Below are positions 1-49,729 of a stretch of 49,729 nucleotides of DNA, piece by piece (the first letter of the stretch is position 1; the number at the start of each line of letters is the position of its first letter). The stretch comes from Saprospiraceae bacterium (GTDB lineage Bacteria > Bacteroidota > Bacteroidia > Chitinophagales > Saprospiraceae), in assembly GCA_029263015.1 (NCBI GenBank), contig JAJCYI010000029.1:1-49729 (forward strand). The letters are read 5' to 3'. Position numbers and translations under genes: made by a program. The notes below the pieces were generated by a model that was not told the DNA's origin, did not search any database, and saw only the letters and a list, made by a program, of their open reading frames with translations.

Positions 1-85
1 CAAAGGACAGAAACCGCCATAAGCTCTTGATTGTCAAGGATTGTTATCCAGAATTCACGTTAGTTTAATATGCCTAAAACAGGGC

Positions 86-643
86 CTAGTCTTGCAAATT
101 TCCTCTGATGTTCCAGTTGACTAGTTCGGTGGTGGTTACATTGAGGAATGTCTCCCAGGTTTGCGTATCCTCACTCCAAATCCAGTCACCTCCGTCATGG
201 CGGGGGCCGCTATCGCAGCCTATGGTCTGTGCGGATTGGTCATGCACAACTTGCACACCAACCCAAAGATCTTCGCCAGTGATTAAAAGGAGAGGCTCAA
301 CTTTTGTGATAACCCATTTTTGGGCATCTACATTGGAAGTGATGTCTTGTTCCCAGAGGATACCTCCCGGGGTACTTTCAGTTCCTGGACCGTGTACGAT
401 CAGTTTGTAAGATAAGGCACCTGGAGCGAGGAATGCTTCAATTTCAAAGAGTTTTTTGCCTATCCGATCTGCTAGGTAGTCTTCGGTGAATTGAACGGCT
501 AATTCGTGAGTCCCAGGGGCAAGTTCAGGAGAAGCTTGGTTGTCGCCGTCGTAGCTGAGGATGTTGGGGTTAACTCCATCATCATCACCACAAGCAGCAA
601 AAGAGAAAATGGCAAGGGCCAATAAAAAGTGTGATATTTTCAT
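86..643 (-). CDS. putative surface-exposed lipoprotein of unknown function
   Basis: Encodes 185 residues. The N-terminus is a lipoprotein signal: Lys2, a hydrophobic stretch, then a lipobox ending at Cys18. The cysteine is followed by Gly-Asp-Asp-Asp-Gly; an acidic stretch just after the lipidated cysteine resembles the export signal that sends Bacteroidota lipoproteins to the outer leaflet of the outer membrane. The rest is a Trp- and Thr-rich, probably all-beta domain with no motif that I recognise. It is transcribed away from the peptidase gene that begins at 870 on the other strand, so the two share the intergenic region 644-869. Function unknown; it could be a substrate-binding or adhesive surface protein. 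Confidence 0.75.
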   Translation of the reverse strand: MKISHFLLALAIFSFAACGDDDGVNPNILSYDGDNQASPELAPGTHELAVQFTEDYLADRIGKKLFEIEAFLAPGALSYKLIVHGPGTESTPGGILWEQDITSNVDAQKWVITKVEPLLLITGEDLWVGVQVVHDQSAQTIGCDSGPRHDGGDWIWSEDTQTWETFLNVTTTELVNWNIRGNLQD

Positions 644-801
644 AATTTAGTTTTTTTAACGAATTCGATTATAAAATGCAAATTTCCAAAAATAACGAAA
701 CAATACCTCCATGATAGCTGACCCATTTTATAAAGTAATGTTAAAGGATGGGTGAGCCCCCATGTTTTCTTATTAATAGCAGGAAAAGTCCCTTGGCTTA
801 T

Positions 802-809
802 TAATTTTG
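802..809 (+). promoter_or_regulatory. putative -7 promoter box of the S9 peptidase gene
   Basis: TAATTTTG matches the Bacteroidota sigma-ABfr -7 consensus TAnnTTTG and lies 60 bases before the chosen ATG at 870. No clear TTG -33 element is seen at the expected distance, so this is a partial match. It also argues against using the upstream in-frame TTG at 807 as a start, because that triplet lies inside the box. Confidence 0.4.
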
Positions 810-869
810 TCCATCATTGTTGGAAATTTCCAATTTCTAAATTTCATCAAAAAACAAAACGCAATCACA

Positions 870-3260
870 ATGCAGCGAACTATAACAATCGCAACTTTTT
901 TCCTTTTCTCTATTTGTGCATATTCTCAGTCTGGTACTCAAAATATGTCTACATTGACCATCAACCAGATCATGCAGGGGGAGGGCTTTGTGGGCTACCT
1001 ACCAAATAATATTAGATGGTCGGACAATAGCGGCACCGTTTATTTTTCGTGGAATCCAGATGGCGACACCTTGCGGAGCACCTATAAAATAAATGTGCAG
1101 GGAGACGCCAAAACGAGCGAACCAGTAAAAGTGCCAGTGGAAGAGTTGAAAACACTTGCTGGACGAGGTACTTATAATAAGGCTCGGTCGCGTAAAGTAT
1201 ATAGTAAGAATGGTGATCTGTTCTTGCTCGAAATGCCAGGGTTCAAGACTACTCAAATCACCAACACATTGGAAAGGGAGGGGAGTCCAGCGTTTTCCGG
1301 CGACGAAACCAAAATCATTTTCCAGAAGGGAAATAACTTGTACGCCTGGGAAATCGCTTCTGGGACTTTGCAACAACTGTCCGATTTCAAAAAAGGAAGC
1401 AAGAAAAAAGATGCGCCCCAAAGCGAGCGGGACGATTGGCTGGAGCAGGACCAACTGGAACTGTTTGAAATATTGGCCGAGCGGAAAGACAAGCGTGAAA
1501 CCAGAGAGTACCGCAATGATTTGCTGAGGCCAGACCGCCCGAAAACTTATTACCACGGTAAAAAGGGCATATCAAATATTCGCATCAGCCCAGACATGCG
1601 GTATGTGACTTTTCGTCTCACAGACAGCGGGAACGGTGAACGCACAGCAGTTCCGAAGTATGTAACCCAATCGGGCAAGGTCGAGACGGGCAAGGCTCGG
1701 TCGAAGGTCGGTTCGCCTGTTGATGCTACTGAACAGTGGATTTATGACATTGGAAATGACACGGTCTACTCAGTTGATAATGAGCAGATTCCTGGCATTT
1801 ATGACAAACCTGATTTCCTGAAAGATTATTGGCGGGATACCCTCCCTTTCGACGATCAATATGAGTCTGCCCGCCCGGTTGTCTTTCACGGCCCTATTTT
1901 TTCGGAAGATGGAAAAGCCCTCCTCAGCGCCAAATCTCAGGATAATAAAGACCGTTGGCTTTTTCTATTGGATTTGGCTTCAGGCGATTTGAAGTTATTG
2001 GAAAGACAAAGGGACGAAGCGTGGGTCGGCGGGCCTGGGATATACGGTTGGAATGCTGCAATGGGCAATGTTGGCTGGCTCGCTGATAACAAGCACATCT
2101 ATTTTCAGTCAGAGGAAACGGGGTTTTCTCACCTGTACCTATTGAATGTTGAGACAGGTGAAAAGAACGCTCTCACGAAAGGAAATTTTGAAATCATTGA
2201 TGTGGAGCTGTCAAATGACAAGCAGTTTTTTTATATCAATTCCAACAAAGAAACACCTTTCGAGCACCATTTTTATAAAATGCCCGTGAGCGGCGGCGAG
2301 ATGCAGCAAATCACCTATCAGCCTGGCAACAACGATGTTTCTGTTTCTCCTGATGAAAAATGGCTGGCCGTTCGTTATTCTTATTCCAATAAGCCTTGGG
2401 AGCTGTTTCTTATGCCAAACAAAGTTGGTGCTACCATGCAGCAAGTGACCATTTCCACGACCGATGATTTCAGGAGTTATAAATGGCGGGATCCTGAAAT
2501 GGTCTGGTTCACAGCATCGGATGGGGTAGAAGTCCCGGCAAGGCTGTATCGCCCTGCGGGCAGCGAGCGAAATGGCGCTGCGGTGGTTTTTGTCCATGGG
2601 GCAGGTTATTTACAAAATGTACATAGCTGGTGGAGCAGTTATTATCGGGAATTTATGTTCCATAATATACTTGTTGATAATGGGTTTACGGTGCTGGATA
2701 TTGACTACCGGGGCAGCAATGGATATGGTCGTGATTGCCGCACGGCGATCTATCGTTTCATGGGTGGGAAGGACCTGTCCGACCAGGTGGATGGTGCTCA
2801 TTATCTCGCCGAGGAGCATGGCATTAATGCCGATAGGATTGGCATTTATGGCGGCAGTTACGGTGGATTCATTACATTGATGGGCCTGTTCACTTCGCCA
2901 GGCACTTTTAAAAGCGGGGCGGCCATCCGTTCGGTGACGGATTGGGCGCATTACAACCACGGTTACACATCCAATATCCTAAATACACCTGTTGAAGATA
3001 GTATTGCGTTCCGCAAAAGTTCACCAATCTATCATGCCGAAGGAATGGAAGGCAACCTCCTCATCCTCCACGGCATGGTTGATGACAATGTACATTTTCA
3101 GGATGTGGTACGCCTCGCCCAGCGCCTCATCGAACTCGGAAAAGAAAACTGGGAATTTGCCGTATTCCCGCTCGAACGCCACGGCTTTGTGGAGCCAAGC
3201 AGTTGGACGGATGAATATAAACGGATTTATAAATTGTTTTGGGAGACGTTGCGGGAGTGA
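870..3260 (+). CDS. S9 family peptidase (dipeptidyl peptidase IV-like)
   Basis: The 796-residue product has the prolyl-oligopeptidase layout: signal peptide (residues 1-20, ending near Ser-Gln), an N-terminal beta-propeller (about 40-520) and a C-terminal alpha/beta-hydrolase domain. The nucleophile elbow Gly-Gly-Ser-Tyr-Gly-Gly places the catalytic serine at residue 663. The Asp lies in the later stretch HGMVDDNVHF and the His in LERHGF near the end. The family cleaves dipeptides, often after proline, from peptide N-termini, and Bacteroidota members are usually periplasmic. The start at ATG 870 is chosen because it opens directly with the signal peptide; the 21 residues before it in the open frame look untranslated. 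It stands alone and converges on the PIN toxin gene. Confidence 0.9.
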   Translation: MQRTITIATFFLFSICAYSQSGTQNMSTLTINQIMQGEGFVGYLPNNIRWSDNSGTVYFSWNPDGDTLRSTYKINVQGDAKTSEPVKVPVEELKTLAGRGTYNKARSRKVYSKNGDLFLLEMPGFKTTQITNTLEREGSPAFSGDETKIIFQKGNNLYAWEIASGTLQQLSDFKKGSKKKDAPQSERDDWLEQDQLELFEILAERKDKRETREYRNDLLRPDRPKTYYHGKKGISNIRISPDMRYVTFRLTDSGNGERTAVPKYVTQSGKVETGKARSKVGSPVDATEQWIYDIGNDTVYSVDNEQIPGIYDKPDFLKDYWRDTLPFDDQYESARPVVFHGPIFSEDGKALLSAKSQDNKDRWLFLLDLASGDLKLLERQRDEAWVGGPGIYGWNAAMGNVGWLADNKHIYFQSEETGFSHLYLLNVETGEKNALTKGNFEIIDVELSNDKQFFYINSNKETPFEHHFYKMPVSGGEMQQITYQPGNNDVSVSPDEKWLAVRYSYSNKPWELFLMPNKVGATMQQVTISTTDDFRSYKWRDPEMVWFTASDGVEVPARLYRPAGSERNGAAVVFVHGAGYLQNVHSWWSSYYREFMFHNILVDNGFTVLDIDYRGSNGYGRDCRTAIYRFMGGKDLSDQVDGAHYLAEEHGINADRIGIYGGSYGGFITLMGLFTSPGTFKSGAAIRSVTDWAHYNHGYTSNILNTPVEDSIAFRKSSPIYHAEGMEGNLLILHGMVDDNVHFQDVVRLAQRLIELGKENWEFAVFPLERHGFVEPSSWTDEYKRIYKLFWETLRE

Positions 3261-3319
3261 AGGGAGGTGTGTGTTTAGTGAGGTTAAATTCTGTTTATAG
3301 GTCGGGGTCGTATGGAAAG

Positions 3320-3733
3320 TTAAGTTTCCGTATCCAATATTTTTTTGAATTGCTGTAAATTGACAACTTCGGTGTTGAGATAGGGATATTGTTGGAGTAC
3401 CCTGAAATGTTTGTCTTCAGAAACGAGGAATCTTGCGCTGGCGGCAATGGCACAGTCAACAAATTTATTGTCATCGGGATCTGCTTCGATGAGTTGCCAT
3501 GAATAGTATTTATTGATGAACAAGGTATTCGGTAGGTCGGTGAGGATGTCAAGGGCGAGATCAGCAATTCCCTGTCCCATTTTCCGGCCGATAATCTCCT
3601 CGTATTCTGAAATGATATCAGTAGTAAGGCATATTTGGACTTCGCCTGATAAAATAGCTTGCCAAAGCCAGTTGTCCTTTGATCGGTTCGAGATGCAGAC
3701 CAAAAGGACATTCGTGTCAATAACGGTTTTCAT
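3320..3733 (-). CDS. PIN-domain toxin of a type II toxin-antitoxin pair
   Basis: This 137-residue protein starts with Val-Ile-Asp-Thr-Asn, which gives the first PIN-fold metal ligand (Asp6). It continues with SEYEEI (conserved Glu) and PDDNKFVDCAIAA, then SEDKHF, which supply the later acidic residues. PIN proteins of this size are Mg-dependent ribonucleases, typically VapC-like or of the 'putative toxin, PIN family' group. Its ATG overlaps the stop of the upstream gene by an ATGA quartet (3730-3733), as expected for translationally coupled antitoxin-toxin pairs. The RNA target cannot be predicted from sequence. Confidence 0.85.
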   Translation of the reverse strand: MKTVIDTNVLLVCISNRSKDNWLWQAILSGEVQICLTTDIISEYEEIIGRKMGQGIADLALDILTDLPNTLFINKYYSWQLIEADPDDNKFVDCAIAASARFLVSEDKHFRVLQQYPYLNTEVVNLQQFKKILDTET

Positions 3734-3975
3734 GCGTTGCCCTTACTTTGTTTTGGACGGTAAGGAGTGCGGAGATGGGATTTAAGGAATTGGTTCATGG
3801 TTTCTTGGGTCCAACCTTTTTCGTCCCATACTTGATCGGTCAATTTGGCTAACCGTTCAGCTTTATAAGCTATGAGCAATTTTTTTAACTCCAAAAGTTC
3901 AACCTCGTTCAAATTTTCAGTCAGTTTCAACAATGAAACTTGTACTTCATTTAATGGTAATTGGATAGGCTGCAT
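3730..3975 (-). CDS. putative antitoxin of the PIN toxin pair
   Basis: This 81-residue protein is predicted to be mostly helical and charged. Its N-terminal region (LNEVQVSLLKL ... EVELLELKKLL) could dimerise, and its C-terminus is basic and proline-containing (RTPYRPKQSKGN). I do not recognise a classical AbrB, RHH or Phd DNA-binding motif. The antitoxin role is inferred from its size, its position directly before the PIN gene and the 4-base ATGA overlap. The start at 3975 (MQPIQLPL) is preferred over an in-frame ATG 30 bases further upstream because it begins the structured part; the upstream choice remains possible. Confidence 0.65.
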   Translation of the reverse strand: MQPIQLPLNEVQVSLLKLTENLNEVELLELKKLLIAYKAERLAKLTDQVWDEKGWTQETMNQFLKSHLRTPYRPKQSKGNA

Positions 3976-4150
3976 GATTTCTTGATTTTGTTCAAAGATA
4001 TGCAAGTTAACAGGAAATTGGTGTTTTTACAGTCATTTATCAAAACCCTTCTCTAGCGTAATCAAGATTACGGCTTGTGTCTAAGTTAATGTATTTCAAT
4101 TAAATTTTCAGACCTTCACCTCCTCTTAAATTTTCAAACAAAAACTATTT

Positions 4151-5326
4151 ATGAAATACATCTTCACATTCACCCTTTTCGCACTGCTCGCCATTTTTAC
4201 ATTTTGCAGTTGCGACTCCATCAATTTCCCCAGCAAAAAAAAGGCGAAAGAAATCAAGAAGGATTCAACAGCACTCAATGGTTATTTAAGTGAACTCCGA
4301 ATGCCGGAAGGGTTCAGCGTGGAGGTGTTTGCTGAGGGCGTTGAAAATGCGAGGTCAATGGATTTATCTCCCAGTGGAACCTTGTTTGTTGGCACTCGTG
4401 GCAAAGGTAGCGTCTATGCTTTGCGCGATGAAGATGGCGATTTTAAGGTTGACAAAAAGTACACTTTAGCTGAGGATTTGACTATGCCAAACGGTGTTGC
4501 CTTCCGCGATGGAGACCTTTATGTGGCCGAAGTGAGCCGCATTTTGAAATATGAGGACATCGAAAATCACCTTGCCGACCCGCCTGAACCTATTGTCATA
4601 TTTGATGGCTACCCGACGGAAAAGCACCATGGCTGGAAGTTTATTGATTTTGGCCCTGATGGGAAATTATATGTTCCCGTTGGTGCGCCGTGCAACATTT
4701 GCGAAAGCGATGAGGAAATCTATGCCAGCATCACCCGCCTGAATACCGATGGTACTGGCATGGAAGTGGTGCAGCGCGGTGTGCGCAATACGGTGGGGTT
4801 TACATGGCATCCAGAAACCAAAGAGTTATGGTTTACTGACAATGGTCGCGACATGATGGGCGATGACTTGCCTGCGTGTGAGCTGAACCATGCCCCACAG
4901 GAAGGAATGCATTTTGGTTATCCTTATTGCCACCAGGGCGACTACCCCGATCCCAAATTTGGAGAGGGTCGTTCGTGCGATGAATTTACTGCTCCGGCCC
5001 AAAATCTTGGTGCTCACGTTGCCCCACTTGGTGTTGAATTTTACACGGGCGGTATGTTTCCCAAAAAATATAAAAACCAGATCCTGATCGCAGAACATGG
5101 TTCCTGGAACCGCAGCAAAAAGTCAGGTTACCGCGTGGTGATGGTGACATTGGAAAATGGGAACCCCATCAGCTACGAACCTTTTATTGATGGCTGGTTG
5201 AATGTGAAAGAAGACGAACCATGGGGCCGCCCCGTTGATATTGAGCATTTGCCAGATGGGTCTTTGTTGGTGTCCGATGATTTTGCGGATGTGATTTATC
5301 GGGTGAGTTATGATGGGCTACAATAA
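4151..5326 (+). CDS. sorbosone dehydrogenase family lipoprotein (beta-propeller)
   Basis: This 391-residue protein has a lipoprotein-type signal with two candidate cysteines (19 and 21), followed by a six-bladed propeller of the L-sorbosone/PQQ-dependent glucose dehydrogenase type. Typical blocks are ARSMDLSPSGTLFVGTR, MPNGVAFRDGDLYVAEV, HHGWKF..FGPDGKLYV, TGMEVVQRGVRNTVGFTWHP, the WFTDNGRD block and AEHGSWNR. Enzymes of this family oxidise sugars or aldehydes with PQQ, but many Bacteroidota members are uncharacterised and no PQQ genes are seen here. It may be the first gene of a unit with the two small genes that follow (32- and 17-base gaps). Confidence 0.85.
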   Translation: MKYIFTFTLFALLAIFTFCSCDSINFPSKKKAKEIKKDSTALNGYLSELRMPEGFSVEVFAEGVENARSMDLSPSGTLFVGTRGKGSVYALRDEDGDFKVDKKYTLAEDLTMPNGVAFRDGDLYVAEVSRILKYEDIENHLADPPEPIVIFDGYPTEKHHGWKFIDFGPDGKLYVPVGAPCNICESDEEIYASITRLNTDGTGMEVVQRGVRNTVGFTWHPETKELWFTDNGRDMMGDDLPACELNHAPQEGMHFGYPYCHQGDYPDPKFGEGRSCDEFTAPAQNLGAHVAPLGVEFYTGGMFPKKYKNQILIAEHGSWNRSKKSGYRVVMVTLENGNPISYEPFIDGWLNVKEDEPWGRPVDIEHLPDGSLLVSDDFADVIYRVSYDGLQ

Positions 5327-5358
5327 TTGAGTATTTTTGGAAAATATTCCCCGATTTT

Positions 5359-5556
5359 ATGAAAGACCAAGAAAAACAAGAACTGTTGAAAAAACTGGAA
5401 TTCAGAGAGCGAATTCTAAAGGGTAAACTTCAATTTTACGTCCGATACCGTTCGGAAATACCAGAAGGCATGAAATATGCGGATGAGCAGATCAACAATT
5501 TCTTAGATGAATTAAAAGAACTTTGGAAATTGAAGAAATTGTTGGAAGAAAACTGA
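5359..5556 (+). CDS. small hypothetical protein, coiled-coil-like
   Basis: Not recognised. The 65 residues are highly charged (many Lys and Glu) and leucine-rich, and read as two helices (residues 1-25 and 40-65) that could form a coiled coil. There is no signal peptide. It lies 32 bases after the sorbosone-dehydrogenase-like gene and 17 bases before another small gene, so the two small genes are probably co-transcribed. The pair has the size and spacing of a toxin-antitoxin module, but nothing in either protein identifies one. Confidence 0.55.
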   Translation: MKDQEKQELLKKLEFRERILKGKLQFYVRYRSEIPEGMKYADEQINNFLDELKELWKLKKLLEEN

Positions 5557-5573
5557 TTTAAAAATCTTAAATT

Positions 5574-5810
5574 ATGATAGCTACCATTGCAGCCAAGCCG
5601 CGAGACTTCGATTCTTATGCGGAAGAATATTTTCTGTTAACGACGGAAACAGAAATTAACGCATTTTGGAAAAGAATGGATGAAATTGTTAAAAACATGT
5701 CTTTAAAGCAAAAAGAATATTTTTTTGGACAACTAAAAAGTAGCATTGAAAAAGATATGGTTGATCTCCGTGAGATAAAATCTAAAATCTTAAAAGCTGT
5801 CAAAAAATAG
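5574..5810 (+). CDS. small hypothetical protein
   Basis: Not recognised. The 78-residue, mostly helical and acidic-to-basic protein has no signal peptide or cysteine. It follows the 65-residue gene by 17 bases and is followed directly by a strong terminator hairpin (5828-5864), which supports it as the real last gene of a transcript. Codon use looks like that of its neighbours. Confidence 0.55.
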   Translation: MIATIAAKPRDFDSYAEEYFLLTTETEINAFWKRMDEIVKNMSLKQKEYFFGQLKSSIEKDMVDLREIKSKILKAVKK

Positions 5811-5827
5811 ACGGTTTTGACCATTAA

Positions 5828-5864
5828 AAAACGGGCAGCGATAAAATCACTGCCCGTTTTTTTT
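5828..5864 (+). terminator. rho-independent terminator
   Basis: Stem AAACGGGCAG / CTGCCCGTTT with an 11-base loop, followed by a run of T. It closes the transcript of the small gene ending at 5810. The A-rich 5' side means it could also act on the minus-strand barrel gene ending at 5879. Confidence 0.85.
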
Positions 5865-5878
5865 TACGAAATTTTCAG

Positions 5879-6604
5879 TTACGCCCTTGGCGAATAACCC
5901 TTCTTCCCTATCGGCATCATAAAACCGATGTTCAAACCTAAACTATTGTGCTGCACCCTTTCACGTACCACTGGTATGTCGTAAGGTTGGGTAAAGCCAT
6001 GTGAATAACGCACATCGAAGAACAACTGGCTGCCGTTGCCTGTACCAATAGATACACCTGCCCCTGCCATGCCGCCAACTTCCCAACGCTCATACCCTAC
6101 GGCGTCAAGATCAATGGCTGTTTCAAAAAGGTCAATTTCAAAAAGTACCCTGGCACGGGTGTCGAGTTTACCATTGAGGGCGTAACCGAATGTGGGACCA
6201 GCAACGACATAAAAATTGGCAGACTCATTTCCGAATTTGGCCTTGGCCAATAGGGGCATTTCTAAGTAATTGAATTTTGTAAGGGCTGTCACGCCAAGTG
6301 GGAGCGGAATATTAAACAGGTCGAGGCCAAAGTCTTCTTTTACCTTAAACCCCTTTTGGGTGAAGACCAATTCTGGCTGGATGGCGAAGTTTTTATGGAA
6401 GGCAATTTCGGAAACGATCCCTGCATTTACGGTGGTAACAGACTTGAAATCTGGTAGTACGGAAATATCGTCGATAAAACCTGGGATTTTTACATTGGCG
6501 CTCTGAACGCCCGTTTTTATACCAAATGAAATATCCTGTGCGGCAAGGTTTAATGAAAAAATTAAAGCTATTACAAGGCTGGTTGTTTTCAGTAATGTCG
6601 TCAT
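5879..6604 (-). CDS. PorT-like outer membrane beta-barrel protein
   Basis: This 241-residue protein has a Sec signal peptide (about residues 1-22, ending LNLAAQ). Alternating hydrophobic strands follow: FGIKTGVQSANV, AGIVSEIAFHKNFAIQPELVFTQKG, FNYLEMPLLAKAKFG, FYVVAGPTFGYALNG, and a C-terminal strand near SLGLNIGFMMPIG. This is the pattern of the Bacteroidota 'outer membrane beta-barrel / porin family' proteins with eight strands. The last residues (KKGYSPRA) extend beyond the barrel. Family members are small outer-membrane proteins of mostly unknown cargo; PorT itself belongs to the gliding/type IX machinery, but I cannot assign that role here. Confidence 0.8.
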   Translation of the reverse strand: MTTLLKTTSLVIALIFSLNLAAQDISFGIKTGVQSANVKIPGFIDDISVLPDFKSVTTVNAGIVSEIAFHKNFAIQPELVFTQKGFKVKEDFGLDLFNIPLPLGVTALTKFNYLEMPLLAKAKFGNESANFYVVAGPTFGYALNGKLDTRARVLFEIDLFETAIDLDAVGYERWEVGGMAGAGVSIGTGNGSQLFFDVRYSHGFTQPYDIPVVRERVQHNSLGLNIGFMMPIGKKGYSPRA

Positions 6605-6751
6605 GATTAAGTAGTGTTTAAAAGCTGGATCGGAAAATGGCTTTTCTCAATATCCGCTATTTTGAAATGGCTTACAAACACTCCCAAGACGTCACTGAAA
6701 TGTTAAGTGAATCGGGAAATAGGTTATGGTTTTTATAAAATGAGGATGCTG

Positions 6752-6784
6752 AGAAGCGACGCTTTTTAGAAAAGCGGCGCTTCT
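6752..6784 (-). terminator. palindrome of repeat family A, probable terminator of ppk
   Basis: Inverted repeat AGAAGCGACGCTTTT / AAAAGCGGCGCTTCT with a 3-base loop and one mismatch. It lies 53 bases past the 3' end of the polyphosphate kinase gene on the minus strand. A near-identical copy occurs at 41939-41971, also downstream of a minus-strand gene, so this is a dispersed hairpin used at gene ends. Confidence 0.6.
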
Positions 6785-6800
6785 AATTATGGAGGGAATT

Positions 6801-6832
6801 ATGAGACAATGAAACCACGAGACAATAAATCA
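6801..6832. repeat. degenerate octamer array (4 units)
   Basis: Four consecutive 8-base units: ATGAGACA, ATGAAACC, ACGAGACA, ATAAATCA. They lie between the family A hairpin and the 3' end of the polyphosphate kinase gene. Divergent, but in phase. Confidence 0.4.
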
Positions 6833-6836
6833 CTTC

Positions 6837-8951
6837 TTATTCCACCTGCTCTTCCCTCCCTTGCTCTTCTCTCCTTTTGAGATAATAATATGTTTCGATT
6901 TGCGACTGGATGGCAATGTCGTTTTCGTCTTGTTTGTAGTGGTTGTTCATTTCCGAATCAAGGATTCGGGTTTTCACATTGTCGCGTAATTGAAGATCAA
7001 TGATGTCAAGGATTTGTTGCCGCAGGCCTTCGTTGTAGATGGGAAAAATAGCCTCGACTCTCCAACTGAGGTTGCGGGTCATCCAGTCGGCACTGGAGAG
7101 GTAAACCAATTTATTGCCTTTGTTGTGGAAAATGAAAACCCGTGCATGCTCAAGATAACGGTCCACAATACTGGTTACTTCAATGTTTTCGCTGTGCCCT
7201 TCAATACCCGGAACGATGGAACATATTCCTCGGACAATCATTTTGATAGGGACCCCGGCCCGACTGGCCTGGTACAGTTTTTTGATCATGCGCTCGTCCT
7301 GGATGCCGTTCATTTTTAGGGTCAGCCCAGATGGATTACCCTTTTGAGCCTGCTTGATTTCCCGGTCAATGAGTTTTTCGAGTTGTTGCCGCTGGTTGAA
7401 CTGGCCAACCATTAAGTGCTCAAACGACTGTTGTGGCCGCTTGTTTGTTTCAAGGAAAGTGAAAAGTCTTGCTACTTCTGATGTCAATCGTTCATCAACT
7501 GTGAACAAACCAAAGTCACCATATATTTTGGCAGTGTCTTCGTGGAAATTGCCGGTACTGAGGTAGGAGTAAAACTGAACACCATGTGGCTCATTCCGTC
7601 TAATCATTGCCATTTTTGCATGTACCTTCAATCCTGGCATTGAATATTGCACCTGAACGCCTTCCCGTTCGAGCCGCTCGCCCCATTCAAGGTTGGCCTC
7701 TTCGTCAAAACGGGCTTTCACTTCAATAAATACGAATACTTGCTTGCCGGCCCTCACAGCATCAATAAGGGCTTTCATGATTCGGGATTTGCGGGCAACA
7801 CGGTACTGGGTAATCTTGATATGTGTCACCAGGGGATCTTTGGCAGCGCGTTTGAAAAATTGGACCACGGACTCATAGGAGTGATACGGGTGAGCCACAA
7901 GGTGGTCTTCTTCTTTGATAGCCCCAAAAAAATCCTTTGCTTCATCGAGGCCAGAATAGCTCAGTGGAGGCAAGGGCTTGTTCTTGAGGTGTTTAAGGCC
8001 AAAATCAGGGAATTTGAAAAAGTCAAAATTATTGTGATAACGCCCTTCTGTCAATAACACTTCTTTCCGCAAATCGAATGATTCAATCAAGAAATCCAAT
8101 AGTTTCGACGGCATTTCCCGATCATAAATAAAGCGGGAAGGAGGCCCGACCTTTCTTTTGTTGAGGCTGGTCTTGATCTTGTTGATCAGGTTGCCAGAGA
8201 ATTCATCGTCGATGTAAAGTTCGGCATCGCGGGTCAACTTAATAGAGTAGGTATCTAAAATATCAAACCCTGGGAACATCCTTGTGAGCGAATGGCGCAC
8301 AATGTCGTCGAGCATGATTAACTCCCTGCGACCGTTAAGAGAAGGGAGGCGGACAAATCGTGGCAGATGGTCGGAGGGAACTTTTACCAGGGCAGAATAA
8401 GGTTTGTTTTTCTCCTTGTCGTTGAGGTGTACCATTAAATAGAGAGAGGCATTGTTGAGGAATGGGCGGATTTTGCCTTTCACCAACAGTACAGGCTGCA
8501 CATAAGGCCACATGTGATCGTCAAAATATTGCTCAACAAAGGCTCTTTGCTTTTGCCCAAGGTGAAGCCGCCTTTTCATGATAATCCAATGCTTGGCCAA
8601 TTCTGGCACGATCTGATTTTCAAATATTTCACTGAATTCAACTTGTTGCTTGTCAACGATCTTGGTTACTTGCTTCAAAACGGCCTTTGGGTCAAAGTCG
8701 AATTTTTCCCGGGTCTTTTTGCCCACTCGAATCAAATTCCGGTGGTTGGCCACGCGCACCCTGAAGAATTCATCAAGGTTATTGGAATAAATAGCTAAGA
8801 ACTTCAATCTTTCCAACAAGGGCACAGCAGGGTCTTTGGCTTCTTGCAAAACCCTGTAGTTGAACGAAAGCCAACTAATGTCCCGGTGGATAAGTGGGTA
8901 ATTTTCTTTTGCCACAAGTATTTTATCAGTTCCTTCAGATGGTTTAGTCAT
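6837..8951 (-). CDS. ppk1: polyphosphate kinase 1
   Basis: This 704-residue protein reversibly moves the terminal phosphate of ATP onto long polyphosphate chains. The four PPK1 domains are visible: N-terminal helical domain (HRDISWLSFNYRVLQEA, SNNLDEFFRVRVA), head domain, and two phospholipase-D-like C domains. The first C domain holds YHSYESVV and GLKVHAKM, whose His is the expected phosphorylated residue; the second holds SADWMTRNLSWRVEAIFPI. Length fits the family. The gene is divergent from the transporter gene at 9067, with a 115-base shared upstream region. The last residues are glutamate- and arginine-rich (KRREEQGREEQVE), a mild oddity. Confidence 0.97.
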   Translation of the reverse strand: MTKPSEGTDKILVAKENYPLIHRDISWLSFNYRVLQEAKDPAVPLLERLKFLAIYSNNLDEFFRVRVANHRNLIRVGKKTREKFDFDPKAVLKQVTKIVDKQQVEFSEIFENQIVPELAKHWIIMKRRLHLGQKQRAFVEQYFDDHMWPYVQPVLLVKGKIRPFLNNASLYLMVHLNDKEKNKPYSALVKVPSDHLPRFVRLPSLNGRRELIMLDDIVRHSLTRMFPGFDILDTYSIKLTRDAELYIDDEFSGNLINKIKTSLNKRKVGPPSRFIYDREMPSKLLDFLIESFDLRKEVLLTEGRYHNNFDFFKFPDFGLKHLKNKPLPPLSYSGLDEAKDFFGAIKEEDHLVAHPYHSYESVVQFFKRAAKDPLVTHIKITQYRVARKSRIMKALIDAVRAGKQVFVFIEVKARFDEEANLEWGERLEREGVQVQYSMPGLKVHAKMAMIRRNEPHGVQFYSYLSTGNFHEDTAKIYGDFGLFTVDERLTSEVARLFTFLETNKRPQQSFEHLMVGQFNQRQQLEKLIDREIKQAQKGNPSGLTLKMNGIQDERMIKKLYQASRAGVPIKMIVRGICSIVPGIEGHSENIEVTSIVDRYLEHARVFIFHNKGNKLVYLSSADWMTRNLSWRVEAIFPIYNEGLRQQILDIIDLQLRDNVKTRILDSEMNNHYKQDENDIAIQSQIETYYYLKRREEQGREEQVE

Positions 8952-9066
8952 AGTATTGATAGAAGTATGTCTTTTTCAGAATGGTAAAATAAATAATTTT
9001 AAAGCGAAAAAAAGGATCGGCCAAAAAATAAGTTGCCAAATCAAAGATTTTCTCCACCTTCGCTGC

Positions 9067-10536
9067 ATGAAGACTCCTGTCAAAATGCTTGGCCTCTTTG
9101 GCGGTCCATTGCTATTCCTCCTGATCCTCACCGCATTTCATCCCGAAGGTATGAGCAAAGAAGCCAATGCCATCCTTGCTTCCACTGTGTGGGTGGCCAT
9201 TTGGTGGATTACTGAGGCAATTCCTATTGCAGTCACGGCATTGTTGCCGATCATCTTGTTTCCACTTTCTGGGGGGCTTGGCCTTTCGGAAACGACTGCG
9301 GCTTTTGGGCACAAGTATGTGTTTCTCTATATCGGTGGGTTCATTATCGCCATAGCCATTGAACGGTGGGATTTGCACAAACGTATAGCGCTGAACATCA
9401 TCAAATTTATCGGAACCAATGTGAGCAGTATGATCTTGGGGTTTATGGTAGCCACGGCATTTCTGAGCATGTGGATTTCAAATACGGCCACTTCTGTAAT
9501 GATGCTGCCCATCGGCATGGCAATAGTCGCCCAATTGCGGGACAATCCTGCGACTATTGAAAACGAAAACTTGATTTTTGGGAAAGCGCTCATGTTGGCC
9601 ATTGCCTACAGCGCCTCCATTGGAGGTATGGCTACTTTGATCGGGACTCCTCCAAATTTGGTTTTGGCTGGGGTGGTGAAAGAGACCTATGGAGTAGAGA
9701 TTACTTTTTCAAAATGGATCATCTTTGGACTGCCTATTTCTATCATATTGCTCTTGATCTGTTGGAAATACTTGACAGGGTACGCATTCAAATTTCAACA
9801 AAAAAAATTCCCTGGTGGCCGGGAAGAAATCAACAGGCAGTTGGAAAAACTGGGCAAAATAACTTATGAGGAAAAACTGGTGTTGATCGTTTTTGCAATT
9901 ACCGCATTTGCCTGGATCAGCCGTTCTTTTCTTTTGAAAAAATTCATGCCTGCCATTGACGATACCATCATTGCAATGCTTGGGGCAGTGGTGCTTTTTT
10001 TGCTTCCTTCAAAATCAGAGAAAGGAAAGCTCATGGATTGGGAAACTGCCGTGAAATTACCTTGGGGCATCCTGCTTTTGTTTGGGGGGGGCTTGGCCAT
10101 TGCATCGGGTTTTCAGGCAACAGGATTGGCTGAATGGATTGGTCAACAAATGAGTTTGATGGGAGGTGTTGCTTTGCTGTTAGTCCTTTTCATCATCATA
10201 GCCAGTGTAAATTTCCTGACCGAAATCACTTCCAATCTGGCCACTACGGCTATGTTGTTGCCAGTGCTTGCGGCGATGGCAATCACCATTGATGTACATC
10301 CATATATATTGTTGGTTGGAGCTACTGTGGCGGCATCATGTGCGTTCATGCTGCCTGTGGCCACACCTCCAAATGCGGTGGTCTTTGGGTCTGGTTATTT
10401 GACTATTCCAGATATGATGAAGGCGGGTATTTGGATGAATATTTTGTCCATCTTATTATTGACTGCTATTACCTATTATGTGCTGCCACTGGTATGGGGT
10501 TTTGAGCCAGGTAAATTTCCAGAATGGAATCAGTAG
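9067..10536 (+). CDS. DASS (SLC13) family anion/dicarboxylate transporter
   Basis: This 489-residue integral membrane protein has about 11-12 hydrophobic segments. It carries the paired signatures of divalent-anion:sodium symporters: SNTATSVMMLPIG in the first half, TSNLATTAMLLPV in the second, and PPNLVLAG / PPNAVVFGSGY loops after each. Such proteins import dicarboxylates, sulfate or phosphate with Na+; the substrate cannot be read from sequence. The start at ATG 9067 is chosen because the 37 upstream residues of the open frame are polar and unlike the family. The stop TAG at 10534-10536 lies inside a heptamer array. Confidence 0.9.
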   Translation: MKTPVKMLGLFGGPLLFLLILTAFHPEGMSKEANAILASTVWVAIWWITEAIPIAVTALLPIILFPLSGGLGLSETTAAFGHKYVFLYIGGFIIAIAIERWDLHKRIALNIIKFIGTNVSSMILGFMVATAFLSMWISNTATSVMMLPIGMAIVAQLRDNPATIENENLIFGKALMLAIAYSASIGGMATLIGTPPNLVLAGVVKETYGVEITFSKWIIFGLPISIILLLICWKYLTGYAFKFQQKKFPGGREEINRQLEKLGKITYEEKLVLIVFAITAFAWISRSFLLKKFMPAIDDTIIAMLGAVVLFLLPSKSEKGKLMDWETAVKLPWGILLLFGGGLAIASGFQATGLAEWIGQQMSLMGGVALLLVLFIIIASVNFLTEITSNLATTAMLLPVLAAMAITIDVHPYILLVGATVAASCAFMLPVATPPNAVVFGSGYLTIPDMMKAGIWMNILSILLLTAITYYVLPLVWGFEPGKFPEWNQ

Positions 10537-10572
10537 GCAGTAACCCCGAACCAAAAACCAAGAACCAGAATC
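10531..10572. repeat. degenerate heptamer array (6 units) covering the transporter stop codon
   Basis: Six in-phase 7-base units: CAGTAGG, CAGTAAC, CCCGAAC, CAAAAAC, CAAGAAC, CAGAATC. The TAG of the first unit is the stop codon of the DASS transporter gene. The array fills the gap to the convergent DUF2891 gene. Confidence 0.6.
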
Positions 10573-10575
10573 CAT

Positions 10576-11679
10576 TCACTCCTCTACCGAAAGCGCATAA
10601 ACGGCAAAAGAAGCCAACCAATGTGTCCCCTCGTAATGTTCAGAGGCAATATTTGGGATGGTAACATTCAGGTGTTCCCAGGCAGCTTTCAGCATGTGCT
10701 TGCGCTGCTTTTTGCTTTTGATATGAGGATAAATGCCATAAAGGCACCATGCGCGACTAAGGTTCAAGCCATCCAGATGAACGATTTTTGGATCAGAACG
10801 ATCAGATACGTTGGCAGGAGTTGAAAGCTGCATCAGTTTTTTCTTTGGTAAAAAACGCTTGAACCACTGTCCAAAAACCTCTTTTGGCAAGACCCTCCGC
10901 ATCAAATTGGCTTCCTCCAAACAGGCTGACAGAAAATCTTCACCACTCGGTTCCCAGCCCGCTGGGCATTTTTCATCCAACAGATAATACTCTTTTGCGC
11001 TTTTTTCAATGATGGTCTGAAATCTTCTTTCACCAGTTGTATGAGCATAATCCCAAGCATAGGAAAGCCCAAAAGCAGTATTGGGATGTACGCCAGTTCG
11101 GACAGGGTATGTCTGCACCAAAAGGAATTCTTTGTACCGTGCAATGATCGCATCGGTCAATGGTTGGAGATTTTGCGACCATTTCCTGCCCTCGGGAGTG
11201 TTGTAGGTGGAGAGTTCTTCTGCGAGCTTGAGCAGCCAAGCCCAGCCATACATCCTTTCCCATGATTTGCTGGCATGTTTAAAGTAATCGACTTCTGCTG
11301 CTATGTTTGCCACAGTCAGGTTCTGGCTTAATTTCTTCTTTATTTCTTTTGCTTCTGGTAAAGCTGGAAATTGTTTTAGTAATCGCAGCAGCATCCAATG
11401 ACCGTGAACCGATGAGTGCCAATCAAAGCAACCGTAGAAGGCAGGATGCAGCTTTTGGGGCTCCATCAATGAGTTTGCACCTGTCAGAACTTGGCCAAGT
11501 TTATTTGGGTATTCTTGTTGTAGGCAGTTGAGCGCCAGGTTGGCGAAATGTGAGGCACCTTCTGCCGTCAATTTAAGGCGTCCTTCAGCATTTGTTTGCA
11601 AAAATGGATTATCATTTATTTGCGCAGTCGATACAGAAACCATAAATGATAGGATGAATAAAAAAAAAGAGGGTTTCAT
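10576..11679 (-). CDS. DUF2891 family secreted protein
   Basis: Encodes 367 residues with a signal peptide (residues 1-19, ending VSTAQ). Typical DUF2891 stretches follow: ASHFANLALNCLQQEYPNKL, HPAFYGCFDWHSSVHGHWML, MYGWAWLLKLAEEL, GVHPNTAFGLSYAWDYA, WEPSGEDFLSACLEEANLM, LDGLNLSRAWCLYGI and EHYEGTHWLASFAVYAL. The helical repeats and conserved Trp/His/Glu residues look like an alpha/alpha-toroid related to carbohydrate-active enzymes, but no activity is established. Start ATG 11679 is preferred because it opens the signal peptide; an in-frame upstream start (11730) adds 17 non-homologous residues. Confidence 0.85.
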   Translation of the reverse strand: MKPSFFLFILSFMVSVSTAQINDNPFLQTNAEGRLKLTAEGASHFANLALNCLQQEYPNKLGQVLTGANSLMEPQKLHPAFYGCFDWHSSVHGHWMLLRLLKQFPALPEAKEIKKKLSQNLTVANIAAEVDYFKHASKSWERMYGWAWLLKLAEELSTYNTPEGRKWSQNLQPLTDAIIARYKEFLLVQTYPVRTGVHPNTAFGLSYAWDYAHTTGERRFQTIIEKSAKEYYLLDEKCPAGWEPSGEDFLSACLEEANLMRRVLPKEVFGQWFKRFLPKKKLMQLSTPANVSDRSDPKIVHLDGLNLSRAWCLYGIYPHIKSKKQRKHMLKAAWEHLNVTIPNIASEHYEGTHWLASFAVYALSVEE

Positions 11680-11751
11680 GGTATGTATTTTAAAAGCCTC
11701 AGGACACTTCAATGTAAAAGTGTTTGTCAAAATTAAGTTGGAAAGGTACTA

Positions 11752-11916
11752 TTAAGGAATGAGTTCTAAATAAAGTATACAACTTCACTTTATCTTTTTG
11801 CGCCACTCTTTGTTGTCAAAACGCTTATTATACTTGGCATAATGCTCGTTTTGACGCCTCGATTGGCACAAAAATATTTTGCCTACTTGTACACTTTATT
11901 TAAATCTCATTCCTAA
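11752..11916. mobile_element. MITE-like element, long form (165 bp)
   Basis: Terminal inverted repeats of about 30 bases: the left end reads TTAAGGAATGAG...TAAATAAAGTATACAA, and the right end is the near-complement TTGTACACTTTATTTAAATCTCATTCCTAA. Inside is a second palindrome (11814-11855, arms GTCAAAACG / CGTTTTGAC). There is no open reading frame. A shorter copy in opposite orientation lies at 33669-33754. The ends start and finish with TTA/TAA, which would fit a TA target duplication as in IS630/mariner-type MITEs; that assignment is an inference. The rest of the gap 11680-12045 holds nothing else that I recognise. Confidence 0.75.
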
Positions 11917-12045
11917 ATAGGATTTCCTTGCTATAATAATCCTGAATGGTCGGGTCTTACTATCTTCAGTCAAAAATAGGATTAAACCTCCTTTCAAAAA
12001 ATAAGTCCAAGCCGTATTGAAAGTCCAAATCTAAAATTAGTACTA

Positions 12046-13077
12046 ATGAAAATCAAGAATCTTTTATTTGCATCTGTCCTAATGCTGTTGCCCTTTTGCA
12101 TCCAATCTCAAACCACATCTCCACAAGATAGTACCGGTTTCCCTGGAGACCATTTTAGTTTAGAAGGTGCTATTGAGCTTTTCAAAAAAGCTGAATCCCC
12201 TGAAAGTTTTGAAAAATTGTTGAACACGGAAAACAACTATGTCAACAACCTTGACCTCAATGAGGATGGTGAAATTGATTACATTCGAGTCGTTGACAAA
12301 ATGGAAGGGGACGTTCATGCTATTGTATTGCAAATTGCTGTCAATGAGAGTGAATCTCAGGATGTTGCAGTTATAGAAATAGAAAAGCAGGGCGACGAAG
12401 AAGCCATTCTCCAGATCATCGGTGATGAAATTTTGTATGGCAAAGAAACAATTGTTGAACCGTACGAAATTGAATCCCAAGATGACGGCCGCGGTCCTGC
12501 TGTTACCATTGATCGCATTATAGTAAATGTATATTTCTGGCCGTCTGTAAGGTTTGTTTACCGGCCAGGTTACAGGGTATATGTGTCACCTTGGCGCTAT
12601 AGACATTATCCCGTTTGGTGGAAACCTTGGCGGCCACACACCTGGCATTGGTGCCATTCCCATCGGGCAGTTTACAGGCCACATTACCGAGTTGCCACAA
12701 CCCACCGGGTTGTCCATGCCCACCGGGTTTACACGCCTCATCGCAAAACTTCTAAGGTGGTTCGGACTAGGACTACCACTACTAGGGTTGTCGCCAAAGG
12801 GAATAAAGTGGGAGTCCAAAAAACCACGACTACAAAAACAGTTCAGGGTAAAAACGGTAAGGTCACCCAAAAGGGTAAGACCACAACTGTTGGTGCAAAA
12901 AGCAAAAAAGGTAAGGTGGGTGCAAAAAAATCCTCAACCCGCACGACAAAGAAAGGAGTTAATGGCCGTTCAACTACGACAAAGAAAACGACTCGTGCTG
13001 CAGGTAAGAAAGGTAGAAACGGTGCGGCTGTTGGCAAGAAGAAAACAAGGACAGTGAAGAAAAAAAGAGGGGGATAA
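12046..13077 (+). CDS. secreted protein with aromatic/His-rich middle and histone H1-like basic tail
   Basis: Not assigned to a family. The 343 residues form three zones. Residues 1-21 are a signal peptide. Residues 25-160 are acidic and include a dyad NNLDLNEDGEIDYIRVVD that resembles an EF-hand/dockerin Ca loop. Residues 170-235 are rich in Tyr, Trp, His and Arg (for example WRYRHYPVWWKPWRPHTWHW). Residues 236-343 are almost only Lys, Thr, Arg, Gly, Val and Ala, with repeated KKTTT / GKKGK units like histone H1 tails. The tail could bind DNA, polyphosphate or acidic polysaccharide outside the cytoplasm. A strong terminator follows at 13113. Confidence 0.75.
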   Translation: MKIKNLLFASVLMLLPFCIQSQTTSPQDSTGFPGDHFSLEGAIELFKKAESPESFEKLLNTENNYVNNLDLNEDGEIDYIRVVDKMEGDVHAIVLQIAVNESESQDVAVIEIEKQGDEEAILQIIGDEILYGKETIVEPYEIESQDDGRGPAVTIDRIIVNVYFWPSVRFVYRPGYRVYVSPWRYRHYPVWWKPWRPHTWHWCHSHRAVYRPHYRVATTHRVVHAHRVYTPHRKTSKVVRTRTTTTRVVAKGNKVGVQKTTTTKTVQGKNGKVTQKGKTTTVGAKSKKGKVGAKKSSTRTTKKGVNGRSTTTKKTTRAAGKKGRNGAAVGKKKTRTVKKKRGG

Positions 13078-13112
13078 AATTATTCTAAGATGTAGGTATT
13101 TTTAAACGATAG

Positions 13113-13155
13113 AGCCACCCTGGTTTTCAAACTGAAAACCAGGGTGGCTTTTTTT
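13113..13155 (+). terminator. rho-independent terminator
   Basis: Perfect 17-base stem AGCCACCCTGGTTTTCA / TGAAAACCAGGGTGGCT with a 3-base loop, then a run of seven T. It closes the basic-tail protein gene ending at 13077. The remaining AT-rich gap to 13459 holds the promoter region of the next gene and no further gene. Confidence 0.9.
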
Positions 13156-13401
13156 ATGGAACGTATCGTGGTTTCTGACTTCAAAATTAGGCTGATATAT
13201 TTCGTAAATGTAAATAAATACCCATGTTTCACCAAAAAAGTAAAATGTAGTATGATATTTTTATATATTGTAAAATATTTCATACATTGTGCCCTCAAGT
13301 ACTCACCAACCTTTAAGCAAGTCATTTGTCATCTATTTGATGTTATTAATTTCAAAACAACACCTTAATCCTCTTTTTGATTAAAATTTATTGTTTTAAA
13401 A

Positions 13402-13433
13402 TTTGTTTTATTAAAACATTATTTACACCTTTG
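13402..13433 (+). promoter_or_regulatory. promoter with an operator-like palindrome in its spacer
   Basis: TTTG at 13402-13405 and CACCTTTG at 13426-13433 are 20 bases apart. They match the Bacteroidota -33 (TTTG) and -7 (TAnnTTTG) elements with one mismatch. The 15-base palindrome TGTTTTATTAAAACA (13404-13418) overlaps the -33 box and spacer, and a related half (TGTTTTAA) lies at 13392. A protein bound here would block polymerase, which suggests autoregulation by the antirepressor-like gene that starts at 13460. That regulatory role is inferred. Confidence 0.5.
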
Positions 13434-13459
13434 TGTAGGTAGTATTAAAAACTGATATT

Positions 13460-14299
13460 ATGGATCTGCAAATTCTTGTAAGCAAAAAAGGAACAAAGGT
13501 TGTCAAGGCTTCAAATCTCTATCTGGTTTTGGGCCTCTCCAACAAACAGTATTCTCCTAACCTTAAAAAATGGCTGAATGATGTCTATGAATTTAGGGAT
13601 GGCATCAGAAAGCCAGAGGGTATGAAAGATTATTCTCTCCGGCACAAGCAAACCGTCAACGACAGGGAAAGATTGGTGGATGATTATTATTTTTCCATTG
13701 AGTTTGCTAAACTTATTGCACTAAACTCCAACAGCAAGTCCAAACAAAAATATGCTTCATTTCTACTGAACCTGGAAGATAAAGTAGAAAACAGCGATCT
13801 GCTTAATGTCGATCAGGTGATAGCATTATTGGAACTTGCAAAGGTGATGGGGCTGGTCAGTTGTCAATCTTCAGCTGAACAAAAACATCTCGAAACCTAT
13901 GAGCAGCGCAATAATGGCAGTGCAGCCAACTGGTGGAAATTCCGCTCCAATGTACTTGGCTATTCCTCAGACCAGCTCAAGCAATCCCTGCAAAAGTTGG
14001 GTAAAAACGCTACTGGCAAATCGCAACGCCAGATGCTCATGCAGGTAGATAAATATGAAATGGTGCGCACAGCAGTGATCGACCTTTTCATGGCAATGGG
14101 CAAAACAGAGCAATATGCCAAAAACCTTGGCAGGCTCGCAAAAGCATTTGCCAAAGAACTCAATGTCGAAATATTTGATGACCGGAATGCTCCTCTTGCG
14201 TTCATGCCACCATTAAATGACGAACTCGCTGAGGAAGTGAAGCATTTGAAAAAGGGACGATATTTACAACTTTGGGAGCCACAGCGGTTGGCGTCTTGA
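13460..14299 (+). CDS. orphan AntA/AntB-type phage antirepressor-like protein
   Basis: The N-terminal part of this 279-residue protein (about 10-115) resembles the AntA/AntB antirepressor domain. It has the opening VVKASNLYLVLGLSNKQYSPNLKKWL, then a DYY-F-S-I-E-F-A-K-L-I-A block followed by SKSKQKYASFLLNLE, matching the usual 'DYxLTLDMAKELAM...ARRYFI' pattern. The C-terminal half is helical and unfamiliar. Such domains normally occur in phages, but there are no other phage genes nearby. It has its own promoter and no operon partners. It may be a domesticated regulator; its DNA target is unknown. Confidence 0.6.
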   Translation: MDLQILVSKKGTKVVKASNLYLVLGLSNKQYSPNLKKWLNDVYEFRDGIRKPEGMKDYSLRHKQTVNDRERLVDDYYFSIEFAKLIALNSNSKSKQKYASFLLNLEDKVENSDLLNVDQVIALLELAKVMGLVSCQSSAEQKHLETYEQRNNGSAANWWKFRSNVLGYSSDQLKQSLQKLGKNATGKSQRQMLMQVDKYEMVRTAVIDLFMAMGKTEQYAKNLGRLAKAFAKELNVEIFDDRNAPLAFMPPLNDELAEEVKHLKKGRYLQLWEPQRLAS

Positions 14300-14314
14300 G
14301 AAGAGGTGTATAGG

Positions 14315-14406
14315 TTCATCGGTGTAATGGAATATAGATTCCACAAGTTATCGGAGTGCTATTTTTTCAATTTGTCCAATTATCCAAATACCGTTACACC
14401 GATGAA
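14315..14406. repeat. inverted repeat with octamer phasing
   Basis: TTCATCGGTGTAATGG at 14315-14330 and CCGTTACACCGATGAA at 14391-14406 are inverted copies with one mismatch, separated by 60 bases. The right side continues leftwards as 8-base units (AATTTGTC, CAATTATC, CAAATACC, GTTACACC). A small hairpin with arms GCCTGCTTCG / CGAAGCGGGC follows at about 14427-14450 without a T run. All lie just after the antirepressor-like gene. Confidence 0.5.
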
Positions 14407-14514
14407 AAGTGAAAACCACGACAGTGCCTGCTTCGTTTTCGAAGCGGGCATTGCCATTCCTGAATAATGGTATAACTTGCGCTCTATTTTTCTTTTACTA
14501 AACACCTTCAGCAA

Positions 14515-15729
14515 ATGGCTTCACAGAAAATATTTTTCCTAAATGATGATGGAGAGAACCTTGCCGCACGACTTGAACTGCCAGTCAACCAACACCCGCA
14601 CACCTTTGCATTGTTTGCGCATTGTTTTACCTGTAATAAAAACCTGACTGCTGTGCGGAATATTGGCCGGGCACTCAACCAGGCAGGCATTGCTGTGCTG
14701 CGTTTTGATTTTACTGGGCTGGGGGAGAGTGAGGGAGATTTTGCGGACACCAATTTTTCATCTAATGTAAGTGATTTGGTTGCTGCTGCTCGTTTTTTGG
14801 AAAAGGAATATCAGGCGCCTGAGATATTGATAGGACATTCTTTGGGCGGTGCAGCCGTGGTTGCTGCTGCCTATGAAATATCATCAGTTTCGGCGGTCGC
14901 TACAATTGCTGCCCCAGCTGATCCAACGCATGTCAGCCATATTTTCACTAGCAGTATTGAAGAAATTGAGAAGAGCGGTGTGGCTGAAGTTTCAATAGGT
15001 GGACGCTCGTTCACGGTAAAAAAACAATTCCTAGACGACATCAGGTCCAACGTGCATGGAGACAGGTTACGCAACCTCAACAAGGCATTGTTGGTGATGC
15101 ATTCCCCGCAAGATTTAACAGTAGAAATAGGCCAGGCATCCAAAATATATGGAGCAGCCAGACACCCAAAAAGCTTTGTTTCCCTAGATGGTGCTGATCA
15201 CCTGTTAAGTAATAAAGAGGATTCGTTTTATGTTGGGGAAGTGATAGCAACTTGGGTGAAACGCTATATTGATTTGCCCAAAAAAGAAAAACTTCAGGTG
15301 GTGAAAGAGGTGGCAGTCCGATTAGGCAATGAAGGGTTCACGACCGAAATTATGGCACGACACCACAGCCTCACTGCCGACGAGCCTGTTTCAGTGGGCG
15401 GCAATGATTATGGCCCATCTCCTTATGAATTGTTGAATGCAAGTTTGGGAGCCTGTACAGCCATGACCCTCCAAATGTATGCACGCCGTAAAAAATGGGA
15501 CTTACAAGAGGTTGAGGTTCACTTGGAGCATTACAAAGATTATGCTGCTGACATGGAGAATGTGGAAGACAGTAGGAGCAAGATGGATCATTTTGACAGG
15601 GTAATAAAAATCAAAGGTGATCTTAATGGAGAGCAGCGGCAACGTCTTTTGGAGATCGCCGATAAATGCCCTGTTCATCGCACGTTGCACAATGATGTGA
15701 AAGTCATTACGAAGTTCGGCGAAATGTAA
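14515..15729 (+). CDS. bifunctional alpha/beta hydrolase / OsmC family protein
   Basis: This is a 404-residue fusion. Residues 1-255 form an alpha/beta hydrolase with nucleophile elbow GHSLGG (Ser109) and a late His in SLDGADHLL. Residues 265-404 form an OsmC/Ohr domain with the two redox cysteines in the contexts LGACTAMTL and KCPVHRTL. OsmC proteins reduce organic hydroperoxides with thiols. The same fusion is widespread in Bacteroidota and other phyla, so it is not a cloning or assembly artefact. The hydrolase substrate is unknown. It lies 170 bases before the kyn cluster and is probably a separate transcript. Confidence 0.92.
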   Translation: MASQKIFFLNDDGENLAARLELPVNQHPHTFALFAHCFTCNKNLTAVRNIGRALNQAGIAVLRFDFTGLGESEGDFADTNFSSNVSDLVAAARFLEKEYQAPEILIGHSLGGAAVVAAAYEISSVSAVATIAAPADPTHVSHIFTSSIEEIEKSGVAEVSIGGRSFTVKKQFLDDIRSNVHGDRLRNLNKALLVMHSPQDLTVEIGQASKIYGAARHPKSFVSLDGADHLLSNKEDSFYVGEVIATWVKRYIDLPKKEKLQVVKEVAVRLGNEGFTTEIMARHHSLTADEPVSVGGNDYGPSPYELLNASLGACTAMTLQMYARRKKWDLQEVEVHLEHYKDYAADMENVEDSRSKMDHFDRVIKIKGDLNGEQRQRLLEIADKCPVHRTLHNDVKVITKFGEM

Positions 15730-15851
15730 AATGATGAATTTAGAATGTAACAGTATTGAACGTCAGGTTTTCACATTAACTGATGGGGTGACTTATTTCA
15801 TCATTCCAAATAAACCGACATCCCACATTTTTCATTTCTATTTCTTATTTC

Positions 15852-15859
15852 CATCTTTG
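15852..15859 (+). promoter_or_regulatory. possible -7 box upstream of the kyn cluster
   Basis: CATCTTTG differs from TAnnTTTG by one base and lies 40 bases before the ATG at 15900. No convincing -33 TTG is present. It is offered as the best candidate start of the kyn transcript. Confidence 0.25.
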
Positions 15860-15899
15860 CGTGCTTGACCCCTGATGCCTGAAATCTAAACTTAAATCA

Positions 15900-16673
15900 A
15901 TGGATCAACAAGAACTTGAACGCTTGGCTGCTTTGGTGGACGAGGCAGCCCAAAACGCAGGGGCCATCTCGCAGTTAAGCTTGGGGCACAACTTTACGGA
16001 AGATGAATCATACGAAATCCAGCGATTGTCCATCAATCATCGGTTGGAAAGGGGAGAGAAGATGGTCGGCCTGAAAATGGGTTTTACCAGTGAAGCCAAA
16101 ATGAAACAGATGGGCGTGCATGACCTGATCTGGGGCAGGCTGACGGACAGTATGCAATTGGATGCTGGAGGAACTTTGCAAATGGATCGGTTTATCCATC
16201 CGCGAGCTGAACCGGAAGTTTGTTTTTTGATAAAAAAGGAAATAAACAAAGCCATATCGTATGATGAGGCTATGGATTATGTTTCAGCAGTGGCCTTGGC
16301 GGTTGAGATTATTGATTCCCGTTATGAAAATTTCAAATTTTCACTGGAAGATGTCGTGGCGGACAATTGCTCCTCGGCAGCTTTTGTCATTGGGGAATGG
16401 CTGCCAGCAAATACCCCGCTCAATCATTTGGCAGTTGCGATGAATTTTGATGGTGAAGCAGTGCAAACTGGTTCGACCCACGCCATACTTGGAGATCCAA
16501 TAAAATCGCTGGTAGCTGCAGCGAGACTGGCAGCTAAATATGGTGAATCCATTCAAGAAGGAGCTATTGTGCTGGCAGGAGCTGCCACGCCTGCCAATTA
16601 TTTAAAAAGAAATCAGCTTATAAAAGTTGAAATTGCAGGACTTGGAGAAGTTAGTTTCAAAACGAGTTCTTAG
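15900..16673 (+). CDS. 4-oxalocrotonate decarboxylase / 2-oxopent-4-enoate hydratase family
   Basis: This 257-residue protein is of the fumarylacetoacetate-hydrolase-like fold. Motifs are VGLKMGFTS near residue 55, the metal-binding RAEPEVCFLI (Glu-x-Glu), AVALAVEIIDSRY and LAGAATPANYL. The family contains both the decarboxylase (DmpH/XylI/NbaG type) and the hydratase (DmpE type), with the same metal ligands. In a kynurenine cluster the decarboxylase is the expected step: 4-oxalocrotonate, made from 2-aminomuconate, to 2-oxopent-4-enoate and CO2. The stop TAG is the first part of a heptamer array. The choice between the two activities rests on context. Confidence 0.8.
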   Translation: MDQQELERLAALVDEAAQNAGAISQLSLGHNFTEDESYEIQRLSINHRLERGEKMVGLKMGFTSEAKMKQMGVHDLIWGRLTDSMQLDAGGTLQMDRFIHPRAEPEVCFLIKKEINKAISYDEAMDYVSAVALAVEIIDSRYENFKFSLEDVVADNCSSAAFVIGEWLPANTPLNHLAVAMNFDGEAVQTGSTHAILGDPIKSLVAAARLAAKYGESIQEGAIVLAGAATPANYLKRNQLIKVEIAGLGEVSFKTSS

Positions 16674-16796
16674 GAGTCAGGAGTCAGGTTTAAGGAATCA
16701 GGAATTATTAAGATTTAAACTGTCTGTCTTTATCTTTCAGAAACTCTGATTGCCGATCCAGTCTGACCCCAGACCCCTTAAACCTGACTCCTAAAT
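16673..16796. repeat. inverted pair of heptamer arrays
   Basis: The left array at 16673-16707 has five units: AGGAGTC, AGGAGTC, AGGTTTA, AGGAATC, AGGAATT. The right array at 16762-16796 has five units in opposite orientation: TCTGACC, CCAGACC, CCTTAAA, CCTGACT, CCTAAAT. A 17-base exact inverted repeat joins them (16679-16695 with 16776-16792). Transcribed, they could fold into a long hairpin between the decarboxylase-like gene and the tryptophan dioxygenase gene. Confidence 0.65.
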
Positions 16797-16810
16797 AATA
16801 AAACAAATTC

Positions 16811-17920
16811 ATGGCTGACAAAGACCTAAAATACACAACTGTCCATTATCATTCTTATTTGGAACTGGATAAAATACTCGGGGCACAAAAGCCCCGGAGT
16901 GCCGAACAGGAAGAAAAGCCGGCTCACGAAGAAATGCTTTTCATCATTATCCACCAGGTATATGAGCTATGGTTCAAGCAGATGAAACACGAATTGGATT
17001 CGGTGCTCGACATGTTCCGGCACGACAATGTCGATGAACGCAGCATCGGGACAGCGACCTCCCGTCTTGAGCGTATCGAGGAAATCATGAAACTGCTCAT
17101 CCAGCAGATCAATGTACTCGAAACAATGACCCCGCTCGATTTTCTCGATTTCAGAAATTATTTGTTTCCTGCCTCAGGTTTTCAGAGTTTCCAGTTCCGG
17201 ATGGTGGAAGTAATGTTGGGTTTGGAGGAGAAAAAACGGTTGACTTATAATAACCACCACTACGCGTCTGTCTTCACCAAAGACCAACGAGGGGAATTGG
17301 AGGAAGCCACTAAGGCAGGCTCGCTTTTCGATGTGGTGGAGGCATGGCTGGAGCGAACTCCGTTCCTGCAATTTGGTGATTTTCGCTTCCTTGAACATTA
17401 TAAAAAGGCGGTGGAAAATATGATTAAAAAAGAACAAAATGCTATCAATTCTTCAGGTTATTTGACGGAAGAGGAGAAGGCAGGGCGCTTGCGGATGCTG
17501 GGGGGGACGGACACTTATTTTCAGTCGGTATTAAATAAAGATGTGCACAAACAGATGCAAGAGGATGGCCAATTGCGGCTTTCTTATAAAGCTACCGTGG
17601 CGGCCTTGCTCATCAACTTATATCGTGACGAACCGATCCTGCATGGCCCTTTTCGACTGCTGATGAATCTTGTTGATATTGATGAATTGTTGACAACCTG
17701 GCGTTACCGACATGCCCAAATGGTGCTCCGGATGTTAGGTAGGAAAATCGGTACGGGAGGTTCTTCTGGTCACGATTATTTGCACGAAACTGCTGTCAAG
17801 CACCATATATTTACGGACTTGCATAATATCTCAACATTGCTCATTCCTCGTTCTGAACTGCCGGAACTTCCAAAGGAATTGCAACTGGAACTGGGCTTTT
17901 ATTTTTCACAAAAGGGATAA
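16811..17920 (+). CDS. kynA: tryptophan 2,3-dioxygenase
   Basis: This heme enzyme opens the indole ring of L-tryptophan to N-formylkynurenine, the first step of the pathway. The 369-residue protein has all the family blocks: HEEMLFIIIHQVYELWFKQM (residues 39-58), ETMTPLDFLDFRNYLFPASGFQS, and WRYRHAQMVLRMLGRKIGTGGSSG, in which His301 is the expected proximal heme ligand. The region of residues 205-245 is somewhat longer than in short bacterial forms. It is followed after 72 bases by the inserted methylase gene rather than by another kyn gene. Confidence 0.97.
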   Translation: MADKDLKYTTVHYHSYLELDKILGAQKPRSAEQEEKPAHEEMLFIIIHQVYELWFKQMKHELDSVLDMFRHDNVDERSIGTATSRLERIEEIMKLLIQQINVLETMTPLDFLDFRNYLFPASGFQSFQFRMVEVMLGLEEKKRLTYNNHHYASVFTKDQRGELEEATKAGSLFDVVEAWLERTPFLQFGDFRFLEHYKKAVENMIKKEQNAINSSGYLTEEEKAGRLRMLGGTDTYFQSVLNKDVHKQMQEDGQLRLSYKATVAALLINLYRDEPILHGPFRLLMNLVDIDELLTTWRYRHAQMVLRMLGRKIGTGGSSGHDYLHETAVKHHIFTDLHNISTLLIPRSELPELPKELQLELGFYFSQKG

Positions 17921-17973
17921 GCTGAGCGGTATGTCGATACATCGTTCAACAGCATTCATAGAAAAGAAAAAAC

Positions 17974-17981
17974 TACCTTTG
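17974..17981 (+). promoter_or_regulatory. putative -7 box of the restriction-modification genes
   Basis: TACCTTTG is an exact match to TAnnTTTG, 12 bases before the TTG start at 17993. There is no clear -33 TTG. If used, transcription would start only a few bases before that TTG, so either the message is nearly leaderless or translation begins at the in-frame TTG at 18047. Confidence 0.4.
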
Positions 17982-17992
17982 AAATTAAATTT

Positions 17993-18907
17993 TTGAATTT
18001 GATAAACAATATAACAAAGAAAAAGAAACCTTCTCCAGTTTCAAGATTGCTAGCCCCAAAAAAGCTGATTGCTTTTGGTTGGTATGGTGGGAAATTTTCC
18101 CATCTGGATTGGTTACTGCCATTGCTCCCAAAGAATTGCAACCATTATTGTGAACCTTATGCGGGTTCTGGAGCTGTGTTATTGAACAGGCAGCCTTCTC
18201 CTGTAGAAACTTATAATGACCTTGATGGGGAAGTGGTTAATTTTTTCAAAATTTTAAGAGAAGAAAAAGAAACCCTTATAGAAAAAATCGCATTGACTCC
18301 TTTTTCAAGAGAAGAATTTGCATTGGCGTGTACACTTGACCCAACGCTTTCGCCATTTGAAAGGGCAAGAAGGTTTTATGTGCGGGCACGTCAGGTTAGA
18401 ACAGGTTTGGCACAAACTGCCTCTCTCGGGAGGTGGGCAAATTGCAAAAATACGAGCCGAGCCGGCATGAGCGGAGTTGTTAGCAGGTGGCTTGGGGGAG
18501 TAAAAAAATTGGAATTTATTGCGGAACGATTACTTCGAGTACAAATTGAAAATAGATCAGCAATTGAAGTTATACAATTATATGATAGTCCTCAAACACT
18601 TTTTTATTGTGACCCTCCCTACATCCATCAAACAAGAGGAGATAGTAAAGCTTATGCTTACGAGATGACAGATGAAGAACATGTTCAATTAGCTCAAGTA
18701 CTTAATTCAGCCAAAGGAATGGTCGCAATATCAAACTATGATTGCCAACTGATGAATGAACTATACCCTGCTCCCAAATGGCAGAAATTGGCATCTCTTG
18801 CGAAGACTATTCATTCTACAAAAGACAAAAGAATTGAAATATTGTGGATAAATTATTCTTTGGAAAACTCGAATACAAAGTTGAAAACCTTATTTGATAA
18901 TGCATGA
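17993..18907 (+). CDS. DNA adenine methylase (D12 class, Dam-like)
   Basis: This 304-residue N6-adenine methyltransferase transfers methyl from S-adenosylmethionine. It shows FGWYGGKFSHLDWLLPLLP (the class's FPGGK-like motif X), YCEPYAGSGAVLLNR (motif I, SAM binding) and FYCDPPY (motif IV, DPPY). There is no ATG start before residue 150; TTG at 17993 is the longest option and TTG at 18047, which begins 8 residues before the conserved core, is an alternative. Its stop overlaps the endonuclease gene's ATG by 8 bases. The two genes are visibly more AT-rich than tryptophan dioxygenase upstream, which suggests acquisition. Confidence 0.9.
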   Translation: MNLINNITKKKKPSPVSRLLAPKKLIAFGWYGGKFSHLDWLLPLLPKNCNHYCEPYAGSGAVLLNRQPSPVETYNDLDGEVVNFFKILREEKETLIEKIALTPFSREEFALACTLDPTLSPFERARRFYVRARQVRTGLAQTASLGRWANCKNTSRAGMSGVVSRWLGGVKKLEFIAERLLRVQIENRSAIEVIQLYDSPQTLFYCDPPYIHQTRGDSKAYAYEMTDEEHVQLAQVLNSAKGMVAISNYDCQLMNELYPAPKWQKLASLAKTIHSTKDKRIEILWINYSLENSNTKLKTLFDNA

Positions 18908-20021
18908 CCTTCTCCAAAAACTAATGGACTTGGGCAAAACCGTTTCTTCTGTCGATACTTCTTTTGTTTCAGATCAAGCATTTCAAGAGAATGTTGCTTT
19001 TGTCTGTCGCTATATTAGGAACAGGGATCCTATTAGATTTTTACTTTCGTGTATTGCCGGAAAATTGGATAACCCGAAGGTAGATATTATCAAACCCTAT
19101 ACTGAAATTGAAGGAGAAAATACTTATTCTGGTCGACATTACGATGAACAGTATATTCAAAAGATAATCAACCAATTCCATTTACCCTGCAATGCAACTA
19201 CTGCATACTTAACCCCGGCATTTAGAAATATTAAAGTTCCTTTAGTCAGGGATATTGGTTTGGTTGGGCGACCCAAAAACCTCTATCTTAAGGCAATCAG
19301 TCTTTTAAATGATGTTCAGGAAGGCTTGATAAACCCTGAAAATCTATTTAAGGAAATTATCCGACTGCTATTAATTTTAAAGAAGGAAGATGCTGAAAGG
19401 CTTGAACAGCTAATTGAAAGTTTAGAAACCCAAACAGATAGCCTATCACTTTCTTCTGAACAAATCGTAACGCTAATTGGTCAGCATTTAAAATGCCGAA
19501 ATGCGAGCCGATTGCCTGTGCTTGTGGTTTCGGCGGCTTATATGTCAGTGTCAAGTATGGTAAAAGAAAACATAAAGCCACTTTTTGCACATACAGCTGC
19601 CGATAAACAAACGGGTGCAATGGGAGATGTGGAAATAACTTTGGAAGATGACCAACAAACTGTTACAAGTTATGAAATGAAAGCGAAAAGAGTGATTGAA
19701 AGTGATATAGATATTGCGATTACCAAAATATCTAGAGCAACATATAGAATTGATAATTACATTTTTATTACGACGGATATTATCGAAGTTGAAGTCTGCG
19801 AATATGCGAAATCTCTCTATGGGAAAGTAGGAGTAGAAATAGTAATATTAGATTGTCTTGGATTTTTAAGACATTTCCTGCATTTTTTCCATAGGTACAG
19901 AGACACCTTCCTGCATAACTACCAAACTCTGGTGCTAAATGAGCCGAATTCTTCAGTCAATCAACCATTAAAAGAGGCTTTCCTATCCTTGAGAAAAGCA
20001 GCAGGGACAGAAGAATATTAA
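18900..20021 (+). CDS. type II restriction endonuclease, probably SacI-like family
   Basis: The 373-residue protein is encoded 8 bases inside the end of the methylase gene, the usual tight coupling of an R-M pair. The stretch YTEIEGENTYSGRHYDEQYI and the following LPCNATTAYLTPAFRN resemble, from memory, the SacI restriction family. A PD-(D/E)xK-type site is plausible in GAMGDVEITLEDD ... SYEMKAKRV, with the acidic residue in GDVE and the pair Glu-x-Lys in YEMK. SacI cuts GAGCTC, but its own methylase modifies cytosine, so the recognition site here need not be the same. The ATG at 18900 is preferred over an in-frame TTG two codons upstream. Confidence 0.7.
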   Translation: MHDLLQKLMDLGKTVSSVDTSFVSDQAFQENVAFVCRYIRNRDPIRFLLSCIAGKLDNPKVDIIKPYTEIEGENTYSGRHYDEQYIQKIINQFHLPCNATTAYLTPAFRNIKVPLVRDIGLVGRPKNLYLKAISLLNDVQEGLINPENLFKEIIRLLLILKKEDAERLEQLIESLETQTDSLSLSSEQIVTLIGQHLKCRNASRLPVLVVSAAYMSVSSMVKENIKPLFAHTAADKQTGAMGDVEITLEDDQQTVTSYEMKAKRVIESDIDIAITKISRATYRIDNYIFITTDIIEVEVCEYAKSLYGKVGVEIVILDCLGFLRHFLHFFHRYRDTFLHNYQTLVLNEPNSSVNQPLKEAFLSLRKAAGTEEY

Positions 20022-20071
20022 TAAAAAAATAATTAGCTGGTATTCCACCAAACCTATAAACCTTCAAACTC

Positions 20072-20587
20072 ATGTCTAAATTATTTCCAAAAATTAATTT
20101 CAAAGAATGGATTGACGAAAACCGTCATTTGCTCAAACCGCCTGTCGGGAATAAGTGTGTTTGGGAAGATGGCGATTACATTGTCATGGTAGTGGGCGGG
20201 CCCAATTCCCGCAAAGACTACCACCTGAACCAGACGCCTGAATTCTTTTACCAAGTAGAAGGCGATATTACTTTAAAAGTGATTGACGAAGGCAAGCAGA
20301 AAGACGTCCATATTAAAGAAGGTGAAATTTATTTATTGCCTTCCAACATCCCGCACTCCCCGCAGCGTGGTGCAAATACGATTGGGTTGGTCATTGAACA
20401 AAAACGCCCTGAAGGTATGGAAGATGGTCTGGCGTGGTTCTGTGAAAATTGCCATAAAGAATTGTACCGGGAACCGTTTACTTTAAAAAATATCGAGACG
20501 GATATGCCGGTTATTTTCGACCGTTATTATAATAATGACGAGTTGACTACTTGCAGTAATTGTGGGACAAAAATGGATGCTCCATAA
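20072..20587 (+). CDS. nbaC: 3-hydroxyanthranilate 3,4-dioxygenase
   Basis: This Fe(II) cupin opens 3-hydroxyanthranilate to 2-amino-3-carboxymuconate semialdehyde. The 171-residue protein keeps the three iron ligands at the classical numbers, His51, Glu57 (context DYHLNQTPEFFYQ) and His95 (SNIPHSPQR). It also keeps the bacterial second metal site with two CxxC pairs, Cys124/Cys127 and Cys161/Cys164. The gene lies 50 bases after the endonuclease gene, so the R-M pair sits between the first dioxygenase and the rest of the pathway. Confidence 0.97.
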   Translation: MSKLFPKINFKEWIDENRHLLKPPVGNKCVWEDGDYIVMVVGGPNSRKDYHLNQTPEFFYQVEGDITLKVIDEGKQKDVHIKEGEIYLLPSNIPHSPQRGANTIGLVIEQKRPEGMEDGLAWFCENCHKELYREPFTLKNIETDMPVIFDRYYNNDELTTCSNCGTKMDAP

Positions 20588-20689
20588 TAATTAGAAATTG
20601 GGGATTGCTATGTTATTTTCGAATTCTCTATTTTTATTTTCTATTAATTATTGTCGTTTATTGATAGCTTTTAGCAGTTACGGATTTTC

Positions 20690-21769
20690 ATGAAAAATTT
20701 CAAAATAAACGGACACGGGCATTTGCTTCCTAATCCAGAACAAATACCTGCATTTATGCGGGACAAAAAAATATTTTGGATTGACGATGACCGGAAATTT
20801 ATGCGGCAGGATGGTTGGCAACGACCAATTACTGATCCCAGTTTTTTTATTGATGAAAAGCTGGTCTGGATGGAACGGAACAATATTCAGCATGAAGTTA
20901 TTTTGAATTTATCGCAATTATATTGCAATGGTATGGAACGGGAAATGACCCACGATGTAATCCGTTTTCAAAATGATTTTAATGCTGAAATACAACATAA
21001 TTATCCAGAAAAGTTCACAGGGGGATTTGTGGTGCAGGCTGTATATATTGATGATGCATTAAAAGAAATAGAACGTTGTGTAATTAATCATAAATTAAAT
21101 TTATTATGCCTGCCGACGCATTTTTTAAATAATAAAAATGAATGGTGTTCCATTGCAGATGAATCGGTCGAACCCATATTTGAATTAGCCAATGAATATG
21201 GCTTGGCGGTAGAGATCCATCCTTATGACGGGCAAAAAATAATTGGATTGAAAGACCGCTATTGGCGGTTTCACTTAGTATGGATGTGCGCTCAAACAGC
21301 TGATACTTACCATTTTTTTACATTAATGAATTATCCCGATAAATACCCAAATATGCGTACCTGTTTTGCACATGGCAATCAATTTGGGCAAGTAAATATT
21401 GGCCGAAGGGTGCAGGGTTTTAAAGGTCGGCCAGATTTGTTTGAAGGTGCGGGACATCCCAATCAATCATTGCGAAAAACGAATTTATTTTACGACACTT
21501 TGGTACACGATGTTTATTCATTCCGGTTGTTAGTTGACCGCCAAGGGGTGAGCCAAATACTAGCTGGCATGGACGATCCGTACCCGCTCGGCGAAATGGA
21601 AACAGTAGATGGCTGCTATCCTGGAAAAGTGATTGATGAAGCTTTGGAGATGGGGTTTATTTCTGAGCATGATAAAAATGAAATCTGGTGCGACAATGTG
21701 GCTAACTGGTTATATGGCTGGGATAAAGAAGAATTTTATTCGAGGATTAAGTTAATTGATAATTTCTAA
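20690..21769 (+). CDS. nbaD: 2-amino-3-carboxymuconate-6-semialdehyde decarboxylase (ACMSD)
   Basis: This 359-residue amidohydrolase removes CO2 from ACMS and so diverts the pathway from quinolinate/NAD to 2-aminomuconate semialdehyde. The zinc ligands are at the expected places: His9 and His11 (NGHGHLLP), His177 (VEIHPYD) and an Asp in AGMDDPYPLG (about 295); His228 (CFAHGN) fits the catalytic His. The last codons and the stop TAA (21767-21769) lie inside an AATTTCT heptamer array. Kynureninase follows 32 bases later. Confidence 0.95.
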   Translation: MKNFKINGHGHLLPNPEQIPAFMRDKKIFWIDDDRKFMRQDGWQRPITDPSFFIDEKLVWMERNNIQHEVILNLSQLYCNGMEREMTHDVIRFQNDFNAEIQHNYPEKFTGGFVVQAVYIDDALKEIERCVINHKLNLLCLPTHFLNNKNEWCSIADESVEPIFELANEYGLAVEIHPYDGQKIIGLKDRYWRFHLVWMCAQTADTYHFFTLMNYPDKYPNMRTCFAHGNQFGQVNIGRRVQGFKGRPDLFEGAGHPNQSLRKTNLFYDTLVHDVYSFRLLVDRQGVSQILAGMDDPYPLGEMETVDGCYPGKVIDEALEMGFISEHDKNEIWCDNVANWLYGWDKEEFYSRIKLIDNF

Positions 21770-21788
21770 TTTCTAATTTCTCAATTTC
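21761..21788. repeat. AATTTCT heptamer array supplying the ACMSD stop codon
   Basis: Three perfect AATTTCT units (21761-21781), then C and a partial AATTTC (21783-21788). The array codes the last residues of ACMSD (Asn-Phe) and its TAA stop. A related array occurs at 40863-40906, and an AATTTCC version lies in frame at 29620-29640. Confidence 0.75.
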
Positions 21789-21801
21789 AAAACAAAAATC
21801 T

Positions 21802-23082
21802 GTGATCGAAAATAATTTCCAAAATTCGTTGGAATATGCTAATGAAATGGATGGCATTGATCCATTAAAAAATTACCGTCAGGAATTTTATATTCCACTT
21901 CAAAAAAATGGCGAACCATATGTTTATTTATGTGGTAATTCCCTCGGACTACAACCAAAAATTACGGAGTCGTATATTTTACAAGAATTAAAGGATTGGG
22001 GGGAATTGGGTGTGGAAGGCCACCTTCATGCGAAAAATCCATGGTTGCCATATCATGAATTTTTAACAGAAAAAATGGCAAGAGTCGTGGGGGCAAAACC
22101 CATTGAGGTGGTGGTGATGAATACCCTTTCTGTCAATCTCCATTTAATGATGGCATCATTTTATCGACCAGATAAAAAACGGTTTAAAATTGTTATGGAA
22201 AGTGATGCGTTTCCGTCAGATCGGTATGCTATTGAATCACAAATTAAATACCATGGAAATGATATTAAAGATGGATTGTTGGAGTTGAAGCCGAGAGATG
22301 GAGAGGAATTAATTCGAATTGAAGATATAGAATTATTAATTGAAAAAGAAGGAGAAAATATTGCACTTATTTTATTGGGTGGCGTCAATTATTATACGGG
22401 GCAAGTTTTTGATATGAAACATATCGCAAAACTGGGTCACGACAAAGACTGTGTAGTCGGGTTTGATTTGGCGCATGGAGCAGGTAATCTGGAATTAAAC
22501 CTGCACGATGATAATATTGATTTTGCGGTTTGGTGTACCTACAAATATTTAAATTCAGGCCCAGGAAGTGTTGGTGGTTGTTTTATACATGAGCGGCATG
22601 CAAACAATTTTGACCTGCCTCGTTTTGCAGGATGGTGGGGTCATAATAAAGAAACCCGGTTTGGTATGCGGGATGTTTTTGATCCAATCCCGGGAGCAGA
22701 GGGATGGCAACTGAGCAACCCACCGATACTGTCGCTCGCAGCCATCAAAGCCTCACTCGATATGTTCGATAAAGTGGGCATGAAAAAATTAAATGAAAAA
22801 TCACGGTTGCTCACCGGTTATCTTGAGTATTTATTGGACAATATAAAAACCGACCGCTTGCGCATTATTACGCCACGTGATATAAGCCAACGCGGCTGCC
22901 AAATATCCATCCAGGTATTAAATGCTGATAAATCATTGTTTGATAATATAACAGAAGCCGGAGTGATTGCAGACTGGCGAGAACCTGATGTCATAAGGGT
23001 GGCACCCGTTCCGATTTACAATTCATTTGCCGATGTTTATCGCTTTGTGGAAATATTGAAAAAGTGCCTGGGAGATTTATAG
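21802..23082 (+). CDS. kynU: kynureninase
   Basis: This PLP enzyme cleaves (3-hydroxy)kynurenine to (3-hydroxy)anthranilate and alanine. The 426-residue protein has YLCGNSLGLQP (residues 42-52), MNTLSVNLHLMM, FDLAHGAGN (about 221-229) and WCTYKYLNSGPGS, in which Lys248 is the Schiff-base lysine. The start is GTG at 21802: the residues it adds (NSLEYANEMDGIDPLKNYR) align with the normal kynureninase N-terminus, whereas the first internal ATG would remove them. Confidence 0.96.
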   Translation: MIENNFQNSLEYANEMDGIDPLKNYRQEFYIPLQKNGEPYVYLCGNSLGLQPKITESYILQELKDWGELGVEGHLHAKNPWLPYHEFLTEKMARVVGAKPIEVVVMNTLSVNLHLMMASFYRPDKKRFKIVMESDAFPSDRYAIESQIKYHGNDIKDGLLELKPRDGEELIRIEDIELLIEKEGENIALILLGGVNYYTGQVFDMKHIAKLGHDKDCVVGFDLAHGAGNLELNLHDDNIDFAVWCTYKYLNSGPGSVGGCFIHERHANNFDLPRFAGWWGHNKETRFGMRDVFDPIPGAEGWQLSNPPILSLAAIKASLDMFDKVGMKKLNEKSRLLTGYLEYLLDNIKTDRLRIITPRDISQRGCQISIQVLNADKSLFDNITEAGVIADWREPDVIRVAPVPIYNSFADVYRFVEILKKCLGDL

Positions 23083-23086
23083 GTTT

Positions 23087-23118
23087 ACCGATACACAGAT
23101 ACACCAATACACCAAAAA
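23087..23118. repeat. octamer array between kynU and kmo
   Basis: Four in-phase 8-base units: ACCGATAC, ACAGATAC, ACCAATAC, ACCAAAAA. They fill almost all of the gap between the kynureninase stop and the monooxygenase ATG at 23122. Confidence 0.55.
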
Positions 23119-23121
23119 TAC

Positions 23122-24462
23122 ATGAAAGAAAAAGTACTAATAATTGGCGCGGGGCTTTGCGGGACCTTATTGGCAATCCGCATGGCGCAACGCGGCTATC
23201 AAGTCGAATTGCATGAAAAGCGCCCCGATATGCGCCTCGAAGAAATGAGTGCTGGGCGATCCATAAATCTTGCCCTTTCCAACCGGGGATTAAAAGCCCT
23301 GGGGATGGTTGGTATGGGAGAACAAATAAAGAAGGAATGCATTCCGATGTTTGGACGCATGATTCACCCTAAAAATGGGGAACACCGATTGTCGAAATAC
23401 AGTGGACGGGATGGTGATTATATCAATTCCGTTTCGAGGGGTGGACTGAACATTTCATTGTTGATAGAAGCAGATTCATTCAAAAACCTTAAAGTTGTAT
23501 TCAACAGCAATTGCACCCACGTTGATTTGAAATCGGCCACGGCGCAATTCAAGGATCAATTGACTGGGGAGGCCCGCAAATCACAGGGAGATATTGTCAT
23601 TGGTACAGATGGGGCAGGCTCGGCTGTGCGTCGCAGCTTGATGTCGAATACACCGGAGCTGCTGTTCAATTATTCGCAGGATTTTTTGCGGCATGGTTAC
23701 AAGGAACTGAGCATCCCGCCGACAGCAGATGATGGCTGGCGGATTGAAAAAAATGCTTTGCATATTTGGCCAAGGGGTGGCATGATGGTGATTGCATTGC
23801 CAAATCTGGATGGAAGTTTTACGGTGACGATGTTCCATCCATTTGAGGGCGAGGGAGGGTTTAATACATTGAATACGGATGAGAAAGTAATTGAATATTT
23901 TGAAGCGGAATACGCTGAAATATTACGGCACATGCCTGATTTTCTAATTGATTACCATAACAATCCGACAGGTACATTGGGTACCATAAAATGTTACCCT
24001 TGGCAGGCTCATGGTAAAGTATTGATGATGGGCGATGCTTCCCATGCGGTTGTTCCTTTTTATGGCCAGGGCATGAATGCCTCCTTTGAAGATGTTTTTG
24101 TTTTTGATGAAATATTGGAAGAACATGAAGGAGATTGGAAAAAAGTATTTACTACGTTTGAAGATGCCCGTGCTGAAAACACCAATGCGATAGCCGACTT
24201 GGCCATTGATAATTTTTATGAAATGCGGGACCATGTTGCCAACCCAGTATTTATTAAAAAACGCAACCTGGAAATGGAATTGGAGCAGGCATTCCCCGAT
24301 TATTATTCGAAATATTCAATGGTAACTTTTAATGAAAACATGCCTTATTCTGAGGCCATGCGAAAGGGTAGGCTACAAGATGACTTGTTGATGGATATTT
24401 GCCGGAAGGATAAAAATAAGACGTTGGCTGAGGTGTACGGGATGCTGAAAAAGATAGTCTGA
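23122..24462 (+). CDS. kmo: kynurenine 3-monooxygenase
   Basis: This FAD- and NADPH-dependent hydroxylase makes 3-hydroxykynurenine. The 446-residue protein opens with the dinucleotide fold GAGLCGTLLAIRMAQRGY (GxGxxG at residues 8-13) and has the family's second motif GTDGAGSAVR and third motif GDASHAVVPFYGQGMNASFEDV. The C-terminal part is soluble rather than membrane-anchored as in animals. It is the last kyn gene; a strong hairpin follows at 24472. Confidence 0.97.
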   Translation: MKEKVLIIGAGLCGTLLAIRMAQRGYQVELHEKRPDMRLEEMSAGRSINLALSNRGLKALGMVGMGEQIKKECIPMFGRMIHPKNGEHRLSKYSGRDGDYINSVSRGGLNISLLIEADSFKNLKVVFNSNCTHVDLKSATAQFKDQLTGEARKSQGDIVIGTDGAGSAVRRSLMSNTPELLFNYSQDFLRHGYKELSIPPTADDGWRIEKNALHIWPRGGMMVIALPNLDGSFTVTMFHPFEGEGGFNTLNTDEKVIEYFEAEYAEILRHMPDFLIDYHNNPTGTLGTIKCYPWQAHGKVLMMGDASHAVVPFYGQGMNASFEDVFVFDEILEEHEGDWKKVFTTFEDARAENTNAIADLAIDNFYEMRDHVANPVFIKKRNLEMELEQAFPDYYSKYSMVTFNENMPYSEAMRKGRLQDDLLMDICRKDKNKTLAEVYGMLKKIV

Positions 24463-24471
24463 TCCTCTGAA

Positions 24472-24522
24472 TGGTTTTTCCAAAAGGATGGGAATTTAAT
24501 TCCCATCCTTTTGGAAAAACCA
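24472..24522 (+). terminator. 25-bp perfect palindrome, terminator of the kyn transcript
   Basis: The arms TGGTTTTTCC...GGGAATT (24472-24496) and their exact complement (24498-24522) are separated by a single T. The hairpin would end in A/T runs on both sides. It directly follows kmo, and the -33 element of the next promoter lies in its right arm. Confidence 0.8.
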
Positions 24523-24537
24523 CCCCAATTAATTTTG
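24511..24537 (+). promoter_or_regulatory. putative promoter of modBC
   Basis: TTG at 24511-24513 and an exact -7 box TAATTTTG at 24530-24537, 16 bases between them (slightly short). The ATG of modB follows 14 bases later. The -33 part overlaps the upstream terminator. Confidence 0.45.
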
Positions 24538-24550
24538 CATCAATAAAACA

Positions 24551-25225
24551 ATGATCGAATGGGATCCAATCATACTCACTTTCGAATTGGCACTGGTCAC
24601 AACGGTGCTGCTTTTGCTTATTTCCATTCCACTGGCATATTGGCTTTCCCGTTCCGAAAAAAAAATGAAACCCGTCATCGAAACGCTGGTGAGCATGCCT
24701 TTGGTGCTGCCGCCGACCGTGTTGGGTTTTTATCTGCTCATTGCTTTCAGCCCCAATAATGCTTTTGGTAAAATGTTGTTGGATACCTTTGACCTGCGCC
24801 TGATCTTTTCGTTTGAAGGACTGGTGGTGGCATCGGTCATTTACAGTTTGCCGTTCATGGTACACCCCATCCAGGCAGGGTTGAGCAATCTGCCTTCCTC
24901 GCTGACCGAGGCGGCATACGTGCTCGGCAAGTCCAAAAGAACCACCCTTTTCAAAGTGCTTTTGCCAAATATCAAACCCAACCTGCTCACGGGAATTGTG
25001 TTGACATTTGCCCATACTATCGGTGAATTTGGTGTGGTGTTGATGATCGGGGGCAACATTCCCGGCAAAACCAAAGTGGCATCCATCGCTGTATATGACG
25101 AAGTGGAGGCGCTGAACTACGGTGTAGCCAACGCCTATTCGCTCTTCCTGTTTGCAGTTTCGTTCCTCATTTTGCTGACCGTCTATCTGGTAAATGGTGG
25201 CTACCTAAAAAGATATTGGCGATGA
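24551..25225 (+). CDS. modB: molybdate ABC transporter permease ModB
   Basis: This 224-residue inner-membrane protein has five to six hydrophobic helices and the permease EAA loop (TEAAYVLGKSKRTTLFKVLLPNIKP). The blocks PLVLPPTVLGFYLL and TFAHTIGEFGVVLMIGGNIPG are typical of ModB and less so of sulfate CysT/W. Its TGA overlaps the ATG of modC in an ATGA quartet (25222-25225). No binding-protein gene modA is adjacent, which is unusual because modA normally precedes modB. Confidence 0.92.
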   Translation: MIEWDPIILTFELALVTTVLLLLISIPLAYWLSRSEKKMKPVIETLVSMPLVLPPTVLGFYLLIAFSPNNAFGKMLLDTFDLRLIFSFEGLVVASVIYSLPFMVHPIQAGLSNLPSSLTEAAYVLGKSKRTTLFKVLLPNIKPNLLTGIVLTFAHTIGEFGVVLMIGGNIPGKTKVASIAVYDEVEALNYGVANAYSLFLFAVSFLILLTVYLVNGGYLKRYWR

Positions 25226-26100
25226 TCCAGTTTTCATTTCATAAAAAACTAAAAGCTGTCGGTGGTGAGATGCGACTGCAACTTGACTGTGAAATCAAGA
25301 AGGGACAACTGCTGGCACTATATGGAGAATCGGGCGCTGGCAAGACTTCAGTGTTGAGAATGTTGGCCGGCTTGATGACGCCCGACAAAGGGCAAATAGA
25401 GGTCAATGGCAAAATTTGGCTGGACAGTCGTGAAAATATCAACCTGAAACCCCAGCTCCGTAAAACGGGCTTTGTTTTCCAGGATTACGCACTTTTTCCA
25501 AACATGACCGTGCGCGAAAATCTCGAATTCGGCCTGGACAAAAGTCAGGAAGCGAGCACCGTCAATGACCTGATCGAGATCATCGAATTAGGCGACCTTC
25601 AACACCGGAAACCAGCTACCCTTTCTGGCGGCCAGCAACAACGAACTGCCCTTGCGCGTGCACTGGTCCGACAGCCCGAGCTTCTCCTGCTGGACGAACC
25701 TCTCTCGGCGCTCGACCATGCAATGCGGGTGAAGCTGCAAGATTATATTTTGCAAGTCCACCGGCAATTTAATTTGACGACTATTTTAGTAAGCCACGAA
25801 ATCAGTGAAGTATTTAAAATGTCGGATTATATGATGGAGCTGGTGCATGGGAAAGTTATCCGACAGGGTACACCGCTTGAATTGTTTTCGGGAAATAATT
25901 TGCCGGAAGACCAATTCAAAATGGTTGGCGATGTGGTGAAAGTTGAACAAATAAATGGACAGTATTTTGTCCAGGTTTTAGTTGGCAATCAAATAGTGGA
26001 TGTCCCTGCAAATAACTTATCCGATACCGATATTAAAGTCGGCGATAGGGTAGTGGTGGGAACTGAGATTCTCAATGGCAGGGTGAGTAAGATTGACTGA
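25222..26100 (+). CDS. modC: molybdate ABC transporter ATP-binding protein ModC
   Basis: This 292-residue ATPase has Walker A GESGAGKTS (about residues 35-43), Q-loop FVFQDYALFPNMTV, signature LSGGQQQR, Walker B LLLLDEPLSALD and H-loop VSHE. A C-terminal TOBE/Mop-like oxyanion-sensing segment (about 230-290) contains GNQIVDVPANNLSD and KVGDRVVVGTE. ATG 25222 is chosen because it couples with modB; an in-frame TTG two codons upstream is less likely. Confidence 0.93.
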   Translation: MIQFSFHKKLKAVGGEMRLQLDCEIKKGQLLALYGESGAGKTSVLRMLAGLMTPDKGQIEVNGKIWLDSRENINLKPQLRKTGFVFQDYALFPNMTVRENLEFGLDKSQEASTVNDLIEIIELGDLQHRKPATLSGGQQQRTALARALVRQPELLLLDEPLSALDHAMRVKLQDYILQVHRQFNLTTILVSHEISEVFKMSDYMMELVHGKVIRQGTPLELFSGNNLPEDQFKMVGDVVKVEQINGQYFVQVLVGNQIVDVPANNLSDTDIKVGDRVVVGTEILNGRVSKID

Positions 26101-26231
26101 AGGTGGAAATGTTACAAAATTTCAATCAATGGAATTTGTCTCTACGTTCATCTATAATTTTTGATTTATTTGACTGAGTGGAATACCTTCGAGAAGTCAA
26201 TTTTTTCAAATCATAAACTAAAATTAAATTA

Positions 26232-26606
26232 ATGTCTGACCTATCATCACCACTCCTCGATTATGAAGGAGACGAAGAATACAATCCAACCCAAGATGAA
26301 AAAAACGTGGCTATGTTGAGTCATGTTCTGACCTTTTTTGCGGGCTTTATTGCGCCACTTGTTATTTACATTATCAAAAAAGAAGAATCGGACTATGTGC
26401 GTGACCACGCCATCGAATCGTTGAATTTCCATATTTCCATTTTCATTTATATACTAGCTTGCATCCCGTTGTTATTTATAATCGTGGGCATATTTTTCAT
26501 GATGGCCATCGGCATGATTTCTTTTATCCTGGTCATTGTGGCAACAGTGAAAGCGAGTGAAGGAAAAATGTACCGATATCCGATGACCATTAGGATCATA
26601 AAGTAA
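26232..26606 (+). CDS. DUF4870 family membrane protein
   Basis: The 124-residue protein has an acidic cytoplasmic N-terminus followed by three hydrophobic helices: SHVLTFFAGFIAPLVIYII, a second helix after DHAIESLNFHISI, and FMMAIGMISFILVIV. The linker KKEESDYVRDHAIESLNFH is characteristic of DUF4870/Tic20-like small membrane proteins. No function is established for the bacterial family. It stands alone between modC and the T9SS protein. Confidence 0.85.
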   Translation: MSDLSSPLLDYEGDEEYNPTQDEKNVAMLSHVLTFFAGFIAPLVIYIIKKEESDYVRDHAIESLNFHISIFIYILACIPLLFIIVGIFFMMAIGMISFILVIVATVKASEGKMYRYPMTIRIIK

Positions 26607-26613
26607 TTCAAGG

Positions 26614-26637
26614 TAGTGCGAATCTCCAGATTCGCAC
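26614..26637. repeat. short palindrome, repeat family B
   Basis: AGTGCGAATCT CC AGATTCGCACA: 10-base perfect arms GTGCGAATCT / AGATTCGCAC with a 2-base centre. A diverged copy is at 49611-49633 near the right end of the window. Confidence 0.6.
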
Positions 26638-26689
26638 ATGCTTACAAGCGAACTTGGGGTTTGTACTATTTGGTAAGTAAACCAATGCT

Positions 26690-26726
26690 AAAGGTGACAC
26701 CTTTCAAAAAGGTGTCACCTTTTTTC
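26690..26726 (+). terminator. palindrome of repeat family D / terminator
   Basis: AAAGGTGACACCTTT and AAAGGTGTCACCTTT are separated by three bases and followed by a T run, forming a 15-base stem. The right-arm sequence recurs alone at 37009-37025. It lies 84 bases after the DUF4870 gene. Confidence 0.75.
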
Positions 26727-26800
26727 TTTGAAATTGCGTTTTCTTTTGGAAACCAGCCAACCGAATTCCACCTTTTCTCAGGCCAATCAAAATGAATTGA

Positions 26801-26808
26801 TATTTTTG
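26801..26808 (+). promoter_or_regulatory. putative -7 box of the T9SS beta-propeller gene
   Basis: TATTTTTG is an exact TAnnTTTG match 20 bases before the ATG at 26829. No -33 TTG is seen at the expected distance. Its position excludes the in-frame GTG at 26808 as the true start. Confidence 0.45.
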
Positions 26809-26828
26809 TGGAAATAAAAACCACAACT

Positions 26829-29342
26829 ATGCTCCGCGTTATTTTACCCTTAGCCTTTATTTCCATATTGTTTTCCTGTCAAAACAATCCTTCCTCGCTC
26901 CCTGAGCAAGCCGAAGACGAAAAATTCCCTTCCGATTATATGTTCCAGCAACGTGCTTTTCCAGAAGGGAAAATCAATAGAGAAGCATACAAAGTAGCCT
27001 TGTTACAGGCTGCTGAAATGCGACGCACTTCCCAGATGTTCAGGAATGCAGAGACTTGGGAGAATGTTGGGCCAACCAATATCGGTGGACGAATAGCTGC
27101 CCTTGCTGCCGATCCGACAGGGCAAACTATTTATGCTGGGGTCGCTTCGGGCGGTGTTTGGAAAACCACAGATGATGGGGTGAATTGGACACCGATATTT
27201 GATGATGCACCGACGCTATCGATTGGAGATTTGGCAGTTGCATCTTCCCAATCTCAGACCATTTATGTGGGAACTGGCGAATCCAATGCAGGAGGAGGTT
27301 CTTTGGCTTACGATGGGCTTGGTGTTTTCAAAACATCCGATGCAGGGGATTCTTGGGCAGCGATTGGTCTGGAAGAAATGGGCAGCATCGGAAAGGTGGT
27401 GATCCACCCAACCGACCCAAATACTGTGTATGTTGCTGCTATGGGTTATTTGTTTGAAGACAATTCTGAACGGGGTGTTTACCGAACGCAAGATGGCGGG
27501 CTTTCCTGGGAAAAAGTTTTGTTTGTCAATGACTCTACTGGGGCAATCGACATGGCGATGCACCCAACCGATCCTAATATTGTGTATGCGGCAACTTGGG
27601 AACGTGTCCGCCGCCCCAACCGCCGCCATTATGGAGGCCCAGGCTGTGGCATTTGGCGGACAACCAATGGTGGGGATACGTGGACAGAACTCCAAGGTGG
27701 CTTGCCCCAGGCGAATAATGGACGGATCGGCTTGGCCGTAACGCCCGACGAACCAGATATGCTTTTGGCACTGTACGAGAGTGAGAGCGGCACTTCAAAA
27801 GGGGTTTACCGATCTTATAATAAAGGCGATGATTGGCAGGCGCCCTCGGGCGGACAGGGAATTACCTATCCAGGGTTCGGATGGTGGTTCGGTAAGATTT
27901 TTATTGATCCCTCCGATAAGGATAAAGTATTTGCGCTAGGCCTCGATGTGCATCGTTCGACGGATGGTGCCCTCAATTTTACCGACATTCAATCACAAGA
28001 TGTACACGTTGACCAACATGCGCTTTACATCGACCCAAACAACTCCAATAGGGTGATCCTTGGCAACGATGGTGGAATTTATGTTTCTTACGATGGCGGC
28101 GACAGTTGGGAATTCCGCAGCAATATCCCTATCACCCAATTTTATACCTGTGAAATAGATTATTCCAACCCAGAACGCTTGTATGGTGGGACACAGGACA
28201 ACGGCACCTGGCGCACCCTCTCTGGCGCAGCAGATGGATTTGAGCACATCATCGGAGGCGATGGGTTTTATGCTGTCGTCAATCCAGAAGATCCAAATTT
28301 TATCATGGGCGAATCGCAACATGGTGGCTTGGTCGTTTCCAGTAATGGTGGCGATAATTTTCAATTTGTGGGAGGGCAGATCAATGGGCGCAAAAATTGG
28401 AACATGCCTGTGGTACTGGACCCCAATGACCCAGATATTGCTTACTCGGGTTCCCACCAACTTTATAAATCCATCAATAATGGATTTGCCTGGGCGTCTA
28501 TCAGTGGCGATTTGACCACGGGGCCGCCCAGTGGCAATTTGGTTTATGCCTCCATCACGACTATCTCGGTATCCCCCCATGATGGCGACGTGATCTGGGT
28601 CGGAACCGATGATGGAAATGTGCAAGTGACGACCAATGGCGGCGGGAACTGGGTCAAAGTTTCTGATGATTTACCAGTGCGGTGGGTGACTCGTGTCGTG
28701 GCCGATCCGCATGAAGAAGGTACTGCATATGTTACTTTTTCTGGCTACCGTTACAACGACTATTTGCCCCATGTTTTTCGAACTGCTGATTTTGGAAATA
28801 GTTGGGAGGATATTTCTGGCAACCTGCCTGAAGCTCCCGTCAACGACCTGATAGTTGACCCGACGGATGCTGATCGTTTGTTTTTGGCTACTGATGTTGG
28901 CGTTTTTGAATCCATCAACGGTGGTGAATCATGGGAAGCCATGGGGGAGGGTATGCCAGCCGTTCCAGTGACCGACTTGCGGCACCACGACGAAGAATTG
29001 TTTATGATCGCAGCAACTTATGGCCGTTCATTCTATAAAATAAAAACGGGCGACCCAGTGTCAGTCAGTACTCCTGAAGAGCAAGCGACCTTGATGAGCG
29101 TCCAACCAAACCCGATTGTAAATACAAGCGAAGTATTCTTGAAATTATCAAAAAGACAGGTGGTTCAGCTGGGGATTTATGACCTGCAAGGAAGGAAAGT
29201 GGCAGTATTGTTTAATGGGACGCTCGATCAGGGCAAGCATGTTTTTAATTTCAATAAAACCCAAATTGAAGTTGCTGGCACATACTTTATCCGAGCCTAT
29301 GGGGAACATTTTCAGGAAGTAGAAAAGGTTTTTGTCAAATAA
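26829..29342 (+). CDS. VPS10/sortilin-like beta-propeller lipoprotein with T9SS type A sorting tail
   Basis: Encodes 837 residues. A lipoprotein-like signal ends at a cysteine near residue 17. A large propeller follows with many Asp-box/BNR units (S-x-D-x-G-x-x-W, for example TTDDGVNWTPIF, TSDAGDSWAAIG, TQDGGLSWEKVL, TTNGGDTWTEL), as in sortilin-type or exo-xyloglucanase-like propellers. The last 75 residues are a type A sorting domain (VQPNPIVNTSEVFLKL, GIYDLQGRKVA, AGTYFIRA, KVFVK). A lipoprotein signal together with a type IX tail is unusual; the cysteine may simply precede an ordinary signal-peptidase site. Substrate unknown. It starts at ATG 26829, behind the promoter box. Confidence 0.9.
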   Translation: MLRVILPLAFISILFSCQNNPSSLPEQAEDEKFPSDYMFQQRAFPEGKINREAYKVALLQAAEMRRTSQMFRNAETWENVGPTNIGGRIAALAADPTGQTIYAGVASGGVWKTTDDGVNWTPIFDDAPTLSIGDLAVASSQSQTIYVGTGESNAGGGSLAYDGLGVFKTSDAGDSWAAIGLEEMGSIGKVVIHPTDPNTVYVAAMGYLFEDNSERGVYRTQDGGLSWEKVLFVNDSTGAIDMAMHPTDPNIVYAATWERVRRPNRRHYGGPGCGIWRTTNGGDTWTELQGGLPQANNGRIGLAVTPDEPDMLLALYESESGTSKGVYRSYNKGDDWQAPSGGQGITYPGFGWWFGKIFIDPSDKDKVFALGLDVHRSTDGALNFTDIQSQDVHVDQHALYIDPNNSNRVILGNDGGIYVSYDGGDSWEFRSNIPITQFYTCEIDYSNPERLYGGTQDNGTWRTLSGAADGFEHIIGGDGFYAVVNPEDPNFIMGESQHGGLVVSSNGGDNFQFVGGQINGRKNWNMPVVLDPNDPDIAYSGSHQLYKSINNGFAWASISGDLTTGPPSGNLVYASITTISVSPHDGDVIWVGTDDGNVQVTTNGGGNWVKVSDDLPVRWVTRVVADPHEEGTAYVTFSGYRYNDYLPHVFRTADFGNSWEDISGNLPEAPVNDLIVDPTDADRLFLATDVGVFESINGGESWEAMGEGMPAVPVTDLRHHDEELFMIAATYGRSFYKIKTGDPVSVSTPEEQATLMSVQPNPIVNTSEVFLKLSKRQVVQLGIYDLQGRKVAVLFNGTLDQGKHVFNFNKTQIEVAGTYFIRAYGEHFQEVEKVFVK

Positions 29343-29428
29343 GTATTGAACGCGGAGACACAGAGTTTATTCCCCGCACCTTCGTGTCTTTGCGTTCAAT
29401 AACCCAACTTACCATCAAACAACCGAAA

Positions 29429-30292
29429 ATGACCGTAAACGATTTTTTTGAACTGTTTTTGGAGGAATTAAAGCAGCACGATAAATTAAACGAGTATTAT
29501 AAATACCACGATGATCCTGCAAAACTCCCATTCCGAAAAGCCTATTTCACACAGCGACTCCAATACGTTTTCGACCAAACTTCAACTGCAAAATTTCCCA
29601 GCCTCGTCGGTCGGCAGGCAATTTCCAATTTCCAATTTCCAAATATCTGGGATTGCGGCAGTGGCTATTCTACCACCCAGATTTTCCTCGCCTTGAATGG
29701 GATTTCCTCGCGTGGTTCAACGCTCGAATTTTATTATGAGCACATCCCAAAGCGGATGAAGTATTGGTCGAAATATGGTGACATGGATTTGGTGAAAGTT
29801 AGTTATGAAAATATTTTTGATGCCCCGTTAAAAGAAAACAGCGAAGATATTGTGATCCTGCAGGATACGCTCCACCATCTGGAGCCACTTAATCAAAGCC
29901 TTGATATTTTCCAGAAAACGCTTCGCCCCGGTGGCTTCCTCTTGGCCATTGAAGAAAACGGCAACAACTTGATGCAGCGCATTAAATTGTACCGTCAACG
30001 GGGGAGCAAACGCATCATCGAATATTACGACGAGGGCCTTGGTCGTAAGGTTTTGATGGGAAATGAAAACATCCGTCCGTTCAAGACCTGGAAAAAGGAA
30101 TTTGAAAAAGCGGGTTTCCAAATGGATGAAGACAGCGTGCAATATGTGCGCCTGTTCCCGCCTTCTTTTTTTGAAAAACAGCCACTTGATGAGGTGGTGG
30201 AAAGGGAGCAGCGAATTTGGAAAAACCACCCACTGCTGAAAGAGTATTTCTTCTTTGGGATGAATTTTTTGGCGCGGAAAGGCGAGGGATAG
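29429..30292 (+). CDS. class I SAM-dependent methyltransferase (substrate unknown)
   Basis: The 287-residue protein has motif I in NIWDCGSGYSTTQ (about residues 71-83), an acidic post-I region, EDIVILQDTLHHLEPL (motif II-like) and LRPGGFLLAIEE (motif III-like). A helical N-terminal domain (EELKQHDKLNEYYKYH) precedes it. Residues 64-70, just before motif I, are coded by three perfect AATTTCC heptamers (29620-29640), an apparent in-frame repeat insertion. ATG 29429 is chosen; an upstream GTG in frame lies in promoter-like sequence. The methyl acceptor cannot be predicted. Confidence 0.8.
   Translation: MTVNDFFELFLEELKQHDKLNEYYKYHDDPAKLPFRKAYFTQRLQYVFDQTSTAKFPSLVGRQAISNFQFPNIWDCGSGYSTTQIFLALNGISSRGSTLEFYYEHIPKRMKYWSKYGDMDLVKVSYENIFDAPLKENSEDIVILQDTLHHLEPLNQSLDIFQKTLRPGGFLLAIEENGNNLMQRIKLYRQRGSKRIIEYYDEGLGRKVLMGNENIRPFKTWKKEFEKAGFQMDEDSVQYVRLFPPSFFEKQPLDEVVEREQRIWKNHPLLKEYFFFGMNFLARKGEG
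29620..29640 (+). repeat. in-frame AATTTCC heptamer repeat inside the methyltransferase gene
   Basis: Three perfect copies of AATTTCC (21 bases, seven codons) coding Ile-Ser-Asn-Phe-Gln-Phe-Pro around residues 64-70. The unit is the same as in intergenic arrays at 40863-40906 and close to that at 21761-21788. Confidence 0.75.
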
Positions 30293-30376
30293 ACCTGTCA
30301 GGTTGTTTTTTTTCTATATGTAGGAAAGCAATTAATTGCCTTCCTACATATAGAAAAAAAACAACCTGACAGGTCT
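30291..30376. repeat. 86-bp near-perfect palindrome
   Basis: Two 43-base arms with one mismatch and no loop. The outer part is AGACCTGTCAGGTTG and the centre is GCAATTAATTGC-like. It starts 3 bases before the methyltransferase stop codon ends, so it covers that stop. It lies between the convergent methyltransferase and TonB-receptor genes and could stop transcription from both sides. Confidence 0.85.
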
Positions 30377-30378
30377 AA

Positions 30379-30416
30379 AAAAAAGATGGCCCCAATCACT
30401 GGAGCCATCTTTTTTC
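30379..30416. terminator. bidirectional terminator
   Basis: AAAAAAGATGGC and GCCATCTTTTTT flank a 13-base loop, with A and T runs on the two sides. It follows the 86-bp palindrome and lies 22 bases from the 3' end of the TonB-receptor gene. Confidence 0.75.
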
Positions 30417-30438
30417 TCATTTATTTTTCCGAAGAAAA

Positions 30439-33400
30439 TTATTGTAGCGTCATCATGATTCTTGCAAACAAGAAGCGGCCACCAAAACTGAACTGGGGCG
30501 ATCTCCTTGAATATACAAACCTGCCGTCTGACCGGAAAGCTTTGTCAGCTTCATCAGGGTAAATATCCAAAAGGTTGTTTGCACCGATGGTCAATGACAT
30601 GCTTGGTGTAAAGTTGTAAGCCACGCTCAAGTCAGTGATAAGCTTTCCTGAGTTGTAAGGATCGATAGATTTGTCGGTTTGGTTCAGGTCAGCATCAAAA
30701 ATACCTTCGTTAGTAGCTTCTGTTGTTTCACCAAAAAAGGTGTTGCGCAAATAGATAGTTGTCTTATCCAAGTTCAAGGTATTACTCAGAGTAAACTTGA
30801 TACGTGGTACAGCCTGCTCCAGGTAAATCCGGCTTTCCTGGTTGAAATAGGTGCCAACAAGCCCTTTATCAGCAAGTAGTTGGGAAGCTTTAATACCGTC
30901 AACAATGACTCGGTCGTCATCGCTATCAAGGCTACTTGGATTTTGGTCCCACTCGGTCTGTGAGAAGGTAGCTGCAAAATTGTTGGTCAAAGTATTCTTT
31001 TGTCCCAAAAGGATGCGGTGGGCGATGACCACGTCAAGTCCTTTTGATTCAGTATCGATGGCGTTAGCGAAGAAGGTGGCCTGTGTGGCACCAGCTTGCT
31101 GGAAAATAGCTTGTAGTTCCTCGTCGTCGCCAGCTGAAAATCCACCAGTAAGGACAACCCTGTCTTCAATGTTCACCTGATAAGCATCAACCGTTAAACG
31201 GAGGCCAGCTTCTGGAATTTTGGCCGTAAAACCAAGGCTGAAGTTGGTGGATGTTTCCTCTTTCAGTTCTGGAATGCCAAGCAGTTGGGCAGCACGGGAG
31301 GTATTTGCAAAAGTACCTCGTTCTTGTGCCACTGAAACGCCATTTACCAGTTCAAAAATGGTAGAAGTACGGCTGAAGTGAATCTGGTGCAGGGAAGGTG
31401 CACGGAATCCAGTACTGGCAGCTCCCCTCAAAGCGATGTTGTTGGTCACTTTATAACGGGAGGCGAGCTTGAAGTTGAAAGTAGAGCCAAAGTCTGGGTA
31501 GTTTTCGTACCTGACAGCTGCCGTGACCAAGAATGCATCGTTGATATCAAATTCAGTATCGAGGTAGCCAGCTACACTTGAACGGTTGGCATTCACAGCA
31601 TTGGTAGGTAGGAAACCAGCGAAACACTGGGCGCCAGAAGGACGGTTCCTTCCAAGAAAGTCGAGGCTAAATAGTTCGCTTGGAGTGGCAGGGTTTACAA
31701 GGTTGCCGTTGATGTCATGATTTCCCCAAGACTGCTCAGTGCCAGGTGTTTCCACAAAATTTTCAAAGCGGTACTCTGCTCCAAAAGCGACGTTGATGCC
31801 TTTGATGGACCCCACTTCGTCAAAATATTGGGAGAGGTCAAAATTGGTTGTGTTCTGTGTGAACGAATGCCCGCCTGAATCAAAAGTAGTAGGGGTAGAA
31901 GCACCCAAAGTGGCATTATGCGTATTGGTCATGAAAAAATTGAAGGAATTGGATCCCCAGGTATTACTGAAATCCACGTCCCAATCTCCAACCTTGCCAC
32001 GAATACCTGTTGCAATGGAACGGTCAACGATATTGGAATTGATCCTCGGCACCGTACCGTTTGCATAAACAGAAGTCGTCGTCCTGCTTTGGTTTGGTAG
32101 CCTGTAGAAACAGCCCGATTCGCCCCTTCTGTAACCAATGCCACCAAAGCTATATACTTCCATATTATCACCGACTGGAATGGCCATGTTCGCAAAGAAC
32201 TTGCCTCCCCTGAGAGCCGACTGTCCTACTCGCATGTTGAAGTCGCTCCGCACCATTCCTCTTGCAGATAGTTCTGCCTCGGTCACGTCACTGCCGAGCA
32301 GTCCCTGCAATGCCTCAAGGTCGGGAGCATCGGTAATTAGCTGTTTGAATTCTGAAGAAAAATGCGATACATTTTGTGCATGATTCTGAACGTCCTGCAT
32401 GTTCCACGTACTGATGTCGGTACCAGCTGCGCTTGCCACATTTTCCACGGCATTATATGCATTGAAAATGCTGCCTTCCCATTCCTGCATACGGCTGGTA
32501 GAACCGCGGTAATTGAATTCTCCTGTGAAATTGATGAAGCCGCCATTGTTGCCCATTGGCAGTCCGTAGTTGATGCCGAGGTTGACCACTTCACCATCCT
32601 GGTCTTTGGTTTCACCTCCAAAAGGGCCTATTTCACTGGTAAAGTTGGCACCTGTGGTCAGGTTGAATGTTAGTTTGTTGACATCTTCCCTGAGCCTAAT
32701 GTTGATGACGCCAGCAATGGCATCTGAGCCATATTGCGCAGCAGCACCATCCCGTAACACCTCGATCACATTAACGGCAGATGCTGGTATGGCATTCATG
32801 TCTGTTCCCACATTTCCCCGACCAAATGTTCCGTTGGTATTGACCAAAGAAGTAGTATGCCTCCTTTTTCCATTCAGCAAAACCAACACCTGGTCAGGAC
32901 CAAGGCCACGCAATGAAGCCGGGTCGATGTGGTCAGTACCATCTGAGATAGTTTGGGTATTGGAAGAAAAGGAAGGAGCAGTGTTGTGCAGCAACTGGTT
33001 GATGCTGGTCTGTGGCACAGTTGCCGCAAGTTTTGACACGTCGATCACATCTACAGGCACAGGTGCATCTATGTTGGTACGATTAGAGGCTCTTGTACCT
33101 GTCACCACGATGTCGTCGAGAAAAATCCCTACCGAAAGAAGGAAACTGGCAGTGGTCGTTTGACCTGCCTGTACGGTCACGGTCAAGCGCTGTGCAGTGT
33201 AGCCAGTATAACTTGCTTCAAGGGTATAGGTGCCAGGATCCAGTTGCATGGAATAACTTCCATCAATATCTGTAACGGTACCAGTCGAAGTACCGACTAC
33301 CAAAACAGAAGCACCGATCAATGATCCGCCATCATCTGTAAGTGTGCCCGAAACAGTTCCTTTTTGCGCGGACGCAAAGGAAACAAGCCCCAAGAACACC

Positions 33401-33444
33401 AGGGTCAGTAAACTTGAAAGTAAAGTGTTGATTTTCAGTTTCAT
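30439..33444 (-). CDS. TonB-dependent outer membrane receptor
   Basis: This 1001-residue protein has a signal peptide (1-26, ending FASAQ), a carboxypeptidase-regulatory-like beta-sandwich (about 27-110; GTVSGTLTDDGGSLIGASVLV, TVTDIDGSYSMQLDPG) and a plug domain (about 115-245; DIVVTGTRASN, LRGLGPDQVLVLLNGKRR, EVLRDGAAAQYGSDAIAGVINI). A 22-stranded barrel ends at GGRFLFARIMMTLQ. Such receptors import large or scarce nutrients with energy from TonB. There is no SusD partner next to it, so it is not a standard glycan SusCD pair. Start ATG 33444 is chosen for the signal peptide; the open frame extends 34 residues further without meaning. Substrate unknown. Confidence 0.95.
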   Translation of the reverse strand: MKLKINTLLSSLLTLVFLGLVSFASAQKGTVSGTLTDDGGSLIGASVLVVGTSTGTVTDIDGSYSMQLDPGTYTLEASYTGYTAQRLTVTVQAGQTTTASFLLSVGIFLDDIVVTGTRASNRTNIDAPVPVDVIDVSKLAATVPQTSINQLLHNTAPSFSSNTQTISDGTDHIDPASLRGLGPDQVLVLLNGKRRHTTSLVNTNGTFGRGNVGTDMNAIPASAVNVIEVLRDGAAAQYGSDAIAGVINIRLREDVNKLTFNLTTGANFTSEIGPFGGETKDQDGEVVNLGINYGLPMGNNGGFINFTGEFNYRGSTSRMQEWEGSIFNAYNAVENVASAAGTDISTWNMQDVQNHAQNVSHFSSEFKQLITDAPDLEALQGLLGSDVTEAELSARGMVRSDFNMRVGQSALRGGKFFANMAIPVGDNMEVYSFGGIGYRRGESGCFYRLPNQSRTTTSVYANGTVPRINSNIVDRSIATGIRGKVGDWDVDFSNTWGSNSFNFFMTNTHNATLGASTPTTFDSGGHSFTQNTTNFDLSQYFDEVGSIKGINVAFGAEYRFENFVETPGTEQSWGNHDINGNLVNPATPSELFSLDFLGRNRPSGAQCFAGFLPTNAVNANRSSVAGYLDTEFDINDAFLVTAAVRYENYPDFGSTFNFKLASRYKVTNNIALRGAASTGFRAPSLHQIHFSRTSTIFELVNGVSVAQERGTFANTSRAAQLLGIPELKEETSTNFSLGFTAKIPEAGLRLTVDAYQVNIEDRVVLTGGFSAGDDEELQAIFQQAGATQATFFANAIDTESKGLDVVIAHRILLGQKNTLTNNFAATFSQTEWDQNPSSLDSDDDRVIVDGIKASQLLADKGLVGTYFNQESRIYLEQAVPRIKFTLSNTLNLDKTTIYLRNTFFGETTEATNEGIFDADLNQTDKSIDPYNSGKLITDLSVAYNFTPSMSLTIGANNLLDIYPDEADKAFRSDGRFVYSRRSPQFSFGGRFLFARIMMTLQ

Positions 33445-33668
33445 AATCAATTTGTTTAGTGAGAAAATAAATAAAAGTTTGTGAATATATTTACAAAATG
33501 TAAATTTTATATTTGAATTAAGAACCGTGAAATTTAAATAAATCACAGGTTTTCAATAATTTACATATTATAATTTCAATGTTGAGTCTGCCAAGCGCAG
33601 TGGGACAATTGGTTATTGGCCTGATAGTTCAATAGGCGATTGAAAGTGGATATGCTGGGAATAAATTT

Positions 33669-33754
33669 GTTAAGAAATGAGATTTAAATAAAGTGTACAA
33701 GTAGGCAAAAAGATAAAGTATGGTTGTACACTTTATTTAGAATTCATTCCTAAC
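33669..33754. mobile_element. MITE-like element, short form (86 bp), internal deletion copy
   Basis: Inverted ends GTTAAGAAATGAG...AAATAAAGTGTACAA and TTGTACACTTTATTTAG...CATTCCTAAC match those of the 165-bp element at 11752-11916. The interior ACAAGTAGGCAAAAAGATAAAG joins the two subterminal regions of the long form (in opposite orientation) at a shared GCAAAA, and lacks the inner palindrome. The rest of the 615-base gap 33445-34059 holds a short heptamer stretch (33981-34001) and a weak -7-like box CATCTTTG at 33942. Confidence 0.75.
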
Positions 33755-34059
33755 CAGTACAATAGTTGGTCGGTAAGAAGGAATGTTTGTTTTTGTCCGT
33801 GGGCAAACATATATAATTCATTCCACCCCACAAAATTAATTTTCTGAGAGCGATCAAACCATGTCTATACAGCAATAGCAAGGCTTTTATGATTTTCTTG
33901 TCCGTTGCAGACAAAATGTTTAATCTTAGGTACTAACTTCGCATCTTTGCATAGCTCATTATCCAAACATACATACATCAAGTAAAAAGTAGGCAAGAAG
34001 GCAACTATTCAGCCGTTCCTGTTTCGTTTGCATGTCCGCCTCGGCAATCGTGATTTTCT

Positions 34060-36972
34060 ATGGCAAACCAATCAGTTACTTTGGGAGTAAAAAGTAAAAA
34101 ATCAAAAGTAAAAAGTCAAACAAAGCAATCCATCGGCAAAAGCATTTTCATCAAAGGTGCGAGGGCAAATAATCTAAAAAACATTGACCTTGAAATCCCT
34201 AAGAACCAGTTGGTTGTGGTGACAGGGGTGTCTGGTAGCGGCAAGTCGTCCATCACAATGGATACACTCTATGCCGAAGGCCAACGCCGTTATGTGGAAA
34301 GCCTGAGCAGCTATGCCCGACAGTTTTTGGGCCGGATGAAAAAACCGGATGTCGATTATATAAAAGGAATTTGCCCAGCCATCGCCATCGAACAAAAGGT
34401 AAGCACCAGCAATGCCCGTTCAACGGTTGGCACCTTGACGGAAATTTATGATTACCTGCGTTTGCTTTATGCGCGGATTGGACGAACATTTTCACCAGTG
34501 TCAGGCCAGGAGGTGAAACGTCATTTTGTGACGGATGTAGTTGATTTTATTAAAAAGCAAAAGGAGGGAACAAAGGTGCAATTGTTCATTCCCCTTCCTG
34601 TGAAATACAAAGACCGCACGCTTGAACAGGAATTTAACCTGCTTTTGCAAAAAGGTTATACGCGTGTTTTTTGGGAAAATGAACTGAATCATATCCAGGA
34701 TATTTTAGAGGGCAATGAATTTGACCTAACTCAAACGCTAGACCATTATATTAAAGAGGACGTCCGAATCCTCATCGACCGATTTGTGGTGAAAAAAGGG
34801 GAGGAGGAAAACCAAAAACGCATTGCCGACTCTATTCAGACGGCTTTGTACGAGAGTGAAGGGGAGTGCCTTTTGACGGTGGACGATGGACAGCTGACAG
34901 CAAACGGTGAGGTACACCGTTTCAATACCCGCTTTGAGCTTGATGGCATTGAATTCCCTGAACCTAACCCTCAACTTTTCAATTTCAACAATCCTTATGG
35001 TGCCTGCCCAAAATGTGAGGGGTTCAGCAAGGTAATGGGCATTTCTGACAAAAAGGTAATTCCTGTGGCGTCCAAATCTGTGTTTGAAGGTGCTGTGGCC
35101 TGTTGGTCTGGTGAAAAATATGGCTTGTGGCTGGAGGAGTTCCTGAAAGTGGCACATAAGTTTGATTTTCCAGTTCATACTGCGTACCAGGATTTGACAA
35201 AAAAACAGCAGCGTTTGCTGTGGACTGGCAACCAACATTTCCATGGCATCAATGCCTTTTTTGAGGAACTTGAAGAGAAACTTTATAAAATACAAAACCG
35301 CGTCATGTTGGCTCGCTATCGAGGTCGCACGATTTGTCCTGTCTGCAATGGAGGGCGGTTGCGGCCTGAAGCTACCAATGTGAAAATCGGAGGCATGGCC
35401 ATCACCGATCTGGTAGATATGCCAATTGATGAGTTGTTGGCGTTTTTCAAAGAACTTGAAGATCCAAAATTAAAATTGCCAAATCCGCTTACTGAGAATG
35501 AAAAGTTAATTGCCAAACGATTGCTGTTCGAAGCTTCCAGTCGTTTGCTGTTCATGTGTGATGTTGGGCTTAAATATTTGACCCTAAATCGTTTATCGTC
35601 AACACTTTCTGGCGGTGAAACCCAGCGCATTAATCTGACAAGGACGCTTGGCAGCAACCTCACCGCCTCGATGTATATCCTCGACGAACCGAGTGTCGGG
35701 CTTCATCCCCGCGATACCAACCGACTCGTGGAAGTGCTGAAAAACCTGCGGGACATGGGCAATACCGTTGTGGTTGTGGAACACGAAGAGGATATTATCA
35801 GAAATGCAGACTACCTCATAGATATTGGTCCTGCGGCGGGCATCCACGGTGGGAAAGTCATTTTTGCCGGGCCATTTGAAAACATTTATAACGAAGCCAC
35901 AGAAAGCCTGACCACCAAGTACATGACTGGTCGCATGGAAATCGAGGTGCCAAGAATGCGGCGAAAGGCAGTAAAATGGTTGGAGCTTAAAGGATGCCGC
36001 CAGCACAACCTGAAGAAAATTGACGTCAAAATACCGCTCAACTGCCTAACTGTGGTCAGCGGTGTGAGTGGCAGCGGGAAAACCACACTTGTCAAAGATA
36101 TTCTTTATCCAGTGCTGAAAGCCCATTTTGACGAACCAACATCCAAAACGCCTGGGCAGCACAAAGAACTCACAGGCGATTTGAAAACGTTGACCCAGGT
36201 TGAAATGGTCAACCAACGACCAATTGGAAGGTCCAGCCGCTCCAACCCAGTGACTTATGTAAAGGCTTACGATACGATCCGCAACCTCATGGCGAACCAG
36301 CAGTTGAGTCGCATTCGCGGCTACAAACCTGGGTATTTTTCTTTTAATGTGGATGGTGGCCGCTGCGATGCTTGTCAAGGGGAAGGCGAGCAGGTCATCG
36401 AAATGCAATTCCTCGCCGATGTCCGCCTTGAATGTGAGGACTGCAAGGGCAAACGCTTCAAACCAGAAATGTTGGATGTGCGCTACAATGGTAAGGACAT
36501 CCACGAAGTCCTCAACCTGAGTGTCGAAGAAGCCCTCGAATTTTTTGCTGACCAAAAGGATATTGTCAAAAAACTCCAGCCGCTTTTTAATGTTGGCCTC
36601 GGCTATGTCAAACTCGGCCAAAGTAGCAGTACGCTTTCCGGCGGGGAGGCCCAGCGGGTCAAGCTCGCCAGTTTCCTCAACAAAGAACGGCGGGGAGAGC
36701 ACATCTTGTTCATTTTCGATGAACCGACTACAGGCCTGCATTTCCACGACATCCGCAAGCTGCTCGATGCGCTGAATGCTTTGATTGAAAATGGCCATAG
36801 CGTACTTGTTGTCGAGCACAATTTAGAAGTAATCAAATCTGCCGATTGGGTGGTTGACCTCGGGCCTGGTGGTGGCAAGGATGGCGGGGAACTGGTGGCA
36901 CAGGGCACGCCGGAGGAAGTGGCGAAGGTTAAGCGGAGCTGGACGGGGCAGTTTTTGAAAGGGAAGTTGTGA
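34060..36972 (+). CDS. uvrA: excinuclease ABC subunit A
   Basis: This 970-residue DNA-damage sensor of nucleotide excision repair binds DNA with UvrB. It has two ABC modules: Walker A GVSGSGKSS (near residue 56) and GVSGSGKTT (near 670), signatures TLSGGETQRI and TLSGGEAQRV, and Walker B YILDEPSVGLHP and FIFDEPTTGLHF. Zinc modules are visible in CPKCEGFSKV, CPVCNGGRLRPE and CDACQGEGEQV...CEDCKGKRF. Two stretches are odd. Residues 10-21 (Val-Lys-Ser-Lys-Lys-Ser-Lys...) and 273-284 (TVDDGQLTANGE) are coded by 35-base heptamer arrays, apparently inserted in frame. Both lie outside the catalytic motifs. Confidence 0.97.
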   Translation: MANQSVTLGVKSKKSKVKSQTKQSIGKSIFIKGARANNLKNIDLEIPKNQLVVVTGVSGSGKSSITMDTLYAEGQRRYVESLSSYARQFLGRMKKPDVDYIKGICPAIAIEQKVSTSNARSTVGTLTEIYDYLRLLYARIGRTFSPVSGQEVKRHFVTDVVDFIKKQKEGTKVQLFIPLPVKYKDRTLEQEFNLLLQKGYTRVFWENELNHIQDILEGNEFDLTQTLDHYIKEDVRILIDRFVVKKGEEENQKRIADSIQTALYESEGECLLTVDDGQLTANGEVHRFNTRFELDGIEFPEPNPQLFNFNNPYGACPKCEGFSKVMGISDKKVIPVASKSVFEGAVACWSGEKYGLWLEEFLKVAHKFDFPVHTAYQDLTKKQQRLLWTGNQHFHGINAFFEELEEKLYKIQNRVMLARYRGRTICPVCNGGRLRPEATNVKIGGMAITDLVDMPIDELLAFFKELEDPKLKLPNPLTENEKLIAKRLLFEASSRLLFMCDVGLKYLTLNRLSSTLSGGETQRINLTRTLGSNLTASMYILDEPSVGLHPRDTNRLVEVLKNLRDMGNTVVVVEHEEDIIRNADYLIDIGPAAGIHGGKVIFAGPFENIYNEATESLTTKYMTGRMEIEVPRMRRKAVKWLELKGCRQHNLKKIDVKIPLNCLTVVSGVSGSGKTTLVKDILYPVLKAHFDEPTSKTPGQHKELTGDLKTLTQVEMVNQRPIGRSSRSNPVTYVKAYDTIRNLMANQQLSRIRGYKPGYFSFNVDGGRCDACQGEGEQVIEMQFLADVRLECEDCKGKRFKPEMLDVRYNGKDIHEVLNLSVEEALEFFADQKDIVKKLQPLFNVGLGYVKLGQSSSTLSGGEAQRVKLASFLNKERRGEHILFIFDEPTTGLHFHDIRKLLDALNALIENGHSVLVVEHNLEVIKSADWVVDLGPGGGKDGGELVAQGTPEEVAKVKRSWTGQFLKGKL
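34086..34120 (+). repeat. in-frame heptamer array in the uvrA N-terminus
   Basis: Five in-phase units: AGTAAAA, AGTAAAA, AATCAAA, AGTAAAA, AGTCAAA. They code a lysine/serine-rich extension at residues 10-21. The same unit occurs outside the gene at 33981-33994 (AGTAAAA, AGTAGGC). Confidence 0.7.
34876..34910 (+). repeat. in-frame heptamer array inside uvrA
   Basis: Five in-phase units: ACGGTGG, ACGATGG, ACAGCTG, ACAGCAA, ACGGTGA. They code residues 273-284, between the end of a helical region and the block RFNTRFELDGIEF that is conserved in UvrA. Confidence 0.65.
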
Positions 36973-36995
36973 GTTGCAAGTTGCAAACTTGCAAC
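36973..36995. repeat. short palindrome, repeat family C, copy 1
   Basis: GTTGCAAGTT GCA AACTTGCAAC: 10-base perfect arms, 3-base loop, starting at the base after the uvrA stop codon. Further copies lie at 38488-38510 and 39639-39660. Confidence 0.75.
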
Positions 36996-37040
36996 AACAG
37001 CTTGTCCAAAGGTGTCACCTTTTTAGCTTGCTGAGATGGC

Positions 37041-37150
37041 ATTGCCTTGTATTTATTGCAAAATTGATGGCTTATTGCCTTGTTTTTTTTATATTTTTAT
37101 ATCATTATTGACTTGTATTTATCATAAAAAATAGATATTATTGCCTTGTA
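37041..37150 (+). repeat. four direct repeats with exact 33-bp spacing before the AAA ATPase gene
   Basis: A core ATTGCCTTGTA begins at 37041, 37074, 37107 and 37140, exactly 33 bases apart each time. The four cores are ATTGCCTTGTA, ATTGCCTTGTT, ATTGACTTGTA and ATTGCCTTGTA. The sequence between them is AT-rich and less conserved, though copies 1 and 3 share TTTAT after the core. The last core ends 12 bases before the ATG at 37162. The layout, about three helical turns per unit, is like an operator or iteron array. No binding protein is known. Confidence 0.75.
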
Positions 37151-37161
37151 AAAATAAGAAA

Positions 37162-38481
37162 ATGTATCTTAAAAGGCTGATAAATAATGTTTTAGAAGAA
37201 TGGAAGGTTGACCCCTACCGGAAACCAATCTTGCTGCGCGGTGCCCGGCAAGTAGGAAAGACGAGTGCCGTTCGGGAATTGAGCAAATCTTTCGAGGATT
37301 ATCTCGAAATCAATTTTGAGGCAAACAAGGAAGCCCATACTGCATTCGAGGGTAGCCTGTCTGCCGCCGAATTGGTGGAAAAGCTCATCAATTTTTCTGA
37401 CCGCCCCATAGAACCGGGCAAAACCTTGCTCTTTTTCGATGAAATACAAGCCTGCCCCAACGCCATACGTTCCCTCCGTTTTTTTTACGAAGACATGCCC
37501 GAACTTCATGTCATTGCCGCAGGTTCCTTGCTGGAGTTTGCTCTTTCCGAAATCCCCTCTTACGGTGTTGGCCGCATACGGTCTATTTTTATGTACCCCC
37601 TTTCTTTTGAAGAATTTTTGCTGGCGCTGGACCTTGGCCGCTTGCTTGCATTAAAAAACGAAGCTGTGCCAACGGCCCCTTTACATGCTGTATTCCATGA
37701 CAAATTGAACGAGCTTTTAGTGAAATTCATATTGCTGGGTGGCATGCCCCAGGTCATCGCTATTTATGTACAAACAAAGGACTTCAGTCGCTGCCGTGCT
37801 ATTCTTGACGACATCATCATTTCCTTCCGGGATGATTTTGCCAAATATAAAAAACGGGTGCCCATCTCTCGCATTCGTGAGGTATTTGAATCGGTAGTAA
37901 ACCAGGCAGGCGGTAAGTTCATTTATAGAAAAGCCGCGATAAATGCAAACCATGATCAAATCAAAGAAGCACTGGATTTATTGACCATGGCGGGCCTAGT
38001 CATCCCGGTCACACATACCTCTGCAAATGGCTTTCCGCTTGGTGCAGAAGTAAACCCCAAAAAACAGAAAATGCTTCTTTTCGATACGGGCATATTTCTC
38101 CGCATACTGAACCTCGATATCCGGGACATGCTATTTACCAAAGAATTTTCCATCATCAACAAAGGCAATGTGGCTGAACAATATGTCGGTTTGGAAATAT
38201 TGAAAGCAGCGCCTCCCAATCGCATGGAATATCTATATTATTGGCATCGGGAAGCCAAAAGCAGCAATGCGGAAGTGGATTATGTCATCATGCGAGAAAA
38301 TGAAATTGTGCCCATCGAAGTAAAAGCTGGGACCAAAGGGGCGATGCAGAGCATGTTCCTGTTCTTGGAGGAAAAAAAACGCGATGTTGGCATACGCGTT
38401 TCTATGGAGAATTTTTCGGAATATGATAGGGTGGAGGTTTATCCCTTGTATGGAGTGGGGAATATTTTTAGGGACAGATAA
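37162..38481 (+). CDS. AAA ATPase with DUF4143 domain
   Basis: The 439-residue protein has Walker A GARQVGKTS (Lys33), Walker B LLFFDEIQ (about 95-102), and a sensor-like Ser in IAAGSLLEFAL followed by MYPLSFEEFL. These are hallmarks of the 'ATP-binding protein, DUF4143' family. The C-terminal domain (about 290-430) has the PD-(D/E)xK-like string SSNAEVDYVIMRENEIVPIEVKAGTKG, with Asp, then Glu-x-Lys. The family is abundant, often transferred, and suspected to have DNA-related or defence roles, but no biochemical role is agreed. Start ATG 37162 is chosen over an in-frame TTG inside the fourth repeat. Family C palindromes lie on both sides of the gene. Confidence 0.9.
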   Translation: MYLKRLINNVLEEWKVDPYRKPILLRGARQVGKTSAVRELSKSFEDYLEINFEANKEAHTAFEGSLSAAELVEKLINFSDRPIEPGKTLLFFDEIQACPNAIRSLRFFYEDMPELHVIAAGSLLEFALSEIPSYGVGRIRSIFMYPLSFEEFLLALDLGRLLALKNEAVPTAPLHAVFHDKLNELLVKFILLGGMPQVIAIYVQTKDFSRCRAILDDIIISFRDDFAKYKKRVPISRIREVFESVVNQAGGKFIYRKAAINANHDQIKEALDLLTMAGLVIPVTHTSANGFPLGAEVNPKKQKMLLFDTGIFLRILNLDIRDMLFTKEFSIINKGNVAEQYVGLEILKAAPPNRMEYLYYWHREAKSSNAEVDYVIMRENEIVPIEVKAGTKGAMQSMFLFLEEKKRDVGIRVSMENFSEYDRVEVYPLYGVGNIFRDR

Positions 38482-38487
38482 CTATTG

Positions 38488-38510
38488 GCTGCAAGTTGTA
38501 AACTTGCAAC
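38488..38510. repeat. short palindrome, repeat family C, copy 2
   Basis: GCTGCAAGTT GTA AACTTGCAAC, one mismatch in the arms, 7 bases after the AAA ATPase gene. Confidence 0.7.
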
Positions 38511-38584
38511 GGCAATATTGATTGCCGCCAAGTTTTCACAAAATCTAAATTTGCCATACAGCAAATCAATTAGCAATCACCATT

Positions 38585-39622
38585 TCACATCATAAATCGC
38601 CCCATCATTCCTTCCCGCACTTCATTGAACTCATCCAGGTCGGGTTCAAAAATCAGTTCGATGCCCAGGGCCTGGGTGATCGGCTCCACTGCATCGTAGG
38701 CCAGGCCTGAATTGACGACCAACTGCTCTGGGATAATTTCTATTTCGTGCAGTTGCTCAAAAAAAGCAGGTTCAAATTCCCGGTCAAATTCTTTAGGGGT
38801 AAATAGTTTGAACCCCAAGATAAAAGAGGAGCCGTAGGCAATCCACATTGCAATTTTGGAAAAAAATGGACGGGTCTCTTCCGGTCCTTCAAGAATGGGA
38901 CTCGGCATGTAATCGAGGGAAAAACATATAGCTGCTTTTTCCCGCTTCAGTTCTTTTTTGGCCCGGTTCACTAAAAAGGAATTGACTTCCCTCATCGGCG
39001 GCTCCTCCCATTCCGGCTCTGGCAGGTTGCTGTCTTTCCAGGTTAGATTCCCGTTTTGCCCGGAAGGGGTTCTCACCAGCATCCGGCCTTTTGTGTCCTT
39101 TAGGGTTTCCTCATCTTCCCGAAAGCGTTTTGCAACTTCTATAGCTTGTTGGAGGCAATGCGTCATAAATGCCGCCTGCCTGTCGGTCATGTAATGGGGC
39201 AGGTAGCCCGGCGACATATCCCGTGCTTGCACCCATTGGTTGTGGCCCCGGAACTTCAATCCCAGGCTTTTGAAAACAGCACGGTCAGTCTTGTCCACTT
39301 CGTTGCGGTCAACAAATTCAACTTTCAGGATTTTCTGATCCAAGCCCAGAGCAAGCTCGTCGGTTTCAGAAAGATTTTCGCCAGCATTGGCAACCAGCCT
39401 TGCGTAAGAATGGTAGCCCTCCTCGCCAGGGTAGCAGCCGAGTGCGAACACTTGCCCGGCAGCACCCATGATGCAGCACCACCCGATTTCGCCGCTAACC
39501 GGGTCTTCCACCCCAAAGATGTCGGAGTCGTACATCCATTCCCAGGGGGCAAGGTCGCTGAAAACGGTGGCGGCTTGGTAGAGGTCCTCCCAGGTTTTGC
39601 GGTTGGCGGCGGTGATTTTCAT
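38585..39622 (-). CDS. hypothetical protein, DUF7309/DUF6930-like
   Basis: The 345-residue protein has no signal peptide. The N-terminal part (WEDLYQAATVFSDLAPWEWMYDSDIFGVEDP, then GWCCIMGAAGQVFALGCYPGEEGYHSY) looks like the DUF7309/DUF6930 protein group, a predicted alpha/beta fold with no known function; this is from memory. The C-terminal half (RPFFSKIAMWIAYGSSFILGF, PEQLVVNSGLAYDAVEPITQALGIEL) is also typical of that group. ATG 39622 is preferred; an upstream in-frame ATG adds 10 residues coded by the family C palindrome region. Confidence 0.7.
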   Translation of the reverse strand: MKITAANRKTWEDLYQAATVFSDLAPWEWMYDSDIFGVEDPVSGEIGWCCIMGAAGQVFALGCYPGEEGYHSYARLVANAGENLSETDELALGLDQKILKVEFVDRNEVDKTDRAVFKSLGLKFRGHNQWVQARDMSPGYLPHYMTDRQAAFMTHCLQQAIEVAKRFREDEETLKDTKGRMLVRTPSGQNGNLTWKDSNLPEPEWEEPPMREVNSFLVNRAKKELKREKAAICFSLDYMPSPILEGPEETRPFFSKIAMWIAYGSSFILGFKLFTPKEFDREFEPAFFEQLHEIEIIPEQLVVNSGLAYDAVEPITQALGIELIFEPDLDEFNEVREGMMGRFMM

Positions 39623-39638
39623 GGTTGCAAGTGTTTTG

Positions 39639-39660
39639 GTTGCAAGTTTCAAACTTGCAA
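39639..39660. repeat. short palindrome, repeat family C, copy 3
   Basis: GTTGCAAGTTT C AAACTTGCAA, 16 bases upstream of the start of the DUF7309-like gene on the minus strand. The rest of the gap to 39969 has an 8-base inverted repeat TATTTTCC / GGAAAATA at about 39728-39750, a GC-rich patch near 39780-39800 and no gene. Confidence 0.65.
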
Positions 39661-39969
39661 AAACGGTGAAACGATAATAAAAAGTAAAGCTAAATCCGTT
39701 TTGGTATTTTTTTCATCAAAACACTTATATTTTCCCATTGCAGGAAAATATTTTGACAAGTTGATTCCGGTAAAATTCTCGCCTGCAGGCCGGCGGGCGT
39801 GCAATCCTTTGGCTAAGGAAATATGGCACAGGTATATATTGATGTCCCTCAACCCCTTATGAATTAGCTTCCCAGCAAGGCAACCCTTTTCCCGTTCATC
39901 CGTATTTTATTCCCGCTACATGGGCTACCAAATTTGTAAATCCCATTTCACCAACGCTACCGCAATTTA

Positions 39970-40824
39970 ATGAAATCTGCTGAAATAAACGATGTGTCGA
40001 GGAGATTGCTACCCATAGTGGTCGGTGTGTTGGTATTTCTTTTGATCGTTTATTTTTGGATCACTTCCATTAAATTCGTTCCACAAATCGCTGATAATTT
40101 TTTTCCTGCCGTTAATAATAAAACCCCGACTTATGGAGAAGTAGGCGAAATGTTCGGGGCAGTGAGTGCGCTTTTTTCTGGACTTACCACCTTTTTTGTT
40201 ATTATTTTATTTTGGCGACAACGTACAGATAAAAAGCAACAGCAGGTAGAATTAAAACAAACAAAAATTGATTTTGAAATAAACCGGATAAATCATTTAA
40301 TTATTAATCAAATAAACCGGATCGACCATTTAATAGAAACATTGTCATTTCAAGATGGGGAATTAAACGAATATGAAGGAACTTTCGGAATCGATTTTTT
40401 CAATTCTGTTTTGCACCGCGATAAAATAAATAGATTTAAAAATGGCGAAGCTGTTGGGCAACAGGAGGAGGAACTTGTTTTCCAGAATTTCAGTAGCCTG
40501 AAAAAATTACTTGTCGTAATTGCACAAAGCAACCAGACGATTGAAGACCAAATTAAAATATCGAAAATTGAAAACGGTTCAAGGGAGCAATTATATGCTA
40601 TATTTTTAAGAAATCTCGGAGCATCCTTGCTCGTTATGATGCGGAAATTAGAAGCCTTTACAACGGTGATTATTAATAACGTGGAAGGCTATCAACACAC
40701 TTCGTTGTGTTTTGAAAATCCTATTTTTATTATCTCCGAATTAAGTGCGGATTTTTTCCATAAAGTAGAAAAAAACTGCCAAGGTGAATTGATTGAAAGA
40801 ATAATCCCTGAGCCAATGGTTTGA
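39970..40824 (+). CDS. two-TM membrane protein resembling putative phage abortive-infection (AbiC-like) proteins
   Basis: Encodes 284 residues with two membrane helices (about 13-32 and 62-85) separated by TPTYGEVGEMFGAVSALFSGLTTF. That stretch, with its GxxGEMFGAxxALFSGL pattern, is followed by a charged coiled coil (RTDKKQQQVELKQTKIDFEINRINHLI). This layout is that of the 'putative phage abortive infection protein' group. The cytoplasmic C-terminal domain is helical and shows no catalytic motif. The defence role is inferred from the family label only; no phage-defence partner is adjacent. It stands alone, convergent with an OmpA gene. Confidence 0.65.
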   Translation: MKSAEINDVSRRLLPIVVGVLVFLLIVYFWITSIKFVPQIADNFFPAVNNKTPTYGEVGEMFGAVSALFSGLTTFFVIILFWRQRTDKKQQQVELKQTKIDFEINRINHLIINQINRIDHLIETLSFQDGELNEYEGTFGIDFFNSVLHRDKINRFKNGEAVGQQEEELVFQNFSSLKKLLVVIAQSNQTIEDQIKISKIENGSREQLYAIFLRNLGASLLVMMRKLEAFTTVIINNVEGYQHTSLCFENPIFIISELSADFFHKVEKNCQGELIERIIPEPMV

Positions 40825-40862
40825 ATTTTGGAAATTGAGATATTAGAAACCTGGAGATAATT

Positions 40863-40906
40863 AATTTCCAATTTCTCAATTTCTAATTTCTCAATTTCCA
40901 ATTTCG
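40863..40906. repeat. AATTTC(C/T) heptamer/octamer array
   Basis: Units AATTTCC, AATTTCTC, AATTTCT, AATTTCTC, AATTTCC, AATTTCG in direct order, in the convergent gap between the AbiC-like gene and the OmpA gene end at 40910. Same unit as at 21761 and 29620. Confidence 0.8.
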
Positions 40907-40909
40907 CCC

Positions 40910-41698
40910 TTACCCACTCACCGCTGGCGCTTCCAATAATTTAAAAAACTGATCCAGTTTTGGTGTGATGACAATTTCTGTGCGGCGATTGATGCTGCGG
41001 CCAGTTTCCGAATCGTTATCTGCTTTTGGAATATATTCAGAACGCCCTGCTGCTGTCATTCTCGTAGGATCAACGTAATGTTCTTGTTCTAAAAAACGAA
41101 CCACCGAAGTTGCCCTCTTTGCGCTCAAATCCCAATTGTCAGTTGTGCATGCATTTTCGATCGGCACATTGTCTGTGTGTCCCTCAACGATAATGTCGAG
41201 TTGGTCGTGGTCGTTAATGATGACTGCTATTTTGCCCAGTACTTCTTCGGCCTGACTATTGATTTTGGAGCTACCGGATTTAAACAGCATTTTGTCAGAA
41301 ATAGAAACATGCACCAGCCCGCCCCTCACTTCAACAAATACATCTTCGTCATTGATGTCAAATAATGACCGTTTTAAATTCATTACCAACGCCATGTTTA
41401 GAGAATCTTTGGATTGCATCTGGGCAGTTAGGTTTTGAATAAACCCATATTGTTGCGAAAGTGATTTTAGTGATTCATGGATGCTTTCCGCACCCGTTTT
41501 ACTGACAATGGAAAGATCGGCCATGCGCTCGAGCAGACTGGTATTTGTATTTTGTAAATTATTCACCTGCTCTTCCAAAAAAGTAACTTCTTGCTTTTTT
41601 AAGGCGAGCTGATTTTTCAGATTTTTGATTTTGTCTTTATTACAAGAGGTGAAAAAAATAATGATTAAAAAGGAAATTAAAACCGGTTGCTTTTTCAT
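40910..41698 (-). CDS. OmpA-family peptidoglycan-binding lipoprotein
   Basis: The 262-residue protein has a lipoprotein signal (MKKQ..., Cys19 in FFTSCNKD), a coiled-coil stalk (about 25-60: NLKNQLALKKQEVTFLEEQVNNL) and a C-terminal OmpA domain (about 140-250). The OmpA domain has IIVEGHTDNVPI, NWDLSAKRATSVVRFL and GRSEYIPKADNDSETGRSINRRTEI, which bind diaminopimelate of the cell wall. It anchors the outer membrane to peptidoglycan. The motor-like 'KMLFKSGSSKINSQAEEVL' opening is usual for the domain. Confidence 0.93.
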   Translation of the reverse strand: MKKQPVLISFLIIIFFTSCNKDKIKNLKNQLALKKQEVTFLEEQVNNLQNTNTSLLERMADLSIVSKTGAESIHESLKSLSQQYGFIQNLTAQMQSKDSLNMALVMNLKRSLFDINDEDVFVEVRGGLVHVSISDKMLFKSGSSKINSQAEEVLGKIAVIINDHDQLDIIVEGHTDNVPIENACTTDNWDLSAKRATSVVRFLEQEHYVDPTRMTAAGRSEYIPKADNDSETGRSINRRTEIVITPKLDQFFKLLEAPAVSG

Positions 41699-41938
41699 GA
41701 TTAATGTTTTTAGGAATATGCTTTTTAGATCGGAGCAATCTAAAAAGACATTGGAATAAATAAATTGGCAGGTAGAAGTTGTTTTAATAAATAACCGGAT
41801 TGAAATTAAAAGAGAAATTAAAATAATAAGTAAAAGAGAGGCTGTTTTTCATTTTCATTTCGATTTTAATTAAAAGGTGGTGTATCCTCGAAAGGTTCAC
41901 AATTGGAAGTTTGAAAAATGATGGTGTGCCTGAAACAA

Positions 41939-41971
41939 AGAAGCGACGCTTTTCTAAAAAGCGTCGCTTCT
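41939..41971 (-). terminator. palindrome of repeat family A, probable terminator of the giant gene
   Basis: AGAAGCGACGCTTTT CTA AAAAGCGTCGCTTCT: 15-base perfect arms with a 3-base loop, 64 bases past the end of the 2012-residue gene. Second copy of the hairpin at 6752-6784. The remainder of the gap 41699-42034 is AT-rich with nothing recognised. Confidence 0.65.
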
Positions 41972-42034
41972 AATCTGCAAACCCTATTGTAAGAGGATGC
42001 ATCGGAAAACCAAAAGCCAAAAAACCTCCTCCCG

Positions 42035-45000
42035 CTACCTAACCAAAGTCACGTCCCCCTTAAACAATGCAAATTGGCCATCCAAAAATTCAACTTTTGC
42101 AAACCAGGTGAAAACAGCAGGATTCATTTCCTGGCCTTTGTGGCGTCCGTCCCAGCCAATTGAAAGGTTGTTTGGTTCGAACTCAAAATTCTCGAACATC
42201 AACCCACCCCAGCGGTCAAAAATCTGCAGTCTGTTGATTTTGGCCACTTGGTTTCCCGTGAATAAAGTGAACTCATCATTTATTCCATCATTATTGGGAC
42301 TGAATACATTTGGACCATATACAAACCTGGCTTTGGTCACAAAAACATTGATGTCGTCCGAGAACGTGCAGCCATTTTGATCGGTGATCGTAAGTGTGTA
42401 ACTAATGTCATTGGCGGGTGTCGCCATCGGTGAGTCACAGTCTGTACAGTCCAAATAGGTATCGGGCTCCCATAAATAAGCAGTAGGGACAAAACCGGTA
42501 TTGGCGGCCAATACGATCGTTTCACCGAGGTCTATGAAAATATCACTCCCCAGGTCGAAGACTGGCGGAGTCGGGAATGGCAGGAAAATGTCTTCCTGGA
42601 AGATCGACCCCAGCGCATCTACCACGATGAGTGAATAAAAACCGTTTTCAAGATTGTCAAACACCAGCGGCAGGGAGATGACTGGCATCGAACTCCCCCC
42701 GTTTATGGCGACAACATAAGGTTCTTGACCTCCGCTGATGGATTCGATAGTGATGGAACCGTCGGTCCCAAACTCGCAAGCAGGCGGGTTGGTCGTAAAT
42801 GCCACAACTATTTCACCTTCAAAAATAATGTTGACGAAAATCGTGGAATCGCAGCCAGTAAAGCTGCCATTGGGTATCACATCCACGCCCGATGGGTTGG
42901 CTTGGTTGTAAACTACCCCGTTGATGGTAATAGACGAGCCGGGTAGCAGTGTCTCTTCAATGAGGGTGTCCGATTCAGGATGAAAGGACAGCGCCACTTG
43001 AATCGTGGAATCACAGCCAAAACTGCTACCTCCCTGAATGGTCTCTGACCCCATTGGGTTGTTCAGGCCATATTCCACTCCGTTCACGGTGATGCTTTCG
43101 TCTGGACACAGGGTATCGGCTAAATTGAAAATGACTTCATCCACAAAGTTGATATTGACAAAAAGTGTTGAATCACAGCCATTTACGGAAGCGTTTTGAA
43201 AAAATTCACTTCCGCTTGGGTTGTTTTCATCGTATAATGTTCCGTTGATCGTGATGCTGCTCCCAGTGCAGAGAGGACCATTAAAATTGCCTTGAGAAAC
43301 AGGGAAAAACCCGAGGCTTATGTTGACAATCGAGTCACATCCGAGGGCGGAGGCATTAGGAATTGTTTCTGATCCAAACGGATTGTTATCATCATATACT
43401 ACTCCATTTACAGTGATACTGCCGCCCGGGCAAAGGAAATCGTTGATTGTGTTAACAGCTGGAGGATGAAAATCGAGTGCAATGAATATGGTAGTATCGC
43501 AGCCCATTTGACTGCCTCCGATAATGGTTTCCGTTCCGGTGGGGTTGTTTTGATCGTACACCGTTCCATTGATGGTGATTGATTCATTGGAACAAAGGGT
43601 GGTGTCGAGATTGCCGAACACCTCGATGACGAAGGATAGCGCAATGTTGACGAGGGAGTCACAACCCGTGGAAGCACCGCCGATGATCCATTCTTGTCCG
43701 ATTGGATTGTTTTCATCATAAACGGTTCCGTTCACCGTGATGCTCGTGCCGGCGCAAAATTCTTCTTCGATTATCAAAAATGAGGGCGGGAAAAAATCAA
43801 GTGCCACCAAAATAACCGAATCGCATCCCAGGTAACTTCCGTTCACGATAGTCTCCGTTCCAGTCGGATTTTGAAAATCATAGACCGTCCCGTTCACCGT
43901 GACGGAGTCATTCAGACAAAGGAGTGGCATAACATTTTCGACCACCTCGTCGGTAAAATTCAGGCTCACGTTAATGATTGAGTCACAGCCATTTATGCTG
44001 GCGTTGGGTAATATTTCCGTCCCACCCGGATTGTTTTCATCGTAAACGGTTCCGTTCACCGTGATGCTGCCCCCAGAACAAAGGCTTGGTGCTATATTAT
44101 TGGTAGCTGGCGGATGAAATGCTATATTTATAATTACCGTTGAATCACAACCAAATACGCTACCGTTCGGGAAAGTCTCTGAGCCAGAAGGGTTTGAAGC
44201 ATTGTACGCTGTTCCATTTATGGTGATTGAGCCGCCAGGGCAAAGCAATGGATTCAGGTTGGCGAACACCTCGTTGTTGAAAGTCAGATTTACAAAAATG
44301 GTTGAATCACAGCCATTTGCACCTCCTGCAGCAATCACTTCTGTGCCATTTGGATTATTTCCATTGTAAACCGTTCCATTCACGGTGATGCTGCTGCCAG
44401 TACACAAAGTTTGGTTGACTGAATCCGCAGCGGGAGGGAAATAAGTCAGGTTAACATTGATAATGGAATCACAACCAAGTGAGCTACCGTTGATAAAAGT
44501 CTCCGTTCCCGTCGGATTGTTTTCATCATATTGAGTGCCATTTATCACGATGGATTGGCCTGGGCAATAGGTGGGGGTGAAATTTTCTTGGGGTAATTCG
44601 TCAACAATTATTTCAACAAAAGTACTGTCGGGGTCAGGTATGACAATGCAGTTGCTATCTGCTATTTCAGTTATGATTACCTCTATGATCCCCTGACCCA
44701 TTCCATAGTTACTTGGGCAAATGTTGAGGGTAGCCTGGCCATTTTGCACATCAGTTAGTGTACTATTTTCGACATTTATGCTATTGGCAAATATGGTGTA
44801 ATTTGCTTCGAAAGCACCTGTCCCAGTAAATTGAAAATTGACATCGAAACAACCGTTGGCACAAACATTCGTTACCGAACTTAAAACTACTTCCGGTATA
44901 TAGAAAATAACAGGAATTCCTTGTGAAACAGAAAGGCAGGCATCGCTGGTGTCCACGCCACCATTCCCGTCATTGTCTCCGGCTACCGCCGAAATATAAT

Positions 45001-48000
45001 AGGTCTGTCCCAACACAATGCTGTCAGGATAGGGGATGATGGTGGTGTCGCTGATCATGAGGATATTGCCCAATTGCGTCCCAGAACTGTCGTGCAGCAC
45101 AAAAACAAGCACGTCATTGGGGTCGAGCATCTCGTTGCCAAGATGAACCACTTCCACTGCACTACTATCGCAAATCATCAGTGGGGCGTTCGTGAAGTCC
45201 ATCGTTCCTGCATCAGTTGCACATGCGCAATTCGCTGAACCACTGATGGTTACAGGGCCACATTCATTGATGTCATTCAATTCAAAAGAATAGTTAGTGC
45301 CGCTGGGAAAAGCTGTTGAAGTGAAATTATTGCCGGCCAATGTATCCCCATCCAAAATATAAGGAGCAGTACCACCGGAAATGTCAAAACTGACGGTGAA
45401 CGTCTGGGTTTGTAAATCGCAAGTTTCATCCTGATTGGAAAAAGTAGGTGCGCCGCTGATATCGATGTTTGTTGTTCCAGCTTCCGTACAATCTGCTGAA
45501 GGTGTAAAAGTCACTGCCACATTGCCGGATTGATTTGTTGGGTCGAAATTATTTCCCGTGACGCCGGGCCCGCTCCAAGTACCTGTTGGGTAATTTGGAT
45601 CAACGAGCACTGAGAGATTGAAAAGGCCATTGTTCTGACAAATATTTGCCGAATCGAGCTGCGGCACAGCGGGTACAGTTACGGCGATGAAGGTGGAATC
45701 TGGCAAGGAGCAATTTGCCGAAGCCGCAAAAATAAGGTTCACATTGCCACTCAGGCCACTTGGGTCAAAGTTGTTGCCGGTGACACCTGGCCCCGACCAA
45801 GTACCGACAGGGAAGTTCGGGTCTGTGAGGAGGTTTAGATTGAAAAGACCGCTCGTTTCGCAGATGGCAGCTGTGTCCAATTGAGGCAAGCCTGAAGTGT
45901 CCACAGTAATAAAAGTAGAAGCTGTATCCACGCAATTGCCTGTGGCAATGAAAGTTAGGTCAACATTTCCCGAAAGGCCACTGGGGTCGAAATTAATTCC
46001 CGTGACGCCATTTCCCGACCAATTGCCACTGGGGAAGGAGGGGTCTTGAATCATGGTAAGGTCAAATAGTGTATCCGTTTCGCAAAGTGTTTCGGTACCC
46101 AACTGTGGGGTGACTGCCGTTTCAACAACAATGAGGGTCGATGCGGGGAAAGTGCAATCTTCGGAAGAGGTGAAGGTCAGGCTCACCGATCCGTTTAGCC
46201 CCGCTGGGTCGAACATATTGCCCGATACATTTGTCCCCGACCAGTTTCCAAGTGGGAAAATGGGGTCTTGCAACTGCGTCAGATCATAAAGGCCGGAACT
46301 TTCGCAAATATTGGCGGTGCCGAGCTGTGGGGTGGTAGGTTGATCCACTGTGATGGTGGTCGTGCTCGGGTCAACACACATTCCAGCAAAAGTATATGTC
46401 AAAACAACCAGGCCATTTTGATTGGAGGGGTCAAAGTTGGTGCCGGTGACGCCAGGCCCACTCCATGTGCCACCAGGGAAAGCGGGGTCTTCCAATGTCG
46501 TCAGATCAAAGAAACCACTGGTTTGACAGGTTGTGGCCGACTGCAAAACGGGTGTGACGATGGCGGAAACTGTGATTGTTGTAGTTGCGGGGTTGGTGCA
46601 GGCAGCGGTGGAAGTAAACGTGACTTGCACATTCCCATTTTGGTTAGTCGGGTTGAAAAAATTGCCAGACACGCCTGTCCCACTCCAAGTGCCGAGTGGG
46701 AAATTAGGATCAAGCAGGCCTGTTAGGTCGAATAGGCCATTGTTTACACAAATTGAAACTGTTCCGAGTGTGGGTGTTTCAGATTCCGTTACGGTAATGG
46801 TTGTAGCGGCAAGGTTGGTACAATCGGCAGATGAGGTAAAAGTAATGTTGACGGTGTTGCCGCCCTGCCCAGAAGGGTCGAAATTGTTTCCCGACACACC
46901 AGGCCCGGCCCAAGTTCCGAGGGGGTAATTGGGGTCGAGTAGGGCAGACAGGTCATAAAGAGGTTCGTTATCGCACAACGTGGTTGATCCGAGTGTCGGT
47001 GTTACAGGTGTATCAACGGTGACAGCAACCGTGGCCGTTGCTGCACACTCTCCTGCGTCGGGTGTGAATGTGATATTTACATTTCCGCCAGCCACGCTTG
47101 GCGTGAATACATTCCCTGAAACCCCAGGGCCTGACCAGTTTCCAGTTATACCATTTATCACGGTCACTAAATTAAATGGCGGGTCGGTGGTGCAAAAAGG
47201 ACCGACTGCTGGCGGGTTGAGGATTGTTTCAGGGTCTACGGTAATGATCATTGTGGTTGCGGATGCACATTGTCCGGCATCGGGCGTGAAATTAATTGTG
47301 GTGGTCGAGTTGCCGAGACCTGCGGGGTCGAAAGTTGCCCCGATATCCCAAGTGCCAGTGATGCTCTCAGTGGAAGAAGTGGGCAAAACGACGGGTGGTT
47401 CGAGTTCGCAGAGTGGTCCTATTTGGGTAAACGTAGGTGTTGTCGCCACTGAGCCATCTACCACAATATTGTCAATAAAATACCATTCACCATTGGATTT
47501 ACAAGAAGCAAAAAAGCGCAATTCAAGGGTTGAACCATTTAGTCCAGATATGTTAATTGGCCCGACACCATTTGAGCCACACACATATCCAAATTGCACA
47601 AACCCACCTCCGTCAAGGTTGTATTCAACCACCACTTGGTCGTGGCTATTGTCGGGTGGGGTCGCACTCGAACAGCCAAAAATTGGACTACCGGGGTCGT
47701 TGCACTCCATTCCGTTTGGAGCATCAAAGGTAACATCCAATGAAATACTGATGTCGCAAAATCCATTTAGATCGATCACTTCCGAGAGCCACGAGTTGTC
47801 GTTGCCCCCTCCGGGTGAGCAGCAGGGAAAACCTTCAATATCATTCACGGTGAACTGACCCGCATAAACACCCCATTGGCTGGAACCTGAACCTATGTTC
47901 AAGTTACCGCCATCGTCACAATCGGTAGCAATGGTTGTCCATTTTGGCGGATTCTGGTCGGTTGCAATTGGGAAGCCTTCAAAATTTTCAGACCAAATTT

Positions 48001-48073
48001 GGGCAAATGAAACTTGAATCAAGAAGCAGGAAAGGATGGTCAATATTGGTCGAGCAACGGAATGTGTATTCAT
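42035..48073 (-). CDS. giant repeat-containing surface/secreted protein with T9SS type B (gliding-associated) sorting domain
   Basis: Encodes 2012 residues. A signal peptide (1-25) leads to an N-terminal domain (26-215) resembling a carbohydrate-binding/MAM-like beta-sandwich. About nine repeats of roughly 70 residues follow (TPxLG-x-x-x-C ... GLFDL ... DPNFPxGTWSGPGVxGNNFDP ... VTFT). A central region (about 880-1150) separates these from eleven repeats of 54 residues (C-x-G-x-SITVNGTVYDENNP-x-G-x-E ... GCDS). The last 95 residues are the type B sorting domain (VFSPNNDGINDEF, IFDRWGGLMFEN, WDGRHKGQ, VFTWFAKVEF). Each 54-residue unit has two cysteines; only the last unit lacks the first. Probably an adhesin or matrix protein; partner unknown. 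Confidence 0.93.
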   Translation of the reverse strand: MNTHSVARPILTILSCFLIQVSFAQIWSENFEGFPIATDQNPPKWTTIATDCDDGGNLNIGSGSSQWGVYAGQFTVNDIEGFPCCSPGGGNDNSWLSEVIDLNGFCDISISLDVTFDAPNGMECNDPGSPIFGCSSATPPDNSHDQVVVEYNLDGGGFVQFGYVCGSNGVGPINISGLNGSTLELRFFASCKSNGEWYFIDNIVVDGSVATTPTFTQIGPLCELEPPVVLPTSSTESITGTWDIGATFDPAGLGNSTTTINFTPDAGQCASATTMIITVDPETILNPPAVGPFCTTDPPFNLVTVINGITGNWSGPGVSGNVFTPSVAGGNVNITFTPDAGECAATATVAVTVDTPVTPTLGSTTLCDNEPLYDLSALLDPNYPLGTWAGPGVSGNNFDPSGQGGNTVNITFTSSADCTNLAATTITVTESETPTLGTVSICVNNGLFDLTGLLDPNFPLGTWSGTGVSGNFFNPTNQNGNVQVTFTSTAACTNPATTTITVSAIVTPVLQSATTCQTSGFFDLTTLEDPAFPGGTWSGPGVTGTNFDPSNQNGLVVLTYTFAGMCVDPSTTTITVDQPTTPQLGTANICESSGLYDLTQLQDPIFPLGNWSGTNVSGNMFDPAGLNGSVSLTFTSSEDCTFPASTLIVVETAVTPQLGTETLCETDTLFDLTMIQDPSFPSGNWSGNGVTGINFDPSGLSGNVDLTFIATGNCVDTASTFITVDTSGLPQLDTAAICETSGLFNLNLLTDPNFPVGTWSGPGVTGNNFDPSGLSGNVNLIFAASANCSLPDSTFIAVTVPAVPQLDSANICQNNGLFNLSVLVDPNYPTGTWSGPGVTGNNFDPTNQSGNVAVTFTPSADCTEAGTTNIDISGAPTFSNQDETCDLQTQTFTVSFDISGGTAPYILDGDTLAGNNFTSTAFPSGTNYSFELNDINECGPVTISGSANCACATDAGTMDFTNAPLMICDSSAVEVVHLGNEMLDPNDVLVFVLHDSSGTQLGNILMISDTTIIPYPDSIVLGQTYYISAVAGDNDGNGGVDTSDACLSVSQGIPVIFYIPEVVLSSVTNVCANGCFDVNFQFTGTGAFEANYTIFANSINVENSTLTDVQNGQATLNICPSNYGMGQGIIEVIITEIADSNCIVIPDPDSTFVEIIVDELPQENFTPTYCPGQSIVINGTQYDENNPTGTETFINGSSLGCDSIINVNLTYFPPAADSVNQTLCTGSSITVNGTVYNGNNPNGTEVIAAGGANGCDSTIFVNLTFNNEVFANLNPLLCPGGSITINGTAYNASNPSGSETFPNGSVFGCDSTVIINIAFHPPATNNIAPSLCSGGSITVNGTVYDENNPGGTEILPNASINGCDSIINVSLNFTDEVVENVMPLLCLNDSVTVNGTVYDFQNPTGTETIVNGSYLGCDSVILVALDFFPPSFLIIEEEFCAGTSITVNGTVYDENNPIGQEWIIGGASTGCDSLVNIALSFVIEVFGNLDTTLCSNESITINGTVYDQNNPTGTETIIGGSQMGCDTTIFIALDFHPPAVNTINDFLCPGGSITVNGVVYDDNNPFGSETIPNASALGCDSIVNISLGFFPVSQGNFNGPLCTGSSITINGTLYDENNPSGSEFFQNASVNGCDSTLFVNINFVDEVIFNLADTLCPDESITVNGVEYGLNNPMGSETIQGGSSFGCDSTIQVALSFHPESDTLIEETLLPGSSITINGVVYNQANPSGVDVIPNGSFTGCDSTIFVNIIFEGEIVVAFTTNPPACEFGTDGSITIESISGGQEPYVVAINGGSSMPVISLPLVFDNLENGFYSLIVVDALGSIFQEDIFLPFPTPPVFDLGSDIFIDLGETIVLAANTGFVPTAYLWEPDTYLDCTDCDSPMATPANDISYTLTITDQNGCTFSDDINVFVTKARFVYGPNVFSPNNDGINDEFTLFTGNQVAKINRLQIFDRWGGLMFENFEFEPNNLSIGWDGRHKGQEMNPAVFTWFAKVEFLDGQFALFKGDVTLVR

Positions 48074-48122
48074 ATTTTTTGTTTCAAATCTGGAATGCGA
48101 GAACGATGAACAGGCTTATGGG

Positions 48123-48130
48123 CAAAGGTA
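48123..48130 (-). promoter_or_regulatory. putative -7 box of the giant repeat protein gene
   Basis: TACCTTTG on the minus strand is an exact TAnnTTTG match, 49 bases upstream of the ATG at 48073. The upstream side, where a -33 box would be, is occupied by a heptamer array. Confidence 0.4.
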
Positions 48131-48142
48131 ATATATAGTTGA

Positions 48143-48279
48143 CAGTTAGCAGTATGCAGTATGCAGGAGAACAGTAGGCAGTAATACAGAACGCAATAAT
48201 CAGTAGGTAGAAAGGAGTCTTATCCCACTGCCCACTGCCCACTGCTAACTGCTAACTGCCCACTGCTAACTGCCCACCT
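48143..48279. repeat. inverted pair of heptamer arrays, supplying a stop codon
   Basis: The left part has CAGTTAG, CAGTATG, CAGTATG, CAGGAGA (48143-48170) and CAGTAGG, CAGTAAT (48172-48185). The right part (48224-48279) has eight units in opposite sense: CCCACTG three times, CTAACTG twice, CCCACTG, CTAACTG, CCCACCT. The complement of CTAACTG contains TAG, and the unit at 48266-48272 supplies the stop codon and last residues of the PNPOx-like gene. Confidence 0.8.
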
Positions 48280-48814
48280 CCATTCCCGTATCCTTCCCGT
48301 CAATACTAAGCATATTTCTTTCTTTCCAGTATTTCGGGAGTCCGTCTGCGCCTTTAGCCTCCGACCATTTTTCCAAACGGTCGCGTTGGCCATTGAACTC
48401 GAAGAGTGGGACACCGTAACCGCAGGAGGTTTGCACACTCTCAACAGTGAGATCGAAGATTTGGCGGGCCGCTGGAATATTTGGGAACAATGAAGCCAGC
48501 TCTTCCCACGCTGGATTATTTCGATAAATGGTTTTCACACTTCCGTAAACCCTGAGTAGTAAGGGCAATTCTTCAAATGAGCACCACATCAGCGTCATGC
48601 GATTGATATCGAGCACATGAGCAGCGGTTTCATTTCCACTGCCTGTCATATTGAGCCAAAGGACTCTGTTTTGGCCAATCACCTTTAGGGTGTCCATGCC
48701 TTTCGGCGAAATATTCACCCGGCCATCTTGGGCAGCGGTACCGACAAAGAACAGGTGTTGTTTTTCGATAAATACTTTGAGCGAATCGTTGATTGAAGAC
48801 ATCATTTTTGCCAT
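48266..48814 (-). CDS. pyridoxamine 5'-phosphate oxidase family flavoprotein
   Basis: The 182-residue split-barrel protein has HLFFVGTAAQDGRVNISPKGMDTLKV (flavin-binding strand pair), RVLWLNMTGSGNETAAHVLDINRMTLMWCSFE and LRVYGSVKTIYRN. These are typical of the uncharacterised 'pyridoxamine 5-phosphate oxidase family' that may bind FMN, F420 or heme. It is probably not PdxH, which is longer and has a different phosphate site. The final residues Glu-Val-Gly-Ser and the TAG stop come from a heptamer array, so the original C-terminus may have been altered. ATG 48814 or the ATGs 3-4 codons further in are all possible starts. Confidence 0.85.
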   Translation of the reverse strand: MAKMMSSINDSLKVFIEKQHLFFVGTAAQDGRVNISPKGMDTLKVIGQNRVLWLNMTGSGNETAAHVLDINRMTLMWCSFEELPLLLRVYGSVKTIYRNNPAWEELASLFPNIPAARQIFDLTVESVQTSCGYGVPLFEFNGQRDRLEKWSEAKGADGLPKYWKERNMLSIDGKDTGMEVGS

Positions 48815-48823
48815 GAAACCTTA

Positions 48824-48897
48824 GAGTTATGAGTTGTTGAGTTTCTGAGTTGTTGAGTGGGGAGCTTATTTAAAACTCAATAACTCTGATACTCAAA
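48824..48897. repeat. inverted pair of octamer arrays
   Basis: GAGTTAT (7) then GAGTTGTT, GAGTTTCT, GAGTTGTT, GAGTGGGG (48831-48862). In opposite sense, AACTCAAT, AACTCTGA, TACTCAAA lie at 48874-48897. The arrays fill the gap between the PNPOx-like gene and the TRIC gene. Confidence 0.7.
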
Positions 48898-48931
48898 ATT
48901 TAAGTTGAAAAGCACCGCTTCATTTATTTTA

Positions 48932-49540
48932 TCAATTGCTGCTTAATTTTGGCAAGGCCCATTTCCATTTCACAGCCATTATTCGGATAACAACAATAAA
49001 AGCAATGGTTAAAATCATATTCCACTGGTTGTCCAAACCAAAATAGTTAAGGATCAAATACAACACACCTCCAGCAAGGCAAGCTGTTGCATAGATTTCT
49101 TCACCAAATATCAGTGGTACTTCGTTGCACAGAATATCCCTCGTGACACCACCAAATGAAGCAGACACGGCACCCATGATTACGGCAATAATAGGTGAAA
49201 GCCCCAGGGAAAGGGTTTTGGTCAAGCCCAAAATTGTGAACAACCCAATACCAATGGCATCGAACAAAAATAGGGTCCGGCGCAGTTGCATGATTTGTTT
49301 CAAAAAGAAAAAACTGACAACTATGGCCGCGCCAATGATAAACAAGTAGTTCAAATCCACCATCCACCCGACAGGTTGGCTTCCAATCAACAAATCCCGT
49401 ATGGTGCCTCCGCCAACCGCAGTGACCAGCGCAATGATACTTGCACCAAAAATGTCGAAATTCTTTTCGGTAGCCGTTGCCATTCCGCTCATGGCGAAGA
49501 CAAACGTTCCAGTGAGGTCAATGGTGTAGATTAGGTCCAT
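48932..49540 (-). CDS. TRIC/UPF0126 family trimeric intracellular cation channel-type membrane protein
   Basis: The 202-residue protein has about seven hydrophobic helices in a duplicated layout. Each half carries the family glycine motif: ALVTAVGGGTIRDLLIG (about 38-54) and GAVSASFGGVTRDILCNEVP (about 120-140). Bacterial TRIC homologues (YicG/UPF0126) form trimeric K+-permeable channels; physiological role in bacteria is unclear. It starts at ATG 49540, 20 bases after a -7-like box. Confidence 0.9.
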   Translation of the reverse strand: MDLIYTIDLTGTFVFAMSGMATATEKNFDIFGASIIALVTAVGGGTIRDLLIGSQPVGWMVDLNYLFIIGAAIVVSFFFLKQIMQLRRTLFLFDAIGIGLFTILGLTKTLSLGLSPIIAVIMGAVSASFGGVTRDILCNEVPLIFGEEIYATACLAGGVLYLILNYFGLDNQWNMILTIAFIVVIRIMAVKWKWALPKLSSN

Positions 49541-49559
49541 TTTTTTTTTGCTTGAAACG

Positions 49560-49567
49560 CAAAGGTG
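49560..49567 (-). promoter_or_regulatory. possible -7 box of the TRIC-type gene
   Basis: CACCTTTG on the minus strand, one base from TAnnTTTG, 20 bases before the ATG at 49540. No -33 TTG seen. Confidence 0.3.
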
Positions 49568-49610
49568 GGGTTTTAGAATGTATTGCGAATACCCAGATTA
49601 GCACCAACGC

Positions 49611-49633
49611 ATGTGCGAATCTGGGGATTCGCA
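49611..49633. repeat. short palindrome, repeat family B, diverged copy
   Basis: TGTGCGAATCT GG GGATTCGCAAA: 9 of 10 arm bases pair at the core GCGAATC / GATTCGC. Same arms as at 26614-26637. Nothing else is recognised between here and the window end. Confidence 0.5.
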
Positions 49634-49729
49634 AAACATTGATCGCCACATAACAGCATAATAACCAACAACTGGCTTATTTTTTTAAGGTGAATTAAAG
49701 CAAAAAAGAAGCATTGTCATTTACCTATT

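Follow-up and report, generated by a model that had tools for sequence, protein, structure and literature searches.

Tandem arrays with units of 7 and 8 bp recur across the sampled part of this Saprospiraceae-like genome (G000), and they are best read as arising from mutation of a particular kind rather than from one element or one code. The sample comprised 731 kb, ca. 10% of the genome: contigs C1 to C20 (whole or first 20 kb, with long contigs over-represented) and six further contigs (C139, C242, C184, C208, C116, and C203) that had matched earlier sequence searches, C184 through an array, so that a slight bias is possible. We found 56 arrays at period 7 and 17 at period 8, compared to 0.0 at either period in dinucleotide shuffles, and at most three at every other period from 2 to 13. 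The sole other standout besides 14, 15, 16, and 21, which are multiples or sums of 7 and 8, was period 18, with nine arrays. Exact tandem duplications were strongly in excess at periods 7 (80 observed, 6.3 expected), 8 (16 vs 2.3), and 14 (15 vs 0), and slightly so at period 6 (29 vs 19.3). Intergenic autocorrelation reached z 13.3 at lag 7, 11.0 at lag 8, and 10.4 at lags 14 and 15, and was also raised at lags 3, 4, and 5 (z 7.7, 7.2, and 5.0). The 7-bp excess is mostly intergenic, with 36 of the 56 arrays lying within the 13% of bases called intergenic; these labels are approximate, as genes were called by a simple longest-ORF rule. A 100-kb control from E. coli yielded five arrays, none of period 7 or 8. 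The recurrence of period-7/8 arrays, proposed in an earlier note on this DNA together with a scan against dinucleotide shuffles, is therefore borne out.

The window, that is, the whole stretch of 49,729 nucleotides that was analyzed, contains the following arrays, none of which is assigned to a strand:

10531..10575: single array, words CAGTAGG then AACCCCG/AACCAAA (score 10.6, 0.07 expected)
16672..16705: G-bearing arm of an inverted pair, word AGGAGTC (7 bp; score 13.8, 0.00 expected)
16765..16802: C-bearing arm, CCTTAAACCTGACTCCTAA, complementary to the 16672 arm; a stem partner, not significant as an array alone
21753..21786: single array, word TAATTTC (7 bp; score 18.2)
23073..23115: single octamer array, word ACCAATAC (8 bp; score 15.2)
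29619..29642: array of CAATTTC (7 bp) within a methyltransferase-like ORF (TRF, 100% matches)
34086..34120: array of AGTAAAA (7 bp) near the called start of a UvrA-like ORF (score 17)
36964..36986: short inverted pair GTTGCAAGTTGCAAACTTGCAAC at the end of the UvrA-like ORF (TRF; 36955-37005 folds, z -3.77)
40822..40912: inverted pair, ca. 40824-40850 against the AATTTCC/AATTTCTC array at 40863-40905 (TRF score 79; z -7.58)
48137..48207: G-bearing arm, word GCAGTAT/GCAGTAG (7 bp, degenerate; score 14.2 for 48137-48166, TRF to 48207)
48224..48277: C-bearing arm, words CCCACTG/CTAACTG (7 bp), partner of 48137 (score 29.8)
48827..48858: octamer arm TGAGTTGT (8 bp; score 12.2, 0.02 expected)
48874..48900: inverted partner AACTCAATAACTCTGATACTCAAA of the 48827 arm, complementary, not significant as an array alone

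As the measure of chance we took how many period-7/8 segments scoring at least as well are expected when the intergenic DNA of the window is shuffled. By this measure, eight of the 12 array coordinates given in the earlier note exceed chance on their own (10531, 16673, 21761, 23087, 40863, 48143, 48224, and 48824; at most 0.07 expected), and four do not: 6801 (4.33 expected segments), 16762 (3.10), 33981 (1.35), and 48874 (0.60). Two of these four, 16762 and 48874, are the inverted partners of 16673 and 48824. Within the 40863-40905 array the unit lengths run 7, 8, 7, 8, 7, so that 7- and 8-mers are mixed in one array. The array at 29619..29642 precedes the Pfam Methyltransf_11 domain of its ORF, which begins at residue 129, and the true start of the UvrA-like ORF may lie after the array at 34086..34120. 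The array at 21753..21786 is directly upstream of an ORF in which a kynureninase domain was found.

Different loci use the same words. We counted 70 pairs with an identical word whose members lie in separate stretches, compared to a null mean of 5.5 and a null maximum of 14 in 200 draws, and the pattern AATTTCN in three exact units matched the genome 102 times (overlapping matches counted), with 0 matches for the reversed-pattern control; these counts refute the earlier claim that sequence is not shared between loci. The words of the 10531..10575 array recur at other loci: C184 matches it over 36 bp at 97% identity, and C222 and C64 match shorter pieces of it. Clustering placed 99 arrays in 38 word clusters, the largest with 14, and the words are mostly AT-rich (mean G+C 0.31). 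AATTTCN is not special at the level of the phylum, because in a search of 395 genomes its backwards control matched more of them than the pattern itself (15 vs 7).

Neighboring arrays in this genome are mostly reverse complements of each other and can fold into long stems, an arrangement missing from the earlier note. Among array pairs at most 100 bp apart, 16 of 24 exceeded the 95th percentile of random reverse-complement similarity, compared to 2 of 24 for direct similarity; with a lower array threshold and a distance of up to 150 bp, 22 of 35 were inverted in G000. Near pairs were inverted in 3 of 13 cases, and direct in five, in other members of the genus, and in 0 of 3 cases in 19 samples from other Bacteroidota. 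In the window, folding gave z -4.76 for the 16672/16765 pair, -5.30 for the 48137/48224 pair, and -4.71 for the paired octamer arms (48820-48905), and no stem for the single arrays at 10531..10575 (z 0.89), 21753..21786 (z -0.37), and 23073..23115 (z 0.11). No Rfam family matched the window at the gathering threshold. In most pairs the units of one arm do not correspond one to one with those of the other (they do in 1 of 15 pairs in G000, 0 of 6 in the remaining groups, and 6 of 15 in G010, whose 16 stretches were picked for showing array matches, so that its pair counts are not a density), as expected if each arm slips independently. These same counts led us to reject the idea that one arm serves as the template for the other within a hairpin. 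The G-bearing arm is on the left in 39 of 42 inverted pairs within the genus and in only 3 of 5 among named Saprospiraceae-like loci; arm polarity was rejected as a signal, since gaps free of arrays have a base skew from which about this polarity would follow (0.87 expected, P 0.19).

Comparison with relatives points to turnover of words at some shared sites. The closest relative compared was G010, whose PPK is 82% identical; other genomes were mostly represented by one stretch of at most 20 kb each, many around a dioxygenase match, with those of G369, G305, G043, and G332 placed at AATTTC matches and G076 (1 kb) left out. In an orthologous NRPS/PKS gene, eight of nine in-frame G000 arrays are co-located with a G010 array (1.3 expected), as are 5 of 9 between G000 and G008 and 6 of 11 between G010 and G008. 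A scarcity of tolerant sites may lie behind this co-location (two of the eight G000 arrays share a site), and similar repeats may have been drawn into register by the alignment itself. Three-way identity in this gene is 0.50 near arrays vs 0.62 elsewhere, and the gap fraction 0.26 vs 0.06. Most co-located pairs (16 of 20) do not exceed the 95th percentile of similarity for arrays at differing sites. The remaining four are similar, one being ATTCACC vs ATTCATC, and mean similarity is slightly higher for co-located pairs (0.29-0.35) than for others (0.19-0.21); thus, some arrays were inherited rather than replaced. The arrays compared with G010 and G008 across orthologous gaps lie in loci L069 and L086, and none of them in the window itself. 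Both word and period (7 vs 8) differ in two of the four co-occupied gaps, and one gap, at L086 12132, has an inverted pair on both sides with word and period changed. Two copies of one element differ in arm length by 21 and 7 nt, that is, by whole units, and the 17 gaps at arrays in anchored copies, a small number, comprise one of 7 nt and 16 of 1-3 nt. The earlier view that a process makes or maintains the period, rather than one mobile sequence, is supported by the strict 7/8 step, the mixed array at 40863, and these changes at orthologous sites.

Families of heptamer repeats within one genome, called STRR, are familiar from heterocystous cyanobacteria. Heptamer arrays as such are already described from cyanobacteria, Xanthomonas, Geobacter, Beggiatoaceae, and some Bacteroidetes. 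MacGregor (2015) reports TAACTGA arrays in five Bacteroidetes, with other heptamer direct repeats alongside (PMC4679880), so the statement that this group has no described counterpart was wrong for the phylum; our literature search combining Saprospiraceae, tandem repeat, and intergenic found no paper. Like the arrays here, the TAACTGA repeats of Beggiatoaceae, Cyanobacteria, and those five Bacteroidetes are mostly intergenic heptamer direct repeats, with further heptamers in some of the same gaps (PMC4679880); however, TAACTGATAACTGA occurs in 0 of the 253 loci examined here, and the best match in the window, TAACTGCTAACTGC, has two mismatches (0.29 expected by chance). In the P6b stem-loop of the Nostoc trnL intron, a stem of 7-nt repeats carries one of TDNGATT or NNTGAGT per site, and the region has been replaced repeatedly, with indels of whole repeats (PMC4476775). 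Word replacement at one site is found here too, with the period also switching between 7 and 8 in two gaps, but P6b is a single locus in a group I intron (PMC4476775), whereas here there are many words and loci, coding DNA, octamers, and no Rfam match to indicate such an intron in the window. Geobacter metallireducens has tandem heptamers and octamers, mostly as opposite-strand pairs at variable distance, and another heptamer family between and within genes; its classes have the consensus words GTTGCTYN, TCTCCGTS, and MTYCTGA (PMC2700814). The 22 of 35 inverted near pairs in G000 resemble this pairing, but the Geobacter arrays are described as a few classes, each defined by a single consensus and interpreted as IHF/HU sites (PMC2700814), and those here show many words and turnover at orthologous sites. 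The GGGAATC-type repeats of Xanthomonas and GGGGA(T/C)T of Nostoc are degenerate intergenic heptamers, some in inverted pairs, whose length varies between close species; each is one G-rich word capable of forming a G-quadruplex (Rehm et al. 2015, PMC4692102), unlike the mostly AT-rich 7- and 8-bp words here, among which no single word dominates as GGGAATC or TAACTGA does.

A first rival reading holds that paired arrays are kept because their transcripts form long stems that serve to terminate, protect, or process the ends of mRNAs, the stem sequence being free provided the arms pair; in our judgment it is unlikely. The four longest paired arrays of the window do form much stronger folds than shuffled sequence (z -4.7 to -7.6), the L086 12132 gap retains its inverted pair despite the change of word and period, and P6b stems of Nostoc exchange one heptamer motif for another (PMC4476775). 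Yet single arrays stay unfolded (three of eight window stretches, z -0.4 to 0.9), in-frame arrays inside a coding gene leave no place for a working terminator, and convergent gaps are not enriched (9 of 58, vs 53 of 226 co-directional and 11 of 82 divergent; p 0.098). By analogy with Geobacter (IHF/HU) and Beggiatoaceae (S1, Csp, Csr), the arrays might instead offer multiple sites to DNA- or RNA-binding proteins, and the fixed pitch and paired opposite-strand sites, as in G. metallireducens (PMC2700814), would suit this; given the number of words, the mixed 7 and 8 pitch, word replacement at the same site, and arrays within coding DNA, we give that idea little credence.

Small MITE-like mobile elements, with the heptamer arms as their ends or interior, are a marginally better prospect than binding sites, though still quite improbable. 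An element of ca. 170 bp is present at two loci with the terminal inverted repeat CAGGGCTGTTAAGT and arms inside, and the core GTACTCGYCAT is common to two G000 loci and G010. Shared ends and interior, however, were found in that one pair of loci only, other loops inspected by eye look dissimilar, and with arrays masked, few members of the three largest dispersed families have an array 60 bp or less away (2 of 45, 2 of 25, and 0 of 9); the exception is one small family with 2 of 4 members near arrays (16 largest of 55 families listed). We also rejected the idea that the arms belong to the palindromes dispersed through this genome, as the two are rarely close together. It is very improbable that a dedicated telomerase-like enzyme adds templated 7-8-nt words to 3' ends: strict unit length, shared vocabulary, and the leftward G-bearing arm within the genus would fit, but base skew predicts roughly that polarity and the named Saprospiraceae-like loci depart from it. 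Moreover, G003, the richest 20-kb sample from a genus mate, lacks RVT_1, and G016, without arrays in 20 kb, has four RVT_1 matches; a reverse transcriptase as repeat writer was rejected because its presence does not track array density.

The account we tentatively prefer, at somewhat less than an even chance, is slippage in 7-8-nt steps combined with template switches from array to array, a process that gaps and linkers tolerate. The step would reflect how long a primer-template duplex must be before a slipped DNA polymerase can resume synthesis, a hypothesis that Rehm et al. 2015 (PMC4692102) cite from 2007 (their reference 33). Existing arrays would then supply 7-8-nt homology that lets synthesis change template, either to another array or to the opposite strand; such changes could spread words and yield in-phase word mosaics and inverted pairs. 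Old arrays would decay as new ones emerge, surviving where sequence is free: at gene borders, in spacers beside other hairpins, and in weakly conserved parts of very long genes. Effects of stems on mRNA ends would be secondary. A mutational process is favored by the 7/8 step length, the mixed steps at 40863, the shared vocabulary, inverted pairs, word turnover, the lower conservation of NRPS/PKS array sites, and the whole-unit differences in arm length. Shared vocabulary and word-for-word replacement exceed what slippage alone can explain, and we infer the template-switch step to account for them. Counting against slippage with template switching are the single anchored pair of copies with a whole-unit change, the one 7-nt gap among 17 at arrays, the four similar co-located pairs, and the weaker pairing outside G000. 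The distribution of arrays across sampled genomes is patchy, which calls for a lineage factor; none was found in those genomes. A lineage-specific machinery for dedicated repeat writing or template switching, rather than passive slippage, that keeps tolerant sites filled and exchanges the word without altering site or pitch seems improbable. Tolerant sites would then include weakly conserved stretches of multidomain enzymes.

The polymerase-footprint hypothesis for 7-bp repeats reportedly goes back to Mrazek et al. According to Rehm et al. 2015 (PMC4692102), bacteria were observed in 2007 to have such repeats in excess, and that hypothesis was still the only explanation. With many words, 7- and 8-bp units, paired arms, and word turnover in one genome, the arrays described here provide a direct test bed for the step length, spread, and replacement of such repeats. 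The in-frame NRPS/PKS arrays suggest that repeats are a source of protein linkers, and arrays at some shared sites in related species, mostly with other words, point to a tolerated repeat-making process rather than a fixed signal.

The window, contig C29, comes from a genome of 6.95 Mb in 245 contigs (G000) and encodes tryptophan dioxygenase, kynureninase and polyphosphate kinase. Its tandem arrays of 7- or 8-nt words, described in the earlier note, are real: eight of the 12 noted coordinates exceed chance by themselves, and two of the four that do not are inverted partners of significant arrays. A segment scan of 730,792 bases, made up of the window plus 40 other stretches, produced 56 arrays of period 7 and 17 of period 8, with 12, 4, 7, 9 and 7 at periods 14, 15, 16, 18 and 21, respectively, and at most three at each remaining period within 2-13. 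Neither five rounds of shuffled sequence nor 100 kb of E. coli contained any period-7 or period-8 array. The autocorrelation of intergenic DNA peaks at lags 7, 8, 14 and 15. Exact duplications far outnumber the chance expectation for units of 7, 8 and 14, exceed it slightly for 6 and stay close to it for 5 and 9. Periods 7 and 8 therefore exceed both other short periods and shuffled controls.

The further claim that no sequence is shared between loci is contradicted by the words themselves. Among 99 arrays, 70 identical-word pairs lie in different stretches, versus 5.5 expected (maximum of 14 in 200 draws), and at one mismatch the words fall into 38 clusters, versus 60 for random words. Three exact units of the heptamer AATTTCN, overlapping matches counted, occur 102 times in G000, 128 times in its nearest relative (G010) and 0-13 times in 12 other genus members, and the backwards control has zero matches across these 14 genomes. 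Across 395 genomes of the phylum, AATTTCN is present in seven (G000 included) and the control in 15. Window arrays 21761 and 29620 match the pattern; array 40863 also has this word, but mixes steps of 7 and 8.

The arrays are also paired, which the earlier description did not include. Of 24 G000 array pairs no more than 100 bp apart, 16 have a reverse-complement similarity past the 95th percentile for random pairs; two are direct copies. Four window pairs (48137/48224, 16672/16765, 48827/48874 and 40824/40863) fold into stems (folding z against shuffles, -4.7 to -7.6), and the single arrays 21753, 23073 and 10542 do not. All five near pairs at named loci are inverted; other sampled genus members have 3/13 inverted and 5/13 direct, and 19 other Bacteroidota samples have 0/3 inverted. 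Pairing is established for G000 and G010. The left arm bears G in 39 of 42 inverted pairs within the genus; however, array-free gaps share this skew and predict 0.87 G-left, so polarity was left out of the argument. At the ends of such gaps in sampled Bacteroidota, the coding strand upstream of starts tends to hold more C than G (7 of 8 group-by-side tallies).

The window and other sampled loci also carry repeats of other kinds. A dispersed, MITE-like repeat of ~160 bp, which recurs complete or in part on many contigs, occupies 11753-11921 and 33670-33760 of the window; the short derivative at 33670 retains both TTTAAATAAAGTGTACAA-like inverted ends. A long near-perfect palindrome with a variable centre (30290-30386, AGACCTGTCAGGTTG...CAACCTGACAGGTCT) belongs to a dispersed family with seven members in the sample, and 24477-24517, 26601-26642 and 49567-49641 belong to additional dispersed hairpin families. 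The GC-rich palindrome CCTGCCTGCCGGCAGGCAGG, or a variant, sits within or adjoins arrays of differing words at sampled loci L056 13216, L059 5451, L071 3508, L076 6121 and L069 12720, and looks inserted.

Orthologous gaps were compared between relatives. Of 11 testable between G000 and G010, four hold arrays in both, one in G000 only and six in neither. In two of the four co-occupied gaps the words are identical or similar; in the others both sequence and period differ, GGAGTCA versus AATGGTTG in one and GGTTCTT versus AATGGCTG in the other, where both genomes have inverted pairs around a common core, GTACTCGYCAT. Four gaps shared with G008, a further relative, hold arrays in G000 only (two) or in neither (two). 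In G010, a long hairpin with ACCACAGAGAACACAGAGATACACAGGG arms (L199, ~2657-2975) lies in a gap that has heptamer arms in G000. An array lies in the 300-bp stretch preceding the dioxygenase gene in five of 13 sequences (window, L010, L013, L015, L017), with a different word in each, compared with 19/163 in the same test over all called genes of those sequences; most of the genes next upstream are not orthologs of one another, so this counts as no more than a hint.

The clearest case of word turnover lies in coding DNA, in an NRPS/PKS of 3970 residues, with adenylation, carrier, sulfotransferase, ketosynthase, acyltransferase, aminotransferase, condensation and thioesterase domains. In each of the three genomes the gene is a single uninterrupted ORF, and its in-frame arrays number nine (G000), 11 (G010) and 12 (G008). 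The majority of those in G000 fall between Pfam domains.

In-frame arrays of the G000 NRPS/PKS
Residue 384: after the first adenylation match
Residues 668-680: before the sulfotransferase
Residues 968-993: ketosynthase start
Residues 1418-1429: within the ketosynthase C-terminal extension
Residues 1490-1503: before the acyltransferase
Residues 1780-1790: after the acyltransferase
Residues 2587-2607: two arrays, before the condensation domain
Residues 3214-3227: inside the second adenylation domain

Counting arrays within 15 columns of the protein alignment as co-located, eight of the nine G000 arrays, two of them neighbours at one site, coincide with G010 arrays (1.30 at random; none of 2000 draws as high). 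Five of nine coincide between G000 and G008 (P 0.01) and six of 11 between G010 and G008 (P 0.002). Among the 20 co-located pairs, similarity passes the 95th percentile for arrays at different sites in four, one of which has nearly identical words (ATTCACC, ATTCATC); in the remaining 16 it does not. The gene (L069 4916-16828) has embedded sulfotransferase and aminotransferase domains, and arrays are much denser in it than in the sampled genome.

Outside the genus, where samples were at most 20 kb, seven of nine sampled family members lack arrays at the threshold used. Period-7/8 arrays with other words occur in families f18, f19, f23, f30, f50 and f61, the f30, f50 and f61 stretches having been chosen at an AATTTC match. 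This patchy distribution resembles that reported for TAACTGA (PMC4679880). Within the genus, G003 has very long arrays, with ~26 units of GGGAGTA/AGAGTAG followed by TCATCCC, GAGTAGG and TCATCCC arrays (L092 18551-18974).

Published work already describes arrays of heptamers, heptamers in inverted pairs and, at one stem, the replacement of one motif by another (PMC4679880, PMC2700814, PMC4692102, PMC4476775). Our literature search found no report of such arrays in Saprospiraceae and, in the text it covered, no published description of a many-word 7/8 system with genome-wide and coding turnover. Step length, vocabulary, turnover at fixed places and tolerance in coding DNA are established here. 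Whole-unit change is directly indicated by one comparison alone, between two copies of one ~170-bp element whose arm lengths differ by 21 and 7 nt. The mechanism may involve polymerase slippage with a restart length of 7-8 nt, together with template switching from array to array.
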